Of a stretch of 64,000 bases of DNA, positions 1-64,000 are shown in pieces; positions within the stretch are counted from its first letter, which is position 1; each line of letters begins with the position of its first letter. Both the position numbers and the translations under genes were made by a program. This DNA is from Ulva prolifera. Its lineage: Eukaryota > Chlorophyta > Ulvophyceae > Ulvales > Ulvaceae. Under the pieces are notes generated by a model. That model had not been told where the DNA came from and did not search any database. It worked only from the letters and a program-made list of their open reading frames with translations. The stretch spans positions 434,001 to 498,000 of the forward strand of contig CM041196.1 in assembly GCA_023078555.1 (NCBI GenBank), given 5' to 3'.

Positions 1-216
1 GACACACAGCTATATATGCATCAGGGTCGTACCAAAGAGATGCATTTCGTTTCCTCACGTCCCGCGTCTCCGCAGCACCCCCATCCTCCCGGGCCGCTCG
101 GCCGCAATAGGTATCAGCACAGGGGTTCACAACCGACACATCCCCTCTGCACAAAGCGTCACCCGGCGGCATAAACATGATGTCCCCCACTTTCTCCTGG
201 GCCACCGCCCTGAGTG

Positions 217-258
217 TTGTATGTAGTTACAAAGGACAGAGGCCGGGCATCGAGCCAT
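217..258 (+). repeat. 42-nt direct repeat with R1 core, first copy
   Basis: This 42-nt stretch recurs without a mismatch at 373-414. It contains the core GTTACAAAGGACAGAGGC, which relates it to the short R1 element found elsewhere in the window (21.5, 27.4, 30.3 and 62.1 kb). No open frame of interest covers it. Confidence 0.85.
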
Positions 259-367
259 TGCTAGGAGCTCACACGCAAATCCACTCATTCACCAGGTCAG
301 TGCACGCCCACTACGGGCAAGTGCACTGCACATGAGAAACTTCAAAAGCGTCTTCACAATTAGAAAA

Positions 368-435
368 AAGTTTTGTATGTAGTTACAAAGGACAGAGGCC
401 GGGCATCGAGCCATCGCCAGGAAGTTTTGTATGTA
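368..435 (+). repeat. R1 element flanked by 14-nt direct repeats
   Basis: The 14-nt sequence AAGTTTTGTATGTA occurs at 368-381 and again at 422-435. It brackets a 40-nt segment (382-421) that starts with the R1 core GTTACAAAGGACAGAGGC. The arrangement resembles an insertion with a target-site duplication, or a local duplication around the core. The same layout, with unrelated flanking repeats, is seen at 21.5, 30.3 and 62.1 kb. Confidence 0.7.
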
Positions 436-534
436 TGGATGACTGCATGGCTGTATCCATTTGAACATTGATAGATGTTAAATTTGGGACCGAATGAAGC
501 ATCCAAGAAGATATTTTGGACACTTCTACGCACG

Positions 535-575
535 CACCTGCACCTGCACCTGCACCTGCACTGTGCAGGTGACCT
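535..575. repeat. CACCTG hexamer microsatellite
   Basis: Four to five tandem CACCTG units are followed by an inverted piece (CTGTGCAGGTG), giving a short palindromic end. I see no gene in positions 436-1100. That stretch holds only low-complexity GGTGG/CATGG-rich and GGGTGTG-rich sequence (about 655-690 and 890-935). Confidence 0.75.
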
Positions 576-1103
576 GCACCTGCGCCATCGCCATCCAGCC
601 ATCCAGCGCCAGCAGAACTTGTCCTAGCTAGCGCCACTTTGTCCTAGCAAAACGTATGGTGGCATCATGGTGGTCATGGTGGCATGATGACACTACTAAA
701 GGGAAAGCGGCACAATGGTGAAGCGCGGAAGGGGCAACGGTGAAGGACCTCCTGAGGCATTGTGGTGGAAGAAGCAGTGACATCCCGCAGTGGATGGATG
801 AAGACCCAAGCTTGGCTCAGGTATGGCGTCGGGGAGCATCCTCACTTCATGGTGCGAAACGACCCCGCCACAGGAACTAGGTGTGCGAGGGTGTGGGAGG
901 GTGTGGGAGGGTGTGGGTGGGTGGTGGGGATTTGTCCTGTTGCAGCGTGGTCTGTCCTAGCATGCATCTTTGCTGATTTTGTTTTGCGCATGTGCACTGC
1001 ACCGGCGACGTCGTTGTGATGGATTGTTTGCAGTAATGATTGCAGGGATCCCCGGAGCGGCTGCCGCAGGTAGGCACTTCTGTACGCGTGCGCGCGACAT
1101 CCA

Positions 1104-4100
1104 TTGAACAGCTGGGAACTGTGTGCAACCAGTCTACTCAGGGCAGTGACTATTGAGTTACAGCGTTTGCAAGTGGCTGAACGTGTGTCTTCTGTTGGCG
1201 CTGCAAGCTTCAATCTAGTCTGCTTGGGCCATGAACCGGCCAAATGCACATCTCCATGCCACCTTCGAACTGACAGCCATCCGTGCGCAGGCGGCTGCAC
1301 ACATTCCTCCGATAGATCAAGCTTCGGCGTTATGCAACACTGAATTCACAGGTGGTGCGGCTCCGCTTGTTAGCGCACACTCACGTGACCGATGACAGGT
1401 CGGAACGCAGTCGATGAACCAGGCATATCGACATCCTTGACACTTTCTGGCACAGTGCTCAGCTCATCTCACATTGCGTAATCAACGTACATACGAAAAC
1501 TCGTAGTCCGGTGTCTTGAGGTCGCTGGGCGCTCACCGGCGCTTGTGCTGTGTGTGAAGGTCCTTGGCGGGTGCCTTAGAGTACCCCCGGTGTCATGCAC
1601 CGCGCCTATTCTGTCTGGCCTGCTGGCACCAATTGCTGACATCTGTGCAATTTGCCGTACGCCAGTAGCAATGTCGTCGTGAGGCCTGGGTGACTGCATG
1701 TGGGGCAGTTTGTCCTTACACGGGGACCAGTGGTACACACTATACCATATCTATTCTAAACTCCTGCAGTTCATGTGCATACGCATCTGCTGCCTAGAAT
1801 GAGTTATCTCGTAGACTCTGCTTGTGAGCTCAGTTGGAGCCTTGAGTGTTCTCTGCTGTTGAGTCGGGGCTGGAACATGACGGGAAGCTGCAGAGGAGTC
1901 ATAGGCTTTGTACTATCGCCTGGCCTGCAACTGCAGACTGTCTTGTCGCTGCCGCTGAACTCATGCAACACTGGAACCATCTTAAGTTTCCGACGCACTT
2001 GCAGCTTTCCCCAAGGTCTAGCGCTGGTCAGAGGTGCCTTCACCAGCATGCTCAGCACACAAGTCGTGAAGTTCAGGCTGCACGTCTCAGACGAAGACCA
2101 CAAAGATCGCCGTCCGCCTCATGAATCGCTCAGTCCGCTTTGCACCTCGCACCAAGTCGAGCCCGCAGATTGCGGAGTGAGCGGGAGCTGCCATGTTCCA
2201 GAGGATGTGGAGTCCAGCCAGCACAACAGCTGTGTAAGCCATTCTAAGCACCTGCTGGGACTTGGAGGGAGAGGGCCTTGGGTGCACTCCGATGAGCTGT
2301 GTTGCAGCACCGGTGTGCGCAGCCAGGCAACCAGTCAGGGAAGCAGCAACAGCAGCTGGCGCAACCCCCGGGTGCTGGCGCTCAATGCACTCATTGCACA
2401 AGCAGAGGTGTGGACCCGTCTTGCGGCCGCAGCAGATCTGTTAGCAAGCCAAGCCGCATGGGCATGGGTGGCTGTCTCATAGTTTGGGTGGCGGCCTTGG
2501 CCCCGACAGTCGTTCGCTGAAGTCCAACTGGACTGAAGACTTTTGGCCATGACAGTGTATGTACTCACTAACGTACTTACAGTGTCTTGATGCATCGTCA
2601 CAATAAACATGTTGTTAGACATAGCTAAATCCTTTTGGACAGGGACAACTCGGAATCCGGGACCGAAACAGGCATCCAAGCTACGTGCCGAATCCAAGCT
2701 ACAGCGTTGGTTTGGACTGAAGATCAATTGGCGTGGACTCCTCCATGGTGCACATGTCATGGATTGACCCCTGCGCACGGGTGGGTGAAATGCAGCTGCT
2801 TCGGTCCTCAGCGAATGCGTGCTTGCAGACATGGAACAGACATGTCTGCATGTGTGTGTACGATTCTGCAACTCGTACTGATCAGCCAGCAGCCTTTTGT
2901 GCGCAGGACTTCAAGGCCCACACAGCCGCCAGCAGCGGATCAGCCCAGATCTGCGGTTCCGAGTGCCTGAACCATACCTCTGCCTCTCGGACGACCCGCA
3001 GGCTCGGCAGCACCGGTGCCGCGTCTGGCTCAATGAGCTCGATGTCCCAGATCCTGAACACGCTGTCCAGGCTGGACGAGGCTCCACGTGCTCCCAAGGC
3101 CCTTGCCGCAAGCACAATGCATGACTCTCTGACACGCAGGCCCCCACCTGGGAGCGCAGCTGCGTTCATGCCACCACTCATCGGCGTGCCAGTTCACCAC
3201 AACGCCCCCAACCTGGGGACGCCCCTGGAGAGGCTCCGCGCATGCTCCGCCATGGCTTCAGCTCCTCTCATTCCTGAGGGACACCCATGCATAGCTTTCA
3301 GGCCTCGTGGTGTGTCTGCAGCAGTGCCAGAGAACGCCACAGAGAGGGCTGGTAGGTCCAAGTTGTGGGGGTCACGGCCGGGCAGCCCCTGTGCTCTGTT
3401 GGAGCTGGAGAGCCCAGACCCGCAGACAGATCAGCGCAGTGAAGTGTCGCCGTTGGCGAAACCGCGTGTCAAAGGTGCTGTTCATGGCGGCTCTCTCGGT
3501 GTGCATGATCTGAGCCGCGCCGGAACGGGGCCAGGGCAAATGTGACCCTTTTTTGTATGCCTCCAGATGAGTCTCGGCGTTCAGTCGAAAGTGGTGCACC
3601 GTCGGCAGGTCAGGACTTGAGTCAGAGCACGTGCACAGCCATTCCATGTTCTGCACGGCGGTTCCATGTTTGCTCTGCATGATGCGCACTTGCGAGGCAT
3701 GGCGCGGAAGATGTGGCGCTGGTGCATGGCGACCGCCCCCCTCGGTCGCTTCAGACATGGCTCTGCCGTGTTGCTGTCGCCTTGTACATGTGCCGGTGGC
3801 GGTGCCCTCATGCATGCGCCGTAACATACAGTCAGCACGTTGCACCGCCCCTGTTGGCTCTGTGTGCACAGACAGATCTCAAATGTGGCCATACCATGTG
3901 ATGCGCAGATGTTTTGTGCGGCCCTCCTCAGCCAAAATCCGCCGCGGCCGGCGACAATCACGGCGCATCACCATGGCTGCCCTGCTGCAGGCGCCGCCTG
4001 CGGCAAGATCTCTGTTCCGGCATACGCCATGCCTGTGCGCCTCACCCACGCGCACCCCCGGCCACTGGAGTGGGACCATCCGGACCCCGCCGTGCGCGTG

Positions 4101-5110
4101 CATGTGCGCAGCAAGTGGCTCGCCGGGGAGCTTGCGCACGTGCAGCGCCCAGCACAGTTTGGCATGGGGCAGCTCTGGGACCCAGAGGAAGAGCACCTGT
4201 GGGGCCACATGGTCGGGCCGTCCCATCACGACGCCGCCCAGCTCCTGCGGCATGGCTTCCCCGCACCCTGGCACTTGCGCGGCGCGGCGCGCGTAGCTGC
4301 AGGGGTGCATGAGGATCCGCATCCGCGACAGTCCTGCTTGAAGGCGCCATTGGCGTGTTGCAGGCGGGGAGCCGCGCAGGCGCTGCAGGGCGCGAAGCTG
4401 CGGTTGTCTGGCATGCTGGCAGCCTGGCCGCAACCCCGGCAACCTGCGGGCATGTAGCTCGCTGGGGATGCGGACACTGGGGGGGCGGACAGCACAGCCA
4501 GTCTGCTGCGGGTGCAGCTCCCGCCTGTGAATGCGGATTGCACTACCGCGTGTGGCAGCGTGCTCATGTTGTGCGCCTGCCGACACGCGCACACTCACTC
4601 ACACCCAGGCGGTGCTGTGATGCCGGCTCACCATCGGGAAGGGAGGTGCCAGCGCCTGCATGGCCTCGTCGAGCGCGGCTGAACGCCGGTGCGTGCGTCG
4701 TACGGTGCAAGCCGTGCGCCTTGGATCCGGCAGGGTTCATCGTGGGGCTGAGAGATACACAAACACAAACCAATGCTGGCACCTTGCTGTCACTGCGTCG
4801 GCCGCATGCTCTGGGCCGGAACTCTGCCTTCAGAGCGGCACGGGTGAAGGGTGTGCATGGGTGCGGCGCCGATCATTGGCTGATTTGGATTGGCGCTGAG
4901 GAGGGACGAAATGGCAGAAGTGCGCCGTGCCGGGGCAATGAGGCGGGGGGGGGGGGGGGGGGGTTGTGTGGGCATGCGGTGTGCTGATATGAATATCATG
5001 TCCACAGTTTTCTGGCATGGTGCCGCAAGTGGCTGGAACGCTGGCTGTTGGCACAAGCACAGCATTTGGCGTCAGTAGTACCATTGGCTGTGCTGCTGTT
5101 GAACGGCACA
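1104..5110 (+). pseudogene. Copy A of an unrecognised membrane-protein-like family, frame-disrupted
   Basis: This block aligns along most of its length with copy C at 12.27-16.37 kb, and its 3.96-4.44 kb part also with copy B. Matching stretches include 1121-1345, 1805-2515, 2820-3500, 3960-4440 and 4600-5100. On the + strand it shows LVRGAF..MLST, NPRVLALNALIAQAE, a short hydrophobic stretch (GGCLIVWVAALAPTVV, about 2465-2512), AYAMPVRLTHAHPRPLEW and LLRHGF. Relative to copy C it lacks one base at about 2433-2440, which puts the hydrophobic tail out of frame. It also has a net +10 nt at about 4660-4700 before a VVRCKPC motif. I therefore read it as a decaying copy. The strand is not certain, because in-register antisense frames are also open. 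I do not recognise the family. Confidence 0.45.
4945..4963. repeat. Poly-G tract (19 G) in copy A
   Basis: An uninterrupted G run lies in the 3' part of copy A, before the last open hydrophobic stretch. Copy C has a much longer G tract at the equivalent place (16006-16060), so the tract either predates the duplication or arose twice at the same spot. Confidence 0.9.
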
Positions 5111-5210
5111 CCATTGCACAGTGATCCTTTCTGATTTAGCGCCGTCCAAAGGGGTAGGACTCTGAGGCAGATTTACATCAACTTACTAGCCATACCCAAA
5201 CAGCACGATG

Positions 5211-5618
5211 TCAGCTCTGAACGATCGGGACAGGCAGCCCAAGGGACGCAGTTCCTGGTTCTGGATCAGCAAATTGTTGAATGTTGCTCTCTCGCGTTCG
5301 ACCTGATCCGGCCTGCCTGAAGCTCGTACCTGACACTCTTCCCAGGCAGGAATATTCATATGATACATGGCCCAGTCCCTTGATTGCTTCTGAACAAAAC
5401 ATACCGACCTGGAGCTGCGGGTTGCAGGAAGCAGGTGTGAATTCTGTGTCCATGGACTCGAGCGGCAAGGCGCTGCGCCGCGGGAGGTGTCGCGCGCACT
5501 GCCCAAGGTCTGTTTCTATCATACCAGATCCAGCTGCACATCCGTACAGATGTGGAATGAGATGTTCCAGGTCAGAACCAGCTTTCACCACCGAATACAG
5601 TTCAGGGCAGGGCTGCAA
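5211..5618 (-). CDS. Hypothetical single-exon frame, 135 aa
   Basis: An ATG-started open frame of 135 codons reads on the - strand with a fairly balanced composition (MQPCPELYSVVKAGSDLEHL at the start). An overlapping + strand frame of 119 codons (5281-5640) is also open, so neither is well supported. I recognise no domain. Nothing else is visible between 5110 and 5840 apart from AT-richer sequence. Confidence 0.18.
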   Translation of the reverse strand: MQPCPELYSVVKAGSDLEHLIPHLYGCAAGSGMIETDLGQCARHLPRRSALPLESMDTEFTPASCNPQLQVGMFCSEAIKGLGHVSYEYSCLGRVSGTSFRQAGSGRTRESNIQQFADPEPGTASLGLPVPIVQS

Positions 5619-5847
5619 ATTACAAGTTGAGCCTGTTTGAGGCTTAACTGTCAGGTAAATAATTTGAGGATTACCCCCAGCCCTTGTAACTAACCCTTGA
5701 TTCTATTTTGGGCAATTGATCTGTCTAAGTGAATGTGTAACTTGCATCAAGTCAAAACATGAAGTTGCAAGTTGAAATTTTGATATTTGGGTTGTTTCAT
5801 TTGCGCAACTGTCATCTCATGCTAGCCATGCTTGCATGCCTCATGAA

Positions 5848-5956
5848 TAGGGCTGGCCTATACCGGTATAAGGTTTTATACCGGTATATGGGTATAGGGT
5901 ATATATACCCTTATACCAGTATATGGAACCCAATATACCCCTTGGGGCCAGCCCTA
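5848..5956. mobile_element. 109-bp hAT-like MITE with 8-bp target duplication
   Basis: The element begins TAGGGCTGGCC and ends with its exact inverse GGCCAGCCCTA, giving 11-bp terminal inverted repeats. It is flanked on both sides by the perfect 8-bp direct repeat CTCATGAA (5840-5847 and 5957-5964). An 8-bp target duplication with TIRs of this kind is the known signature of hAT-superfamily DNA transposons. The interior is AT-rich and palindromic, with repeated TATACCGGTATA. It has no coding capacity and would need a transposase from elsewhere. Confidence 0.85.
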
Positions 5957-5964
5957 CTCATGAA

Positions 5965-8000
5965 TGCTCACCAACAACCACTTGCTGCACCCTGGGCACG
6001 CCCATTTCATACTGTGTCATCAGATCTGCTACTCATTTGTGATAGCAAGGCCAGCGAGGGGCCACTGACTTCATTTTTCTGATGTCTGAACATGGCACTG
6101 TGATGCATGGCACAAAGGCTCGGAGTGACCAGGGTAAAAACTGCATGCACGTCAATGCAGCTGCTTCAATATGATTTTGTGCAAGATAGCTGATCTGAAC
6201 AGGCATCATGACTGCTGTTTTGTGACTTGATCTCACCTGCTTCCTCTTCTGTGAGTTGTCCAGGCGGCCATCATGTGCGAGAGTACTGTACAAAATGCGC
6301 GCCCGAGGGGAGCTATGGCAACCCAGTGGTATAGCGGCCATATCACTGAATTGCCACAGGAGTACACTCAGTCAGAAATGTGTTGCAACGTGACACCACT
6401 CTCATGACAGCCATGGCTGCCTTTGCAAAGGCAATCATGGCTGCACCCAGTACCAGCCACGCTGACACGAACCTCGTATATGTGAGCTGCACTTGTAATG
6501 AACCCTTGATATGCCGCCCTGAGTCCAGGTGAAAGGCCTCAAAGACCCCATCAGTCGCTGGCTGAGCCCTCGAGTAACGTGCACGAAAATTGGGCCTAGG
6601 CTTAAGCTTAATTAGCTGTTCTGAATTAGCTCTTAATTGCAATTCCGAGTGCCTTAACTTGCAGCTCTAGTTCAGGGATATCAACCTCGTGCGAGCATCA
6701 TCGCGCGCGATCGCGTTTGTGTTTGCAAAAGTCAGAAGGCCGCTCTTCAAGGACAGACGATCCAGAATTAAGCAAGGCGTATGCTTCCGGTACTCGTTCC
6801 ACCACATGCTGCGCTGACTAAACGCTTCTGTGCTCTTGGAGAAGGATTCATCAGAAGGATTCATCTTTGCAGCCTTGATTGCTGTCTCCCTTCGCCCATG
6901 CATGCGGACGGGGCACAGATGCATGGGCAACCAGTGCACTTTTCTACCAGATAGTACACAGAGGCATGGGCAAACCGACGGCACTCACGGTGTGCCGCCT
7001 GCTGCAAAAACCGGATTCACACATAGCTTCAACAGAAAGCATTCTCACGCTGGCGATGGATGATGGGACACATCGCGAGGCATCGGTCATGATATCACTG
7101 GTTGCCTGTATCTCCACGATCATAAACCATGCACAAAAGTGCGCGGTGCATGCCCGGCTTCGGCAGGGTAGATGCCACTTGTCCATTCGATATCAATAGT
7201 CTTCCTGCAGATGTATATGGGATTCCTAGCGGCAACCGGGATCACGTCGGGAGTGCATACGGGTCGACTGTACACCTGGACTGGGAACAAGGTACGATGT
7301 TTAATGGCCATCGCCAGCATGCGTGGTCCCGTTGATCCGATAGACGTAATGTCGTACATTGCTTGACTTTTGAGAACGCGTCCTGCCCCGCGCTGCAAGA
7401 TCCCTCTCGCTTACATCGAGCCGCTACGCACGCGAGGATAGGCTCAAATCGCGCTGATGTCACACATGACGAGGCTCAGAAGCCTATAAAGTGGATGGGC
7501 AGGTTTTTGTTTGTCGCACGCGTGAAGAACGGCTTGCTCGTGCCGGGCATAGTACATACATCTGAAGCTCCACGGGCCCGCTCTGCGCTGCAGGCAAGTC
7601 CTCGCCGCATCCAAGTCCGTATTCATCCGGTAACCGGTGTGATTCGATCACTCATGGGTTGGGTGCATGCCCTATCGTCGCATTGAGTGAAGCCGGTCAG
7701 GCGTCCAACGGCACCAGTCTCACCAGCGAGTCAGCCACGACACGACCAGATGATCAGTCAGGCCAGCTGCTGGTATGCGCCCATGGCCCCATCAATTCGT
7801 TGAAGCCATAATTTTGCGTACGATCGAATACGATCGTTCTCAAGACTCGTGTGGTGGTCGCCTGTTCAGACCATGCTCTGAAATGTCTGGCTGTGTTCTT
7901 CCCAGAATGGCCCAGCGGCCTCCTGTGCCCTGGACGCGTCTGACGATTTGCATAGCTCCGGTACTACTTCCAGCTGTAGCATGCGGCCCAGGCTGCTGTT
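5965..8000. other. Stretch without a supported gene, scattered short open frames
   Basis: Several frames of 60-107 codons are open on both strands between about 6.0 and 7.7 kb. Examples on + are 6879-7199 and 7363-7686, and on - 6343-6642. Base composition is less GC-rich than in the confirmed exons, and no domain, splice-phase chain or repeat support was found. The + frames at 6.9-7.7 kb could be exons of a small gene, but I could not join them. Confidence 0.3.
6317..6355. repeat. 39-nt hairpin repeat, copy 1
   Basis: This imperfect hairpin (arms starting GGCAA and ending TTGCC, around a central AGCGGCCAT) has a second copy of equal length at 29422-29460, 32 of 39 bases identical. At one stem position a G-C pair here is T-A in the other copy. 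No function is known. Confidence 0.6.
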
Positions 8001-8713
8001 GTTGTTTGTCGCAAGTGTGGCGCCCTTCACGCTTCCATGCTTCCGCAGGGGGGAAGCATCAGCCACAGGTCAAGTAGACTGATGCGAGGCGCAATGCAGA
8101 CCGCGCCAAAGCTGATGCCCGTTCTGCCCGCAGCCTCGGCATGGAGAGCAACACTTTCTGGAGAATTGTCCATGGATTACGGCTCCCCCTGCCATGCTAT
8201 GGCCACAGGCGCATTCCCTGCACACAGGGCCAGCCACACGCACACCATGAGCGCCATGAGTTCCTCAGCTCAGCCGCCCCTCACGCTTCCAGCTTCCCGC
8301 ATCCAGAGCCCAGCCGCTCATGAGCCTCCCGATTATTCAGGCCCTCGGACGTCTCCCGAGCGTTCATGCCCTCAGGCGCCTCCCGATCATTCAGGCCCTC
8401 AGACGCCTTCTTCTCCGAGCAGTCTGCATTCTTACGCCCGTGCATGTTTCGCTTACCAGCCCACCCCGCCCAAGCACCACCGCACCAGGGCCAGCTCTGC
8501 TACAGCAGCACACCGGCTCGTGCGTTCTCCCCACTGTGCTACTGACCAATTGCCCCGTCCCAGACAGCAGCCGTTCGCGAGCAGCAGTGCTTCCTGCTGC
8601 TCTAGCTCCTGCAGGCACCCGGTGCGTACATGAGAGTGTCCAGGTCACACAGCTCCTAGGAAAGACAAGCGGCAGCTTTGCAATGAGGAACGGGCACATG
8701 CTCCGGGGCTCCC

Positions 8714-11027
8714 TTGCATTCTCCGGGACTCCAGCTGCAAGCAGCTCTCCTGGGCGAGCCAGGCTGCCACGTGGCGGCATGCATATCACGCTGCCTCATC
8801 CTACAGCCGCTCTGGGCTGATTACATTGGTCTGCCCGTCAAAAGGCCCGCCGCCAGTGCTGACTGCAAGCCTGCCAGCAGTGGCGGTCCCATACGCTCTG
8901 GCACCTGGCATCCTCGACGGGGTGAATGTTCAGGCCGGGCGCGCCATACACTTGGACATCACACTGCCAGTACCCACTTGTCAGGTATTGCACATGCAAT
9001 GGCGCTCTGTGCGCTTGTGGGTCGCCAGACCCCATTTTTCAGGACATTTCCAAGCATCGATGTACTTTTCTGGCCCCAAGCATGCTGCAAGGCGACCCGA
9101 CACTGGCGCCGTGGCGCTGGCTGTGAGGCTGCTTCAGTGCAGCAGTCAGGCCTGGCTGCCCAACCCACCGTGGCTGCCAATGTGTGAGGCTGCACACCTT
9201 GTCAGCTGCAGCCAGTTGTGCGCCCGTGCTGTCGGCATTCCTGTGGCGATGGCGGCGTCGGACGCGGGGGCTTGACCAGCGGCTCTCAACGGTTGCTCGA
9301 CATCCATGTCCTAACAGGAGCATGTGGCCGCACTGTTCCCAGTGTGAGCGTTTGGGTGCCTTTCTCCATCACGGGACTCGGCTGCTGTCAAACTCCGGGT
9401 TCTGGTGAACTCGGCGACCCAGGCGGCCGCTTTGCCGAGACCGCGGGCGCCACACAATCTTACAACAGAACTGATGCGGAGCGCTTGTGTGGCTACACAT
9501 GCTGCCATGAACATGCCCTCGGCGGTGCAGGCGGATCGCGCCCCCGCCATGGCTGAGCGCCTGCAGACACTCCGTACAGCCCGCGGCGGGTCGCGGGCCT
9601 AGAACCGGGAGCTTGACTGGCTGCCACGACCCGACGACGGGCTGCCGCACGCCCGGGCGTACATCACGGCAAATAGCCCGCTGTCGGGCCAGCGGGCATC
9701 GGAAGCCGCCAGCAGCCTCCACCCAGGACGGGTGGGTCCGAGGACTTCTGTTCCTGACGCAGAGTGCAATCAAGCTGGAAACGATGTCCAAGGAACGCAG
9801 TCAACTGTCATACACCGCAATGGAGAAAGTCTTGGCACTGGGCAGACATCTTCACAGGCAGATACTTGGTCCCCTGAGACACAATTCCGAGAGTATGTCA
9901 TATGCGATGTTCATTACACTTGCAGGCTGCCATCGGGTGTGCAGCAGCACAGCTGTGGCCCGTCGTATGAGTCGGTGGGTGCACATTCTCCTGGTGGCTT
10001 TGCTGCTGGCCCCGCTCGGTTGCCGGTCGTGCCAAAGCACTGACGGCACGGGCAGGGCAGGGTGGCTGCACACATGCCTGTGGCTGCGGCAGGTCAGATG
10101 GCACCGGAGTCGTCCTGTGTGTCGCCACCTCGGGTGTTGATAGCAGGCGCCATCGGCGTTTTCCTTGTGCCTGACATCTATGAAGGCCGGGGCCGAGAGG
10201 GGAGCGTGCGGGCGTCGGGTTCATCTGCAATGAGCGGCGCTGGCGTTCGGCGCCGCGGCACCCCACAGCCACCCATGCCCCTCAGCCCAGGCCGTGCCGT
10301 GCTGACTCAGCACTGCTGAGTATCCGGACGGGACGGTGTGCCGTGCACAGTGCTCGGTCGGTGCTCCAACAGAGCAGCGCAGCCAACCCCAGGGTATCCT
10401 ACCCTGCGTCAATGCCTCTGGAGAGCTAGACCTGCTTTCTTGAGCATGCCGCGTGCTGCCGCGTGTACACGGCGGCGGTCGTGATCACAGTGGCCATGGC
10501 GCAGGGAACGCGGAGCGTGGCAGCGGCGGCCCCGGGCGGGCGTACGCCATCCCTGTCCGCCTCGCACACGCTCACCCCGGCCACTGGAGTGGAACGATCC
10601 AGACCCCGCCGTCCGCGCTTATGCACGCCGCGCGTGGCTTGCCGCGGAGGTCCAGCACGCGCAGCGCCCAGCGCAGCCCAGCACGGCGGCCCCCGGCCTG
10701 CCAGAGGAGCCCACCTAGGCCAGCGTCAGGCATGTTGGTCGGCTGCGGATGCTGGGGCCGACGCCGGACGAGTGCGCGCAGCTGCTGCGGCACGGCCTCC
10801 CGGAGCTGCGCCACCTGCGCCCCCAGGCAGGCGCCGAGGCGGCGTGCTTCCCCTGCAGGGGCAGGTGGCGCAAGCCGTGTGTGGCGTGTTGGCCTTGGCC
10901 GGGGGCGCTTTGGGTCGCCGCGGCACGCCTGCGGCGCATGAGCGCCGCCCTGAACACGAAGTGGTCGCCGCGCTCCTTCACAAGGCCAAGAACAATGGAA
11001 GCCTCCGCCGCACCGGATCAAGAGTAG
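8714..11027 (+). pseudogene. Copy B, partial relative of copies A and C
   Basis: The 10.50-10.90 kb part aligns with copies A (3.96-4.44 kb) and C (14.94-15.45 kb): AYAIPVRLAHAHP, then LEWNDPDPAVRAYARRAWLA, then LLRHGLPELRHLR. The first two pieces are in different frames because one C is missing in the run before GGCCACTGGAG. A TAG also follows at about 10720. Upstream are open + strand stretches at 8826-9275 (149 codons), 9380-9602 and 9766-10040. The last includes a strong hydrophobic segment, WVHILLVALLLAPLGC, at about 9975-10025. Overall it looks like a diverged, truncated or frame-broken family member. Confidence 0.4.
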
Positions 11028-11454
11028 CCCCTGCACGCAGGCCACCGATAGCCGCTCGGCTGACGCGCGTGCATGCACGGGGCCGGCGGAGTGGCTACCA
11101 GTGGCGTGGGAGCTGCTGTGGGAGTTAGCTCTGAAAGGGGTACCGAGCGGCGCCGTTTTGAATGCTCCGACATGCACGCGGAGAGAACGTCTGAAATGAT
11201 CTACTTCTGCTAGCGCTTCCAGTCCCGCGCCGGAGATCTGCCTCTGCTCTGCGATAGCAGCTAATGTAGGCTCGAGTACATGTACACAGCCACTGGCTGC
11301 CGGCGAGCCAAGCAGAGCGCCCACACACTGCACACATCCTCGGTGCGCGGGCGACTGCAGGGGCCGGCTGCATCCGATAGCCAGCGGCAGATGAGGGCGT
11401 GGTTCGACGGGGGGCCCAGAGCGGGGCGGCAGCCCAGGCGGAGCGAGCGACTGC

Positions 11455-11844
11455 ATGTCCGAGGCCATAGCTGGAACGAGTGTGACGCCAAGGGACAGCC
11501 TTCTGCATGGATCCCATGCGCTGGGATGCACTGCCACACCAGAACTGCTGTCCGGGAAAAGACACAAACTGGAAGGTGTCCTGCACCGGTCGTCTGAAGC
11601 TGGATCCAAAGTTTTCGGCAGGCTCGTACTGCTACTTGTCATGATCCACAATTTCAGATGGTGTGAAGATGATAGATCGGCCCGAGCTACAGAGGGTCTA
11701 GCAGCTCTGCCTTCCACGTGGGCGATGCATCGTCGGGAAAAGCCCATGTTCTCGGGGCAGTCCCCAGCAGTGCGTGCCTCAAGTCCGTCTCAACATCCTT
11801 CACACAAGATGCAGCATACGCTGAGGCCCTCTGTAGGACTGTAG
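11455..11844 (+). CDS. Hypothetical open frame, 129 aa
   Basis: This ATG-started frame of 129 codons contains one hydrophobic run (FGRLVLLLVMIHNF) and otherwise balanced composition. It lies just downstream of copy B. A long - strand frame (10572-11747) overlaps it, so the strand is open to doubt. No family is recognised. Confidence 0.22.
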   Translation: MSEAIAGTSVTPRDSLLHGSHALGCTATPELLSGKRHKLEGVLHRSSEAGSKVFGRLVLLLVMIHNFRWCEDDRSARATEGLAALPSTWAMHRREKPMFSGQSPAVRASSPSQHPSHKMQHTLRPSVGL

Positions 11845-11881
11845 TCTTGGTGCTTGATACAGTGTCTCTGAGATTGAGGTG

Positions 11882-12181
11882 AAGTATCTTCCCGAGATAA
11901 ATTGGTGGAGAGAACACAGGGACAGATGGCACTGGGCCGTATGTAGACAGACAAACAGCAAAGGCATGAGATCAGGTGTCATCTACACTGTATTTCGTGT
12001 GACAACGATAAAGTCGGAGATGTGGCATCCATATGGCCCGAACTCCGTCGACGAATGCATGTACCCACATGTGGCCACATGGCGTGGCGAAAGTGAAACG
12101 AAACATGTCTGCGTTGTGCTAGCACGAATTCGAGTTCTCTGTTCCCAGTTTGTCAATGTCGTTGCAGAGAATCGTTCTTGA
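11882..12181 (+). CDS. Hypothetical open frame, about 100 codons, no ATG at its 5' end
   Basis: The frame from 11882 to the TGA at 12181 reads KYLPEINWWREHRDRWHWAV at its start and has no ATG there. It could therefore be an internal or last exon. An antisense frame (11983-12276) is also open. It sits immediately before the region where copy C begins to align with copy A. Confidence 0.2.
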   Translation, partial: KYLPEINWWREHRDRWHWAVCRQTNSKGMRSGVIYTVFRVTTIKSEMWHPYGPNSVDECMYPHVATWRGESETKHVCVVLARIRVLCSQFVNVVAENRS

Positions 12182-13216
12182 TCGTCTGCAGCCACAGTTA
12201 CTGGCCGCCCTTGCCAGGACAGTGATCCCGAGTGTGTAAGCCTGTGCGCGGCTTCCTGTCCGCTGCTGGGTACCATGGGCCACCAGTAGGCTCAGGGCAG
12301 TGAATGTTGGATTATGAAGGCTGAACCTGTGTCCCCTGGTGGCGAGCTTCGATCCGGTCTACGTGGTCAACGAAAGGGTCAAATTGCATATTCCCATGGC
12401 GCAGTTTCGGACTAACGGCCATCCGTACGCAGGACTCTGCGAGTATTCCTCCCGCAATTCAATCTTCGTCGTCGTGGAGCATCGGAGGTACAGGTGGTGT
12501 GTGTCCGTTTGATTGAGCTCAATCATGTGACCCCCGCGACAGGTTCGGGAAGACACGATAAACCATGGATACCTGAATCCCTGAGACGTCCTGGCACAGT
12601 GGTCATACATCTTTCTCACCTGCGTAGTTAACGTTGCAGGGAAGCACATGATCCAGTGCTGTGTCATCAAGTGGACTGACTGAAGCTTGCGCTGTGAGTG
12701 AAGCTCTTCCGGGCTGCTTGGCAGGAGCCTGTGGGTTGCACCGCAGTGTGAATCACAGCACAAAATTACACGCCTTTTCTGCACAATACGCTGTCACCAA
12801 TTCCGGACTTTGCTGCTTGCACACGCAGTGTGCTCACCGCATTGTTATCGCCAGGCGTGGTGAGTGCGTGCAGGGCAATCTGTTCGTACATTTGGTCCAG
12901 CAGGCCACGCCGTGCTGGATTATAACATTACTGCCCTGAATTCCTGCTGCTTATGTGCATAGCTCCTGATGCCGAAAAGGCAAGCGACAGCAGACCCTCC
13001 TCGGCATACCAGCTGAAACCTTCAGTGTCCTCTGCTGCAGATTCCAGGATGGTATAAGATGGACAATTGTTACGCAGGCGACGGGTTGAATTTCTGTGGG
13101 GCTGCATCTATCATCTGAAGCCCTTGCCATCGACACTGACATTTCTGGGCTCTCACTGACAATCCTCTTGCAAGTATCTCAAAGGCACAGAGCTGGTCAG
13201 AGGCGCCTTCATCATC

Positions 13217-13747
13217 ATGCTCAGTACAGATGTCCAGAACATTCGTAAACATACCTCAGACAACCACCACGAGGATCGCCACACACCGCAAGATCCACAG
13301 GAGTTGCACTCACCCTCGAACCACATCGCATCTGCAGATCCTGGAGGTGATAGGAGCTGCCATGCTCCAGAGGAAATGAAGCTCCGCCTGGACAACAGCC
13401 GTGAACGGCAGGCCAAGCAGCCGCTGCAAGGGGGCGAGCCTTGGGCGCACTCCGCTGAGATGTCCTCAAGCACCAATGTAGGCAACCTGGCGCAGCCTAT
13501 TGTCCCTGCAGGAACGTCAGAGGCAGCCACATGCACAGTGTGGCCTACAACCATTCAGGGAAGCAGCGGCAGCAGCTGGCTCAACCCCCGGCTGCTGGCG
13601 CTCAGTGCCCTCATCGCACAAGCACAGGTGCGAAAGTGGCTTGCAGCAGCAAGCAGATCTGATGACAAGCCTGGACGCATGGTTGGTGGTGACTTTGGCG
13701 TGATCTGCGTGACAATTATGGCCGTGCTTGTAGCTGCTGTGGTCTGA
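13217..13747 (+). CDS. Copy C open frame with C-terminal membrane segment, 176 aa
   Basis: The frame from ATG 13217 to TGA 13747 ends with a hydrophobic run (DFGVICVTIMAVLVAAVV) and contains NPRLLALSALIAQAQ, both conserved in copy A. The frame is open upstream of this ATG to about 13165, so it may be the 3' part of a longer exon. If the hydrophobic end is internal, the GT at about 13742 could be a donor leading to the next open exon after TTGTGCAG at about 13942. The stop would then not be used. The family is unknown to me. Confidence 0.33.
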   Translation: MLSTDVQNIRKHTSDNHHEDRHTPQDPQELHSPSNHIASADPGGDRSCHAPEEMKLRLDNSRERQAKQPLQGGEPWAHSAEMSSSTNVGNLAQPIVPAGTSEAATCTVWPTTIQGSSGSSWLNPRLLALSALIAQAQVRKWLAAASRSDDKPGRMVGGDFGVICVTIMAVLVAAVV

Positions 13748-13942
13748 AGGTTTCTGCTTGGAAACGGCCATGGTGCATACGTTAGCCACCGCCCTTTGAC
13801 TCTGCTCCTTTGTATGTGCATGTCCCGATTGCAGCTGCTGCAACCTCGATGATGAGAAAATGCATGGCAGATGTGAAACAGGCATTTCTGCAGATGCTTA
13901 CGAGTTCCGCAGCTTGTGCTGATTTGCCAGCGGCCACATTGT

Positions 13943-14711
13943 GCAGGACTTCAAAGCCCACTCGACTGCTAGCAGAGCATCAAATCAGATCCACAGTGCT
14001 GGGAATCGGTCGCAAGCCTCTCTGACACGGACGTCTGTGCAGCTGGACAACACCACGTGTGCCTCAGGCAGCTCCACGTCCCGGCTCCAGCACTCGCTGT
14101 CCTGGCTTTCAGGGGCGTCACACAATGGCTACGCCGAGGACATGGTCCCGAGCAGCATGAAAACCTCCCTCGCACGCAGCCCTCTACCTGAGGACGTGTG
14201 CAGACCAACCTTCACCTGCGCTCCAGCTCACCTCAATGAGCCCCAGCTGCGAGCATCGCTCGACGAGCTCCGCGCATGCTATGGCATGGCTCCAGCTTCT
14301 CCCGGTCCTGAGGGCCACCCATGCGTAGCTGCGCCACCTGTACATGCGCCCGGGACACTGCCGGAGGACACAGCAAGGGCGGGCAGGTCCCGGAGAGTAC
14401 AGTTCGGTCCCCCGGGAGTCCTGGAAAGACCTTTGGCTCCGTTTGGCATCATCAGTCCAGACGCACGTGTGCGGAATGCTGAGTCGGAGCAGACCGGAGT
14501 CTCGCACATCGTGACAGCGCACGTTCAAGGTGCGACTCATGGCAGGCCTCTGGGCATGCGTGCTTTGACTTGCATTGGAAACGGCCAGGACAATCGAGAC
14601 GCATGTTTGTATGCCACGGAGGCAGCCTTGTGGATCGATGACAGACGTTGCCACCAGCCTGTCTATTGGGACATTGGCCGCAGAGACCACAGTCCTTGCA
14701 ACTCGGCATGA
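13943..14711 (+). CDS. Copy C second open stretch, Ser/Pro-rich, about 255 codons
   Basis: The frame follows a plausible acceptor (CATTGTGCAG before GACTTC). Copy A has the same acceptor context and start (QDFKAH) at about 2908. The sequence is rich in Ser, Ala and Pro and looks disordered. It stays in frame in both copies for about 250 codons, although identity is modest. It may encode a cytosolic tail downstream of the membrane segment at 13.7 kb. Confidence 0.3.
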
Positions 14712-14952
14712 AACAATCGTGAGGGGGATGGTGCGGAAGGTGTGATCGGGCTGGGCCTGCATCCCAATTAGTGTTCCGGTGCTGGTTTCAGCCACAGCTC
14801 CGAGCTGCAGCTACGGCGAGGACAAGCATTGGTGAATGGCCACTGCGGCTCCAAAATGAATATCAATTGATGCATAGCGCGCCTCCGCTGCTGGTGTCTC
14901 TGGGGGTGGGGGGGCGCATCCAACACCGCACAGCTGACGTGTCCTGCTGCAG

Positions 14953-15620
14953 GCGCCGCCTGCCGCAAGATCTCTGGTCCGGCATACGCCATGCCTGTGC
15001 GCCTCACCCACGCACATCCCCGGCCACTGGAGTGGGATCATCCGGACCACGCCGTGCGCGAGCATGTGCGCAGCAAGTGGCTCGCCGGGGAGCTCAAGCA
15101 CATGCAGCGCCCAGCGCACCCCGGCACGGAGCACCTGTGGGACCCGGAGTCAGAGCACCTGTGGGGCCGCATGGTCGGGCCGTCCAGTCACGACGCCGCC
15201 CAGTTCCTGCAGCATGGCTTCCCCGCACCCTGGCACCTGCGCGAGTCCCCGGGCGTGGGTACGGAGGCCCCGAGCATGGATGCGCAGGTCCATATGGACC
15301 CGTATCAGCGGCCATCCTGCTTCAGCTTGAAGGCGCCAATGGCGCATTGGAGGTGGGGAGCTGTGCAGGTGCTACAGGGCGCGAAGGGGCGATTCGCTGG
15401 CGCACTTGCAGCCTGGCAGCAGCCTCAGCAAGCCGCAGGCACGGCGGGGGCGGATAGCGCGGCCAGGCTGCTGCAGGACGATGGCGCTGGAACGAGGCTC
15501 TCCGCCGCGGACGCGGACGGCACCACTGCGCACGGCGCTGTGGCCATGTTGTGCCGCTCCCAACACACACCCTCAGCTGCAGGCGCGGCTGTGGCGCTGG
15601 TGCTCCCTCAGCATCAATGA
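14953..15620 (+). CDS. Copy C third open stretch (AYAMPVRL... / LQHGFP...)
   Basis: After a CTGCTGCAG acceptor the frame reads AYAMPVRLTHAHPRPLEW and onwards to LQHGFPAPWHLR. All of this is shared with copy A and, frame-shifted, with copy B. In AYA(M/I)PVRL(T/A)HAHP the changes between copies fall almost only at third positions on the + strand, the best evidence for + coding here. A further stretch at about 15600-15710 carries VVRCKQC. No known domain is recognised. Confidence 0.33.
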
Positions 15621-16004
15621 CGCTAGCGCTTGCATGGCCTTGTCAAACACCAGTCCGTACGTGGTGCGCTGCAAGCAGTGCAACTTGCCATGGCTCCGGC
15701 AGCTGCAGGGTGTGTCGTTGGGGTGAGGCACACACAGACTCATCACGATGCGAATACCTCGCCTTGTGCCCCACAGGCTACCACGCACACTTTGGCGCGG
15801 ACTCTTGCGTTCAGTGAGGTCCGGCTTGTGCATGAAGTGGGTGAATATTGCGGGGCATTCACACAATGGGGGGCAGGTAGAGGATCTGTGCAACTGCGGT
15901 GGCCATCATTTGGTGATCCAGATTGGCGACAAGCAGGGACGAGGAATTACAAAAGTTCACAGCGCTTTACTAGGAGACAAAGCAGAAAGCTCTGTGGAGG
16001 GGGG

Positions 16005-16005
<1 letters not shown>

Positions 16006-16039
<34 letters not shown>

Positions 16040-16060
16040 GGGGGGGGGAGGGGGGGGGGT
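16006..16060. repeat. Long poly-G tract in copy C
   Basis: An almost pure G run of more than 50 nt, interrupted by two A residues, sits at the position equivalent to the 19-G run of copy A. Such a tract is likely to be length-variable and prone to assembly error. Confidence 0.9.
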
Positions 16061-16399
16061 TCAGAGGAGTACCTGATGCGTGGGAGAGGAATAAGGTCTG
16101 GTGGAGTGCCAAGCGGAGTTTGGTAGTGTCGTCAGAGCTGCGTGACTTCTCCCGAGTTCCTGGGCAAGGTGCATGTGCCTGGAGTGCTGGCTGTCGGCAT
16201 AGCATATGCCGCCCAGCGATTAGTGCCAGTCCTGACGTCGGCTGCGCTGCTGTTGAGCAGCACAGCCTTCACAATGGCCCTTCCAACATGTACATCGACC
16301 GCATATCCCTGCAGGGACACGGGACTCCATGCATGTGTAATTGATAAACCCAGCAATACCCAGTATTGATATCAGGACGATGTAGGCTCTGGAGAGCAG

Positions 16400-17844
16400 G
16401 CTAGACAAGCGCCCGTACACGTGGAATGTGACAGCAGCTATTGATGCGTCCTGACCTCAGCTGTGGTCTCCACTGGAGACTCTCTACGTGTGCACAATTC
16501 ATCCCAGGTGGTCCACCATCCAGATAGTGGTCCAGAATTCTTGCATGGCGCTGGTGCGGTGGCGATGGCAGGCGGCTGCAGAGCGCGCCGTGGCGCGGAG
16601 CGGCGCGGTTTGCGCAACTGATCAATGTGGCCATTTGCAAACTCCATAGTCTACCCAGGAAGGGTTCGCCCAAGGGCAAGGATTCCTGAGCTTATACCCG
16701 AGGCGCTGGACATCGTGGTCGGGTGTGCATATGCAGGTCAGCTGATCCATCGTTGCTGAGGCAGCACGTGTGACCGTGCGCGGCACAGGAACACATGGCC
16801 CCCGTGAAGGCTCACCGCTTGGCGACTTCGAATATCTCGAGACATGCAAAGCAACAGAAGCCGGCGAGGCGTCGTTGATGCTGCACCGGCACAGCGGCTC
16901 TGTCGTGCTCACAGCTCCGCTCAAGTGGTCTGGGTGTCTGCTGTGTGCTCCGGCTATGCCTTGCCTTGCAGTCCGTCATGTCCAGCACAACTACTTGGCA
17001 CTGTGCTTGACAGCGTTGAGTCGACACTTGTGCAGGTATGGTCATGCGTAGTGGCAGATTCGTATATATTACAATCTATCTACCCGATCTAATTCATCAG
17101 ACTGCCACCAGAGCTGCGACAGATGGCAGGCTGGCAGTGCAAGCTCCCCCAAACGCACGGCATTGGGAAGGGGCGGCTGCACCAGATGTGACATGGACGG
17201 CTCCCTGGGGTTTGAAAAGAGTATGCTCATGTTCAAGCGGGGTCATCTGCGCGGCGAGCACTGTTGCCTGAGAGCGTGGTCGGCGCAGGTGAGATATACA
17301 TAGCACCCTTCATCAAAGCACTCCCTTGCTCCGGAGCCTGCATGCGCAGCTGCAGGCTCTGTTCACAGCCGTGTCGCTGGTACACCATTGTAGTACTGAG
17401 TCATCTTGCAGCCTCGCTGGCTCTGTCCTAGTAACACTGAGTCATCTTGTTCAAATATTCACAGTCATGGTGCATCGTCGCGCATGCATGATGTCGTCGG
17501 CACCCGGCATGAACTTTCTAGACGAGTATGCGTAGCCGACGCTGGACATGGCGAAGGGCACGCGCTCGATTCTCGCTGGGAAAGCGGTCACGCGTGCGAT
17601 CCTGGGAAGCTCAGCTGAAGCTCAGATGAATGTAGCTTTAGCTTGATGTCATTGACTCCAAACATCTCGAGAGGTAGAGATTCAGCGTCCGAACGGGGGG
17701 AGCTCGAGGATGACCCCCTGCACAGACTAAGCGGGTGCCAGCCAAGAGCCACATCACTTGCAGCTGCAGCTCAGCATTCCCTCTGTCTGATTTGAAGTTG
17801 CTGTATCTTGAACGTCTTAGTGTCCTGCTGTTCGGCGCGGTCGC
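16400..17844. other. Intergenic stretch, nothing supported
   Basis: Only short open frames of under 100 codons on both strands are present, without shared domains or matching splice phases. I see no repeat family here. Confidence 0.4.
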
Positions 17845-20800
17845 ATGCAACAGGCAAACATGAACACCATCCCCCCGAAAGTCGCTTTCGCTGCCTCAAG
17901 GGAAGCGCTTCAGAGCGTGGCTCCTATCTATCACAAGACATTGACCGCCACAGACCTCGGCCGTGGGCTGACGTTGCCTCCGGTGCGCGCTGAGCTGTCC
18001 CTGCCTGGGCATGTGTATCCTGCCTGTAGACGCTCGACGTCACTGCAGCGTCGCAAGCAACACGTCATATGCAGAGCATAACGTCAGCATCATGGTACTC
18101 GGCGGTGGAGTTCATCGTCGCCGCGAGAGGCAGTGTCGATCGACTGGAAATCAAACAGGCGAGCCCTACAGCCCAAGCGAAATGCAGAGCGATGCTCCTC
18201 AGATTCCTGGGCTTCACAGAGTTCTCTGTGGGCCTAAAGATGGACATCTATCATCACACAACACGCAGGGGAACGCATTTTCTACTGTTTCACCGACCGG
18301 GAGCACAAGGCACGACGACCGCAGCGCCTAGCACCTCGCCTTTCTCCCAGAACCAAGATAAAACAGCAAAGCCTCAAGCGTTGGGTCTCCAGCGTACAAA
18401 CTCCGGCGTCCGTGCCATGGGCGAGACCATACCGTCGCTCAACTCGCCAAGCCCCTTCAGCCACCAAGCACAGCCTCGCTTGAGTACCCATGACCAACCG
18501 AAAGCAGCCTCAGCGGCACCAGCCGCTTCAAAGGGCGCTCAACCGAGCGGCTCTGCCGCGGCTCGAGTTCCCCAGCCACCGCCGACCACTTCCACTCCGA
18601 CGCAACAGCCCACCCCGAAGCAGCCTGCTGCCCTGCAGCGCATCCGCTGGAACGCCCCAGCAGATGCAGCCGGCCAGCCATCTCAAGCGCCAGCAAGTAC
18701 CCAAAAACCCCCACGTGCGCCACCGTGGCTGCGCTACCACCTGCCTGTCTAAACGTTTCTCCCCCTGTCGGGACACAAGCCTGACAGTCCTCGCATGCAT
18801 TCCTGTCAGCACTGCTGAGCCCAGAGCCTATCACCCACGACGCCACGCGGGAATCCCCGCTCAACTATTGGCTGCCACACACCCATCCTGCGCCTGCGAA
18901 ATGTGTGCCGTGACAGATCACTAGATCAGCTCATGAGGGCACGCATGCTGCCCTTGGACTGGCAGCGACTCATCACCCACGACCCCGTCCCCGCAATCAC
19001 CGGCCGCGTGATTACTTTGACAATGCAGGGCGTGTGCTCATGCAGGCTGCACACCCGTGACGGCTTGCCCCCCTAGCCACCCTCCCTCCACCATGCCGCG
19101 GGACCCACGACGGCCACAGCACGGCACAGCACGGCCCCCACCCTCGACGCACCAGACCACGGCCCCAGGCGCAGCGCGGCCGCGGCCCCCCATCCAGCCC
19201 CCTGCTGCCAACTCTGCGGCCCCGCCTCCCACTAGGCTGACATTCGGCGGAACGTTCTTCAATGCCGGCGCTGCAGCCACCGCAAACGCCCTCGCTCAGA
19301 GCCGTGCACAAGGAAGCGTGGCTGGGTCAGCCGGCGCCGCCGCTGGCCACAGCGCGCATGTCGGGCAGACTGCTGCCGCCGCGGACCCCCCGACCGCGCC
19401 GCCGGACACGCAGCAGCCTGCAATGCCGGCAGCGCCCAACAGCCACAACAGCGCCGCAAAGGAGCAGCCCGCTGACTCTGTGTTGCCGCAGGCGGGCTGC
19501 CCCCCCAGCTGTAAGGAGGCCTCCAAAAATGCCGTCAAAAGCCACACTGCCACACCCGACAGCGTGCCTGCTAGCCACGGAGCTGTGGCGCAAGACGGCG
19601 AGCCCACGGCGTCTACAGGGGTCGCAGTGACTGCACCAGCCGCAGCGGTCTCTGCAGCGGCGCGGCCCGCTCCCACCAAGGCCCCCACAGCCACATCTGC
19701 CACCGCCGTGGCGCCTGCTGCGGGGTCGCGCGAGCAGCCGAGTGGCATGCTGCGCACGCTGCAAGTGGCCTGCTCAGCACTGCCGATGCCGCAGGCGCGC
19801 GTCGCCGCGGCGGCGGCGGCGGGAGCAGCACCCCCGCGCCCCGACTCCACCCCGCAAGCGCACAGTGCCATCGGTGCGCGTCAGGGTTCTCTGACACAGC
19901 CTGGAGACGGCGAAGCATCGGTCGCGGCACGTGTACCCCACAGCCACCCTACCCTGTACCCCTCTCAATCGTCCAAGCCGAAGGACCCAGCACGGCAAGG
20001 CTCGGGCTCAATGGATGCGGCGCAGCTTTGGCAGGCGTCCGGCGCAGCCACGGAGAAGGCTCCGGCCGCGCTAGTGGCCCGGGAGAACGCCACCCCGCAT
20101 GCGCACACGCTTATGCGACGTCACTCTTCTGAAGCAGCAGCCGCGTGCCAACCCCCTCGCGAGGGATCTCTGACACATCAGGAATCAGCGGACGCCGTAG
20201 CAGCACGTCCGTTTGCATTGCCCAGCAACAATAACAACCCCCGACGAGACACAGAAGACCCAGCGCCGTCTGCGCTAGCAGTTGCGACCGCAGAGCAGCC
20301 GCCGGTCAAGGAGGAGTCAGGGTGCCTGGGGCCTGACGAGAAGCTGCAGCACGAGCGTGGTGGCGATGCGCCACGGGCAGCTGAGGCAGAGGAGAAGTGT
20401 TCAGGGCAAGGCGACCCTGCCGCTCAGCTCGTCTCTGCAGCAGTCCATAAGCAAGCGGAGCAAGGCCCGGCCGCAGCGCGGCCGCCGCGCGTTCTCGGGG
20501 ATTCTACGGCAGAACGCGCGCGTGCGGTGGTCGATACGGCGGCTGCCGCCGCCGCGGCGCCGGCGGCGCCGGCGGCGCCGGCGCACCGCGGCAACGGGGC
20601 CGCGAAGCGGCCTCGCACCCGCGTCTGGCCGGCGAGCGCGCGGCCGGCCGGCGGCTGGCTCGTCGACGACGGCGAGTTGCGCGCGCTGTGCGACACGGTC
20701 GCGGTGCAGGAGCGCGAACTCGCGGCGCTGCGCGGCCTGAGCCGCGACCTGCGGCTGCAGGTCGCATCGCTGCGGCGCGAGAACTCGGAGCTGCGGGCGC

Positions 20801-21048
20801 AGCGGGAGGAGGGGGCCGCGGCGGACGGGGCGGCCGAGGCGCGGTGCGGGCAGAAGCGCACGCTGGGCGCGCTTGTTCACAGCACGGCGAAGCGGCTGTT
20901 CACAGCAGACGCTGCAGCAGCTGAGGACATGGCGGTGTTGGTGCGCGGGCTGGAGGCCAAGGTCGAGGCTGCGTTGGATCTGCTCGTGGAAGAGCGCGGG
21001 GCGCGGAAGCAGCTTGAGGCGCTGGCGCAGTCGAGGGCCGCGGCGTGA
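17845..21048 (+). CDS. Large Ala/Pro-rich nuclear-type protein with possible B3-like N-terminus and C-terminal coiled coil (about 941 aa)
   Basis: The model is join(17845..17982, 18030..18714, 19046..21048). Donors are GTGCGC twice, acceptors TGTAG and ATGCAG, and the phases agree. Exon 1 ends at HKTLTATDLGRGLTLPP. Exon 2 has WYSAVEFIVAARG and, further on, FLGFTEFSVGLKMDIYHH. Together these resemble the start and end of a plant B3 DNA-binding domain, but the match is faint. Then come about 600 disordered residues rich in Ala, Pro, Ser and Thr, a basic patch AAKRPRTR (about 20600) and a leucine-rich coiled coil (20660-20820, again 20930-21040). The neighbouring gene at 22.9-26.1 kb has the same layout, including the intron after the first motif. 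The first intron is only 47 nt. Function is inferred, possibly DNA binding. The start could also be the ATG at 17860. Confidence 0.6.
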
Positions 21049-21474
21049 ATACCGTGCCGGCGGTGCCGGAGAAGCGCGTGCTTGGGGACCGCCCTGACAT
21101 GGCGCAGGTGTCCGACGCCCTGGTTGGGCCAACGGCTTCGCCGCAGCACATGGCCCAGCCCGGGTCGCCAGGTGTGGCTCAGGCAGGACGGTGCATGAGT
21201 GCATGGCGTACGAGTTTTTGGCGTGCTCGCAAGTGTGGGGGTGAGAGGGGGGCGCATCTCTTGGTTGGGGTGCGGGAGGTGAAGGGCCACCTCCGTGAAT
21301 TTTCATGATTATCCGCCGACAATGAAGCTGGAGGCTGTGGCTGTATGAATGTGTCAGCTACGACTTCAGCCGGCCCATTTGGCCTTCTTTCTATAGACGT
21401 TTCAGTACCAGTGGCGGTGCTTGCCGATCGAGGTGCTGCTGCGGGAAGTGCGGCTCTGGCTGCGTGCCAGCCCC

Positions 21475-21570
21475 GGTGTTCCTGTGTGTGTTTCAAGGAC
21501 AAAGGCCGCCCGCCTAGGTGTTCCTGTGTGTGTTTCAAGGACAAAGGCCGCCCGCCTAGGTGTTCCTGTG
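21475..21570 (+). repeat. R1 element, two tandem copies between three 12-nt direct repeats
   Basis: GGTGTTCCTGTG occurs at 21475, 21517 and 21559. Between these lie two identical 30-nt segments (21487-21516, 21529-21558) containing TTTCAAGGACAAAGGC, so the period is 42 nt. The core is the R1 core in + orientation. The segment can be read as GT...TAG and is reminiscent of a tiny intron-like insertion, though far shorter than the confirmed introns except one. Confidence 0.8.
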
Positions 21571-22942
21571 CCCCCGTGTTTGTGTGGGAGCCGTGTCATC
21601 CGGAGGCTATGCCGCACCGGGGCCCACGGTAGCTGTCAGGACGAAAATTGTCTTTCAGGCTGCTGGCTTCTGTTCACAGCAGAGATCTCTAGCAGGCCTT
21701 CAGGACGACTGCGCCTGGGCAGCTATTGCTTGGGCCCCGCAGGTGCTCCGCCAGAGTTGGCCCGCACTTGTGATTGTGCGTGTGATCGCCACTGTGCTCC
21801 TTGTATTAGAGCTGAGTTTTTGGCGACCTTGAGACACGGCCTGTGTTGAGGCTTCCCCTGGGTGCAGCCTGAGGTGTCTCCTTGCGCCTGTTCCCGATTG
21901 ATTCGTGACGAATAAGTCCACCAGATGTGGCGCTCAGGCTATTTGACCTGTGAGTGCGCTGACAGCGTGAGCGTGGACAAATGAACTGCTCGAGCCAGTA
22001 GGGAAGAGTTTCCCGAAAGACCTGGCGGTGGTGGGGATCTGCAGGATGCTGGTGCTGTCTGCAATGCAGACCGTTGCTGCGGGATGTGATTGCTGCAGGA
22101 AGATGCGGTGTTCAAGTGGCCATGCTCCTGCTGCAGTACAGCTATGTACGCTGCAACTGCTGTGAATAATCAGATATTTTGTAAGTGCCTTGCGTGGCCA
22201 AGATGTTGCTCGCTCAAAGCGCTCGAAACACGCCCTGTTGTGCACACAATGGGACAGCTTCAGACCATGTTTGGTCCAGAGTCATGCCCTCGTTTAGCCA
22301 GATCACAACGCCAATACTTTCTTTTGTAACTATTATCAGTTTCCCGAGCCACTTCACTGCCTCCAGAGAGGATGCCAGGTTCACCTCTCACATGTTGTCG
22401 GCTGCACACAATGTTTTGCTGATGCTCCAGCCTGACCTTGGAAGACACCTCCTGTAGGATACATGTTCAATTGTGTTCTCCGAAACTCTGCCCTGTCGTG
22501 GTAGTACTTGGCTTGGACAGGCCGGTGCAGCCAGTATCCTTGACGCAGGCTGTGGAGCATCGACGTGCTGAACGATGGCTTGGGGTGACGTTCCTGGTTA
22601 GCTGTGGTGAGCAGATCCTTCAAGAAGCTTGCATATTCACATATGTAGTTGCTATGATCGTTTTGGGCGAGTATGCATTTTCGGCAGCGCTCCAATCAGT
22701 GGCTTTCTTGGCAATGCATGCAGCTGGCTAGCCGTGGCCAGTACCCTTGAGAGCATACTGTTGGAAGTGATATCCGCAATGCAGTCAGGACAGCAAGCAA
22801 TGGCTTTTAACTCTGAAGCTGCCCGTGCTAACTTCTATCTGCGGCCTGTGGCCTTCCGTAGCGGACGCAATCGCTGATGGACGTGCGGGCTGCCGCAATT
22901 CTATGTAGTCCAAGTTTTCTTATGAAACTGTGACAGCAAACT
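21571..22942. other. Intergenic stretch between the two paralogous genes
   Basis: Only short frames of about 60-105 codons on both strands are present, none with supporting domain or phase evidence. The end of this stretch (22.5-22.94 kb) would hold the promoter of the downstream gene. I see no clear TATA element. Confidence 0.4.
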
Positions 22943-25900
22943 ATGCTTCCCAGAACGGTGCATGATGTAACACAGCAACTCGCAGACTCCGGGCTTTGCT
23001 GTGCAACGCGGCCAGCAAGCACTTCGCCTGGACTGAAGGTAAAGCCGGGAACATGGTACTGCGTACAGCTAACATCCGATGACATCATCTATGGAGTTAG
23101 CTTCCCTCTGGTGTGGTCCTCCTTACTTTGGCATCGCCGTGGCTTCCCCCATGATCCTGTCGTGGGCATGTTGATAGTGTGCGAGCGGACCCCTCGACGT
23201 GAAAGGGCATCGTGACCGCTTACGTGTGGCATCTATTACAGCGGCCGGCCATCGACGCGTGGTACCTGCCGAAGATCAAGGCGGTCGCAGCCTATAGCGT
23301 TGAGACCAAGCAGTTCAAAGTCCAGGACGTGGAGCCGCTCAGCCTGACGAGGCACAATCCGTCGCTGCGAGGGCTAGTAAAATTCACTGGGATCCATGAG
23401 GGTAATCGTGCCGTCAAAGACCTGGAGTTCTGGATAGCCTTGCATACCGACGACAGCGGGGCAACCCGCGAGGTGCGCCCCGTCACCAGACCTGTGCACA
23501 TTACCGCTCCGTGACCGGGTCATAAAACATGCCTACACCTGATCGCCCAGCATCTTGCACAAACGTACGTCAACATAAATTCAATTGTTCCATCTGAATG
23601 CATCCCCTCCAGGTCCTCGTCCTGACCACCGTCTCGGATGGCGCTACAGCCCACCCACCAGACCCCATCCAATGCGACACAACATCCATAGCCAAGCAGC
23701 ATCACGCCGATTCACCGATGCATCTCAGCTCTGATGCTGAAGATGACGGCTCCCCTTCAGCGTCGCACCAACAGCTGCCGCAGAACCTCCCTCCTCCTAA
23801 GCCCATCGATGGAGCTCCTACCCCGCCGAGTCTCCAACCTGATCTGCCACAGCTACCACCACCCAGCCAGGCTGCACCGCATCCCCACAAGACCTCGAAA
23901 CTCCCTCCCAGCACCATCCCCGTCCTCAAGACTGAGCCGAAAGACACCTTCTCACCTGCGCAGCCGGACACCCCGGCAACCACCACGCCCCCGCGCCTTC
24001 CGCAGGCCCCCCCCCCTCCCACACCAGGCAACCACTTGTCCGCTCCCGAGCCTCACATTCAGTGCCCCTCTCGCCACGATCTTGTGCTGGGGCTCAACAC
24101 CTGCAGCCAGGCTGATGCAGAGGCCCAGCCGTGCGACTTGGTCTCCCCACGTCCAGCTGTGGCGGCTGTGGCCGACAATTGCGACGCGGTAACTCCGGCG
24201 CAAGCACGGCCAGCGAGCAGGCCTGCATCCCCCCCGACCACACACCCCTACACCAGCTTGGCGGCTGACTTTCTCATGCTGCCCCAGGCGGGCACGCCTT
24301 TCCGAGATGCTGGCGCTGCGCATGCCGACCTGGCGGACGATCACACCCTGTGCCACGATGCAGCAGTACCTGTCGGCCCGGGCATGAGGCCACGGGTCGC
24401 TGCGGCAACGGCGGACACAGGGGCGGAGGCGGCGGTGGCGACAGCCGCCGACGGTGCCAAAGGTTGCTGCAGCGGCGGCAGCAGGCGCCGCGGCCGAAAG
24501 CGCCGCGGCGGAGGCGGAGGTGGGCCCGCAGCGGCGGCCTCCGCGGCCACCAAAGTCTCCCGGACCGACCGCAGCACCCTGCACCCAGCGCCGCCCGCCA
24601 CGGCTGTTGCCCCTGCCTGCCCCAGTGCCGGCACGGCCCCGCCTGAGCTGGACAGTGCAGCCGCCGCACCGCGGGCCGCACGGCTAACGCGGCCCGCCGG
24701 CCGCGGCCCGGGGCATGCTGCCGGCAGCGGCCCCCCAGGGGTCTGTGCTGCAGCCGGGCCGTCTGCTGGGCATGCTGAAGCGGCGCAGCAAGCGCCGGCA
24801 CGAGATCCCGGCCTCCTTTACGCGGGGCATAATGATACCCCTGTAGCCGCGAGCCCGCCCCTGGCTTCCACGACCAGCCCGCGCAGCCAGGACGCCCCAC
24901 CCAGTGCCAGCGGGCTGGGCGACATTGAATCGCGAGCGGCTGGCAAGGCGCGTGCAGAGAAGGGCCGTCGGAAGGGAGCTCGGGCAGCACAGCCTGACGC
25001 GGCCGCACGGCTGAGCCCCCTCACACGGCAAAATGATTCAGCGCAGGATGGCGGCGCCGAACGTGCTGCCGCAGCGGGTCCCCCGGATAGACAAGGAGGC
25101 GGAGGAGCTCCGAGCGCAGCGGGGCGTGCCGTTGTCGCCCGGCCACCACGGCCACCCCGTGCCGCCATTCTCGGGCCCGGCTTCGCAGGGGATGTGCCGG
25201 TCGCCGCGTCCTCTCCCCCGGGGAACAGCATGCATGCGTCTGGCGCTCCTGATGCCCGCGCGTCTGCAGCAGCCGCCGACACGGCGGCGGCGCGCGGGCC
25301 GCCCCTCAGTGCCGCCGCCACAGCATGCATCGGGCGCTCGAGAGCTGCAGTGGCCCGCCCCGCCACGTCTGCTGAGGCATGTGCCGGCGCGCCGCAATGT
25401 AACAGCGCCGGTGCCGGAGTCGGCCCCGGCATGCGCAGCGCACACGCCATGCATGCAGCACCAGCGGACGCGACCCCCAGGCATTGTCAGACCGTGGCCG
25501 CAGTGCCTGCGGCGGCGCATGTTTCCACCTCGCCTACGCGCGGAGCGGCGCACACGCATGGGAGCGGCGGAGAGCGCACAGAGCGCGCACTGCGCAGTCC
25601 ACTGCTGGCGGCCTCCTCAGGACCAGGCTGGAATACACCTGGTCCGCTGACGGCCCAGGCGCGGGACCCCAGCACGCAGCACGCAGCGTCGCCTTCTGTG
25701 TGTGCGGTGCAAGTCTCGTCTGCCGCGGCAGCCGCACGGCCTACGGACGGCAGCACCATACGGGCGGATGCAATGCATGCGCCAGCGCCGGCGCAGGCTG
25801 GTGCGGCTGCTGGGGAGGTGGCAGGGGTGAACGGCCGGCCGGATGGGGGGCCTGCGGTGGGCTGTGCTGAGGGGGGTGCTGTTGGGGACGAGGTGTTTAT

Positions 25901-26141
25901 GCTGCCACTGCTGAGGGCCCGTCGGGAGGGGGGCCTGCGGCTGAGCCCCCCGGAGATCGTCGAGTTCAACGGGCGCGTGCGCGAGAACCTCGCGCTGCTG
26001 CGGCGGGAGCACGCGGCGGACTGCGCATACCTCGAGCGGCTGCTCATGGCGGAGGCGGCGCGGAGCCGCGCGAACGAGGCGGCACTGGAGCGGCTGCGGG
26101 AGGGGGCCGCGGCACCGCCGGCGGGCGCCCCGCCGCCGTGA
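22943..26141 (+). CDS. Paralogue of the 17.8-kb gene: possible B3-like N-terminus, long disordered region, coiled coil (about 982 aa)
   Basis: The model is join(22943..23110, 23242..23493, 23613..26141), with all introns in phase 0. An alternative GTGCGC donor at 23473/23474 is also in phase. Exon 1 ends with WYCVQLTSDDIIYGVSFPL, at the same relative point as LTATDLGRGLTLPP in the upstream gene, which supports common descent. Exon 2 reads RPAIDAWYLPKIKAV and later RGLVKFTGIHEGNRAVKDLE, with beta-strand-like spacing consistent with a B3-like fold but not proof of it. Exon 3 codes for about 840 residues rich in Ala, Pro and Gly with a basic patch RRRGRKRR (about 24485). It ends in a charged, leucine-containing helix (25935-26105). 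Likely nuclear. No partner or target can be named. Confidence 0.6.
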
Positions 26142-27370
26142 CGTATCCGCCACAGCCAGCCTGCAGCCGCATCGAACCACTCCGCAGCAGCAGTATGGGG
26201 TCGGAGAGAGGGCGGGGGGATGCATGGCATGGCACGCGTCGCGCCCGTCCAGCCGGTGGCCGCGCAGAAGAGCTTGATCGCTGGTAGACCGCCGTGGTCA
26301 GTTTGCACATGGCATCGGCAGGGCTGGGTGAGGGTGTGGGTGTGCCGCCAGCATTGCAGAGGACGCCGAGGCGGTGGCGCTGTGCATGGCGGCCGAGCGC
26401 AAGCCCTGCTGACGGACCGTAGCCGAGTGCCTTTTCTTTCTAGTGCATACCTGTGTGTGTCTCCGCTCCTCGGCAGCGTTCCGGTCCCTGCTGCGCAGCC
26501 CTCCGCGCAGCGGCCGCAGAAGCGCGTGCTCGCTGTGGCCGTTGAGGCCGCGCGAGTCCTCAGCACCGATGCGCTGTGTGGCAGCTTGTGGCGGTGATGG
26601 TGTGATTGCACGTGAGGGCATGCGATCGCAGCAGGCAGGCCTGGGAGGGGCTCGGTGTGATGAACATGTGGCGTGCACAGCACAGGCGGCTGGCAGTCGA
26701 TGGCCACGTGGCCTGCGCTGCACCACCTACCTTGGCGTGGCCAGCCTGCGGGCATGGCTGTGCATGCACTCGTGCAGGCCCGCCTCTTCTAGCGTCTGGG
26801 CAACATGCAATCGCTTCTGCTGCCGGGTCCGGCGGCGTCGAAGGGTAGGAGAATCACGATGTGTTGCATCAGAAGCAGAGCAGTTCAGAACATGCCAGAT
26901 CATGAACGATGTCTGACACCCACTGCCCATGGAGGACTCTGAAGTGTCGAGGACTGGGCGCTCGTTACAGGTCCAAAGCAGGGCTTGCTTGCATCCATGA
27001 TGTGAATCATATCACATCATGTGATCCACATGCTAGGGCTCTGCAGACCTGCTCCTGTCCGTGTGTTCACACACAAGCACATGATATGAACCGCAATGCG
27101 TACATGCAGCTGTGCCCAGCGTAGGTGAGGACAGAGGACTGTGAGGCTATTTGTGCTTGGAGCACTTTGCAGTATGTTCACCTGCTCAGGGCTAGTTCTG
27201 AGACCGGTTCCAGCTGTGTTTTTGTGTGTGGGCCGTGGGGACTGTGCGTGCGTGTGTGGGTGTGTGCTTGGCGGTCTGCGGATCTGTGTCGTTTGCTGCG
27301 CCGGTGATGGGTTTTCTGGGCGTGGTGGTGGGTGTTGCGTGCGTGGGTGTCTGGGTGTGTGCTTCGTCTG

Positions 27371-27425
27371 CTTGCTTCTTTCGCAGTGCTGCCCGCCTTG
27401 CTGCCTTTGTCCTTGTAACACACAC
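27371..27425 (-). repeat. R1 element, long form
   Basis: About 55 nt here match the copy at 62058-62110 (both carry TTGCTGCCTTTGTCCTTG). The core GTTACAAGGACAAAGGC reads on the - strand. Unlike the other loci, I see no clear direct repeat around it. Confidence 0.8.
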
Positions 27426-29421
27426 GCAGGATGGAGAGGCACTGGCACAGAACCCAATATCATCGCTTGCAGGTCGTGAGGATCCATCTGATTCCACCTG
27501 CGCACACAGCTGCGTATCAGAGATGTTCACGCACGACATTGTGATGCAACTTCACTTGCAGAACTGTCGACAGCGCCCACTCTCGTTTCAGGCCTCGGTT
27601 GAGCTGACAGCCCGCTCGCATTTCGGCAACGACAACCTCGCGGAGTGGCGGTCAGCCTGTCAGTGCGGAATTCTATGAACTTCGAGCATCTGATCCAACG
27701 GTGGTCGCTGTCTGGCTCCACCGATACGTCCGCTTGCCAACTTGCACGTGCCATCGATATCAAGGATGACTCTGCAGCAGGCATGCCTCAGGATCGATAG
27801 GGACTCGTGCATAGAATAGGCAAGGCACTGGACTGCGGCCGACTGCTTTGTCGCGTTGTCGTTGGCGCATAGGACAAGCGGGGTGGTAGCACTGCCGCGA
27901 CACCGACGCCTGCTGCTGCTGGGTACATGCATTCGCACGTGCGATCGGCGACGGCGTTGGTCTCTCCAGCACGTCACCGAGCCGAAGCGAGGTATACGGC
28001 GCCTGTCGTGATGTCCACGGACCAAATACATTGACTGTGCAGTGCAGGTGCCATGTCCGAGTGCACTTTTGGGCAGGTGCGTGCGCAGATTGAAACAGGC
28101 GATGATAGCAACTTGCAAGCCATGTAATGACACATTGCCATGGGAAGTAACGTTCACGCTCGTGACCGTTTCTTCGATCAGCCACGAAGCGGCACTGCGC
28201 CTTCATGTTTTTGTCGGTATCGTGTTGCAGTGAGCGTATATAAATGATATATAGATATATTCTATGTGAATGTACGGTGGGTTCCCATAGTCGCACGTGC
28301 TGACGCCATGTAGTATCTCCGGAGATATCTGACACGTGGCGCGCCATGGCGTCAGGTACACCTTTCCCCTCCACGGTCCACCGATACATGGTCGGAACAC
28401 ACAGCTGCCCAGGAGGGAACGCAACTCTGGAGACCTGAGATTCGAGCCGTGCTCGCGCAATTCGAGCCGTGCATGCGCGTACCTGTGTTGGCTAAATCAT
28501 GCCGTACCAGGCCGGCAAACGGACGGTGTGTGGGTGTGTGGGTGTGTGGAGCCCCACTGTGGGCCCTGTCGACGGTCTGCCATGCGCCAGCTCTCGTGTT
28601 TGCCCTGTCAAAGCCCGTCTTGCTGCCTTGCGCGATGTAAAGCTCCCTCAATCGAAGCGGACTTCTCTACATGGACCCGTGCCTGCCCTAGAGAATCATC
28701 GTCCGGACCTGTTTCTGGACGGCAGTGCCAAGACACGGCAGCCGGAGTTAAATAAGACAACTACGGCCATGTAATCGAAACCATGGAGTGTGTACACCAG
28801 CATCAGTCACAATTCTGGTACCAGCCAAGCTCCTCTGCCTGCCAGAAGGCGTGCACCTGCGTCTCCCCTCAGCTGCAGCACTTGCTGCATAGCATGCGCA
28901 TGACTTTTACACGTCATTTTCGATTTGTATCGAGCCGTCACTGCAATGTGGAAGGGCTCACTGATTCTCTCAGCGATTCATCGGCACTGCGTGGACTGCA
29001 GCAGGGAATGCCACTTGCACCCCCCTTGCACTTGCTGCATTGTTATCTGACATTGCAGCCACATCGTCAAGGTCTGGTCCAAGGCATCATGTGACTGTGA
29101 AATCGAAGCTTGTGGAACTCCTGGTTTGCTTCGGATTAATTCGGAGACAAGGAAGTCTGGCTTGGACACTGTAATGCCCCATTGCATACGAACACTGAGA
29201 GGGCCTTGGACCATGTGCCGTGTCAATTGCAAGCCTAGCACTGCAGCATGCAGATCACTGCTGATGCCATCACACCCAGATGGCCGCTGGGCGCCTGCGG
29301 CCGCAGAGACGTATGCCAATCAGGTATACAGAACAAACTGCAGGTGCTTTCATTCAAAGTTTGTACTGCAGTACCCAGGACCGTCAGCAGGCTTAAGGGC
29401 TGCCTGCGGCTGTGGCTCTGT

Positions 29422-29460
29422 GGCAATCCCGTTGTACAGCGGCCATGTAACTGGATTGCC
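29422..29460. repeat. 39-nt hairpin repeat, copy 2
   Basis: Same length and 32 of 39 bases identical to 6317-6355, with GGCAATCC and GGATTGCC as complementary ends and AGCGGCCAT in the loop region. Confidence 0.6.
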
Positions 29461-30295
29461 ACCGGCTCTGCGCAGAGCTCTGCCACGGTGCCGCCCGGGA
29501 ACTCAGGTGATACCATCACCGTCCCAGCTTTGCTACTGTCAGAAAAGATCAGGCCTTGCTGCCTTGATACTTGCAACACTAGATGCACATGCCCATCTTG
29601 CATGAGAGGACTGGGAAGCTGGGGGCAGTGGCACAACTGACCTGCACGTGGGCCCAGGTGCCACCACTTATCTCGCCTCAGCGGAAGGTCTGAGTCGAGG
29701 CAAAAGAGACTCCGGGCGTCATTATAGACCAGGCAGGGACTTGTCTGGGTCACACATCCAGAAGCACCTCACATTTCACTGCTCTGCGCTGTGATGGCCA
29801 AATCGACTGTGCTGTGTAATTACCTCAAGGTAAAGTCAATCGGAGCCGCATCGTGTTGGACATTGACGACTGTGTTGTACTCCTGCTCGGTGCCTGGGGT
29901 GCCTCCTGCCACTGTGGCCTTGTCTTGGTTCTACAGCTGGGCGTGGTCATGCATCGTGGACTGCTGCAACACTGGACAGCAAGCAAGTATATGAGGCAGA
30001 TATCAAAATGAAATTCCACGTGTATACCTCAGATATTGAGGTGGAATTCCACATGAATTTTGAAGGTCTTTTGGTGTAACCACACAGCAAAGGCAACTGT
30101 AAACCACGTGTCTCTTGGGCTTGCAGGGCAGCATCGTGCAATATGCTTTTATGTGTGAGGCTGCTTCCAGCTGTGCCTCTGGCACCTGCCCATCAAGCCT
30201 CCCATTGCAATGCATTCAATGCAAGTTACTTCAGATGCTGCTGGGATGGCCAGCACATGCAGACTCTACAGAGGATGTGACGGGGATTGCAGACA

Positions 30296-30353
30296 AACGT
30301 TGCAACCTACCTGACCAGCTTTGTCCTTGTAACACACACGAACGTTGCAACCT
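30296..30353 (-). repeat. R1 element flanked by 13-nt direct repeats
   Basis: AACGTTGCAACCT lies at 30296-30308 and 30341-30353, bracketing 32 nt that contain CTTTGTCCTTGTAACACACA. This is the R1 core on the - strand. The flanking repeat is unrelated to those at the other R1 loci. Confidence 0.75.
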
Positions 30354-30419
30354 GTTGTGTTGCGGGCACAAACGTGCTGTGCGCACTCACACCAGCGCGC
30401 AAGCTTGCTCGGCGCGGCC

Positions 30420-30626
30420 ATGGCCAGGATCAATATGCATGCCACGCCACGTATTCAGGGTTACGTCGTGTGCACCAGCCCACGCGTCGAGTGTTTGATC
30501 TGTCGCACGCCAGTCCGAGCTCGCTGTCAGCTAAAAACTCCAGGAATTCGACAGATCGCATGTTCCCTCTGTGCCCAACTCGGCTATAGCGGCATATTAC
30601 ACGGGGTCATGTCATTTTCACATTGA
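30420..30626 (+). CDS. Hypothetical 68-aa frame with two CxxC pairs
   Basis: The frame begins MARINMHATPRIQGYVV and contains two CxxC pairs separated by 19 residues (CLIC...CSLC), plus a further Cys on each side. The spacing is compatible with a small zinc ribbon. It ends at a TGA at 30626. No upstream or downstream exon could be joined with confidence, and no family is recognised. Confidence 0.25.
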   Translation: MARINMHATPRIQGYVVCTSPRVECLICRTPVRARCQLKTPGIRQIACSLCAQLGYSGILHGVMSFSH

Positions 30627-30962
30627 GCAACCGGGCCGCTGCGAACACAGCTCGGCGCCGGCTACCTGCCCGTGCGCGTGTGCTCGCGATCACGTATGCA
30701 TGGCTGCAACCCTCGCAGGCGGTCTCCTCCGGATCGATCCGCAAAAGTAGCTCTCGCCTGCTTCACGCGCATGCGCCTGCTGCGCTCATGCGATGGCGTA
30801 ACGCATGTACGCACAAGCGCACTGAAGTGCTGCAGCCACGAAAGGAACATCACGAGCCCAGGGCGCGAGTGTGCGTGCTGGTGGTGACAGGCTGCGTGTG
30901 GCGGGGTCGTTCATCTCGAGGTGCACCGAGAGGACGCAGTGTTGGTTTAGAGCCGTTCGCTC

Positions 30963-31579
30963 TTCTGTACATACTACCGTAAGGATGATGCGTCTGCGAC
31001 TCGATGTCGGTGCCGGCTATGACAGGGAGCCCTGGCATGCCAGCTGGCAGGGCTACCGGTATCTATACCTACGTAGCTGCAGCGGAAATAGACATCAGTC
31101 ATGGCAGCTGCATGGCCACATGGTATTTACTGGTTATGATCTCGAGTTTGATGGGTGTCACAGCGCCAGACTAATATTGACACCCGGAGACAGTGTGGTG
31201 ACATCCTCCGGCATCAACAGCGCGCATGCATGCATGCATGCATGGGTATGGTACCCCTCCTAGCCACCGAGCCGTGCGCTATCCAGACCTGCCCGCGGCC
31301 GAGCTCCTGCACGCACTCCACTCATGCAGCCGCAGGCTGTGTCTCCTATTCTACTTCAAGTGTGTGTGCATACACGCTCTCGAATTCTACCGGGTCCCAC
31401 ATAATCTACACAGCTGTAGGTACAGAAGAGCACTTCAACAACTACCGCAGTGCGCGGTCACACTCCGAAAGAGGTGGCCCATGCATATATGCGCCCTTCC
31501 CAAACTTGAGTTCCTGCATCATGGCCAGGCACTGCCGCAGGCACGCACACCTAACTTCACTTCAGAAAAAATAATCTAA
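30963..31579 (+). other. Possible exon region, unassigned
   Basis: Open + frames at 30985-31263 (with HGHMVFTGYDLEFDG) and 31226-31579 overlap a (CATG)n microsatellite at 31224-31244. They could be exons of a small gene starting near 30.4 kb, but splice phases could not be resolved. I would not call a product. Confidence 0.2.
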
Positions 31580-34500
31580 TGTGTGACATCAGTATGTTGG
31601 CTAGTGTGTGCAGTGCTCCTGTTCCTGTGGCCACCGGTGCACAACGTGACGTCACGGTGGTCGGTGGTGCCATAGCCACCTGCCTCTCCGACTGACCCTT
31701 TGTCACCCCAACACCCAAAAGAATGCACGCCTGGTGTCCCATGAGCAGGACCAGACGCTCGTATCAGCAATATCAAGGGGTTGGCTCTCTTCAGAGACGC
31801 TCATCGGCTGGGCGCCGTCGAGCCATGCCGAATCCAGGGTGGATCCCCAACGTCAACGCGCTCCTGCCAGTTGCACAGGGCAGCCATGCTGCGTTGCCGC
31901 AGCCTGTGCGGCGTTGGCAGCCCGCGCAGCCGCAGAGCCGCACCTTGCATGCATGCTCTGTCCGGCGCCGCGACAGTGGGGTGTGCCACAGCAACGACAC
32001 CTGAATTTACTGAGCCGTCTCCTATTGGACTCCTGTTGGACATTGACAACCGCGTTGCCAGGACCACACCTGCACACAAGGGGTGAACCACCTGGTCACC
32101 CCCCCTCATGATCAGAGCCACCTGGAAACCCCCATCGGAGGACCGTATGGGACTCACAGGGACTCACAGGGCCGTACAGCCTGCAGTGCTACCTGCCTCC
32201 GCGCAGGTGCATGCATCTGCAGCAGACTGCTTTGCACGTGCGGTACCATGTCATTTCATGGCCACACTGTCCTGCAGCTGGCCGGTATGCTTCAAAGCTC
32301 TGAGGCGTCGAAGCGGCTGCAGATGGGAGATGGGCCACAGGAGGCAGGAGGCAGGAGGCGTGTGCAACCTCGCTTGAGGTGGGGGGTTTCAACGATCGTG
32401 GCGCTGCAGACTGCCTACACTGGAAAAGCAACACTGCCACATGCATTCACCTGCACCTGTGAGGATGCTGACCACCCATGCCACTTACATGAACAGGAGG
32501 TGGGGACCACTGCGTGTGGCTGCTGGGGTTTTGCCCTATGAAAAACAAACAAGAAACAACATATGCTCCCGCTGCATATGTCCTGATAGCATATGTGATG
32601 GCATGATGATTGCAGCACAGGCACGCAGAGTCACGTTAGTGAGGGCAACACTCATAATACTTACTCCTGCCTTACACCGCAGATGCGCAGAGACGCGCCG
32701 GCCCGTGCCTGAGGGTGGCCTGTATATCTTGTAAGGTCTACCTCATCAGATCTCGCCGTACGCTGAGCACCGCCTCTGGGCGCATACTTTCCGAAAGCGT
32801 GAATGTATGCGCATGCATGGGCACGCACCCAGGCATCATCACACGAGAATCATCACACCAAGCTCGTCACAGACATATCATATGATATGACCAGCGCACA
32901 TGGCATTCGCAACTCACGACAGCCTCCGCAGCAAAGCGCTGCTCCCACCGGCGCCACAGCAGTCTGCCGACATCCTATGCTGATATGAAATTTGTTCACT
33001 GCAGCGATGCCGTGTCGTCGGGAGCCCTAAGGGATGTGGACCGCCGCAGCTGGCCTCGCTGGGACAATATCGAGTGGCGCACGTGCTCCGCTCCGTACGT
33101 CGCCGCGGGGGCAGTTTGGTGACACCTGCGAGACAGCGAAAAAGCTCAGGGGACAACTTCGTGCGGGCATGTGGTTGCAGCGGCCGGAACAATTCCTCGA
33201 GCGGCGGCCAAGGCGATGGCTTCAGGTCGCTACCCCCTCCCAACCCCCACTGGCGCCCCATGCGGTGCGCTGGCCCGATATCGATATGTTGCATGTACAT
33301 GACGTCCGCACCGCCTTGCACCCCTCGCGCCACGCTTCTATAACGACATCACCTCTCCAGCCTCTGGAATCGTTTAAGGAGCTTGGAGGCTGCCGGCGGC
33401 GTGAGTTCAGGCCATGGCGCAGCTGTGCGGTGTGGGCCCTGTTCGAGCAACAAGTGTAACGCGCACAAATAGTGCGGTGCAGGAACGAACTCCATGAGCG
33501 CGATCGAAGCTTACCTGGGGCACATCCGAGCCGCTTGACGCACGGGCTGCTGCGTCAGGAACCCAGACCGGGGCCCCGCGGGCGCTGGTGCCAAGAACGA
33601 TGATTTTCAACGTACGTCGGTATCGCTGTCGGGCAGGCCCCGCCCGCGGGCTGGAGCAGCTGCTCCTCGATTAGGCATCAGCCACGCTGGCATTTGTCAC
33701 TATACTAATTATGCCAGCGTTGCAAGTTGGGGCCAGCGCGATGGCGCGCCGAGGTTGAAGCGGCATCACACTATGCTGGTCGCATCGCGAGTTTACACGT
33801 GTGTGCTCCACCTTTGACACTGGGGATACGTCATCGGGCCGTCAAATTTGCATAACCCCGTCGAGCTCGACGATGCACCGAGCTAAGCAGCCACGGAGCG
33901 GCACAGCCATAGGCGAAGCAGTGGACATGGTGAATCGAATGCGCTGATGCGCCCTTGCACGCGTGCTGCTGCACCGATTGGGTCACCTGTGGCTAGCACA
34001 GTGGATGGCCAGTATCTGAGTGGTACATATGTGTCTCAGGCCATGCACGCATGACGGTGCATCTGTGCCGAGAGCCCTGAGCCGTGCTGCCCTGATCGAT
34101 CGGCATGCAGGCAAATTCAGGTAGACAGACGGGCGAGGCTATATGACATGACTCGGCAGGCCGCCAGCGGAAAATACAGCAAAATACATCCGTGAGAGCG
34201 GGCTGGGGTTTGACCATGAGATGCGCTTTGCAGGCACGGAAGCAGGCGTAAGAATATGCATGGATTGACAAAGGTCCTGGTTGCAGCGCTAGCATACGCG
34301 GCAGTGCGTGTATGTTGCCCGGGCGGGATCCGGCGGAGACGGCGGGATCATCGCCGGGACGTCTGCATTGTGCTATAGTTGAACATGGGTTTGACGTACG
34401 CACTGATGTCAGCGTAGGCTGCGTGCGGCACATCAACGGCATCCCGTTCATCGTCGAACATGATGCATCGTTTTCGATTGTATTAGTAGTAACTGGCTGT

Positions 34501-35582
34501 CAGCAGACTAGGAGGTCAGCGTTGCATGACATCGGGGTATGAAAAAATCTCATGTGCATGGCCGGCCATTTACCAGTAATTCCAGTGCGCAGCAACATAT
34601 CAGCATCATTGGCATGCACAAGAAATATTCGTCAGTTTTACTTTAGTATTCATTTAGCAATGCAAAGTCTCTCTCGCAATCCTGAAATCTGTTGGCGCGC
34701 ATGCACACTCGGAGCAGAGGCTGTCGCATCCCGGAGCGCACGCTGCACTGGCACCCACATTTACCACCTCTGAGCACCAGACACAATACTTTTACCTCTG
34801 CTTGTCCGTCTGCGTAGCTGTTGCCCAACGTATGCCTTTCCCAGCCTTCGTTCGCACAACACGCTTCATCGACGCTATAGCACCTGGAGAACCACCTGTC
34901 GAGCAAGACGTCAAGGTTCGTCCAAGCTGCAGTCTATCGCCGTCAATACGTCTACTTCGATGTGCTTATATCAGTGAAGCTTTTGCCTGTGATCTTGCCG
35001 CTTAGCCCCGACGATCCCGTCGTCCAAGCTATGTGCATGGCTTGAAGCATAGCTGCTCACTCGTTGTATTTAGAGCACTGGCAACCCGTCGTGGTAGTTC
35101 ATGATCCCATATTTGCTACTTGCCTGTGGTTTTGCCGGCGTTGGGTACGGACTAAGCACACATATCATGATGCTTCATGCCCAGTGAAAGCAATTTCGCA
35201 CTCGCGCTGACTCTCGGCTGCCGCACTGTTACTGACGCATTTCATAGCTGAACAGGAAACATTTCTGCCTGACACAAGGTGTTTTTCAGGTCACGAGACT
35301 GCGGCTTTGCGAAGAGCGTTCTGGTTTGAGTCACATCAGTCGTGCGCCCTTCCACGGCCCTCTTGTTTTGTGCATGGCACTTCTTACGCTTGCAATGAGC
35401 CCGCAAGTGATTGTGTCTATCAAAGAGAATATTGTAGTTCCTCTAGCCTGAATTGGCTGTGGTTTGAGAGGTGCCAGAGGCTTCTGCACTGTTTCGCCAC
35501 CGCATGCTCGTGAAGCTGCCGCTGACACCAATGGTGGCGCGTTGTCGGCCGAGCTAATGCACACCGCTATTCAGGATTCGAA
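31580..35582. other. Stretch without a supported gene
   Basis: Short open frames are scattered on both strands. One short frame (ATG 34832 to a possible donor at about 34915, MPFPAFVRTTRFIDAIAPGE at its start) could be a 5' exon of the 35.6-kb gene, but the phase does not match directly. TTGGACATTGAC with similar flanks occurs at about 29858 and 32035, suggesting an old dispersed repeat. Short tandem repeats occur at 32146-32170 and 32337-32360. Confidence 0.35.
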
Positions 35583-36540
35583 ATGGAGCAAGAAATGGGT
35601 AAGCGCAGCCTGCGATCGGATGCTCAGCCCGGGGCGACATCCCTCGCCAAGAGAGCGCGAGTCGGGGCAGATGCTTGGGGCGATTGCGAGACATGTCCTT
35701 TTCTTACAAGGGATTATGGGCGCCTTGCCGAACCTATGCACGAGTGCTCCCCCAGCATACAGCCAGTCGTGATCGCCGGTACCAACAGCGTGACATCTGA
35801 TGACCCTGGCCCGGAGCTCCTCGCTGCCACTGCAGAGACATGCTTTTCTAGCGAGAGCGAGCATGATGGTTTTGTTGAGGGCGTGGGTGAGCGTAATCCG
35901 TCCCAGATCGAAGAGTTGAAATGGCTCAAGTCCCGCCTGAGAAAGCTGATGGCGCAACAGGCGAAGCTTGTGCAACGAAGAACTGCGTTGAGGAAGGTGT
36001 GTGGATGCCCAATGACCCGTATTGCAGAAACCTGTTCGCAGTCACGCCGGCATGCAACATCGGCCTATGCATTGCTGTGTCATTCGCCATGCCATGCAAG
36101 CACGTGGCCCGACGGCTGCGCAAACATTTTGCCCCCTCGAGTAATTACCGCATCACTGTCAACGCTTTTGAATGACGGCGGTCGCGCCGGCCGTTGTGAC
36201 ACAGCGCTTCGACGGTCCTGCCCTCCACAAACACATGCACACCTCTCATACCACTGCTCAGTGCAGACAAGCCCCCTGCATCTCGAGGTAGGTTTCTGCC
36301 TGCCCACCGCGTCCTCAGTGATGCTGTTGCACTGCATCCCACAGCCCCACATGTGCTGTTACATGAAGCCTCACAGGCCAGGCCTCAGCTGCACTTCACG
36401 TTACTGCATGTGTTCAAGCAGTAGGTACAAAGCCTGAGGGGCAGGTAGCATCGCAAGGGCACACAAACACAAACACACCTCATGTGTGCAAGCAGCAGGA
36501 CCTAACACCCCAGCCGCCAGCCCACACCCTCCCATCCCTA

Positions 36541-36575
<35 letters not shown>

Positions 36576-36667
36576 ATGCTGACAGCAAGCGACTCTGTTT
36601 GCAGGAATACGAGATGGCACAGACGGCCGCGCTCGCTGCGGCTCCATCGCACGGCGCGCTGCTGTAG
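35583..36667 (+). CDS. Small coiled-coil protein, two exons (158 aa)
   Basis: The model is join(35583..35996, 36605..36667). The donor is GTGTGT and the acceptor CTGTTTGCAG, both phase 0. Exon 1 starts MEQEMGKRSLRSDAQ, has a basic patch LAKRARVG and an acidic Ser-rich centre. It ends in a charged helix with leucine spacing (EELKWLKSRLRKLMAQQAKL). Exon 2 extends the helix (EYEMAQTAALAAAPSHGALL) to a TAG. The 608-nt intron contains a 34-C tract 29 nt before the acceptor. The length, nuclear-type basic patch and terminal coiled coil suggest a small DNA- or protein-binding factor, but no family is recognised. An acceptor-like CAG just upstream of the ATG leaves room for earlier exons. Confidence 0.5.
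36542..36575. repeat. Poly-C tract (34 C) in intron
   Basis: A pure C run lies close to the 3' end of the intron of the coiled-coil gene, in the place of a polypyrimidine tract on the sense strand. Confidence 0.9.
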
Positions 36668-38903
36668 ACTAATGGAATGCCTCGACAGGCCCACCCCCCG
36701 CCCCCCCTCCACGTGCACGGCCGCGGCGACAGCAAGCCCAGCCCGCACGGCACACGCATGCGCCGCGGCGGCAGCTCCACGCTCCGCCCGCGCTGCAAGG
36801 GGCGCTCCAGAGGGGAGCCGCGTCGCGCGGCCGCGAGACAAGCTGCGACCGCGGGCGCCAATGTACACAAGCCGTGGGCGACCGCCGACTAGCAGCCATG
36901 CATGCATGGTGCCGTGTCCGCCCGCGGCACGGGGCGTGGTCTCCGCCATCGGCGGCCCCGCGCGGCGGCCGCAGGCATGCAACCCCGCCGATCAAGAGGA
37001 GAGGGGGCACGGCCGCGGGCGTGCAATGTGTGCGCAAGAGCGTGGGCTGCGCGCAAGAGCGCAGGCTGTGCACAAGGTGTCCGCAGCCCTGGGCTGCCGC
37101 GGGCCTGCTCGCACTCACGGTGCTGGGTCGCCCAGCCGCGGGCCGCAGGCTCGTCTGTGGGCGGGTGTGGGGGCCAGGGGTGCGGCTGCAGGCGGCAGCC
37201 AGGTGTGCGGTTGTGCCGGCGCGTAGCAGTAACTGACTTGATGGGGGGCAACCCCCTGAACGATTGTACACTAATAGGATGTGACTAGCCTGGCATGTGT
37301 ATGTGGCAGGCCGGGAGGGCTAGGGCTGGGCAGGGGCGGCGGGGGTGTGAGGGGGCGAGAGCAGGCCAAGCAGTGCAAGTGTGTACATAGCAGGTAGCGC
37401 AACATCTGGTGTACCTGTTGATGGCTGCAGGCAGCGCGAAACGGCGTGCTGCCTGCGGCTCGGTGTCTGTGTGTTGCCGCATTGTAATCTGGCACGATGG
37501 CCATGCCGCAGAGTCACTTACTACCCTCTGTGTAAGGACGACTCCACAGCAGAACATACACCGAGGCGCAAACATGCCCTCAGGCCCGTGATGTTCGCCC
37601 GGGCACTTGCTTCCCTGCGGTGTGCGTTGAGGCCAACGGGGACCAGCAGCTTGCAGCCGGAGGGCTCGCTGAGTCATGACTACGCAAGCAAGACAAAACA
37701 CTCTCATGGGCAACAGTACCCGCATGCCCATGACAGCGTTTTCCCTTTTTTGTATTCCGTCAATGAAACAAAGGCTTCTTGTTGTTACACGTCATGCACC
37801 GCCACACACGTCCACCGGTTTTCAACTGCTGGTGTACAGCACGCGGCATGGCATCGTGCTGGGTCATCGGGCCCGATCACATAGAACAATTCCGTACATG
37901 CAGGTCTAATTTCTGGGTGGCAGCCCCAAAAATGCTGTAAAGCGCCCCAACACTGATGCGCAGAGGCAGCCGGGGCTGAGAACGGACTGGCGCTTCGGCG
38001 CCCGGGGGCATGGACGGGCCACGCACAAGGCGCTCAGGCTGCTGCGCGGCCGCTCGGGAAGTCGGCTGAGATGTGAAAATCAGCCGAGGCATGTTTGGGC
38101 CGCTGGGCTGGGGAGATGTACGAGCTAGCTTAGCTAAGTGGTGACTGAGATGTAGACGGTGAAAGGAGTGGCCGGTGGCGTGTCAGCAATGGCACAGCCT
38201 TGCGGATGCAGCACACGCGGGATTGGCCATCTGCCGCGCTTGGTGTTGAAGGGGGCAGCGCTCAGAGGGAGTGCTGACATGAAACACCGTTGCAGGCCAC
38301 ATGTACTACTGTTGGGAACTCATCTGTTCCTCATACGATATCCACAGGTTGAGTCGCGATCCTGCCGGACTGAGTTGTGAGTGCGGTTGTAGTGTTCGTG
38401 TGTGTGTGTGAGTGTATGTTGCAGTTGATTCGGATGAGATTCGGTTTCAGTGTTTGTTTTCTCCCGTTCACTCTTTTGTAACAGGTTGAGTTGTATGTGG
38501 CTCTGGCTCCGGAGGCGGATCTTTGCCCAATGGGGGAGGCAAGATTGTCTGAGCAAGGTTGCATGACCTCTCTGGAATCTTGGCAGGGCGATCCCGAAAC
38601 ATTCCTGCTGCGTTTGTCACGACGACCGGCTCTGCACCGGCTCTGCACCGGCTGCGAATGCATATGGTGCCTGTCTACGAATGGTGTCTGTCTCAGAGGT
38701 GCATGCACTGCCCTCTCTGCATGTGGTGCCCCCGGTAGGAGCTACCACCGTGTATCATCTGCCCATGGCTACTGCCGCTGCGGAACCTCGGTTTCGAAAT
38801 GTGTCAACATGACACAGCGTCGAAGTGGCAGCGAGGCGCATGCACCCCACCCCACAGATCCAGACGCGGCCTCATGAGGCGGCCTCAGGTCAGAAAATTC
38901 TGA
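36668..38903. other. GC-rich downstream region and intergenic DNA
   Basis: Positions 36.7-37.25 kb are very GC-rich and open in several frames on both strands, including 200 codons on -. No single frame is convincing, so it may be 3' UTR or an unrecognised exon. A TG-rich microsatellite is at about 38395-38420, and a tandem GGCTCTGCACC repeat at about 38627-38652. A Cys-rich + frame (38491-38877) has no assignable domain. Confidence 0.35.
37869..37959 (+). repeat. R2 dispersed repeat, copy a
   Basis: About 91 nt start with GGGCCCGATCACATAGAACA and end near CCCCAACACTGATGC. They align with 54406-54496 over their whole length and with 56680-56760 more loosely. It is non-coding. Confidence 0.8.
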
Positions 38904-39299
38904 CTGGAGAGCATCATCTCAGCCTCAGGCTCGCACCACGTCCAGATTGCCTCTGTAGACGCGACGCCGGCCGTACGCGCGGCAACACCCGGGGCACCTC
39001 ATGCGACCGCCGAACCCCCACCTGATGAGCAGGCTAGCGCTGTTGCCTACAGCGCTGTTGTCCTCGTGTTCACCTCGAAACGCGAGCCTCTGCGGGACGT
39101 CCTGTGTGCGCCGGAGACGGTCGAGCGACGGGTGCCGCAGCACGCTCAGCAGCGATGCATGTGCGGTCCCATCTCGACACCCATTCTCCGGTTCTTTCCG
39201 TGTCAAACTGTAGCGAGCACGGAACGCCGCCCCGACGGTGCTTGCCAGCGCGTCGTCGTGAACTCGGCCGCGAGCTCGGATATGCCATCTGGCCTGTGA
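38904..39299 (+). CDS. Possible exon(s) of an unrecognised + strand gene
   Basis: A 131-codon stretch without an initial ATG is open on + and has strongly GC-ending codons (AVAYSAVVLVFTSKREPLRD in the middle). A longer but less protein-like frame of 257 codons is open antisense (38925-39698). If + is right, the exon probably starts at an acceptor near 38905-38945 and continues in later exons, perhaps towards 40.3-40.6 kb. Confidence 0.27.
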   Translation: MESIISASGSHHVQIASVDATPAVRAATPGAPHATAEPPPDEQASAVAYSAVVLVFTSKREPLRDVLCAPETVERRVPQHAQQRCMCGPISTPILRFFPCQTVASTERRPDGACQRVVVNSAASSDMPSGL

Positions 39300-39913
39300 T
39301 ATATATGGTTCCGTGACCAGAACTAGTTGCTGTTTCGAGGTGTCCAGAGCGCTGGATGTATATGCGTCATCGACACCACGGGAAAGGCATGCTAATGAAG
39401 GTGCGTGATGGCGCAAGCAAACAAAGCGCAGGCGTGCCGTGCATACCGTTGTGTCATTACATTTCGGTTGGGGTGCATACTCCGCGGCATGCGGCGTCAT
39501 GCTGCCGGAACTCCTCATGCATATGTTCGTCATCAGGGAGTCGCAAACAAGCCGCGTCGACGAATCGTTCCGCAATATGCGCCATGCATCATACAACTGC
39601 AGTCTGCGTTGTATAGCACCTGTATGTATAGAACACCACAAGGTCGGCATGCACCGAGGCCAGCCGCGCTGCAGCCACTTCGTGGAAAGTTCAGCCATAA
39701 CTACCGCGGTTTAGGGGGAAGCAAAAACCAATAGTGATGTTATCATGCAGCGCTGATGTGGTGCGTCAGCTGGATGCACATAGATGAGCACCTGCTGCAG
39801 CTTGTAATCAATGACTCCGAGCTGAATCAGGCCTACAGGTAGGGCCTTACAGGGGGGCCACGTGGCAGGCCGCCGCTGCATGCGACGCTTGACGCACTGC
39901 CGTCATGGACAGG

Positions 39914-39950
39914 CCCTCCGATTGCGTGACCACCTCCGATTGCGTGACCA
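39914..39950. repeat. Tandem duplication of an 18-mer
   Basis: CTCCGATTGCGTGACCAC occurs twice in direct succession. It lies in otherwise featureless sequence between 39.3 and 40.28 kb. Confidence 0.85.
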
Positions 39951-40286
39951 CATAACAAGTAACATCCAAGAGCAGATGCCACCCTGAATCCCAGGAATTG
40001 TGGCAAATATTACGCTTTGGTTTTGGAGCAAGCACATTACGCTGTAATTTCAACAGCACCGCATCAGCGCATGAGCCGTTGTCAGAGTAAGAGGTGCCGG
40101 CAGTCACAGGGGTCCGTTCAGAGAGGAGTTGGCTGCAACATGTGTTGGACTGAACCTGGCATGCTCCTGGACTCAGGTGAATCAGGGAATCATCGGTCTT
40201 CCATTGACGCAGTCGTCTTACAGACGTAGTCAGAGAGGAAGGCAGCGCCACAAGAACCGCACAGGATCACCACGCAGCCAAGCCTT

Positions 40287-40586
40287 GTGGTGCCTGACCA
40301 CAGCCGTCACCAACAAAGATCAACTACGCAGCACTGCAGCCACTCAACACCACCACCAAGCAGACAACCCCGCACACCCCCGCACACCGGTTACACACGC
40401 CTACACACCCACACCACAGCCGCCTCCCGCTCCTCCAATCGCCCAACTGTGCCTCCTCTCCATCTTGATGCCTTGGGGCTGGACCAGGCCAACATCCCTT
40501 CGACGCCACAGGCGCGCACGCCTCAGGGTGTTTGGAGCGTCAAGGCAGGCGGGAATACGCTAGAAAAATTAAATCGGGAATCGTAA
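40287..40586 (+). CDS. Possible 3' exon, Pro/Thr/His-rich (99 codons)
   Basis: The frame ends ...TPQGVWSVKAGGNTLEKLNRES and a TAA at 40586. The last 45 codons look coding, while the first part is low-complexity Pro/Thr/His. It lies 270 nt from, and convergent with, the end of the RING gene. It could be the last exon of a gene that includes 38904-39299, but I could not connect them. Confidence 0.22.
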   Translation: MVPDHSRHQQRSTTQHCSHSTPPPSRQPRTPPHTGYTRLHTHTTAASRSSNRPTVPPLHLDALGLDQANIPSTPQARTPQGVWSVKAGGNTLEKLNRES

Positions 40587-40853
40587 ATCAGCGCCTCCAG
40601 TGCGAGGCTGCCACTTGTTCGCAAATCGCCCCCACCACCCCCCGCCTGTGCACGGCCCCCAGGTGACACACCCTCCATATCATCTCATTATTCGACGTCT
40701 CATGATTTCTTGCTGGGCTAATATTGCTAAGTCAGATGTCAGCCGCACCCCGCATCGCCCAGCACGCTCCGCAGCGCGCCGGCCCTCCCACCGCATCAGC
40801 GACGGCGCCGCAAAGGTGTCCACAGGCAATACAGCACACACAGCAGGTCTCTG

Positions 40854-42850
40854 CTACTGGCCGCCACGCTCCCGCTTCTGCGGCCACGACCGCGGCGGCA
40901 GCGGCACCTCCGGGTCTGACATCGCCGGGAACGCGCTGCCGCCGCCGCCCAGCGCCGGCCCAGCCCACGCGGCCGCGCCGATCACCGGCAGCGAGAAGTG
41001 GCTATCGGCGTCCGCTGCGTGGCTAGCGCTCGCGCCGTCGCGGCTTGGCGCCGGAGTGATCGTGCTCGCGATGCTCGGCCCCCCGCCTGCGGCCGTCATG
41101 TCGAGAGGGGACACGGTGCTGGCGATGCTCGCCCCCCCGCCTGCGGTGGCGGACACCGCGCTGGCCTCCGCCACAAGCTGCCCCAGAGGCACGCCGCCAA
41201 CCGGCTGCAGAGCCGGCGCGGCCCCCTCCTCCGCGCCTTCGTGGCCGATGCTGCCGCCGCTATTGCTGTTCAGCAGGGAGTCCTGCGACGGCTCCCGGTC
41301 GGCGGCGGCAGGCTCCCCACGCAGCGCAGGGTTGCCAACGGCCGGCCCGCCAAGCGGCGATCCCGACACGGCGCCGACGCCGCTGTGCCCTTGCGGCATG
41401 GCCTCCCCGGGCAGCACCTGCGCGCTGCCGCCCGCGCTGCTGCCCTCGCGCGACGGGAAGGCCGTCATATACGCCATCGGCGCCGGCCGCCCGGGGTCCG
41501 ACACCATCCCCCAGTACTCTGCCGTCGGCACGTGGCTGTGCATCGCCGGCGCATGAGTGTTCAACACCCCGACCGACGCGGCCCCTCGCGGCTGGTCACC
41601 CGGCGCCGGGCTCGACGACCGCGACCCTGTGCACACAGTGCTCCGCAGCGTCTCCCCGGCCGCGGCGCGGCTGCTGTCCGTGTCCACAAAGTCTGCCGTG
41701 GCGATGGTCGTCACGTCCGTGTCGGCCGTACCGCGCAGGTGGTCATAGTGCAGCACCTCCGGCCCGGAGTCATGCGCCCACGCCGCCGCGCTGTGGCCGC
41801 TGCGCGGGCTGCCCACCGCGGCGTGGCGCGGGCTCGGCAGCGGCAGCGGCACGGCTGCGCCGCTGTTGACGCGCTGCACCGGCGTCGGGCTGCGCTCGGG
41901 GCTGGCCGATGCGGAGCTGCAGCGGGGCAGGTGCGCGGCGCCGGGCAGGCTCGGCGCGGCGGACACGCCGGAGCGGCCGCTGTGGTGGCCGCCTGCAGCA
42001 ATCACCCCGCACTGAGCTCCATGCTTAGCGCCCGCAAGGCACGTGCATGTATCCACCACCGCCCCAGACGTCACACCACGCGTACGGCCGCAGTTGGCTG
42101 CGAGCGGTGACAAAACAGTTTGAGGCAGACACCGGGGAGAATGGGACATATGGAGGCACCACATTGGTCGCATGCACATGCACCTCTGCGCCGACATCTG
42201 TGCCTGATGTCCCTACAGCCACACACTGGACATGGCCCCGGCCGACGAGGAACGGGCACGTGGGTGCGAGATGGAGGTGGAGACAGGGGAGGGGGGCCGC
42301 ACTGCCGGGGGCCCAGCGGGGGGCCTCGCCCTCGAGCCCGCCGGAGGAGGCCGACGGCATGCTGTCCATGTATGCGGTGCCGCTGTAGCCGCCGCTGAGG
42401 TGGCGCCGCGCGCTGACGTAGGCGCTCTCCGCGCGGCCGCTACTGGCGAGTATCCGCGACAGCCGCGGCGACTTGAAGCCGCCGAGGAGATTCATGCGGC
42501 AGACGGGGCACGTCGCGTGGAAGCACCCCAGCCACTCGTCGATGCAGGCCTTGTGGAAGATGTGCTGGCACGGCAGCTGCCGCAGCCGCTCCCCCGTGGC
42601 ATACTCGGAGTGGCAGATGCGGCAGGAGGGCGGTACGGCCGCCTCAGCGGGGGGCACTGCGCCGGCGCCGGACGGCGCGTGCCGGAGTTGCCGCTCGGTG
42701 ACGCCCTTGTTCGCGAGCCCCGGCTCGTCGTAGGTGAAGGAGTCGAGCTCTGCGATCGCGCTGGGGGACATCGCGGGCACGGCGCGGGGCCCGATCTGCA
42801 GAAGCTCCACCTGAACCACGCTATGCAGGTCAAGACTGCTGCATCGCCGG

Positions 42851-42883
<33 letters not shown>

Positions 42884-45800
42884 GCGCCCCCGTGGGACAT
42901 CTCCCATATGCCCGACTGCCACCCGGGCGATGCACAGCTTACTGTAGAGCAATTTTGAGGTGTCGACCCGATCACATGTGACAATTCTTGCTTTTAGGTC
43001 CATTTCCTGGTCGGCAGCCGTATGAACTCTGCCGGGCGATCCAGCGCCGCTACATGGAGCGGCACATCCCAAAAACACGCTGGTTTCCACACACGCCTAC
43101 ATCGAGTGTGCCGAGCTGCAATCAATTGCAGCCACAGCATTTCGTGCATTTCGATCTAGCTGCGGATCACAAGTGTGCCGCAATGCGTACGCATGGGTCA
43201 GTGGGGGCGTGGGGCCGGCAGGGGGGGGGGAGGAGGCGGGCGGACCTCGGGACCCTGCAGGCTGGCGCGGCACTGGCGGCAGATGACGAAGCAGAGGACG
43301 AGCACGATGAGCATGAAGGCGGCAGAGCCGATGATGATGCCGACGAGCTCGGCCCGCGACAGCGGCTGCCCCGGCAAGACCTCCGTCACCCGCACCCTAC
43401 ACGCACGTCCGTTGTGTCATGAGGCTGCCTGCAGCGGCTGGAGGCCGGCGCTGGTGTGCTGCACAGCTTCGCGGGGATGACCCAAGCGGAGTGGTCTGCC
43501 AGAGGGCATGGTGTGCGGGGCACGCCGCTCTGGCATCTCGCCTGTCAACTGAGGCGCAGGTATTGCAGGTCTGGGGTGTTGAGTTGCCTTGCGCAATGTT
43601 TGCAGGGCTGCCACCCTGAACCAAGACCGGATTCGTGGGATTTTTTCTGATCAGGCCCGATGTCCCAGCAGTGGGAGGTATGGCGGGCGCGGCACAGCAA
43701 CGTAGGTTGTATTCTCAGCAGCTGCGGCCAAGCTCATGCCTCCAAGCGCATGCCGTCTGCGTTCATGGTGGGGAGTCAAAGAGCAGAGAGTGATGGGTAG
43801 GGGACGCGCATACGGGGAGGCAAGAAGCACCACCACCAAAAACACGCAAGAACAAGCACACCATGCACACCAAAGTCTGGTTGTTGCAAGGAATGAACAC
43901 AGTCTGGTGGGGGGGTGTAGCTGTACCAGCAGGAGCTGCTGCAGAAGGGGCACATGGGCAGCATGCACTGTCAACACAGTAAAACTGCATTGACATTGCA
44001 TATCACCCAGCATGACTTAAATGTAATCAGGCCCACATGATCATGGTACACCACAGTTGGAGGTGCGCAGGAGTAATAAATATGAGCCAGAGTTGGAGGA
44101 CATCCAGGTCCAGGGCAGCATGGTGTGCTCAGTGGAAGGTGCCACAGCCATGTCAGCACAACTCAGTCAATAGTGCATGAGCACAATGAATGCAACACAG
44201 AGACAGCAGACAGAGCTAGAGGGGCAGGATGCACCACAGGAACCACACCATGGATGTGTCAACCTCCCTATGCATCCTGCATGCACAGCATGCAAAGCAG
44301 TGCAAGCAGCTGCTGTAGTCAATGTGGCGAGGATTTTCCATACAAAACTATTCATGAATCATACCATCACTTCAGATTACTGCAACCTGAGATGGGAGGT
44401 TTGTGACATTTATAGTCAACGGGCTGGCATGGGACAGGTGGGCAGAGGCAGGCAGGTTTAGTGAGGCCTCATTTTTTTTTATGAGGCCTCTATCACCAGC
44501 CTGCAGCCCTGTGGACCAGCACTGCTTGCAGCTGCAAGTACCATGATCTCTTCTTATTCTTCTGCCTGTTCCAACATGGCAAAAGTGTAGTAGAGATGTT
44601 TGTGGAGTACTTGCACACTTGCATGGACCATGGCCAACATTAGACAGGCAAGAGAGCGTGCATGTGGCCAGCTCAGGTGTGACAGACCAGCTCAGGACCA
44701 GCTGTCTCAGGAGATGTGGATGTATGCACAGACTGCATCTGCACACACTGTGTGACAAATGGCTGCAAGACATTCCCAGGAGATGACATGCAGACATCAG
44801 ACATCAGTGCAGACAACAGACAGAGCCAATGATACAGCAGAAGCTGTGCTCTGAAACTTATCCTCAGACACAGAGCCAAAAGCGCATCACCTGGTTGCAT
44901 CACCTCACTTGATGAAGTAAGTGATCATGCATACGCACTCATGCACACTTCATGCATTTCGTGCTTGACTTGCAAATGCTGTGGTACCACCTGTGACCAC
45001 CATCAGGCAGTGGCGTCAGCCAGATGCTTTTTGCTTTGGTGTGATGATCTGCTTTGGGTTGCGATACTCCACCCCAGTAGACAAGCATCGAATCTGGAAT
45101 GGTTCACAGCTGCAGGTGAGGCAGATTTGGCTAGCATGCCACATGCAGCCACAGGCAGCTTGCCCACACATGGCAGGAGTTGTTCTTGCAAGGCATATTC
45201 CACCTCACCCACCTGGCGCTCTCACTGCTTTGCACTGAGTGCGTTATACAGCTGACCACGATATCAGATGGTCCATGGCCACGCCCCAAACAAAAGCATT
45301 TATGCTCGCTGTATGCGGTTCAGTTCTCCAGTCCGCCTGGCGTGCTGCAGCACACACAGACAACAGCTCGAGTGTGGCTGGTAGCTACAGCTTCTAGGGC
45401 AGGCTGGACGAGGGACGCTATCTAGCAGCCCCAAGGTCAGCAGTCTGCAATCCTTGTGCTGGAGCCAGTGCCCGCAATAGTGGCCAATAGTGGCCACGTG
45501 CGGCGTCGGGAGAGGGTGCTACACACACTGAGCTCCCTGGCGCTGTTCACACTGTGCCTGTTGTCGGATCCATTTGGCAGTAGCACATGCAGCAGTGCAG
45601 AAGTGAAGTACATGCCGTGCAACAAGCACAAAGTCGGAGAGGCACTGATCGCCGCAGTCACCTCACAGGAAGCAGCACGCCGGACGCGGCTACACAGCCT
45701 GTACGCCACAACGACCAAGGCAGGGAGGCAAGCAGACACTTTGCGCCTGTCTCTGTGTGCGTTAAGAGCTGGACTGTGGTGTGTGCATGCTGCAGGTGCA

Positions 45801-48800
45801 CTGCACATCTGCTGTGGCACTTGGTCTCCTGCTCTCATCATTGCATACACCCGACACCACCACCACCACCACCACGCACTGGAGCTGCTGGAGCAACTGG
45901 AGCAGCTGGAGCCACACTAGAGCTATGTACATCACCAGTGAGTCCTGCTGCAGGGGTGCCCCAGAGTGATCAACTGCTGCAGCCAGGTGTCATGATACCT
46001 GTGTCCTGGCCATGACAACAGGATGCTGCAGCTACTGATCACCCTGTGCCATGCCCCCCATGCCATGCATGGGACAAAGGTCTCACTGGAAGAGGCCCTG
46101 TACGCCTTGTGAGGATGTAACTAGAGACAGGTACATACAGACGCAGGGTCAGAACCGCCACCGCGGGCAGCAGGCTGGTAGGGCAGGGCCCAGGCAGCGA
46201 GCTGCGAGGTCCATGGGCATGGCACTGTGACTCTGTGCAAGGTGCTTGTGTGGAGTGCTTGCATGAGGTGCTTGTGTGAGGTGCATAGTGCATAAGGAGC
46301 CACATAACTTCTGTGCCAGTGTGGGCACCCTCCCAGCCTGCCTCAGGCATTGTCATGGTGAGGCACCTCATAGCAGACCAGGAAGCCACTCCTTCCTCCT
46401 GCAGGTTCACTCCCACCAACAGTTCTCCCAGAGAACAGATAGCAACAATACATACCCAAGGGATGAACAATTCATGACTCACAAAACATCCATATGACAA
46501 TATTTTCAGAAGAGCACAAAATGTCCAAAATGTCCTGAAGGCATGGTCACCAAGTTATGCCCACATACAGGAGAGTCAGCCTGCAGGTGACAATTAGATA
46601 ATTATGCCCACAACCAGCATTTAACAATGTATTATGTGATCATGTCCAGATCCCTCATGGCATTCAGTGAAGTTACCTGAGGGCACTTCCATTTGCCAAG
46701 GTTTCCTGTTGGCCTTGGTAGATCCAGTGATAATTCATCTGGTTGTATGATGCTGGTGTGTGCTGCTTTCCACTGGCCAGATCGACTGAAGCCCCCATTG
46801 CCTCACATACCCCTCTGTTCATTGGTGCACCTGGCAGAGTCGGTCAACTCAATCACTTTTTCACCTCTGTGCACTGCAGCGTCAACATTGGTAAGCCTAT
46901 GGTATTCAGATACATCCTTGACGCAGAAAGCTCTGCAGATCAGGACATGAGATGCATATGGCCGTGCGCTGTAGTGACAACGGCACTGCAACATCGGGAA
47001 GACCATACATCTTACAGCCAACAATATTCAAAATGACTACAGCGGCTCTATCAAACTATGTGTTCATGATTACGGCGCTGCTTTCACGTCAACGTTCGCG
47101 ACAGCACACATCGTGTTCAACCCGCCCGATAGTTATCTACACTATCTGTACAGAGCGCCATGTCTGAGATCGGCAATCCTTTTCTCAGAAATGAGGCAAT
47201 TCGCAAACGAAATTCAGGTTACGAGACTGGGTCGTGGATCCCGGCTCGGTATGCAGCATTCGCAATCCTCTTGCGCTCAAGACCAAGAGAGCGCATGGCT
47301 CGACGTCAACTGCTTCTGCAACATACTGACATCGCTACGACAACGTAATCGAGGATAAATGAAACAGGAGTCGACGTCAGCATGTCGCACGACGATGGCG
47401 TGACGCATTCTATATGTGCACAGCGAAAGACTTGGCGGTTGTGAATGCTGCTCAGCTTAGGTCACTCGCTTCGCAGAAGAATAGGGCCGTAATGACACCA
47501 GCGCGTAGATCCACGCATGCTTATTTGAAGACGGTTTGGGGATTCAGTATGCAACGGGCTCCTGTAGCAGCCTCTGCAACAGCGCAGTCCTAGGGACTAG
47601 CCACTGCGTGGGAAACTCACGCGGCAGGGCAAATGGCATACATGATGTGTCAAGATTTGGCCATGACGCACGCGGCCGGGAGTTCTGAACCGAAACTCGG
47701 CAGCACCAGGAAGCAGATTTTTTCCGGCTGAGCAATATCATGATCGGCATCCGCTGCACTGCTCCGGTGACGATGTGATCAACACTGCTGCCATTCAAGA
47801 CTCGCAGTTCCGAGCATGGCAAAAAAAATGGCATACCATGCACACTGGGTGGATGGTATGCCCTGGCAACAGCAGATGATGCACACTGCATCAACGCACC
47901 GATAAGCACCCAATGGCTCCCTCAACAGCACATGGCAGACTCAGGACTCAGAACTTGCACACACGTGTTTGTCACCTGACCCACACATGAACCTGTGAGC
48001 CGCCCCGTCATTCACAGGGCACAGGGTCCGTACCAAACTGAAACTGACGTGCAGACAGGCACACAGAAGTCCACCACACCTGCCATCCCTGCCGCCACAT
48101 GCATTGCGTCAGGTATATAAGCCGCCCCGGACATAGCACTGCGCATTTCCCAGCGGTGCAGGTACGCCATCGACCCCAACCCCAGCACTCGGCACTGTTC
48201 CACCCGCTGCTTTCAGACTCTCCAATGATTCCTGGGTGCCATCGGATTAGGGGGCTTTGAGGGCGCAGCACAAAGTTTTCCAGGGATCAGAGGGAGGGAT
48301 CAGAAGGGGGGGGGGGGGGGGGGCGGTCAGGAAAAGGGCGCACCGGTACAGGACGTCGAGGGAGCGGCCGGGCGCGACTTGTAGCACGCCGCTGCCGTCG
48401 GACGCCTGCACGAGCCCCGCGTTGAGCACTGACACCGTGAGCTCGCTCTCCTGCAGCAGGTCGTCCCGCGCAACCACAAACTCCAGCGCGCCGCCGGGGC
48501 CGCCGCGCGACAGGAACAGAAAGTCGTTCTCCGTCGCCGTCGGCAGCCGCGACCCGAGGCGCCCCGTGAAGACGGCGTGCCCCTGCTCGCTCCAGCCGTG
48601 GTCCCCGCGTTCCCCGAGCTGCAGCACAGCGCGGTGCGTCGCGCACAGCACGCAGCATGCAGGCGCTCCAGGCGCAGCGTGCATGGCAGTGATCGTGTTG
48701 CACCGCCAGGGAGGGGGCCGCGGTACGGACCTGGCGGCTCCCGGGAGATGTGCAGCTCGCCCCAATTTCGTACAAATGCGGCAGCTCAAGCACCACAGGC

Positions 48801-51800
48801 GGCGGCTAGCATTGACACCCAGGGAACGCATAAAACGGACTCCATATGCGGGTGCAGAGCTGTGGCCGCGCCGCCTGTCACAAACGTATGCATACGTACA
48901 CACTTACCCATCCACGCATGAATTTGCTGACAGGACAGACCAGGGGCACACCTGCAACTCGAGGCGGAGGGGAGCTTTGCTGGAGGGATCAAGCGCGACG
49001 CGGTGTGGCCGGAACTGCAGCGGCGACAGCACCGCCCGCTCCGTCCACACCCCAAACTCCAGCCCCGGCTCCGCCAGCCGCGCCTCGCACCACGGCCCGA
49101 CCGCAGGCATCTCACCGCCCTCGCACGAGCACACCTCCCGCGCCGCCACCTGTAGCCACCCCTGCGACGTAGCGCTGCCGCCGTCCGCGCTGTCGTCGAC
49201 GTCCACCGGCTCGCCGGGCAGCGCCTGGTCGACAAAGTCGGAAGGCCCAGGGGCGACGGCGGTGGCGGCGCAGGTGCCCGCTTGGCTGCACTCAAACGGG
49301 CAGAGGCGCCGTGCGCGCGCCGCAGTCGCCGTCTGCGCGCGCACGAGCAGCTCCGCGTCGCAGTCCTCCTGCACCGCACCGCACCACAGCCACTGTGAGG
49401 GCACACACCTCCGGCCACAGCCACCTCTAGACACAGCTGTCGCCGCAGAGCCCCATGGACCCCACACCTGTGATGCGCAGTCATGGTGGCTGCCAGTGCT
49501 GTGAATTATGGCCTCCTTCCATGCTCAGCCATGCAAGGCCACGAGCTCGTGTGCTGTGTCGTACGTGTTGTGCTGCGGTGGCAACACGTGACTGCCGAAC
49601 TTCCTCGGCTGGTGGCCCGAGGCGGCAGGACGGCACGGGTGGGGGGTAGGAGGGAGGGCGCGCACCCCAGCGATGAGGGCGCTGGTGAAACTGAGGACGG
49701 ACACCGCGATCGGCGGCGGCGGTACGGAGAGGTCGGCGGTCGGGGCGAGCTGCAGCATGCGCGCCTGGCCGAGCGTGTGGTCCATGTACGACTGCACGTC
49801 CGCATGCGTCTGCAGGTCGAACAGCGACGGCAGGCTGGCTGGCGCCCCGCTCGCACCCTCGGGCTTCACGACCAGCAGGCAGCTGCCGTTCCTGCATTCC
49901 GGCGACACTTGTGGTCACGCAATGCCGAAGCGCGCGGCCGGGGCATGCACGTCGCCGGGTTCGAGCCTACGTATGCATGTTGTGCAGGTTCTGGTGATGC
50001 GTTGGCACAGGCGAGACTTGAGGCATCCGGCGATTACATGGCTGCGGCGCCTTCAGAGATTCTAATGTCAAGCTGATAAGCGAGCCCGCAGCCACATGGA
50101 ATACCCCTCGCTGTTGGTGAATATAGCGGTGTGGGAGGCTGGGTCTCTGTCACAGCACACGGCGCAATAGCTGCAGTCAGGGGCTGGTAAGTGCCGTAAC
50201 ACACCAGAAAGTGGGGAGGGGGGCGCACTGGCGGTAGAGCTCCGCGATGAACTGCGTGACCCCCGGGTCCAGCTGCACCTTGTAGTGGGCCCACTCGCCC
50301 GGCGGCAGCGGCCGCAGCAGGTTGAGGCGCCCCGTCGTGAGCACGGTCTCATTGGTGGGGTCCTCCACGAGCGTCAGGGTTGTGGCTGTGGTGTCGCAGA
50401 GGTAGCCGCCGCGATTGTCGTCGCACATGCACTCCGCGGGTTGCCCTCTGCACACCGAGGAAATGGAGTCTGCTCTGACATGCACAGTGGTGGGCAGAAT
50501 CTGGGGCGGGGGGGGGGGGGGGGGGGGGGGACGCGAGGAAGGGGCCGCACAGCTGCCTGGAGCACGTGCCGGCTCCCAGGCACTCGTCGTCCGTGGCGAG
50601 GTTGCGCGGGCACGGCGCGCTCGACGGCGTCACGTAGCACGCAGCGCGCAGCAGGTAGCGCGGGATGTCTGCACCGAGCGCCGCGTCTATCCAGCCGCCG
50701 GTGTTGGCGACGACGATGTTCCAGAGGCGCGCGCTGGAGCGTGCTGCGCGTGCTGTGGCGTACGGCTCCACCTCGTTGTGCGCGACCCGCACGGCGTGGT
50801 AGCGGCGGTCCTGCTGCCACGCGGTGATGTCGGCGAACGTGCCGCGGGGGCCGTCTCGCTGCTGGTTCGCAGGCGCGAGGGTGGAGTCGAGGGGTGGGAA
50901 GAAGGTTGGTATGGAGGCCGGGCTGTCCCATGTCACCTGCGCGCATGCATGGGATTCACGCGCCGCCATGCTTGCCGCCGGCGATTGCGAGTCGCAGTCG
51001 AGCATGTGCACTGTGAGCGAGGCGTGCTTGGGAATCTGCAGCGCTGCAGCAGCGGCATGGCGTGGTGTGCATGACGTGCACAGAGCGAGCGAGAGCGGAG
51101 GTGAGTGGGCAGTGCAAAATTTTGTGAGGGAGAAATGTGGTAGCGTAGTCTCCAGCCCTGCGCAGGGGGGGTGCCTGGGGCTGTGGCGGGTAGCGTAAGG
51201 AAAAGTAAATCTGGCGGTGCACCGGTGCCTGGGGTGAGACAACTGCGGTGGCTGTGCGCAGGGTTGTACACAGGCGCCGACCTGCTTCGGAGGAGCAGTG
51301 CCATGTGCCAAGGTCACCTCTGCATGCAGTGCTTGCACCGCAGTGAACAGCACTCCTGATATAGCCTGGCATGTGTGACGGTGGGTGGTCCAGGCTGTCG
51401 GCACGGGCGTCTCGGGCATGAGGAGGACGCCACGTTCTGGTGAAGCGTGCCGGTGGGTACAGGCGCACCTGCGGAGAAATTCCCCGAGATAGGAAAAGCA
51501 GCGGGGATGGCTGGGAGGCGTGGGGCTCGCCGGAGCTCGCGTTGACCGCCAGGTCGTACCACAGCTCCACGACGAGCTGTGCATCTTGGCCACTCCTGCG
51601 CACACGGAGCCTTTGAAGCACCGACGGCAGACAACTACCCCTCAAGCAGGTCCTTGAGCAGGCTGGAAGCTGTGCTTGGGGAGGACTGCGAATTACTATG
51701 ACACGGGAGAATGACGGTGAGGGCACATGAGCTCACTGTGTGACTGGGCTTGTGAGCTCAATGTGCATGGCATTATGGCGATACGTTGCAAGGTACACTA

Positions 51801-52673
51801 CGGAGGCACCAGAGCATCCAGGCACGAAACTGCATGATCCATGGCACTGAATGCAGTGGAACTATTGACTGAGACTGATGCAGCTGGGCCACCTGCACCA
51901 CAGGTGGTCAATCGCACCAATGCAGCTTGGAACGGGGTCGGAAACGCACTCGCATTCGGGGAAACCAGCCGAGTCAACTACGAAACGATCCTCGTCATTG
52001 GGCCCGAGATAGGCACCTGTGCAGGTCTGGTTTATCTGTAGGGAGCACTCAAGACCGAGGCAGCATGGCTCCCATGAGCCTGCAAGGGTGAGCATGCATT
52101 TATAGCCAAAGCAGAAACGAGCAAGTACTGTGGTGTCATGTGCAGCTGGTGCATGTATTGCTTTTGAAAAAACGCACCTGGTTGCGAAGCGATGGTCGAT
52201 GGCTCTGCCGACTGTGCTTTGGCAAGCCCCGCCAATGTGAAAGTACCTGCATGTACCTTGTTTCACAGCGAGGGCACCATATGTTCATTTCAGGCAAGGC
52301 TAGCTCTAGCCGCGAAATTTCACGCCGATGTCCTGGATCGCAGTGCTTAGCGACCGTGTGGCCCAAGAACGCCTGAGGATCTGCTGTCACAACGGCGCTT
52401 CAGGAGCCCTTACTTCCTGATGGCCATGTATGCACCTGACCGGATGTCCCCGGACATCGTGATCAGGGAGCATCGTCGACGTCAGCGGAGTAACATAATC
52501 GCTTCTTTCGTTGATGGAGCCGTTGATCATTCGGACGCAACATCATAACATTTACTGTCATGTAGTTGACGCATTTGACTGGCATACATAAGCAAGGGCA
52601 ACGTACCAAACAAGGCGACGAGCCTGAGCATGAGACAGCCTGAATTGCCGTACTCATTGCAACTCACGCCCAT
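40854..52673 (-). CDS. Single-pass membrane RING-H2 protein, 11 exons (about 1310 aa)
   Basis: The - strand exons, 5' to 3', are 52673-52607, 52079-51893, 51685-51469, 51035-50533, 50447-50205, 49891-49666, 49368-48952, 48618-48344, 43396-43246, 42810-42303 and 41992-40854. All phases agree. Residues 1-711 look extracellular: Cys-rich at the start (SWEPCCLGLEC), an EGF-like stretch across exons 4-5 (CLGAGTCSRQLC / AECMCDDNRGGYLC), and repeated beta-rich segments with E.(W/H)..V. A membrane helix lies at about 729-751 (GIIIGSAAFMLIVLVLCFVI). A RING-H2 finger follows at about 825-870 (CRIC, PCQHIFHKAC, CPVC, all eight ligands present), then a 380-aa Ser/Ala/Gly-rich tail. By family knowledge it should be an E3 ubiquitin ligase at a membrane. 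The first exon is the weakest part: its hydrophobic run is short for a signal peptide. The intron between exons 8 and 9 is 4.9 kb. Confidence 0.8.
42854..42882. repeat. 29-nt G tract (C in the transcript), RING-gene intron 9
   Basis: The tract lies 43 nt upstream of the exon 10 acceptor on the sense strand. Confidence 0.9.
43397..48343. other. 4.9-kb intron of the RING gene
   Basis: Donor GTGCGC at 48343 and acceptor GTGTAG at 43397 join exons in phase 2. The interior is less GC-rich than the exons. A (CAC)7 microsatellite lies at 45855-45875, a TG-rich imperfect tandem repeat at about 46240-46285, and an 18-G tract at its start. Small open frames at 46803-47024 (-), 47160-47348 (+) and 47544-47909 (-) look somewhat protein-like and might be a nested gene or unrecognised exon, but have no supporting evidence. 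Confidence 0.6.
48306..48323. repeat. 18-nt G tract (C in the transcript), RING-gene intron 8
   Basis: The tract begins about 20 nt downstream of the exon 8 donor on the sense strand. Confidence 0.9.
50508..50530. repeat. 23-nt G tract (C in the transcript), RING-gene intron 4
   Basis: The tract starts directly after the donor GT of the 85-nt intron 4, so about a quarter of that intron is a C run in the transcript. Confidence 0.9.
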
Positions 52674-52678
52674 GCACA

Positions 52679-52921
52679 ATGCCCCACGCCAAGATGAATA
52701 TTAGCGTGAGATACTGCGCTTCGAAGGTGCGGGCGCCCTGGATCGGGAAATCTGCTTTCAGCGCGTGCAGCGTCGCCGTTGTTCTGTGTTTCTTGAGCTT
52801 ACGTCAAAAACAAGATATACTTCAGATCCGGGGAAATCAGCAGGTGGAAGAAAAACAACAGAAAGGTTATTCAAAGGCCCTAGCGGATGCGTTTACCGAC
52901 AACATTCAACTGACCGTGTAG
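52679..52921 (+). CDS. Doubtful small frame, 80 aa, upstream of the RING gene
   Basis: An ATG-started + frame includes a hydrophobic run (FSACSVAVVLCFLSL) and a polar end. It begins six bases from the proposed start of the divergent RING gene, so it would have to share its promoter. That makes it unlikely, although it could be real if the RING gene starts elsewhere. Confidence 0.15.
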   Translation: MPHAKMNISVRYCASKVRAPWIGKSAFSACSVAVVLCFLSLRQKQDILQIRGNQQVEEKQQKGYSKALADAFTDNIQLTV

Positions 52922-54405
52922 TGCACCAAGCTGTGTCGGCCATGTAACCTGAGCTATCAGCTGGACGTAAAGCAACATGTGTACAGAATCTGAACGAAAC
53001 ACAACTGCTCAAGAATATGCGCTGCCCAGCGGTTATCCGTCCAGATGTCGTCATGCATGAAGCACTTGAAGTGGCACCCACCGAACGCGCCGGAGCTGTA
53101 CCTACGCATCGCGCTCATAACGTGGCTATGTTGAGTTGGGCGCAACTGACTGCATCAACGTATCAGAGTCGGTCAAAGTAATTATGAGTCATTATATTAT
53201 GCATCACGGGCTTGATGCGTGCTGGTAGACATGCGTACCATGGAGGAAGGGGCGTGTCAACCAGTTTCTTTCGACATCAAAACTTCACATGCCTGGTGGA
53301 TCTTGGAGTGGGCGTCCGTTGTTCATGTTACCGTTACGTGCGAGTGCTGAGCCAGGCCCGTTTGTGCCAACGATGCCATCACGGGGCGACGCTGCCGATA
53401 TCGTATATACATCAGCATGTCATGGCGAGTGAAAATTTTCATGCGACCTGCAGGGCGTGCAGCTTGCATCAACGATGAAGAACGGCTCCGCCATTGTACC
53501 TGCGATGGGTACTTACCCAACATGGCGATGGATACTTACCAACGCCTTCCTGCCTGGCAGCAAAATCGATGGGTGCCTAGCCTTCCACGGGTTCCAGGGA
53601 TACCAGGATATCCATTTTTCAGGCGCATGCGAACTGGGGCAATATTTCGTTTCTGTTTCCGTTTGTGAGCTCTGTTGTCGCAGCGCCTGCAGGTTCAGCA
53701 GCGCATTGGGCGAGTTTGGATTTGCTGTCTTGCCCCAAAGCAAAACCGCGCAAATCTCTATCAACAGTCAGCTTGAATCTGAGTGCTTTCTTGGTATGGA
53801 ACGTCGTGCTCGAACCTGGCCTGCTGTTGCGCACCAGTTGTGGCATCACCTGCGAGCAAGTGCCCAGGCCAGCGGGCTCTACACCTCGACTTCTGCCGGA
53901 TCAGCTTTGTCAGCTGCGTGAAATGCTGCGAATTGAGTCGTTTTGCTGGTCGAGCACTGCAGAGAATACATATCATATCACATAACTTGTGCCATCACCG
54001 GGCCACATAACGGAAAGGCACAGGTCCTTTGGTGCACCTCGCACAGGCCTCCTTTCTCATTACAGAGTAGTAACACGCCAGTCTTCAAGGCTATCAGCAT
54101 GGACCACTGGCACCTCTGGATGTCCTCGATACACCCATGTTCTCGAGATACCCGTATGCTCGTTTTTATCCCCCAGCGCATCTACGTCGTGTCCTCAACC
54201 ACATCTCATGGCAGAGTCACACAAGAACCTCCTGCCAACTGCTTGCCTACTTCTGCAGCAGCAAGTTGTAGAATTGCAGGCCTCGTCCACACGGAGGCCC
54301 GGGCTCGCATACTTCCTCCGCCTCTGCAGCAGTACCTGGCAGAACTGGTGGCCTCGCGGCAGAGTGCAGCAGATCGCGGCCAGCGCTCCAGTGTTGCGTC
54401 CGATT

Positions 54406-54496
54406 GGGCCCGATCACATGGAACAATTCCGAAGATTCAGAAACAATTTCGAGGTGGCAGTCCTGGAAATGATGCAAAGCGTCCCAACACTGCAGC
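54406..54496 (+). repeat. R2 dispersed repeat, copy b
   Basis: It starts GGGCCCGATCACATGGAACA and matches 37869-37959 across 91 nt with no net length change. Confidence 0.8.
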
Positions 54497-54682
54497 GCTC
54501 GCCCCGGCCATCCGCTGGCGCTCCTATTACCCACCCTCACGCGGCTGATCTCTCTCGGACCACCCCTCCCAAGGACCACGGCGGCGCCCGCCGCCCCCCA
54601 ACACACATGAACTGATAGAGCTGCTGCACCAAAGCCACTCATACAGATCTCGCAATAACCACACTCCACACGCCTCGCCAGC

Positions 54683-54724
54683 GCTGTCAAGAGCCAGCGC
54701 TCTTGACTGCTGGCTCTTGACAGC
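54683..54724. repeat. Perfect 16-bp hairpin
   Basis: GCTGTCAAGAGCCAGC (54683-54698) and its exact inverse (54709-54724) are separated by 10 nt. The position, about 370 nt beyond the 3' end of the NIPSNAP frame on the same strand, fits a 3' end-processing or terminator-like structure, but a foldback repeat is equally possible. Confidence 0.75.
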
Positions 54725-55051
54725 GACGCACTGCCAGCAGCCGTGCGCCCACAACAGAGCCCGTCAATCAGAACCACCTCTGCCGCCGTCTCTCGCACTC
54801 AAACGTCACAAGTACCGAGAAGCGACTCCCTATCTCGATTGCGCAGCTCTCAGTCACTGCGCACACCAAGCTTGCCGCAGCTTCTATCCCCTGGCAACTC
54901 GAGCCCTCGGTACTCGATGCTCAACTCGGCATGGCCACGCTGCAGCGCTTGCACGCGCCGCAACCGCCCGTACTCCCACCAAGCATGCCCACGCCCATAC
55001 CTCAACAGCATGCCACAGCATGCCACCGGGCCCGGGGCCGCACGTGCGCGG

Positions 55052-57407
55052 TCACTGCCACGGCGAGAACCACAGCGGGCGCAGCAGCTCGGTGTGGAAG
55101 AACTGCACGTGTGGCGCGATGTTGCCGACGGCCGCCTTCCACTCCGGGGCGGTGCGGGAGCGGCCCCGGCCCGAGACGCTGCCCTGGGAGTTGCGGTAGC
55201 GCCAGATCTCGACAAACGTGTTCAGGGTGCCGATCTCGGTGTACCCGAAGAACACCGGCGTGCCGTCGTCCGCCGACGCGATCTTGTGCGGCAGCCTGCA
55301 CAGCACGCACAGCGTTGTCCCAGCACGGCGGCGCGCCTAACACACCAGAGAATGACACCTTCAGCCATACCGCGGATAGCTGATTCGCGAATTAACACGG
55401 CTAATTCATAGGCGCAGGTTGCCTTACATATCACTCTCAGACATTCGATTCCATCGCTATCCGTCCCAACTTTCTGTGTCCTCGGTGAGCCGTCAATCGA
55501 TGCATGGTTATCTTCAATGCACGCAGCGAGTGCAGGCTCATGCGAGCACCACGGCCTCAGAGAACGTGCCATGCATTGAAAGCGCGGCATGCGTGCGGGC
55601 GGCAGCCAGCAGCAGTGGGACAAGGGGGCGCACCCAGCCACAAGCTGATCGATGACCTTCGGCACCGTGCCGTAGCCTGGGTGCAGCTGGTACTTGCGAA
55701 TCTCGTACATGCCCTGCACGCAGCCCACCGTTGCTCTGCTCGGCGCTGGCTTGAGCTCCCGCCGCACGGCCGCATGCGTTCCTGCGCACGTATCAGCGGC
55801 GCCACACACTGCGCAACGGCGGCAAAGGGGCGAGCGCTGAGTGCTGGAAGGCAGGATGGAGCCCGGTGCCGGGCTTGGCCGCCGACCGGCATGCCTGTCG
55901 TGCATGCATGCGCCGCCCATGGGCACACTCCACCGGCCGGCAGCTAGCTGGGCGGCGTGCACAGTGCTGCAAACTGAGGCCTCGGCCTGAGACCCATGTT
56001 ACAGTAGGTGCAAGCACCAGCGCCACACACGAGCTGGCCATGGGCTTGCCTGGCCAAACACTCGCATCTAGCATCGCCTCGTGAATGTTTTCACTGGAGT
56101 TTGATGCGACAGGGTGGCAAGCAAGGGGGGTGGGGAGGAGATGCGGGGGCGGACCTTGATGCCGTCGTCGGGCATCTGGAATTTGAGCGTGGACTGCATG
56201 CCAAGCGCCTCGTAGATGGGGGCCGCCTCTCTCATTATCATTGATATCTGCACCGGTGGCCACCTCATCTGTCAACTGATCACCACTTACCGGGTCCGGT
56301 GCTTCTGTGGACAGTTGCTGGTCACGCATGGTGCTCGAAGCCTCAGCTGGCGCTCTGCCATGCAGCGGCCGGTGCTCACGTGACGCACTGCACTACACGA
56401 TCAAGACCGACAGCTGAATCGGCGCTGCACCATCTAGAGTCATGCATTACATACAGCTTGGGCGCAGTGGCTGCAGCGGATGGGGCGGTCACCTGCGGGC
56501 CGATGACAAACGGGCGGCCGCGGTTGAGGAACTCGGTCCACTGTGCGCGGTTCAGCATGTCCTTGCGCGTGCGCTCGCGCTCGTTCATGTCGGCGTACGC
56601 GTACAGGTGCACCGTCCGGTTGAGCACCCCCCCGACCTCCGGGGTGAACATCCTGCACCCCGGTGTTGCGTTGGCTAGGCTGACACATGGAACAATTCTG
56701 AATAGTTCAGTCTATTTTTTGGCTGGCGGCCCTGAAAATGCTGCAAGACCAGCGTTGTGACGAAGGCTAGCGAAATCTGTTCAGATGCAACAGCACATGA
56801 ATATTTTAGTGTGGATACGTCTGGACCGTGGAGAAGCAAGCGCAGGCTGCCTCTGCCTGGATCGCTTGGCATTAGCGGTCGTTGCTGGGTGCCAACGCTG
56901 GGATGCCATTCTTCGTCTAATGCACAGCGCAGGCTGCAACCGAGGCCGACAACAGAAGCGTATTCGAATTCTGCCAACTCTATGTACCCATGGTCGCAGT
57001 ATAAGTTAACTTCTGGCGTAGCCAAGTAGCACGGACCCGCCATCACTTGAGCAGCGCTATCCACAGCGGGAAGGTGACCAAGACACATGCAAGCTCGCAG
57101 GTCACACCGGAGCCACAAGAATAATCTGCGCACCCAAGAAATGGCATGTGCTTGGTTCTTACATCAGACGCCACAGCATTCTCGTCCAGATACTCGTTGA
57201 AATACTCCTGCAGAGACAACTGCTGCCTGAACAGCTCCGCTCGCTCATCTTCAAAACTTTAAACATGAAGTACATGAGTCTTACCGGCTTGATTGTGTAA
57301 TCGCGGATTTCCACAAGACCTTGCCCTACTTCAGATGACATTCCTCGGGACCACAAAGACGTAGACCATGCCACCGACGGCCGTAGCCGAGACAGGGCAA
57401 AAATCAT
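55052..57407 (-). CDS. NIPSNAP family protein, six exons (257 aa)
   Basis: The - strand exons, 5' to 3', are 57407-57285, 57207-57134, 56652-56493, 56247-56155, 55713-55634 and 55295-55052. Donors are GTAAGA, GTGCGC, GTGACC, GTCCGC and GTGCGC, with all phases consistent. The start MIFALSRLRPSVAWSTSLWS is Arg/Ser-rich without acids, fitting a mitochondrial targeting peptide. Two NIPSNAP repeats follow: VEIRDYTIKP...VLNRTVHLYAYADMNERERT in the first half, and MYEIRKYQLHPGYGTVPKVI...YTEIGTLNTFVEIWRY in the second. The length matches the family. NIPSNAP proteins are dimeric alpha-beta-barrel-like proteins linked to mitochondria in animals; the algal role is not established. Intron 2 contains an R2 repeat. 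Confidence 0.88.
56680..56760 (+). repeat. R2 dispersed repeat, diverged copy c
   Basis: CACATGGAACAATTCTGAA followed by GGCGGCCCTGAAAATGCTGC aligns with copies a and b, at lower identity. It lies in intron 2 of the NIPSNAP gene. A short related piece (CCGATCACATGTGACAATTC) is in RING-gene intron 9 at about 42967-42987. Confidence 0.6.
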
Positions 57408-57920
57408 GGCCTCAAGATTCTATCAACTCGACTGATTGTTGCGCTCAGAATGTCAACACTGAACGGCTAAGCGTCAGTTACCATCTATGTTTACTCGATA
57501 TTCAAACGGCAGGCCTTCTGCTGCAGCTGCATGAACAGAACACTGGGTCACTCTGACCTGTGGCTCGTCCTTCCTTGCTATGAGGCGCTTTCATTCCGCG
57601 CTCTGAGGCCTGCTGCCTCGTCATTGGTGTCTGACATGGCATGCCACGCGATCGAGCCGTCGCGATGGTGATCTCCCCACGTGCCTGGAACACTGTGCAA
57701 GTATGTACGTGCCCAAAACACAATTTATGCATCTTCTGAAGGTCAACAAGCAGCGCCAGTGGAAGTGCAGCTCACACTCGCGACAACCGCACTTGCAGTT
57801 CTGCAGATCGGTTCAGCAGTCGCTGCATGAGCTGCAGTCGGCGCCCAGATGCAGAGCTGCAGAGGCCCCATGTACACTTGTAACAAAGTTCTTTCCTGAA
57901 AAAATCTGTCGCGGTGACGC

Positions 57921-58300
57921 CTATCGCCGGACTGGGGCCGATTCCAGGCCTCGGTGGGATCGCCTGCAGCGGCCTCAGCGCTCGTACTGATCACTGCGGC
58001 AAACGCTGACGACATGGTAACACAAACCTACCTGCAAACGAAGTCTTTCCATTTCCCGCGGCCTACGACTACCGAGTGACCGCGCGTGGCTTGAATCGTT
58101 CGATTTGTCGCTCTGTAGTTCATCCCATCGAGCACTGCAGGGCGGACACCGAGGGCGCGGCTGCCACTCTTTCCCGGTCTACGGTAATCTAGAGGCCTGA
58201 ATGGATGATGCTGCTTCTCTGCCACCCTCCTTGCAATCGAAGTTGAGATGCCGAATAAAGTCGCAAGCAAAACACCCTCGCAATCCATAGACATGCACAC
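57921..58300 (-). CDS. Small unrecognised protein, two exons (103 aa)
   Basis: Exon 58300-58032 ends at a textbook donor CAG|GTAGGT, and exon 57963-57921 follows GCTGCAG; both are phase 2 and the intron is 68 nt. The protein starts MCMSMDCEGVLLATLFGIST, includes PFRPLDYRRPGKSG and GHSVVVGRGKWKDFVC, and is strongly basic at the end. The length, basic charge and possible leader would fit a small organellar or ribosome-associated protein, but I recognise no family. It lies between the NIPSNAP and endonuclease V genes on the same strand. Further 5' exons are possible. Confidence 0.42.
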
Positions 58301-59895
58301 CGTCCCAACCCCAGTAGGTGCATGAGGTAGCTATGCCGACGTGGGGATCTGCCATGCAGATTTTCGAGTCCTGATGATCTGTGTATCTGCCAGCTTACAC
58401 TGTCCGGGACATCTACACACCCCAGGAGTCGAGTCGGGAGTGCACAACAGCTGAGGTCTACCCCTCTGCGACGCAACACAGCCAGGGGCAATGATACGAG
58501 CACATGCACCCACATGTATTCAACACTCGTGCTGGCTGTCCCTTGTGCAAGTGGGCCTGCCCGAAGCAGATGACAGTGGCCAGACCAGCGTGTTAAGGAT
58601 GTCCCGCTGTGACCACATCATCACCTACCTGTCTGCCTCGTTGAGCATGATCATGCCCACTTCTGTCACTCTTTCTGTCCCTGGGCCGCAGGTCTATCGA
58701 GCCGCTGCATCTTGTGACCTACAATAGGGTACCCATTCAATCATGCATGGTCACTGCTGTCGCGCGCATGCGGAACAATCTGGTTCAGCAGGGCGGGCTG
58801 TTGAGAGGGCCGGGGCACGCCTGTGGCCACACGTCACAGAACGCCCCTGACGTGTGCACAACGAAGCTTCTCACTTTCAAGCGTAGAGTACGGCAACAGC
58901 ACCTGACTAGATCACATCTAAAATCTATATCGCCGAACGCTGTAGTGCTGGGCACACTGCCCTTGCACCTCTTTCTGCTAATCTGACACAGGATAGTTGG
59001 CCTACCTGAGGTTGCGGTGTGATGCAGCGTTCCTCCAGGCGCCGTGTCCCCTCCACAGTTCACAGCAACTGCTCCTGCAAGCTCCTGGGCACTTCACCGC
59101 ATCGTTCCCGGAAGATCCCCCCCCCCCCCCCCCCCCCCCCCAGCAGTAACGCCACAACTAACGCCGGCCGGGGGGGGGGGGGGGGGAGAGAAGTGCAACG
59201 AAGCCCTGCCTCCATGCGCGCAGCAGACTTTGCCGAGGTCAGAGGCGGAGGCCCGCCGGAGGAGTGACCCCACCCCCCGCGTCTGCAAGCAGCGCTCTGC
59301 TGCCGCCTGCAGCATCACCATGCATGCATAATCGCGCTGGCTCCCACCGACATGTAGGGTTGAAAGTACACGGATATGGCACACACGCACACACCAGCGC
59401 TGGCTGCATGTGAGGCTCTTATGAGTTTTCCGTTGGGCACACGCACGCCACGGTTCCACTCTCCAGGGACGTCCGACATGTCGCATTCAGGCGCGAGCGC
59501 GACAGCGGCACATCATGGATGCATGCCGCGGTCAGGGGGCAACAGAGTGGCCGCACCACGCGTTTGGGCCTGAAGCGCGCAAGTGTCCGGACCTGCCTCC
59601 AGCTCCATCCTGCTCGTGTGGTAATGCAGTGGGCCGTCTGCTAGATGCGGTACGCAGCCTGTGTTGCCCCAGCATCTCCTTCCCCCACCCAATCCATCAC
59701 GCCTTAGCTGCAGCGCTGCCTGGCTTGTGCATCGGGACAAATGACCTCGACCGGCAGATGTATGGCCACCATCGCACCATGTCGCAGCGCAGCGCCAAGC
59801 CAGCATGCATGCGACCGGCACTACAGCCGCAGAGGCCGCAGCCGAGCAGGCACCAGCAGCCACAGCGCGCAGCATGCCTGATACGGACACGCACT
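58301..59895. other. Intergenic stretch downstream of the endonuclease V gene
   Basis: Open frames on both strands are short or low-complexity. A C25 tract and a G17 tract face each other at 59117-59186. Frames at 59094-59486 and 59513-59899 (-) are likely 3' UTR shadows of the endonuclease V gene. Confidence 0.4.
59117..59186. repeat. C25 / G17 facing homopolymers
   Basis: A pure C run (59117-59141) is followed after 28 nt by a pure G run (59170-59186). They could pair into a hairpin of up to 17 G-C pairs or form a quadruplex. Confidence 0.88.
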
Positions 59896-62532
59896 TCACG
59901 GCTCAGAAGCGCAGCGTGCAGCCGCTGCAGGGGCCGGAGTGGCGGCGGCAGCGCCAGCGGCGGAGGCAGCGACGGGCGGGGGGCATGTGCGCGTGGCAGG
60001 GTTGGTGGCGGAGAGGGTGCGGATGCAGGCGCGCGAGCGGAGGTCGGCCTGGCGGATGGGCTCGGGGATGCGGGTCACGCAGCACGCCAGCGTGACGCGC
60101 ACCGCGGTCTGCAGGCTGACCATGTGCCCTGCAGGCACCCGCAGGTTCGGCGTCGAGCAGTTTGTAAATGGATAGCCGTGAAACAAAGTATAAAAATGCT
60201 ACGGGCCGCAGCGGGGGCGCACTGCCGAGGGCGCAAGCCCCTGCAGGTGCATGCACAGGACCATTTGCAGACGCAACGGCCGCTGCCACGGTGCGCCTGC
60301 TGATCGCACGGCTCGCAGCGTCAGCGTCCATCGTGGCACGAAACGCCCCGCAGTTGCGGTGCGTGGCGCATCGCGTCGTGCTTTCAGCCGCGCCCTGGCG
60401 GCCGCATGCGGTCAGTGCTCAGACTCACCATCACCGGAGCCTTCCGGCAGACAAACGCCCCCGCCTCCGCGCAGTTGTGCACATCTGAACACCTGCTGCT
60501 GGTGTGGTCTATCAACTTCCGCACACACGTTAGGGCCACGATCGAAGCTGTCATCACGCAGACCCCACGCGTCCCAAGTCCCAGTGCCAGAAATACCACA
60601 GCTGGGCACAGCAAGGCAAGATGATGCTCGATGCACTTGCAGCCACAAAGCCTCTGCCGGGCATCGAAGCACCACCGTCACGTAGGCGACGCGGCACACC
60701 TGTAGACACGTAGATCGGGCGCCGCGCGCCATGCATGCCTGCCACCGCCACCCCAAGCACCTCCCCAGTCGTCCTGCTCACCAGGTCCAGCCTCTGCACA
60801 ACCTCCCCACGCGCAGACGGCACGACCACGCATGGACCGCATGCATCATGTGTCGCAGTGGCACTTGCACTGCACTCCGGGCTCGCGGAATCTCCGCCGG
60901 CGCCGCGCGGCGCGGCTGCGCTTGGGGCCTCCCCGCCACCTGTGCCTGCGGCGGCGGGGCTGCCGGGTGTGGGGACTGCGGCGCCGCCTCCACACGTGGC
61001 AGCCGGCATTCGCGTGTCCAGCGCGGCAGACAGCGCGGCGCGCGCGGCGCGCTCGTGCAGCCCCTCCAGCTGCAGCAGCGTCTTTGCGACGCCGACTGTC
61101 GGGACGCCGCAGCACACGCCGAGGTGCGACGCCGAGCCGCAGCGGCGGTGGTGCAGCGTGCCGTAGCCATCCACAAGGAACACCTGTGGCCACGGTGGGA
61201 GCGCCGCAGCCTCCACGCCGCCGGCCGTCGCGCTGGAGGCTCGGCTCGGCCGGGGCGACCGGGAGGAGGGGCAAGGCGGGGGCTGCGCACGGCCACGGAG
61301 GCGGCTGATGAGCGTGGCGTAGGCAGGGACTTCGCGGAATCCGAGGAAGCCACTCTTGTAAGGGACCGAGTGGTCGAGGACCTCGAAGTCCTCATACACC
61401 ACATCCATTGACTGCATGTGGCGGCGGTGTTGAGCGGGGAAGGTGGGAGGCACGGCGTTTATGCGCAGTGGGCAGTGGGTGATAGACAGGTTGTGGGTCA
61501 GCGGTAGGTTTCTTGGCCTGCTGAGGCAGGTGGGGCGGAGATGTGTTGCTGTTGGGGAGATTGTAGACATGCTCCTATGCGTGGCAGGGGGCTGGACGTC
61601 TGTGGCTAGCAGGTTTGCACTGTAGAGGTAGGGGACGATAGTGCCATGGAAGGAATGGCTTGTGCTGTTGCAACCACGGCCAGCTGGCCTAGTTGCGACA
61701 GGCACAGCAGCTGATTGACGCAAAACTCAGGAGAGTCTCAAGGAGCAACGCAGCTTGCGTGTGCAAGGTTCATCGAACACTGTTGTGTTGAACTGGAGGG
61801 TAACATTGGCATGTGCTGAGAGGGACAGAGAGAAGGGACGCACTGGCAGCTCACAGATGACGATGCACGCTACTGCTTGCTCCGGAGCATCCCTGCACGA
61901 CACCCCAGCTGGAAAAAGCGTTTCCGGTCCCTGACGGCTTGATACAGCGCCGAGACGAGCAGTCAGAGACCCGGGCCCGCTGCCACAAGCTGTTGGCAAG
62001 ATGCCACTTGTTAGCAACATGCCACTTGGAGAGGCAGGGCAAGAGCTGACTTCGTCGGCTTGCTCCTTTCGCGGTGCTGCCCGACTTGCTGCCTTTGTCC
62101 TTGTAACACATGCCACTTGGAGAGGCAGGGCAAGAGCTGACCAGAAGAACACTGCCTGTTGCGAATCTGAAGCAGGCACATAGTAGTACCACACGGTGCA
62201 GCAGGGCTGAATCGTACGGATCGGCTTTCTCGACCTTCCCATCGTCCGTGCTGATATCCAGTCCGGCAACATATCGCAGTGCCTCAGGCCTGTCGCTCAA
62301 CGGCTGCCCGTCACCAGCGATCTCCCACGTCTCAGCATCGTCGTACGACACTTGCGTGGCCATTTCCATCTGCTGCCTGGGAGCAGCTGGGAGCTGTTGC
62401 TACGAAATTTACAGGCACTGTAGGTGCTGCAGCGAGCACTTCATGTGAATATATACACGGAGAGTGTGCGTACCGTTTCCATTCCGAAATCAGATCTAAT
62501 GAAGTAGATTCCGTCATTGCGATTGTTGCCAT
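59896..62532 (-). CDS. ENDOV: Endonuclease V, five exons (about 416 aa)
   Basis: The - strand exons, 5' to 3', are 62532-62474, 62376-62195, 61908-61844, 61411-60700 and 60128-59896. By family knowledge, endonuclease V cuts next to deaminated purines (inosine) in DNA or RNA. Conserved motifs in order are: EWKRQQMEMATQVSYDDAETW; RYVAGLD (metal ligand Asp about 60); AVACIVICELP; VVYEDF; PYKSGFLGFRE (Tyr about 120, Glu about 129); VFLVDGYGTLHHRRCG (Asp about 183); HLGV...PTVGVAKTLL; PIYVSTG|HMVSLQTAV (His about 341, split by an intron); and IPEPIRQADLRSR. All known catalytic residues are present. Two low-complexity Ala/Pro/Gly insertions make it longer than usual. The exon 2 to 3 junction is the least certain. 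An upstream in-frame ATG is at 62592. Confidence 0.88.
62017..62141 (-). repeat. R1 element flanked by 34-nt direct repeats, in ENDOV intron 2
   Basis: A 34-nt sequence starting ACATGCCACTTGGAGAGGCA occurs at 62017-62050 and, without mismatch, at 62108-62141. Between the two copies lie 57 nt homologous to 27371-27425, with the R1 core GTTACAAGGACAAAGGC on the - strand. Confidence 0.85.
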
Positions 62533-63054
62533 TTGACGTCTATCAAGCGGTAGCCAGGAAGAAAAGCTGTGCTGATCGCTATAACACGCCATGCACTCAT
62601 CGCTATGGCGCTAGGGGCTTGCCAAAAACTGCGACGGCATGAATGTTACCCGTGCTCAACGTCGTGGAGACATTTTCCCGTGAATCTCGCGAGCATCTTG
62701 TGCGGGATGCTAGTCACGCTGGAAGCTGGGAGGGATCTGAGGCCTCATAGTCCGAGTTCGCGGGATAGGCCCGCTTCCAACAACATCCTATGGCCACCGA
62801 ATTGTTGTGTATTGAAGGCGTCAGTACACAGGGCACAGGCGATGTATTGAAGGGTAGCTAATTCTCCCGACACCAAGATCATCCAACAACCGTTATCGTC
62901 TCCTTGTCCATCCGTGTTCTTCAGCCAGTACTGCATTAGAGAAGGTGACCTGAGTCACGCAACGCAGGTACATAACTGAGATCTGAAGTCGGATCTAACA
63001 TCTTTCGCCCAAACCTTTACTGTTGCTGCCGCTTGCAACTGCGAACAGCTCGGG
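62533..63054. promoter_or_regulatory. Divergent intergenic region between ENDOV and the ClpS-like gene
   Basis: About 520 bp separate the two divergent starts, so it probably holds both promoters. I see no clear TATA box or repeated motif. AT content is higher than in the flanking exons. Confidence 0.45.
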
Positions 63055-63797
63055 ATGTCAGTCGTAGCGAAGCCGCCCACTTCCACAGCTGCTTGTCATC
63101 TGTCGAGACGCCCTGGCCGCCCTGTCGCTCCAGCGAGGCCGCAAGCCAGAGGACTCTATGCTGCAGCTACTCAAGATAAAGATGGTGGTACTGGTGCGCT
63201 TGCGTGCGCAGCGCGCCTTCGATGTGGCTGTGTCCGAGGTTTGCGGTATCGCGCAGCAATGCGTGGCAGCATCTGGAAGAGCGGTTGCGCCCAACAACCC
63301 GGCACAAGCGCATGGTCCACGACATTCCTGCATCGACGTTTTCGTCAGCGACACAGCCCCGTTGCTGTACACGTGGCCACAGATTCTGGGCTTGTGCCTG
63401 TCGCCTTAGCTTGCTCAGACGCACTTACTGACGACCGGCGCATTGTGCAGGCTTGCTGGATCGGCCCGATTTGGACACTTCAAGAGAAAGTACACCTCAA
63501 ACTGCTGATGGGATCGGCACAGGGGACATGGACAAGAACAAAGACATCGGTGGAGGGAACCATCGGCTGTTGCTTGTCCATGCAGAGGTGCATACAGAGA
63601 GGCGAGTGGTTACTGCAGTGACCACTGTTGTGCCAGGAGTTTCACCAGACCATGCCGCCAACTGCTATCACACAGCCAAGCAGCTCGGCATGGCCATCAT
63701 CACATCGTGCTTGAAAGAGCATGCAGAATTCTACGCACAGCAGCTTTATGCCCGAGGGTGTCGGACAAAGATCGAGCCAGACACCACAACGCTATAG
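63055..63797 (+). CDS. ClpS-like protein with transit-peptide-like leader, two exons (135 aa)
   Basis: The model is join(63055..63187, 63523..63797), donor GTACTG, acceptor GGCACAG, both phase 1. Exon 1 encodes MSVVAKPPTSTAACHLSRRP and more Arg/Ala/Pro-rich sequence without acids until its end, like a plastid transit peptide. Exon 2 encodes a ClpS fold: RLLLVHAEVHTERRVVTAVT, then VVPGVSPDHAA, GMAII and the typical AEFYAQQLYARGCRTKIEP. ClpS normally delivers proteins with N-degrons to the Clp protease, through an HND(D) motif and a later His. Here the motif reads HAE and the later His appears to be Lys or Gln. It may therefore be a non-canonical adaptor. The protein ends DTTTL and a TAG at 63797. 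Confidence 0.75.
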
Positions 63798-64000
63798 GCT
63801 TTGGAGTCTGCTTGTGTCAAAATTTGTGTTCTTTTTTAAAATGTGGTACGTGGACGAATTGAGTCAGACGGGCGCCTAGTGACCAACTGGACAGATATGA
63901 AGATTGCATGTGGATCATAGCAATGTTGAGTACCTGTAACGTATCCTGTTCAGTCATCAGGTTTGTAACGATTGCATGCTTTTGCTGCCCATAGTCACAT
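63798..64000. other. 3' flank of the ClpS-like gene
   Basis: AT-richer sequence follows the stop codon. I see no clear canonical polyadenylation signal, and no further gene begins before the window ends. Confidence 0.3.

Follow-up and report, generated by a model that had tools for sequence, protein, structure and literature searches.

LINE insertions that are truncated at the 5' end usually carry a well-known signature: the 3' end is constant, whereas the 5' end and the length of the target-site duplications (TSDs) vary. Several described groups of LINEs are relevant to the elements considered here, including the R2 group (R2, R4, NeSL with Togen, HERO and Utopia). According to the available text of one source, LINEs with a restriction-like endonuclease (RLE) often target simple repeats; the Togen families are specific for (TG)n, and some HERO families are specific for microsatellites (PMC4640811). 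Another source tabulates green-algal LINEs and gives 3' repeats of (CA)n or (CATA)n for entries of its L1 and RTEX rows (PMC3747384), and Zepp and Zepp-like LINEs are described as building localised clusters of their own copies (PMC8226300). A literature search found no title or abstract on LINE copies of 15-60 nt, although this does not prove that such reports are absent.

The DNA analyzed here is a window of 64,000 nt from the green alga Ulva prolifera (assembly GCA_023078555.1, contig CM041196.1, positions 434,001 to 498,000). An initial annotation, made from the letters alone, reported a tiny dispersed element with a common core that was repeatedly bracketed by perfect direct repeats. That observation is right, and the novelty that it implied is wrong. 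We are highly confident that the core marks the 3' ends of two related families of LINEs, F1 and F2, and the small copies are very probably ordinary 5'-truncated LINE insertions, some of them merely about 15-60 nt long; we hold the reading as a whole, 3' ends of two LINE families with an R2-looking protein, just as firmly. The mechanism is an ordinary one, and what is mildly notable is the tininess of many copies together with serial self-insertion, or landing-site regeneration.

Two Motifs and Their Copies in the Window

Read in the sense opposite to that of the initial annotation, the right-hand end of F1 is ...GCCTTTGTCCTTGTAAC and that of F2 is ...GGCCTCTGTCCTTTGTAAC. These exact ends occur at 556 and 777 places, respectively, in the 88.9-Mb genome, and the corresponding control ends occur at none. 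The annotated pattern, with up to two mismatches, is present at 956 + 908 genome places versus 34 for a reversed control. Within the window, the motif TTACAAAGGACAGAGGC is located at 227 and 383, and TTACAAGGACAAAGGC, which is one base shorter, at 27.4 and 62.1 kb; 15 nt of the latter are present at 30.3 kb, and a one-base variant of it occurs twice at 21.5 kb. The single annotated pattern matches only 227 and 383 in the window, even with up to three substitutions. The annotated sites are real, but the single core actually merges two related motifs viewed from the reverse side. The copies in the window are as follows:

Partly left of the window, minus strand: copy Z, F2 LINE 3' end, 507 nt; length and 3' end from locus L003
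213..225, minus strand: TSD between Z and A, TACATACAACACT in the minus sense, from a letter check
226..368, minus strand: copy A, F2 LINE 3' end, 143 nt (the core annotated at 226)
368..381, minus strand: TSD of copy B, exact, 14 nt; 369-381 is also the TSD of copy A
382..421, minus strand: copy B, F2 LINE 3' end, 40 nt; homology ends at 42 nt
422..435, minus strand: second TSD copy of B, an exact repeat of 368-381
21475..21570, minus strand: probable F1 micro-copy, 42-nt unit tandemly doubled, with three TSDs and two inserts
27215..27419, plus strand: F1 LINE 3' end, about 205 nt; no TSD found
30296..30353, plus strand: probable F1 micro-copy, 13-nt TSDs around 32 nt, from direct reading
62017..62141, plus strand: F1 LINE 3' end, 57 nt (62051-62107), between exact 34-nt TSDs

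The bracketing repeats reported at four loci, of 14 nt, 12 nt (twice), 13 nt and 34 nt, agree letter for letter with the sequence. The initial annotation missed the repeat around copy A (12 of 13 letters, 213-225/369-381); the repeat at 213..225 is probably the 5' TSD of Z, reused by A. Part of Z is visible as a 200-nt match at 90% to the F2 frame (window 14-213), and copy A matches locus L005 at 98% over 151 nt.

At 21.5 kb, a 12-nt repeat (21475-21486/21517-21528/21559-21570) separates two identical 30-nt inserts, each with a 17-nt LINE end containing one mismatch and about 10 further nt. In no other place do these 10 nt accompany the LINE end, even with up to one mismatch, and a third family behind this copy was sought and not found (two genome places, both inside the window). 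The TSDs at 30.3 kb (30296-30308 and 30341-30353) enclose 10 nt, then the 15-nt LINE end (30319-30333) and then 7 nt (ACACACG). Assignment of the 21.5- and 30.3-kb copies to F1 is probable, based on 15-17 nt of LINE end, a CA-rich joint and the TSD. The 62.0-kb copy, with TSDs at 62017-62050 and 62108-62141, matches F1 in L053 at 98% over 58 nt. A flanking repeat was looked for at the 27.4-kb F1 copy and none was found.

Truncation and Target-Site Duplications

When 30 F1 loci are aligned on the 3' end, the leftward homology varies between loci, from about 25 nt to more than 800 nt. The fetched F2 loci form a ladder of the same shape, with a common 3' end and variable reach, and the TSD-bounded copies have insert lengths scattered from about 24 to more than 800 nt without a common 5' end. 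Because a ladder with a common 3' end has the shape expected of 5'-truncated LINEs, we read the copies as such. Two features that mark LINEs were found: a common 3' end with variable 5' truncation, and variable-length TSDs at the truncation point.

The possibility that F1 is a full-length element of 802 bp was suggested by the fact that nearly all matches to L061 begin at base 717 or beyond. This was ruled out, since L053 runs on into a reading frame and the limit at base 717 is the truncation of L061 itself. L061 and L087 (C6:5647608-5649089) share a 1.48-kb match at 99% that takes in the sequence flanking the F1 insertion, and therefore, that insertion was copied inside a larger duplication.

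Inside the window alone, the excess of flanking repeats is modest, with seven exact repeats of at least 12 nt at gaps of 20-60 versus a mean of 3.65 in 20 block shuffles. Over copies from the genome, the excess is clear. Of 58 copies that differ in their flanks, drawn from fetched loci and the window, 24 have a flanking repeat of 10 nt or more within 400 nt, and 2.4 would be expected from swapped flanks. With the search window placed near the end of homology, as was done for this set and not for those of 58 or 38 copies, a repeat is present in 27 of 41 copies versus 4.0% in controls. The 41 copies comprise 30 F1 loci, seven of the eight F2 loci (L004 was excluded, being the same stretch as L003) and four window copies; the three at 21.5 and 30.3 kb are counted, and the one at 30.3 kb was scored as TSD-less because 7 nt part its TSD from the LINE end. 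A 1,000-nt search that was not conditioned on homology found a repeat of at least 10 nt in 28 of 38 copies, a set from which the three window copies resembling F1 (21.5 and 30.3 kb) were omitted and which was scored without a separate shuffled control. Rather than a random sample, the F1 and F2 loci are those that come first along contig C1, and some are near neighbours (L043/L044, L046/L047 and L066/L067).

The repeat and the end of LINE homology lie within 10 nt of each other in 23 of the 28 copies. The suggested insertion with variable-length target duplication was correct. The TSDs are about 10-34 nt long, and 14 of the 28 TSD-bounded inserts are shorter than 65 nt, among them a 12-nt insert in L044 that is a tandem-duplication artefact; L044 is nevertheless included in the 23 concordant copies. 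The five discordant copies are L043 and L047, tandem neighbours in which the alignment failed, and L049, L067 and L005, whose long-range repeat matches are probably due to chance. No flanking repeat of at least 10 nt was found in ten of the 38 copies; in at least one of these ten, L059, an imperfect repeat can be made out by eye. The pattern had been called unlike the known transposon classes; it is typical of 5'-truncated LINEs. The initial annotation had also considered that the core might belong to a longer repeat whose internal tandem structure explains the flanking repeats. The first part of this holds, since the core does terminate a longer repeat; the second does not, because the flanking repeats represent target duplications rather than internal structure.

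Parent Elements and Their Protein

Longer F2 copies extend into an open LINE reading frame. A 338-aa C-terminal piece of F2 used as a query matched 120 scored places (119 of the 1,562 candidates were scored); in 31 of these 120, the surrounding frame is 1,190 aa or longer and the match is not interrupted by a stop. The 888-aa N-terminal part of F2 contains a reverse transcriptase domain (Pfam RVT_1, E = 5e-11) and no further Pfam domain at E <= 0.1, the C-terminal part has no Pfam domain, and zinc-finger-like Cys/His motifs can be seen by eye close to the N-terminus. F1 has a frame homologous to that of F2, pieced together by reading across L088 and L053; truncation affects this copy as well, at the point where the reverse transcriptase starts, and no full-length F1 was found. 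Thus, the longer copies have the reverse transcriptase frame of a LINE, as RVT_1 in F2 and as the homologous frame, by reading, in F1.

Among solved structures, the best relatives of the F2 reverse transcriptase are R2 proteins, both with a one-sequence query and with a profile of 12 among the 36 relatives found; human LINE-1 ORF2 was a weaker match. The stretch of the R2 profile that covers the F2 C-terminal domain is not significant taken alone, and Foldseek gave no matches for this domain at E <= 0.001; the domain is a probable R2-like restriction-like endonuclease. The F1/F2 protein looks R2-like, with a central reverse transcriptase, a Cys/His knuckle and then a predicted restriction-like endonuclease at the C-terminus, and the two families probably belong to the R2-like restriction-endonuclease group. 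A conserved 3' hairpin was not seen (z-scores of 1.52 and 0.05).

The core is absent from the 30 best RVT_1 loci (L009-L038) and from six downstream stretches (L069-L074). Integrase and RNase H domains were present in the four of these six that were scanned, which resemble Gypsy LTR elements, and the set was rejected as a source of parents. At L088 (C1:1731200-1735300), LINE copies of F1 and F2 occupy opposite strands in a back-to-back arrangement. A repeat of about 750 nt (L052:1-755) is present with 96-100% identity at 18 or more further places in the genome.

Alternative Explanations

The short copies could be a separate SINE-like, non-autonomous element that has its own short RNA and is mobilised in trans by the LINE through the common 3' end. 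Half of the TSD-bounded inserts are short enough to fit, and SINEs with a LINE tail are known in Chlamydomonas (PMC3747384, in the part available). However, lengths from about 24 to more than 800 nt define no common 5' end, and no RNA-gene-derived head was found: L061 contains no tRNA, and L061, L053, L067 and L006 gave no match in Rfam at E <= 0.5. We consider this explanation improbable, and it is still the least improbable of those discussed here.

The initial annotation also mentioned repeated local duplication, by which the flanking stretch would be duplicated without any movement and the core would merely mark a breakpoint or template. Such duplication does account for extra tandem copies, as in the exact units at 21475-21570 (42 nt) and in L043 and L046, but for nothing beyond them: the insert shares homology with a LINE end that is dispersed, in 23 of 28 copies (some of them several hundred nt long) this homology does not extend past the repeat, and the flanking repeats vary between copies. 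As a general explanation, it is therefore extremely unlikely. We give equally little credence to a new micro-transposon class or an introner-like element, for which inserts of 30-57 nt with TSDs, the GT...TAG ends at 21.5 kb, and the position that the initial annotation gives for one copy, in intron 2 of ENDOV, might be cited. Long copies that encode the LINE protein have the identical 3' end, and wherever LINE homology exceeds 20 nt, the continuity of the copies with the long ones contradicts this explanation. The GT...TAG ends lie in a stretch found nowhere else genome-wide with up to one mismatch, and since no other copy shares it, they are not a family feature.

Rows of Copies and Target Choice

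In the minus sense, window positions 1-435 read TSD, B (40 nt), TSD, A (143 nt), TSD, Z (507 nt), and the repeats in that order are TACATACAAAACTT, TACATACAAAACT and TACATACAACACT. The truncation points of B, A and Z differ, and therefore, they are separate insertions. The simplest order is apparently that Z inserted first, then A in the 5' TSD of Z and then B in the 5' TSD of A. The 3' flank of Z itself (TACACACAAAGTCT) has merely a loose likeness to its 5' TSD. The first 100 F2 ends in the list of 777, all on C1, include 15 same-strand neighbour pairs within 150 nt and one opposite-strand pair; uniform placement of F2 ends gives a mean of 0.15 pairs and a maximum of four in 2,000 trials. The 55 F1 ends on C1 include two such close pairs. 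Some of the F2 rows are probably tandem duplications, as at 21.5 kb, instead of serial insertions.

Other arrangements of copies were also seen. In L043, L046 and window 21475-21570, a micro-copy and its TSD are repeated in exact tandem with units of 23, 58 and 42 nt, respectively. L066/L067 contains three F2 3' ends (C1:4491260, 4491300 and 4491344) at a spacing of 40-44 nt, a minisatellite-like row that immediately follows an F2 copy whose frame spans 1,197 aa. At C1:11127055-11196171, C9:3604401-3689263 and other places, matches to the F2 C-terminus follow one another on one strand every few kb, as if LINE copies were arranged head to tail.

The 3' flanks of 30 F1 copies start with ACA in 22 and with AC in 26 (background 2.4% and 6.2%), and ACAC is within the first 6 nt of the TSD in 10 of the 19 putative F1 empty sites listed. 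TACATAC comes next in 18 of the 23 F2 ends listed. In copy B, it is also inside the upstream TSD and so was in the target prior to insertion there; in other F2 copies, it may partly be element tail. The sequence common to the F1 empty sites and F2 flanks examined consists of short CA or TACATA tracts only, and insertion into 28S rRNA genes or another fixed gene, as in R2 proper, was not found. Scattered short-tract targets therefore mean that F1 and F2 are not R2 itself; the wider R2 group does not have that requirement.

Proposed Mechanism and Significance

We envisage that the LINE enzyme makes a nick at a short DNA site rich in CA (F1) or TACATA (F2), and that the RNA tail (CA or TACA) would anneal at the nicked site. 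Target-primed reverse transcription would begin there, often halting after 15-60 nt, and a second cut 10-34 nt away would yield the TSD. Because the TSD would recreate the target, F2 could insert again beside itself. It is possible, but we put it forward tentatively and with some doubt, that an RLE-type LINE which very frequently aborts within 15-60 nt and whose TSD regenerates the TACATA site feeds its own adjacent insertion. If so, newer inserts would be 5' of older ones, as for Z, A and B at window 1-435, and rows would range from minisatellite-like micro-copies to series of full-length LINEs. If serial insertion holds genome-wide, the rows would be a readable record of successive insertions at the same site.

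LINE insertions of about 15-60 nt are still recognisable through their target duplications. Such tiny copies are probably overlooked by repeat annotation and can pass for introners, minisatellites or a new micro-transposon.

Comparison with Known Systems

F1 and F2 resemble the LINEs of the R2 group in having a single long frame with zinc-finger-like Cys/His motifs (by eye) at the N-terminus, a central reverse transcriptase and, at the C-terminus, a Cys/His knuckle and a probable restriction-like endonuclease. They differ in that their targets are short CA or TACATA tracts across the genome rather than one gene, and that very short truncated copies with TSDs are common. The CA that follows F1 and the TACA that follows F2 are reminiscent of the green-algal LINEs with (CA)n or (CATA)n; in contrast to the L1 and RTEX entries, F1 and F2 have no Pfam-detectable N-terminal endonuclease domain. 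Finally, the F2 rows are like Zepp-like clusters in that LINE copies are gathered with their own kind. However, Zepp in Chlamydomonas belongs to the L1 clade and is centromeric, whereas the F2 rows are dispersed along C1.
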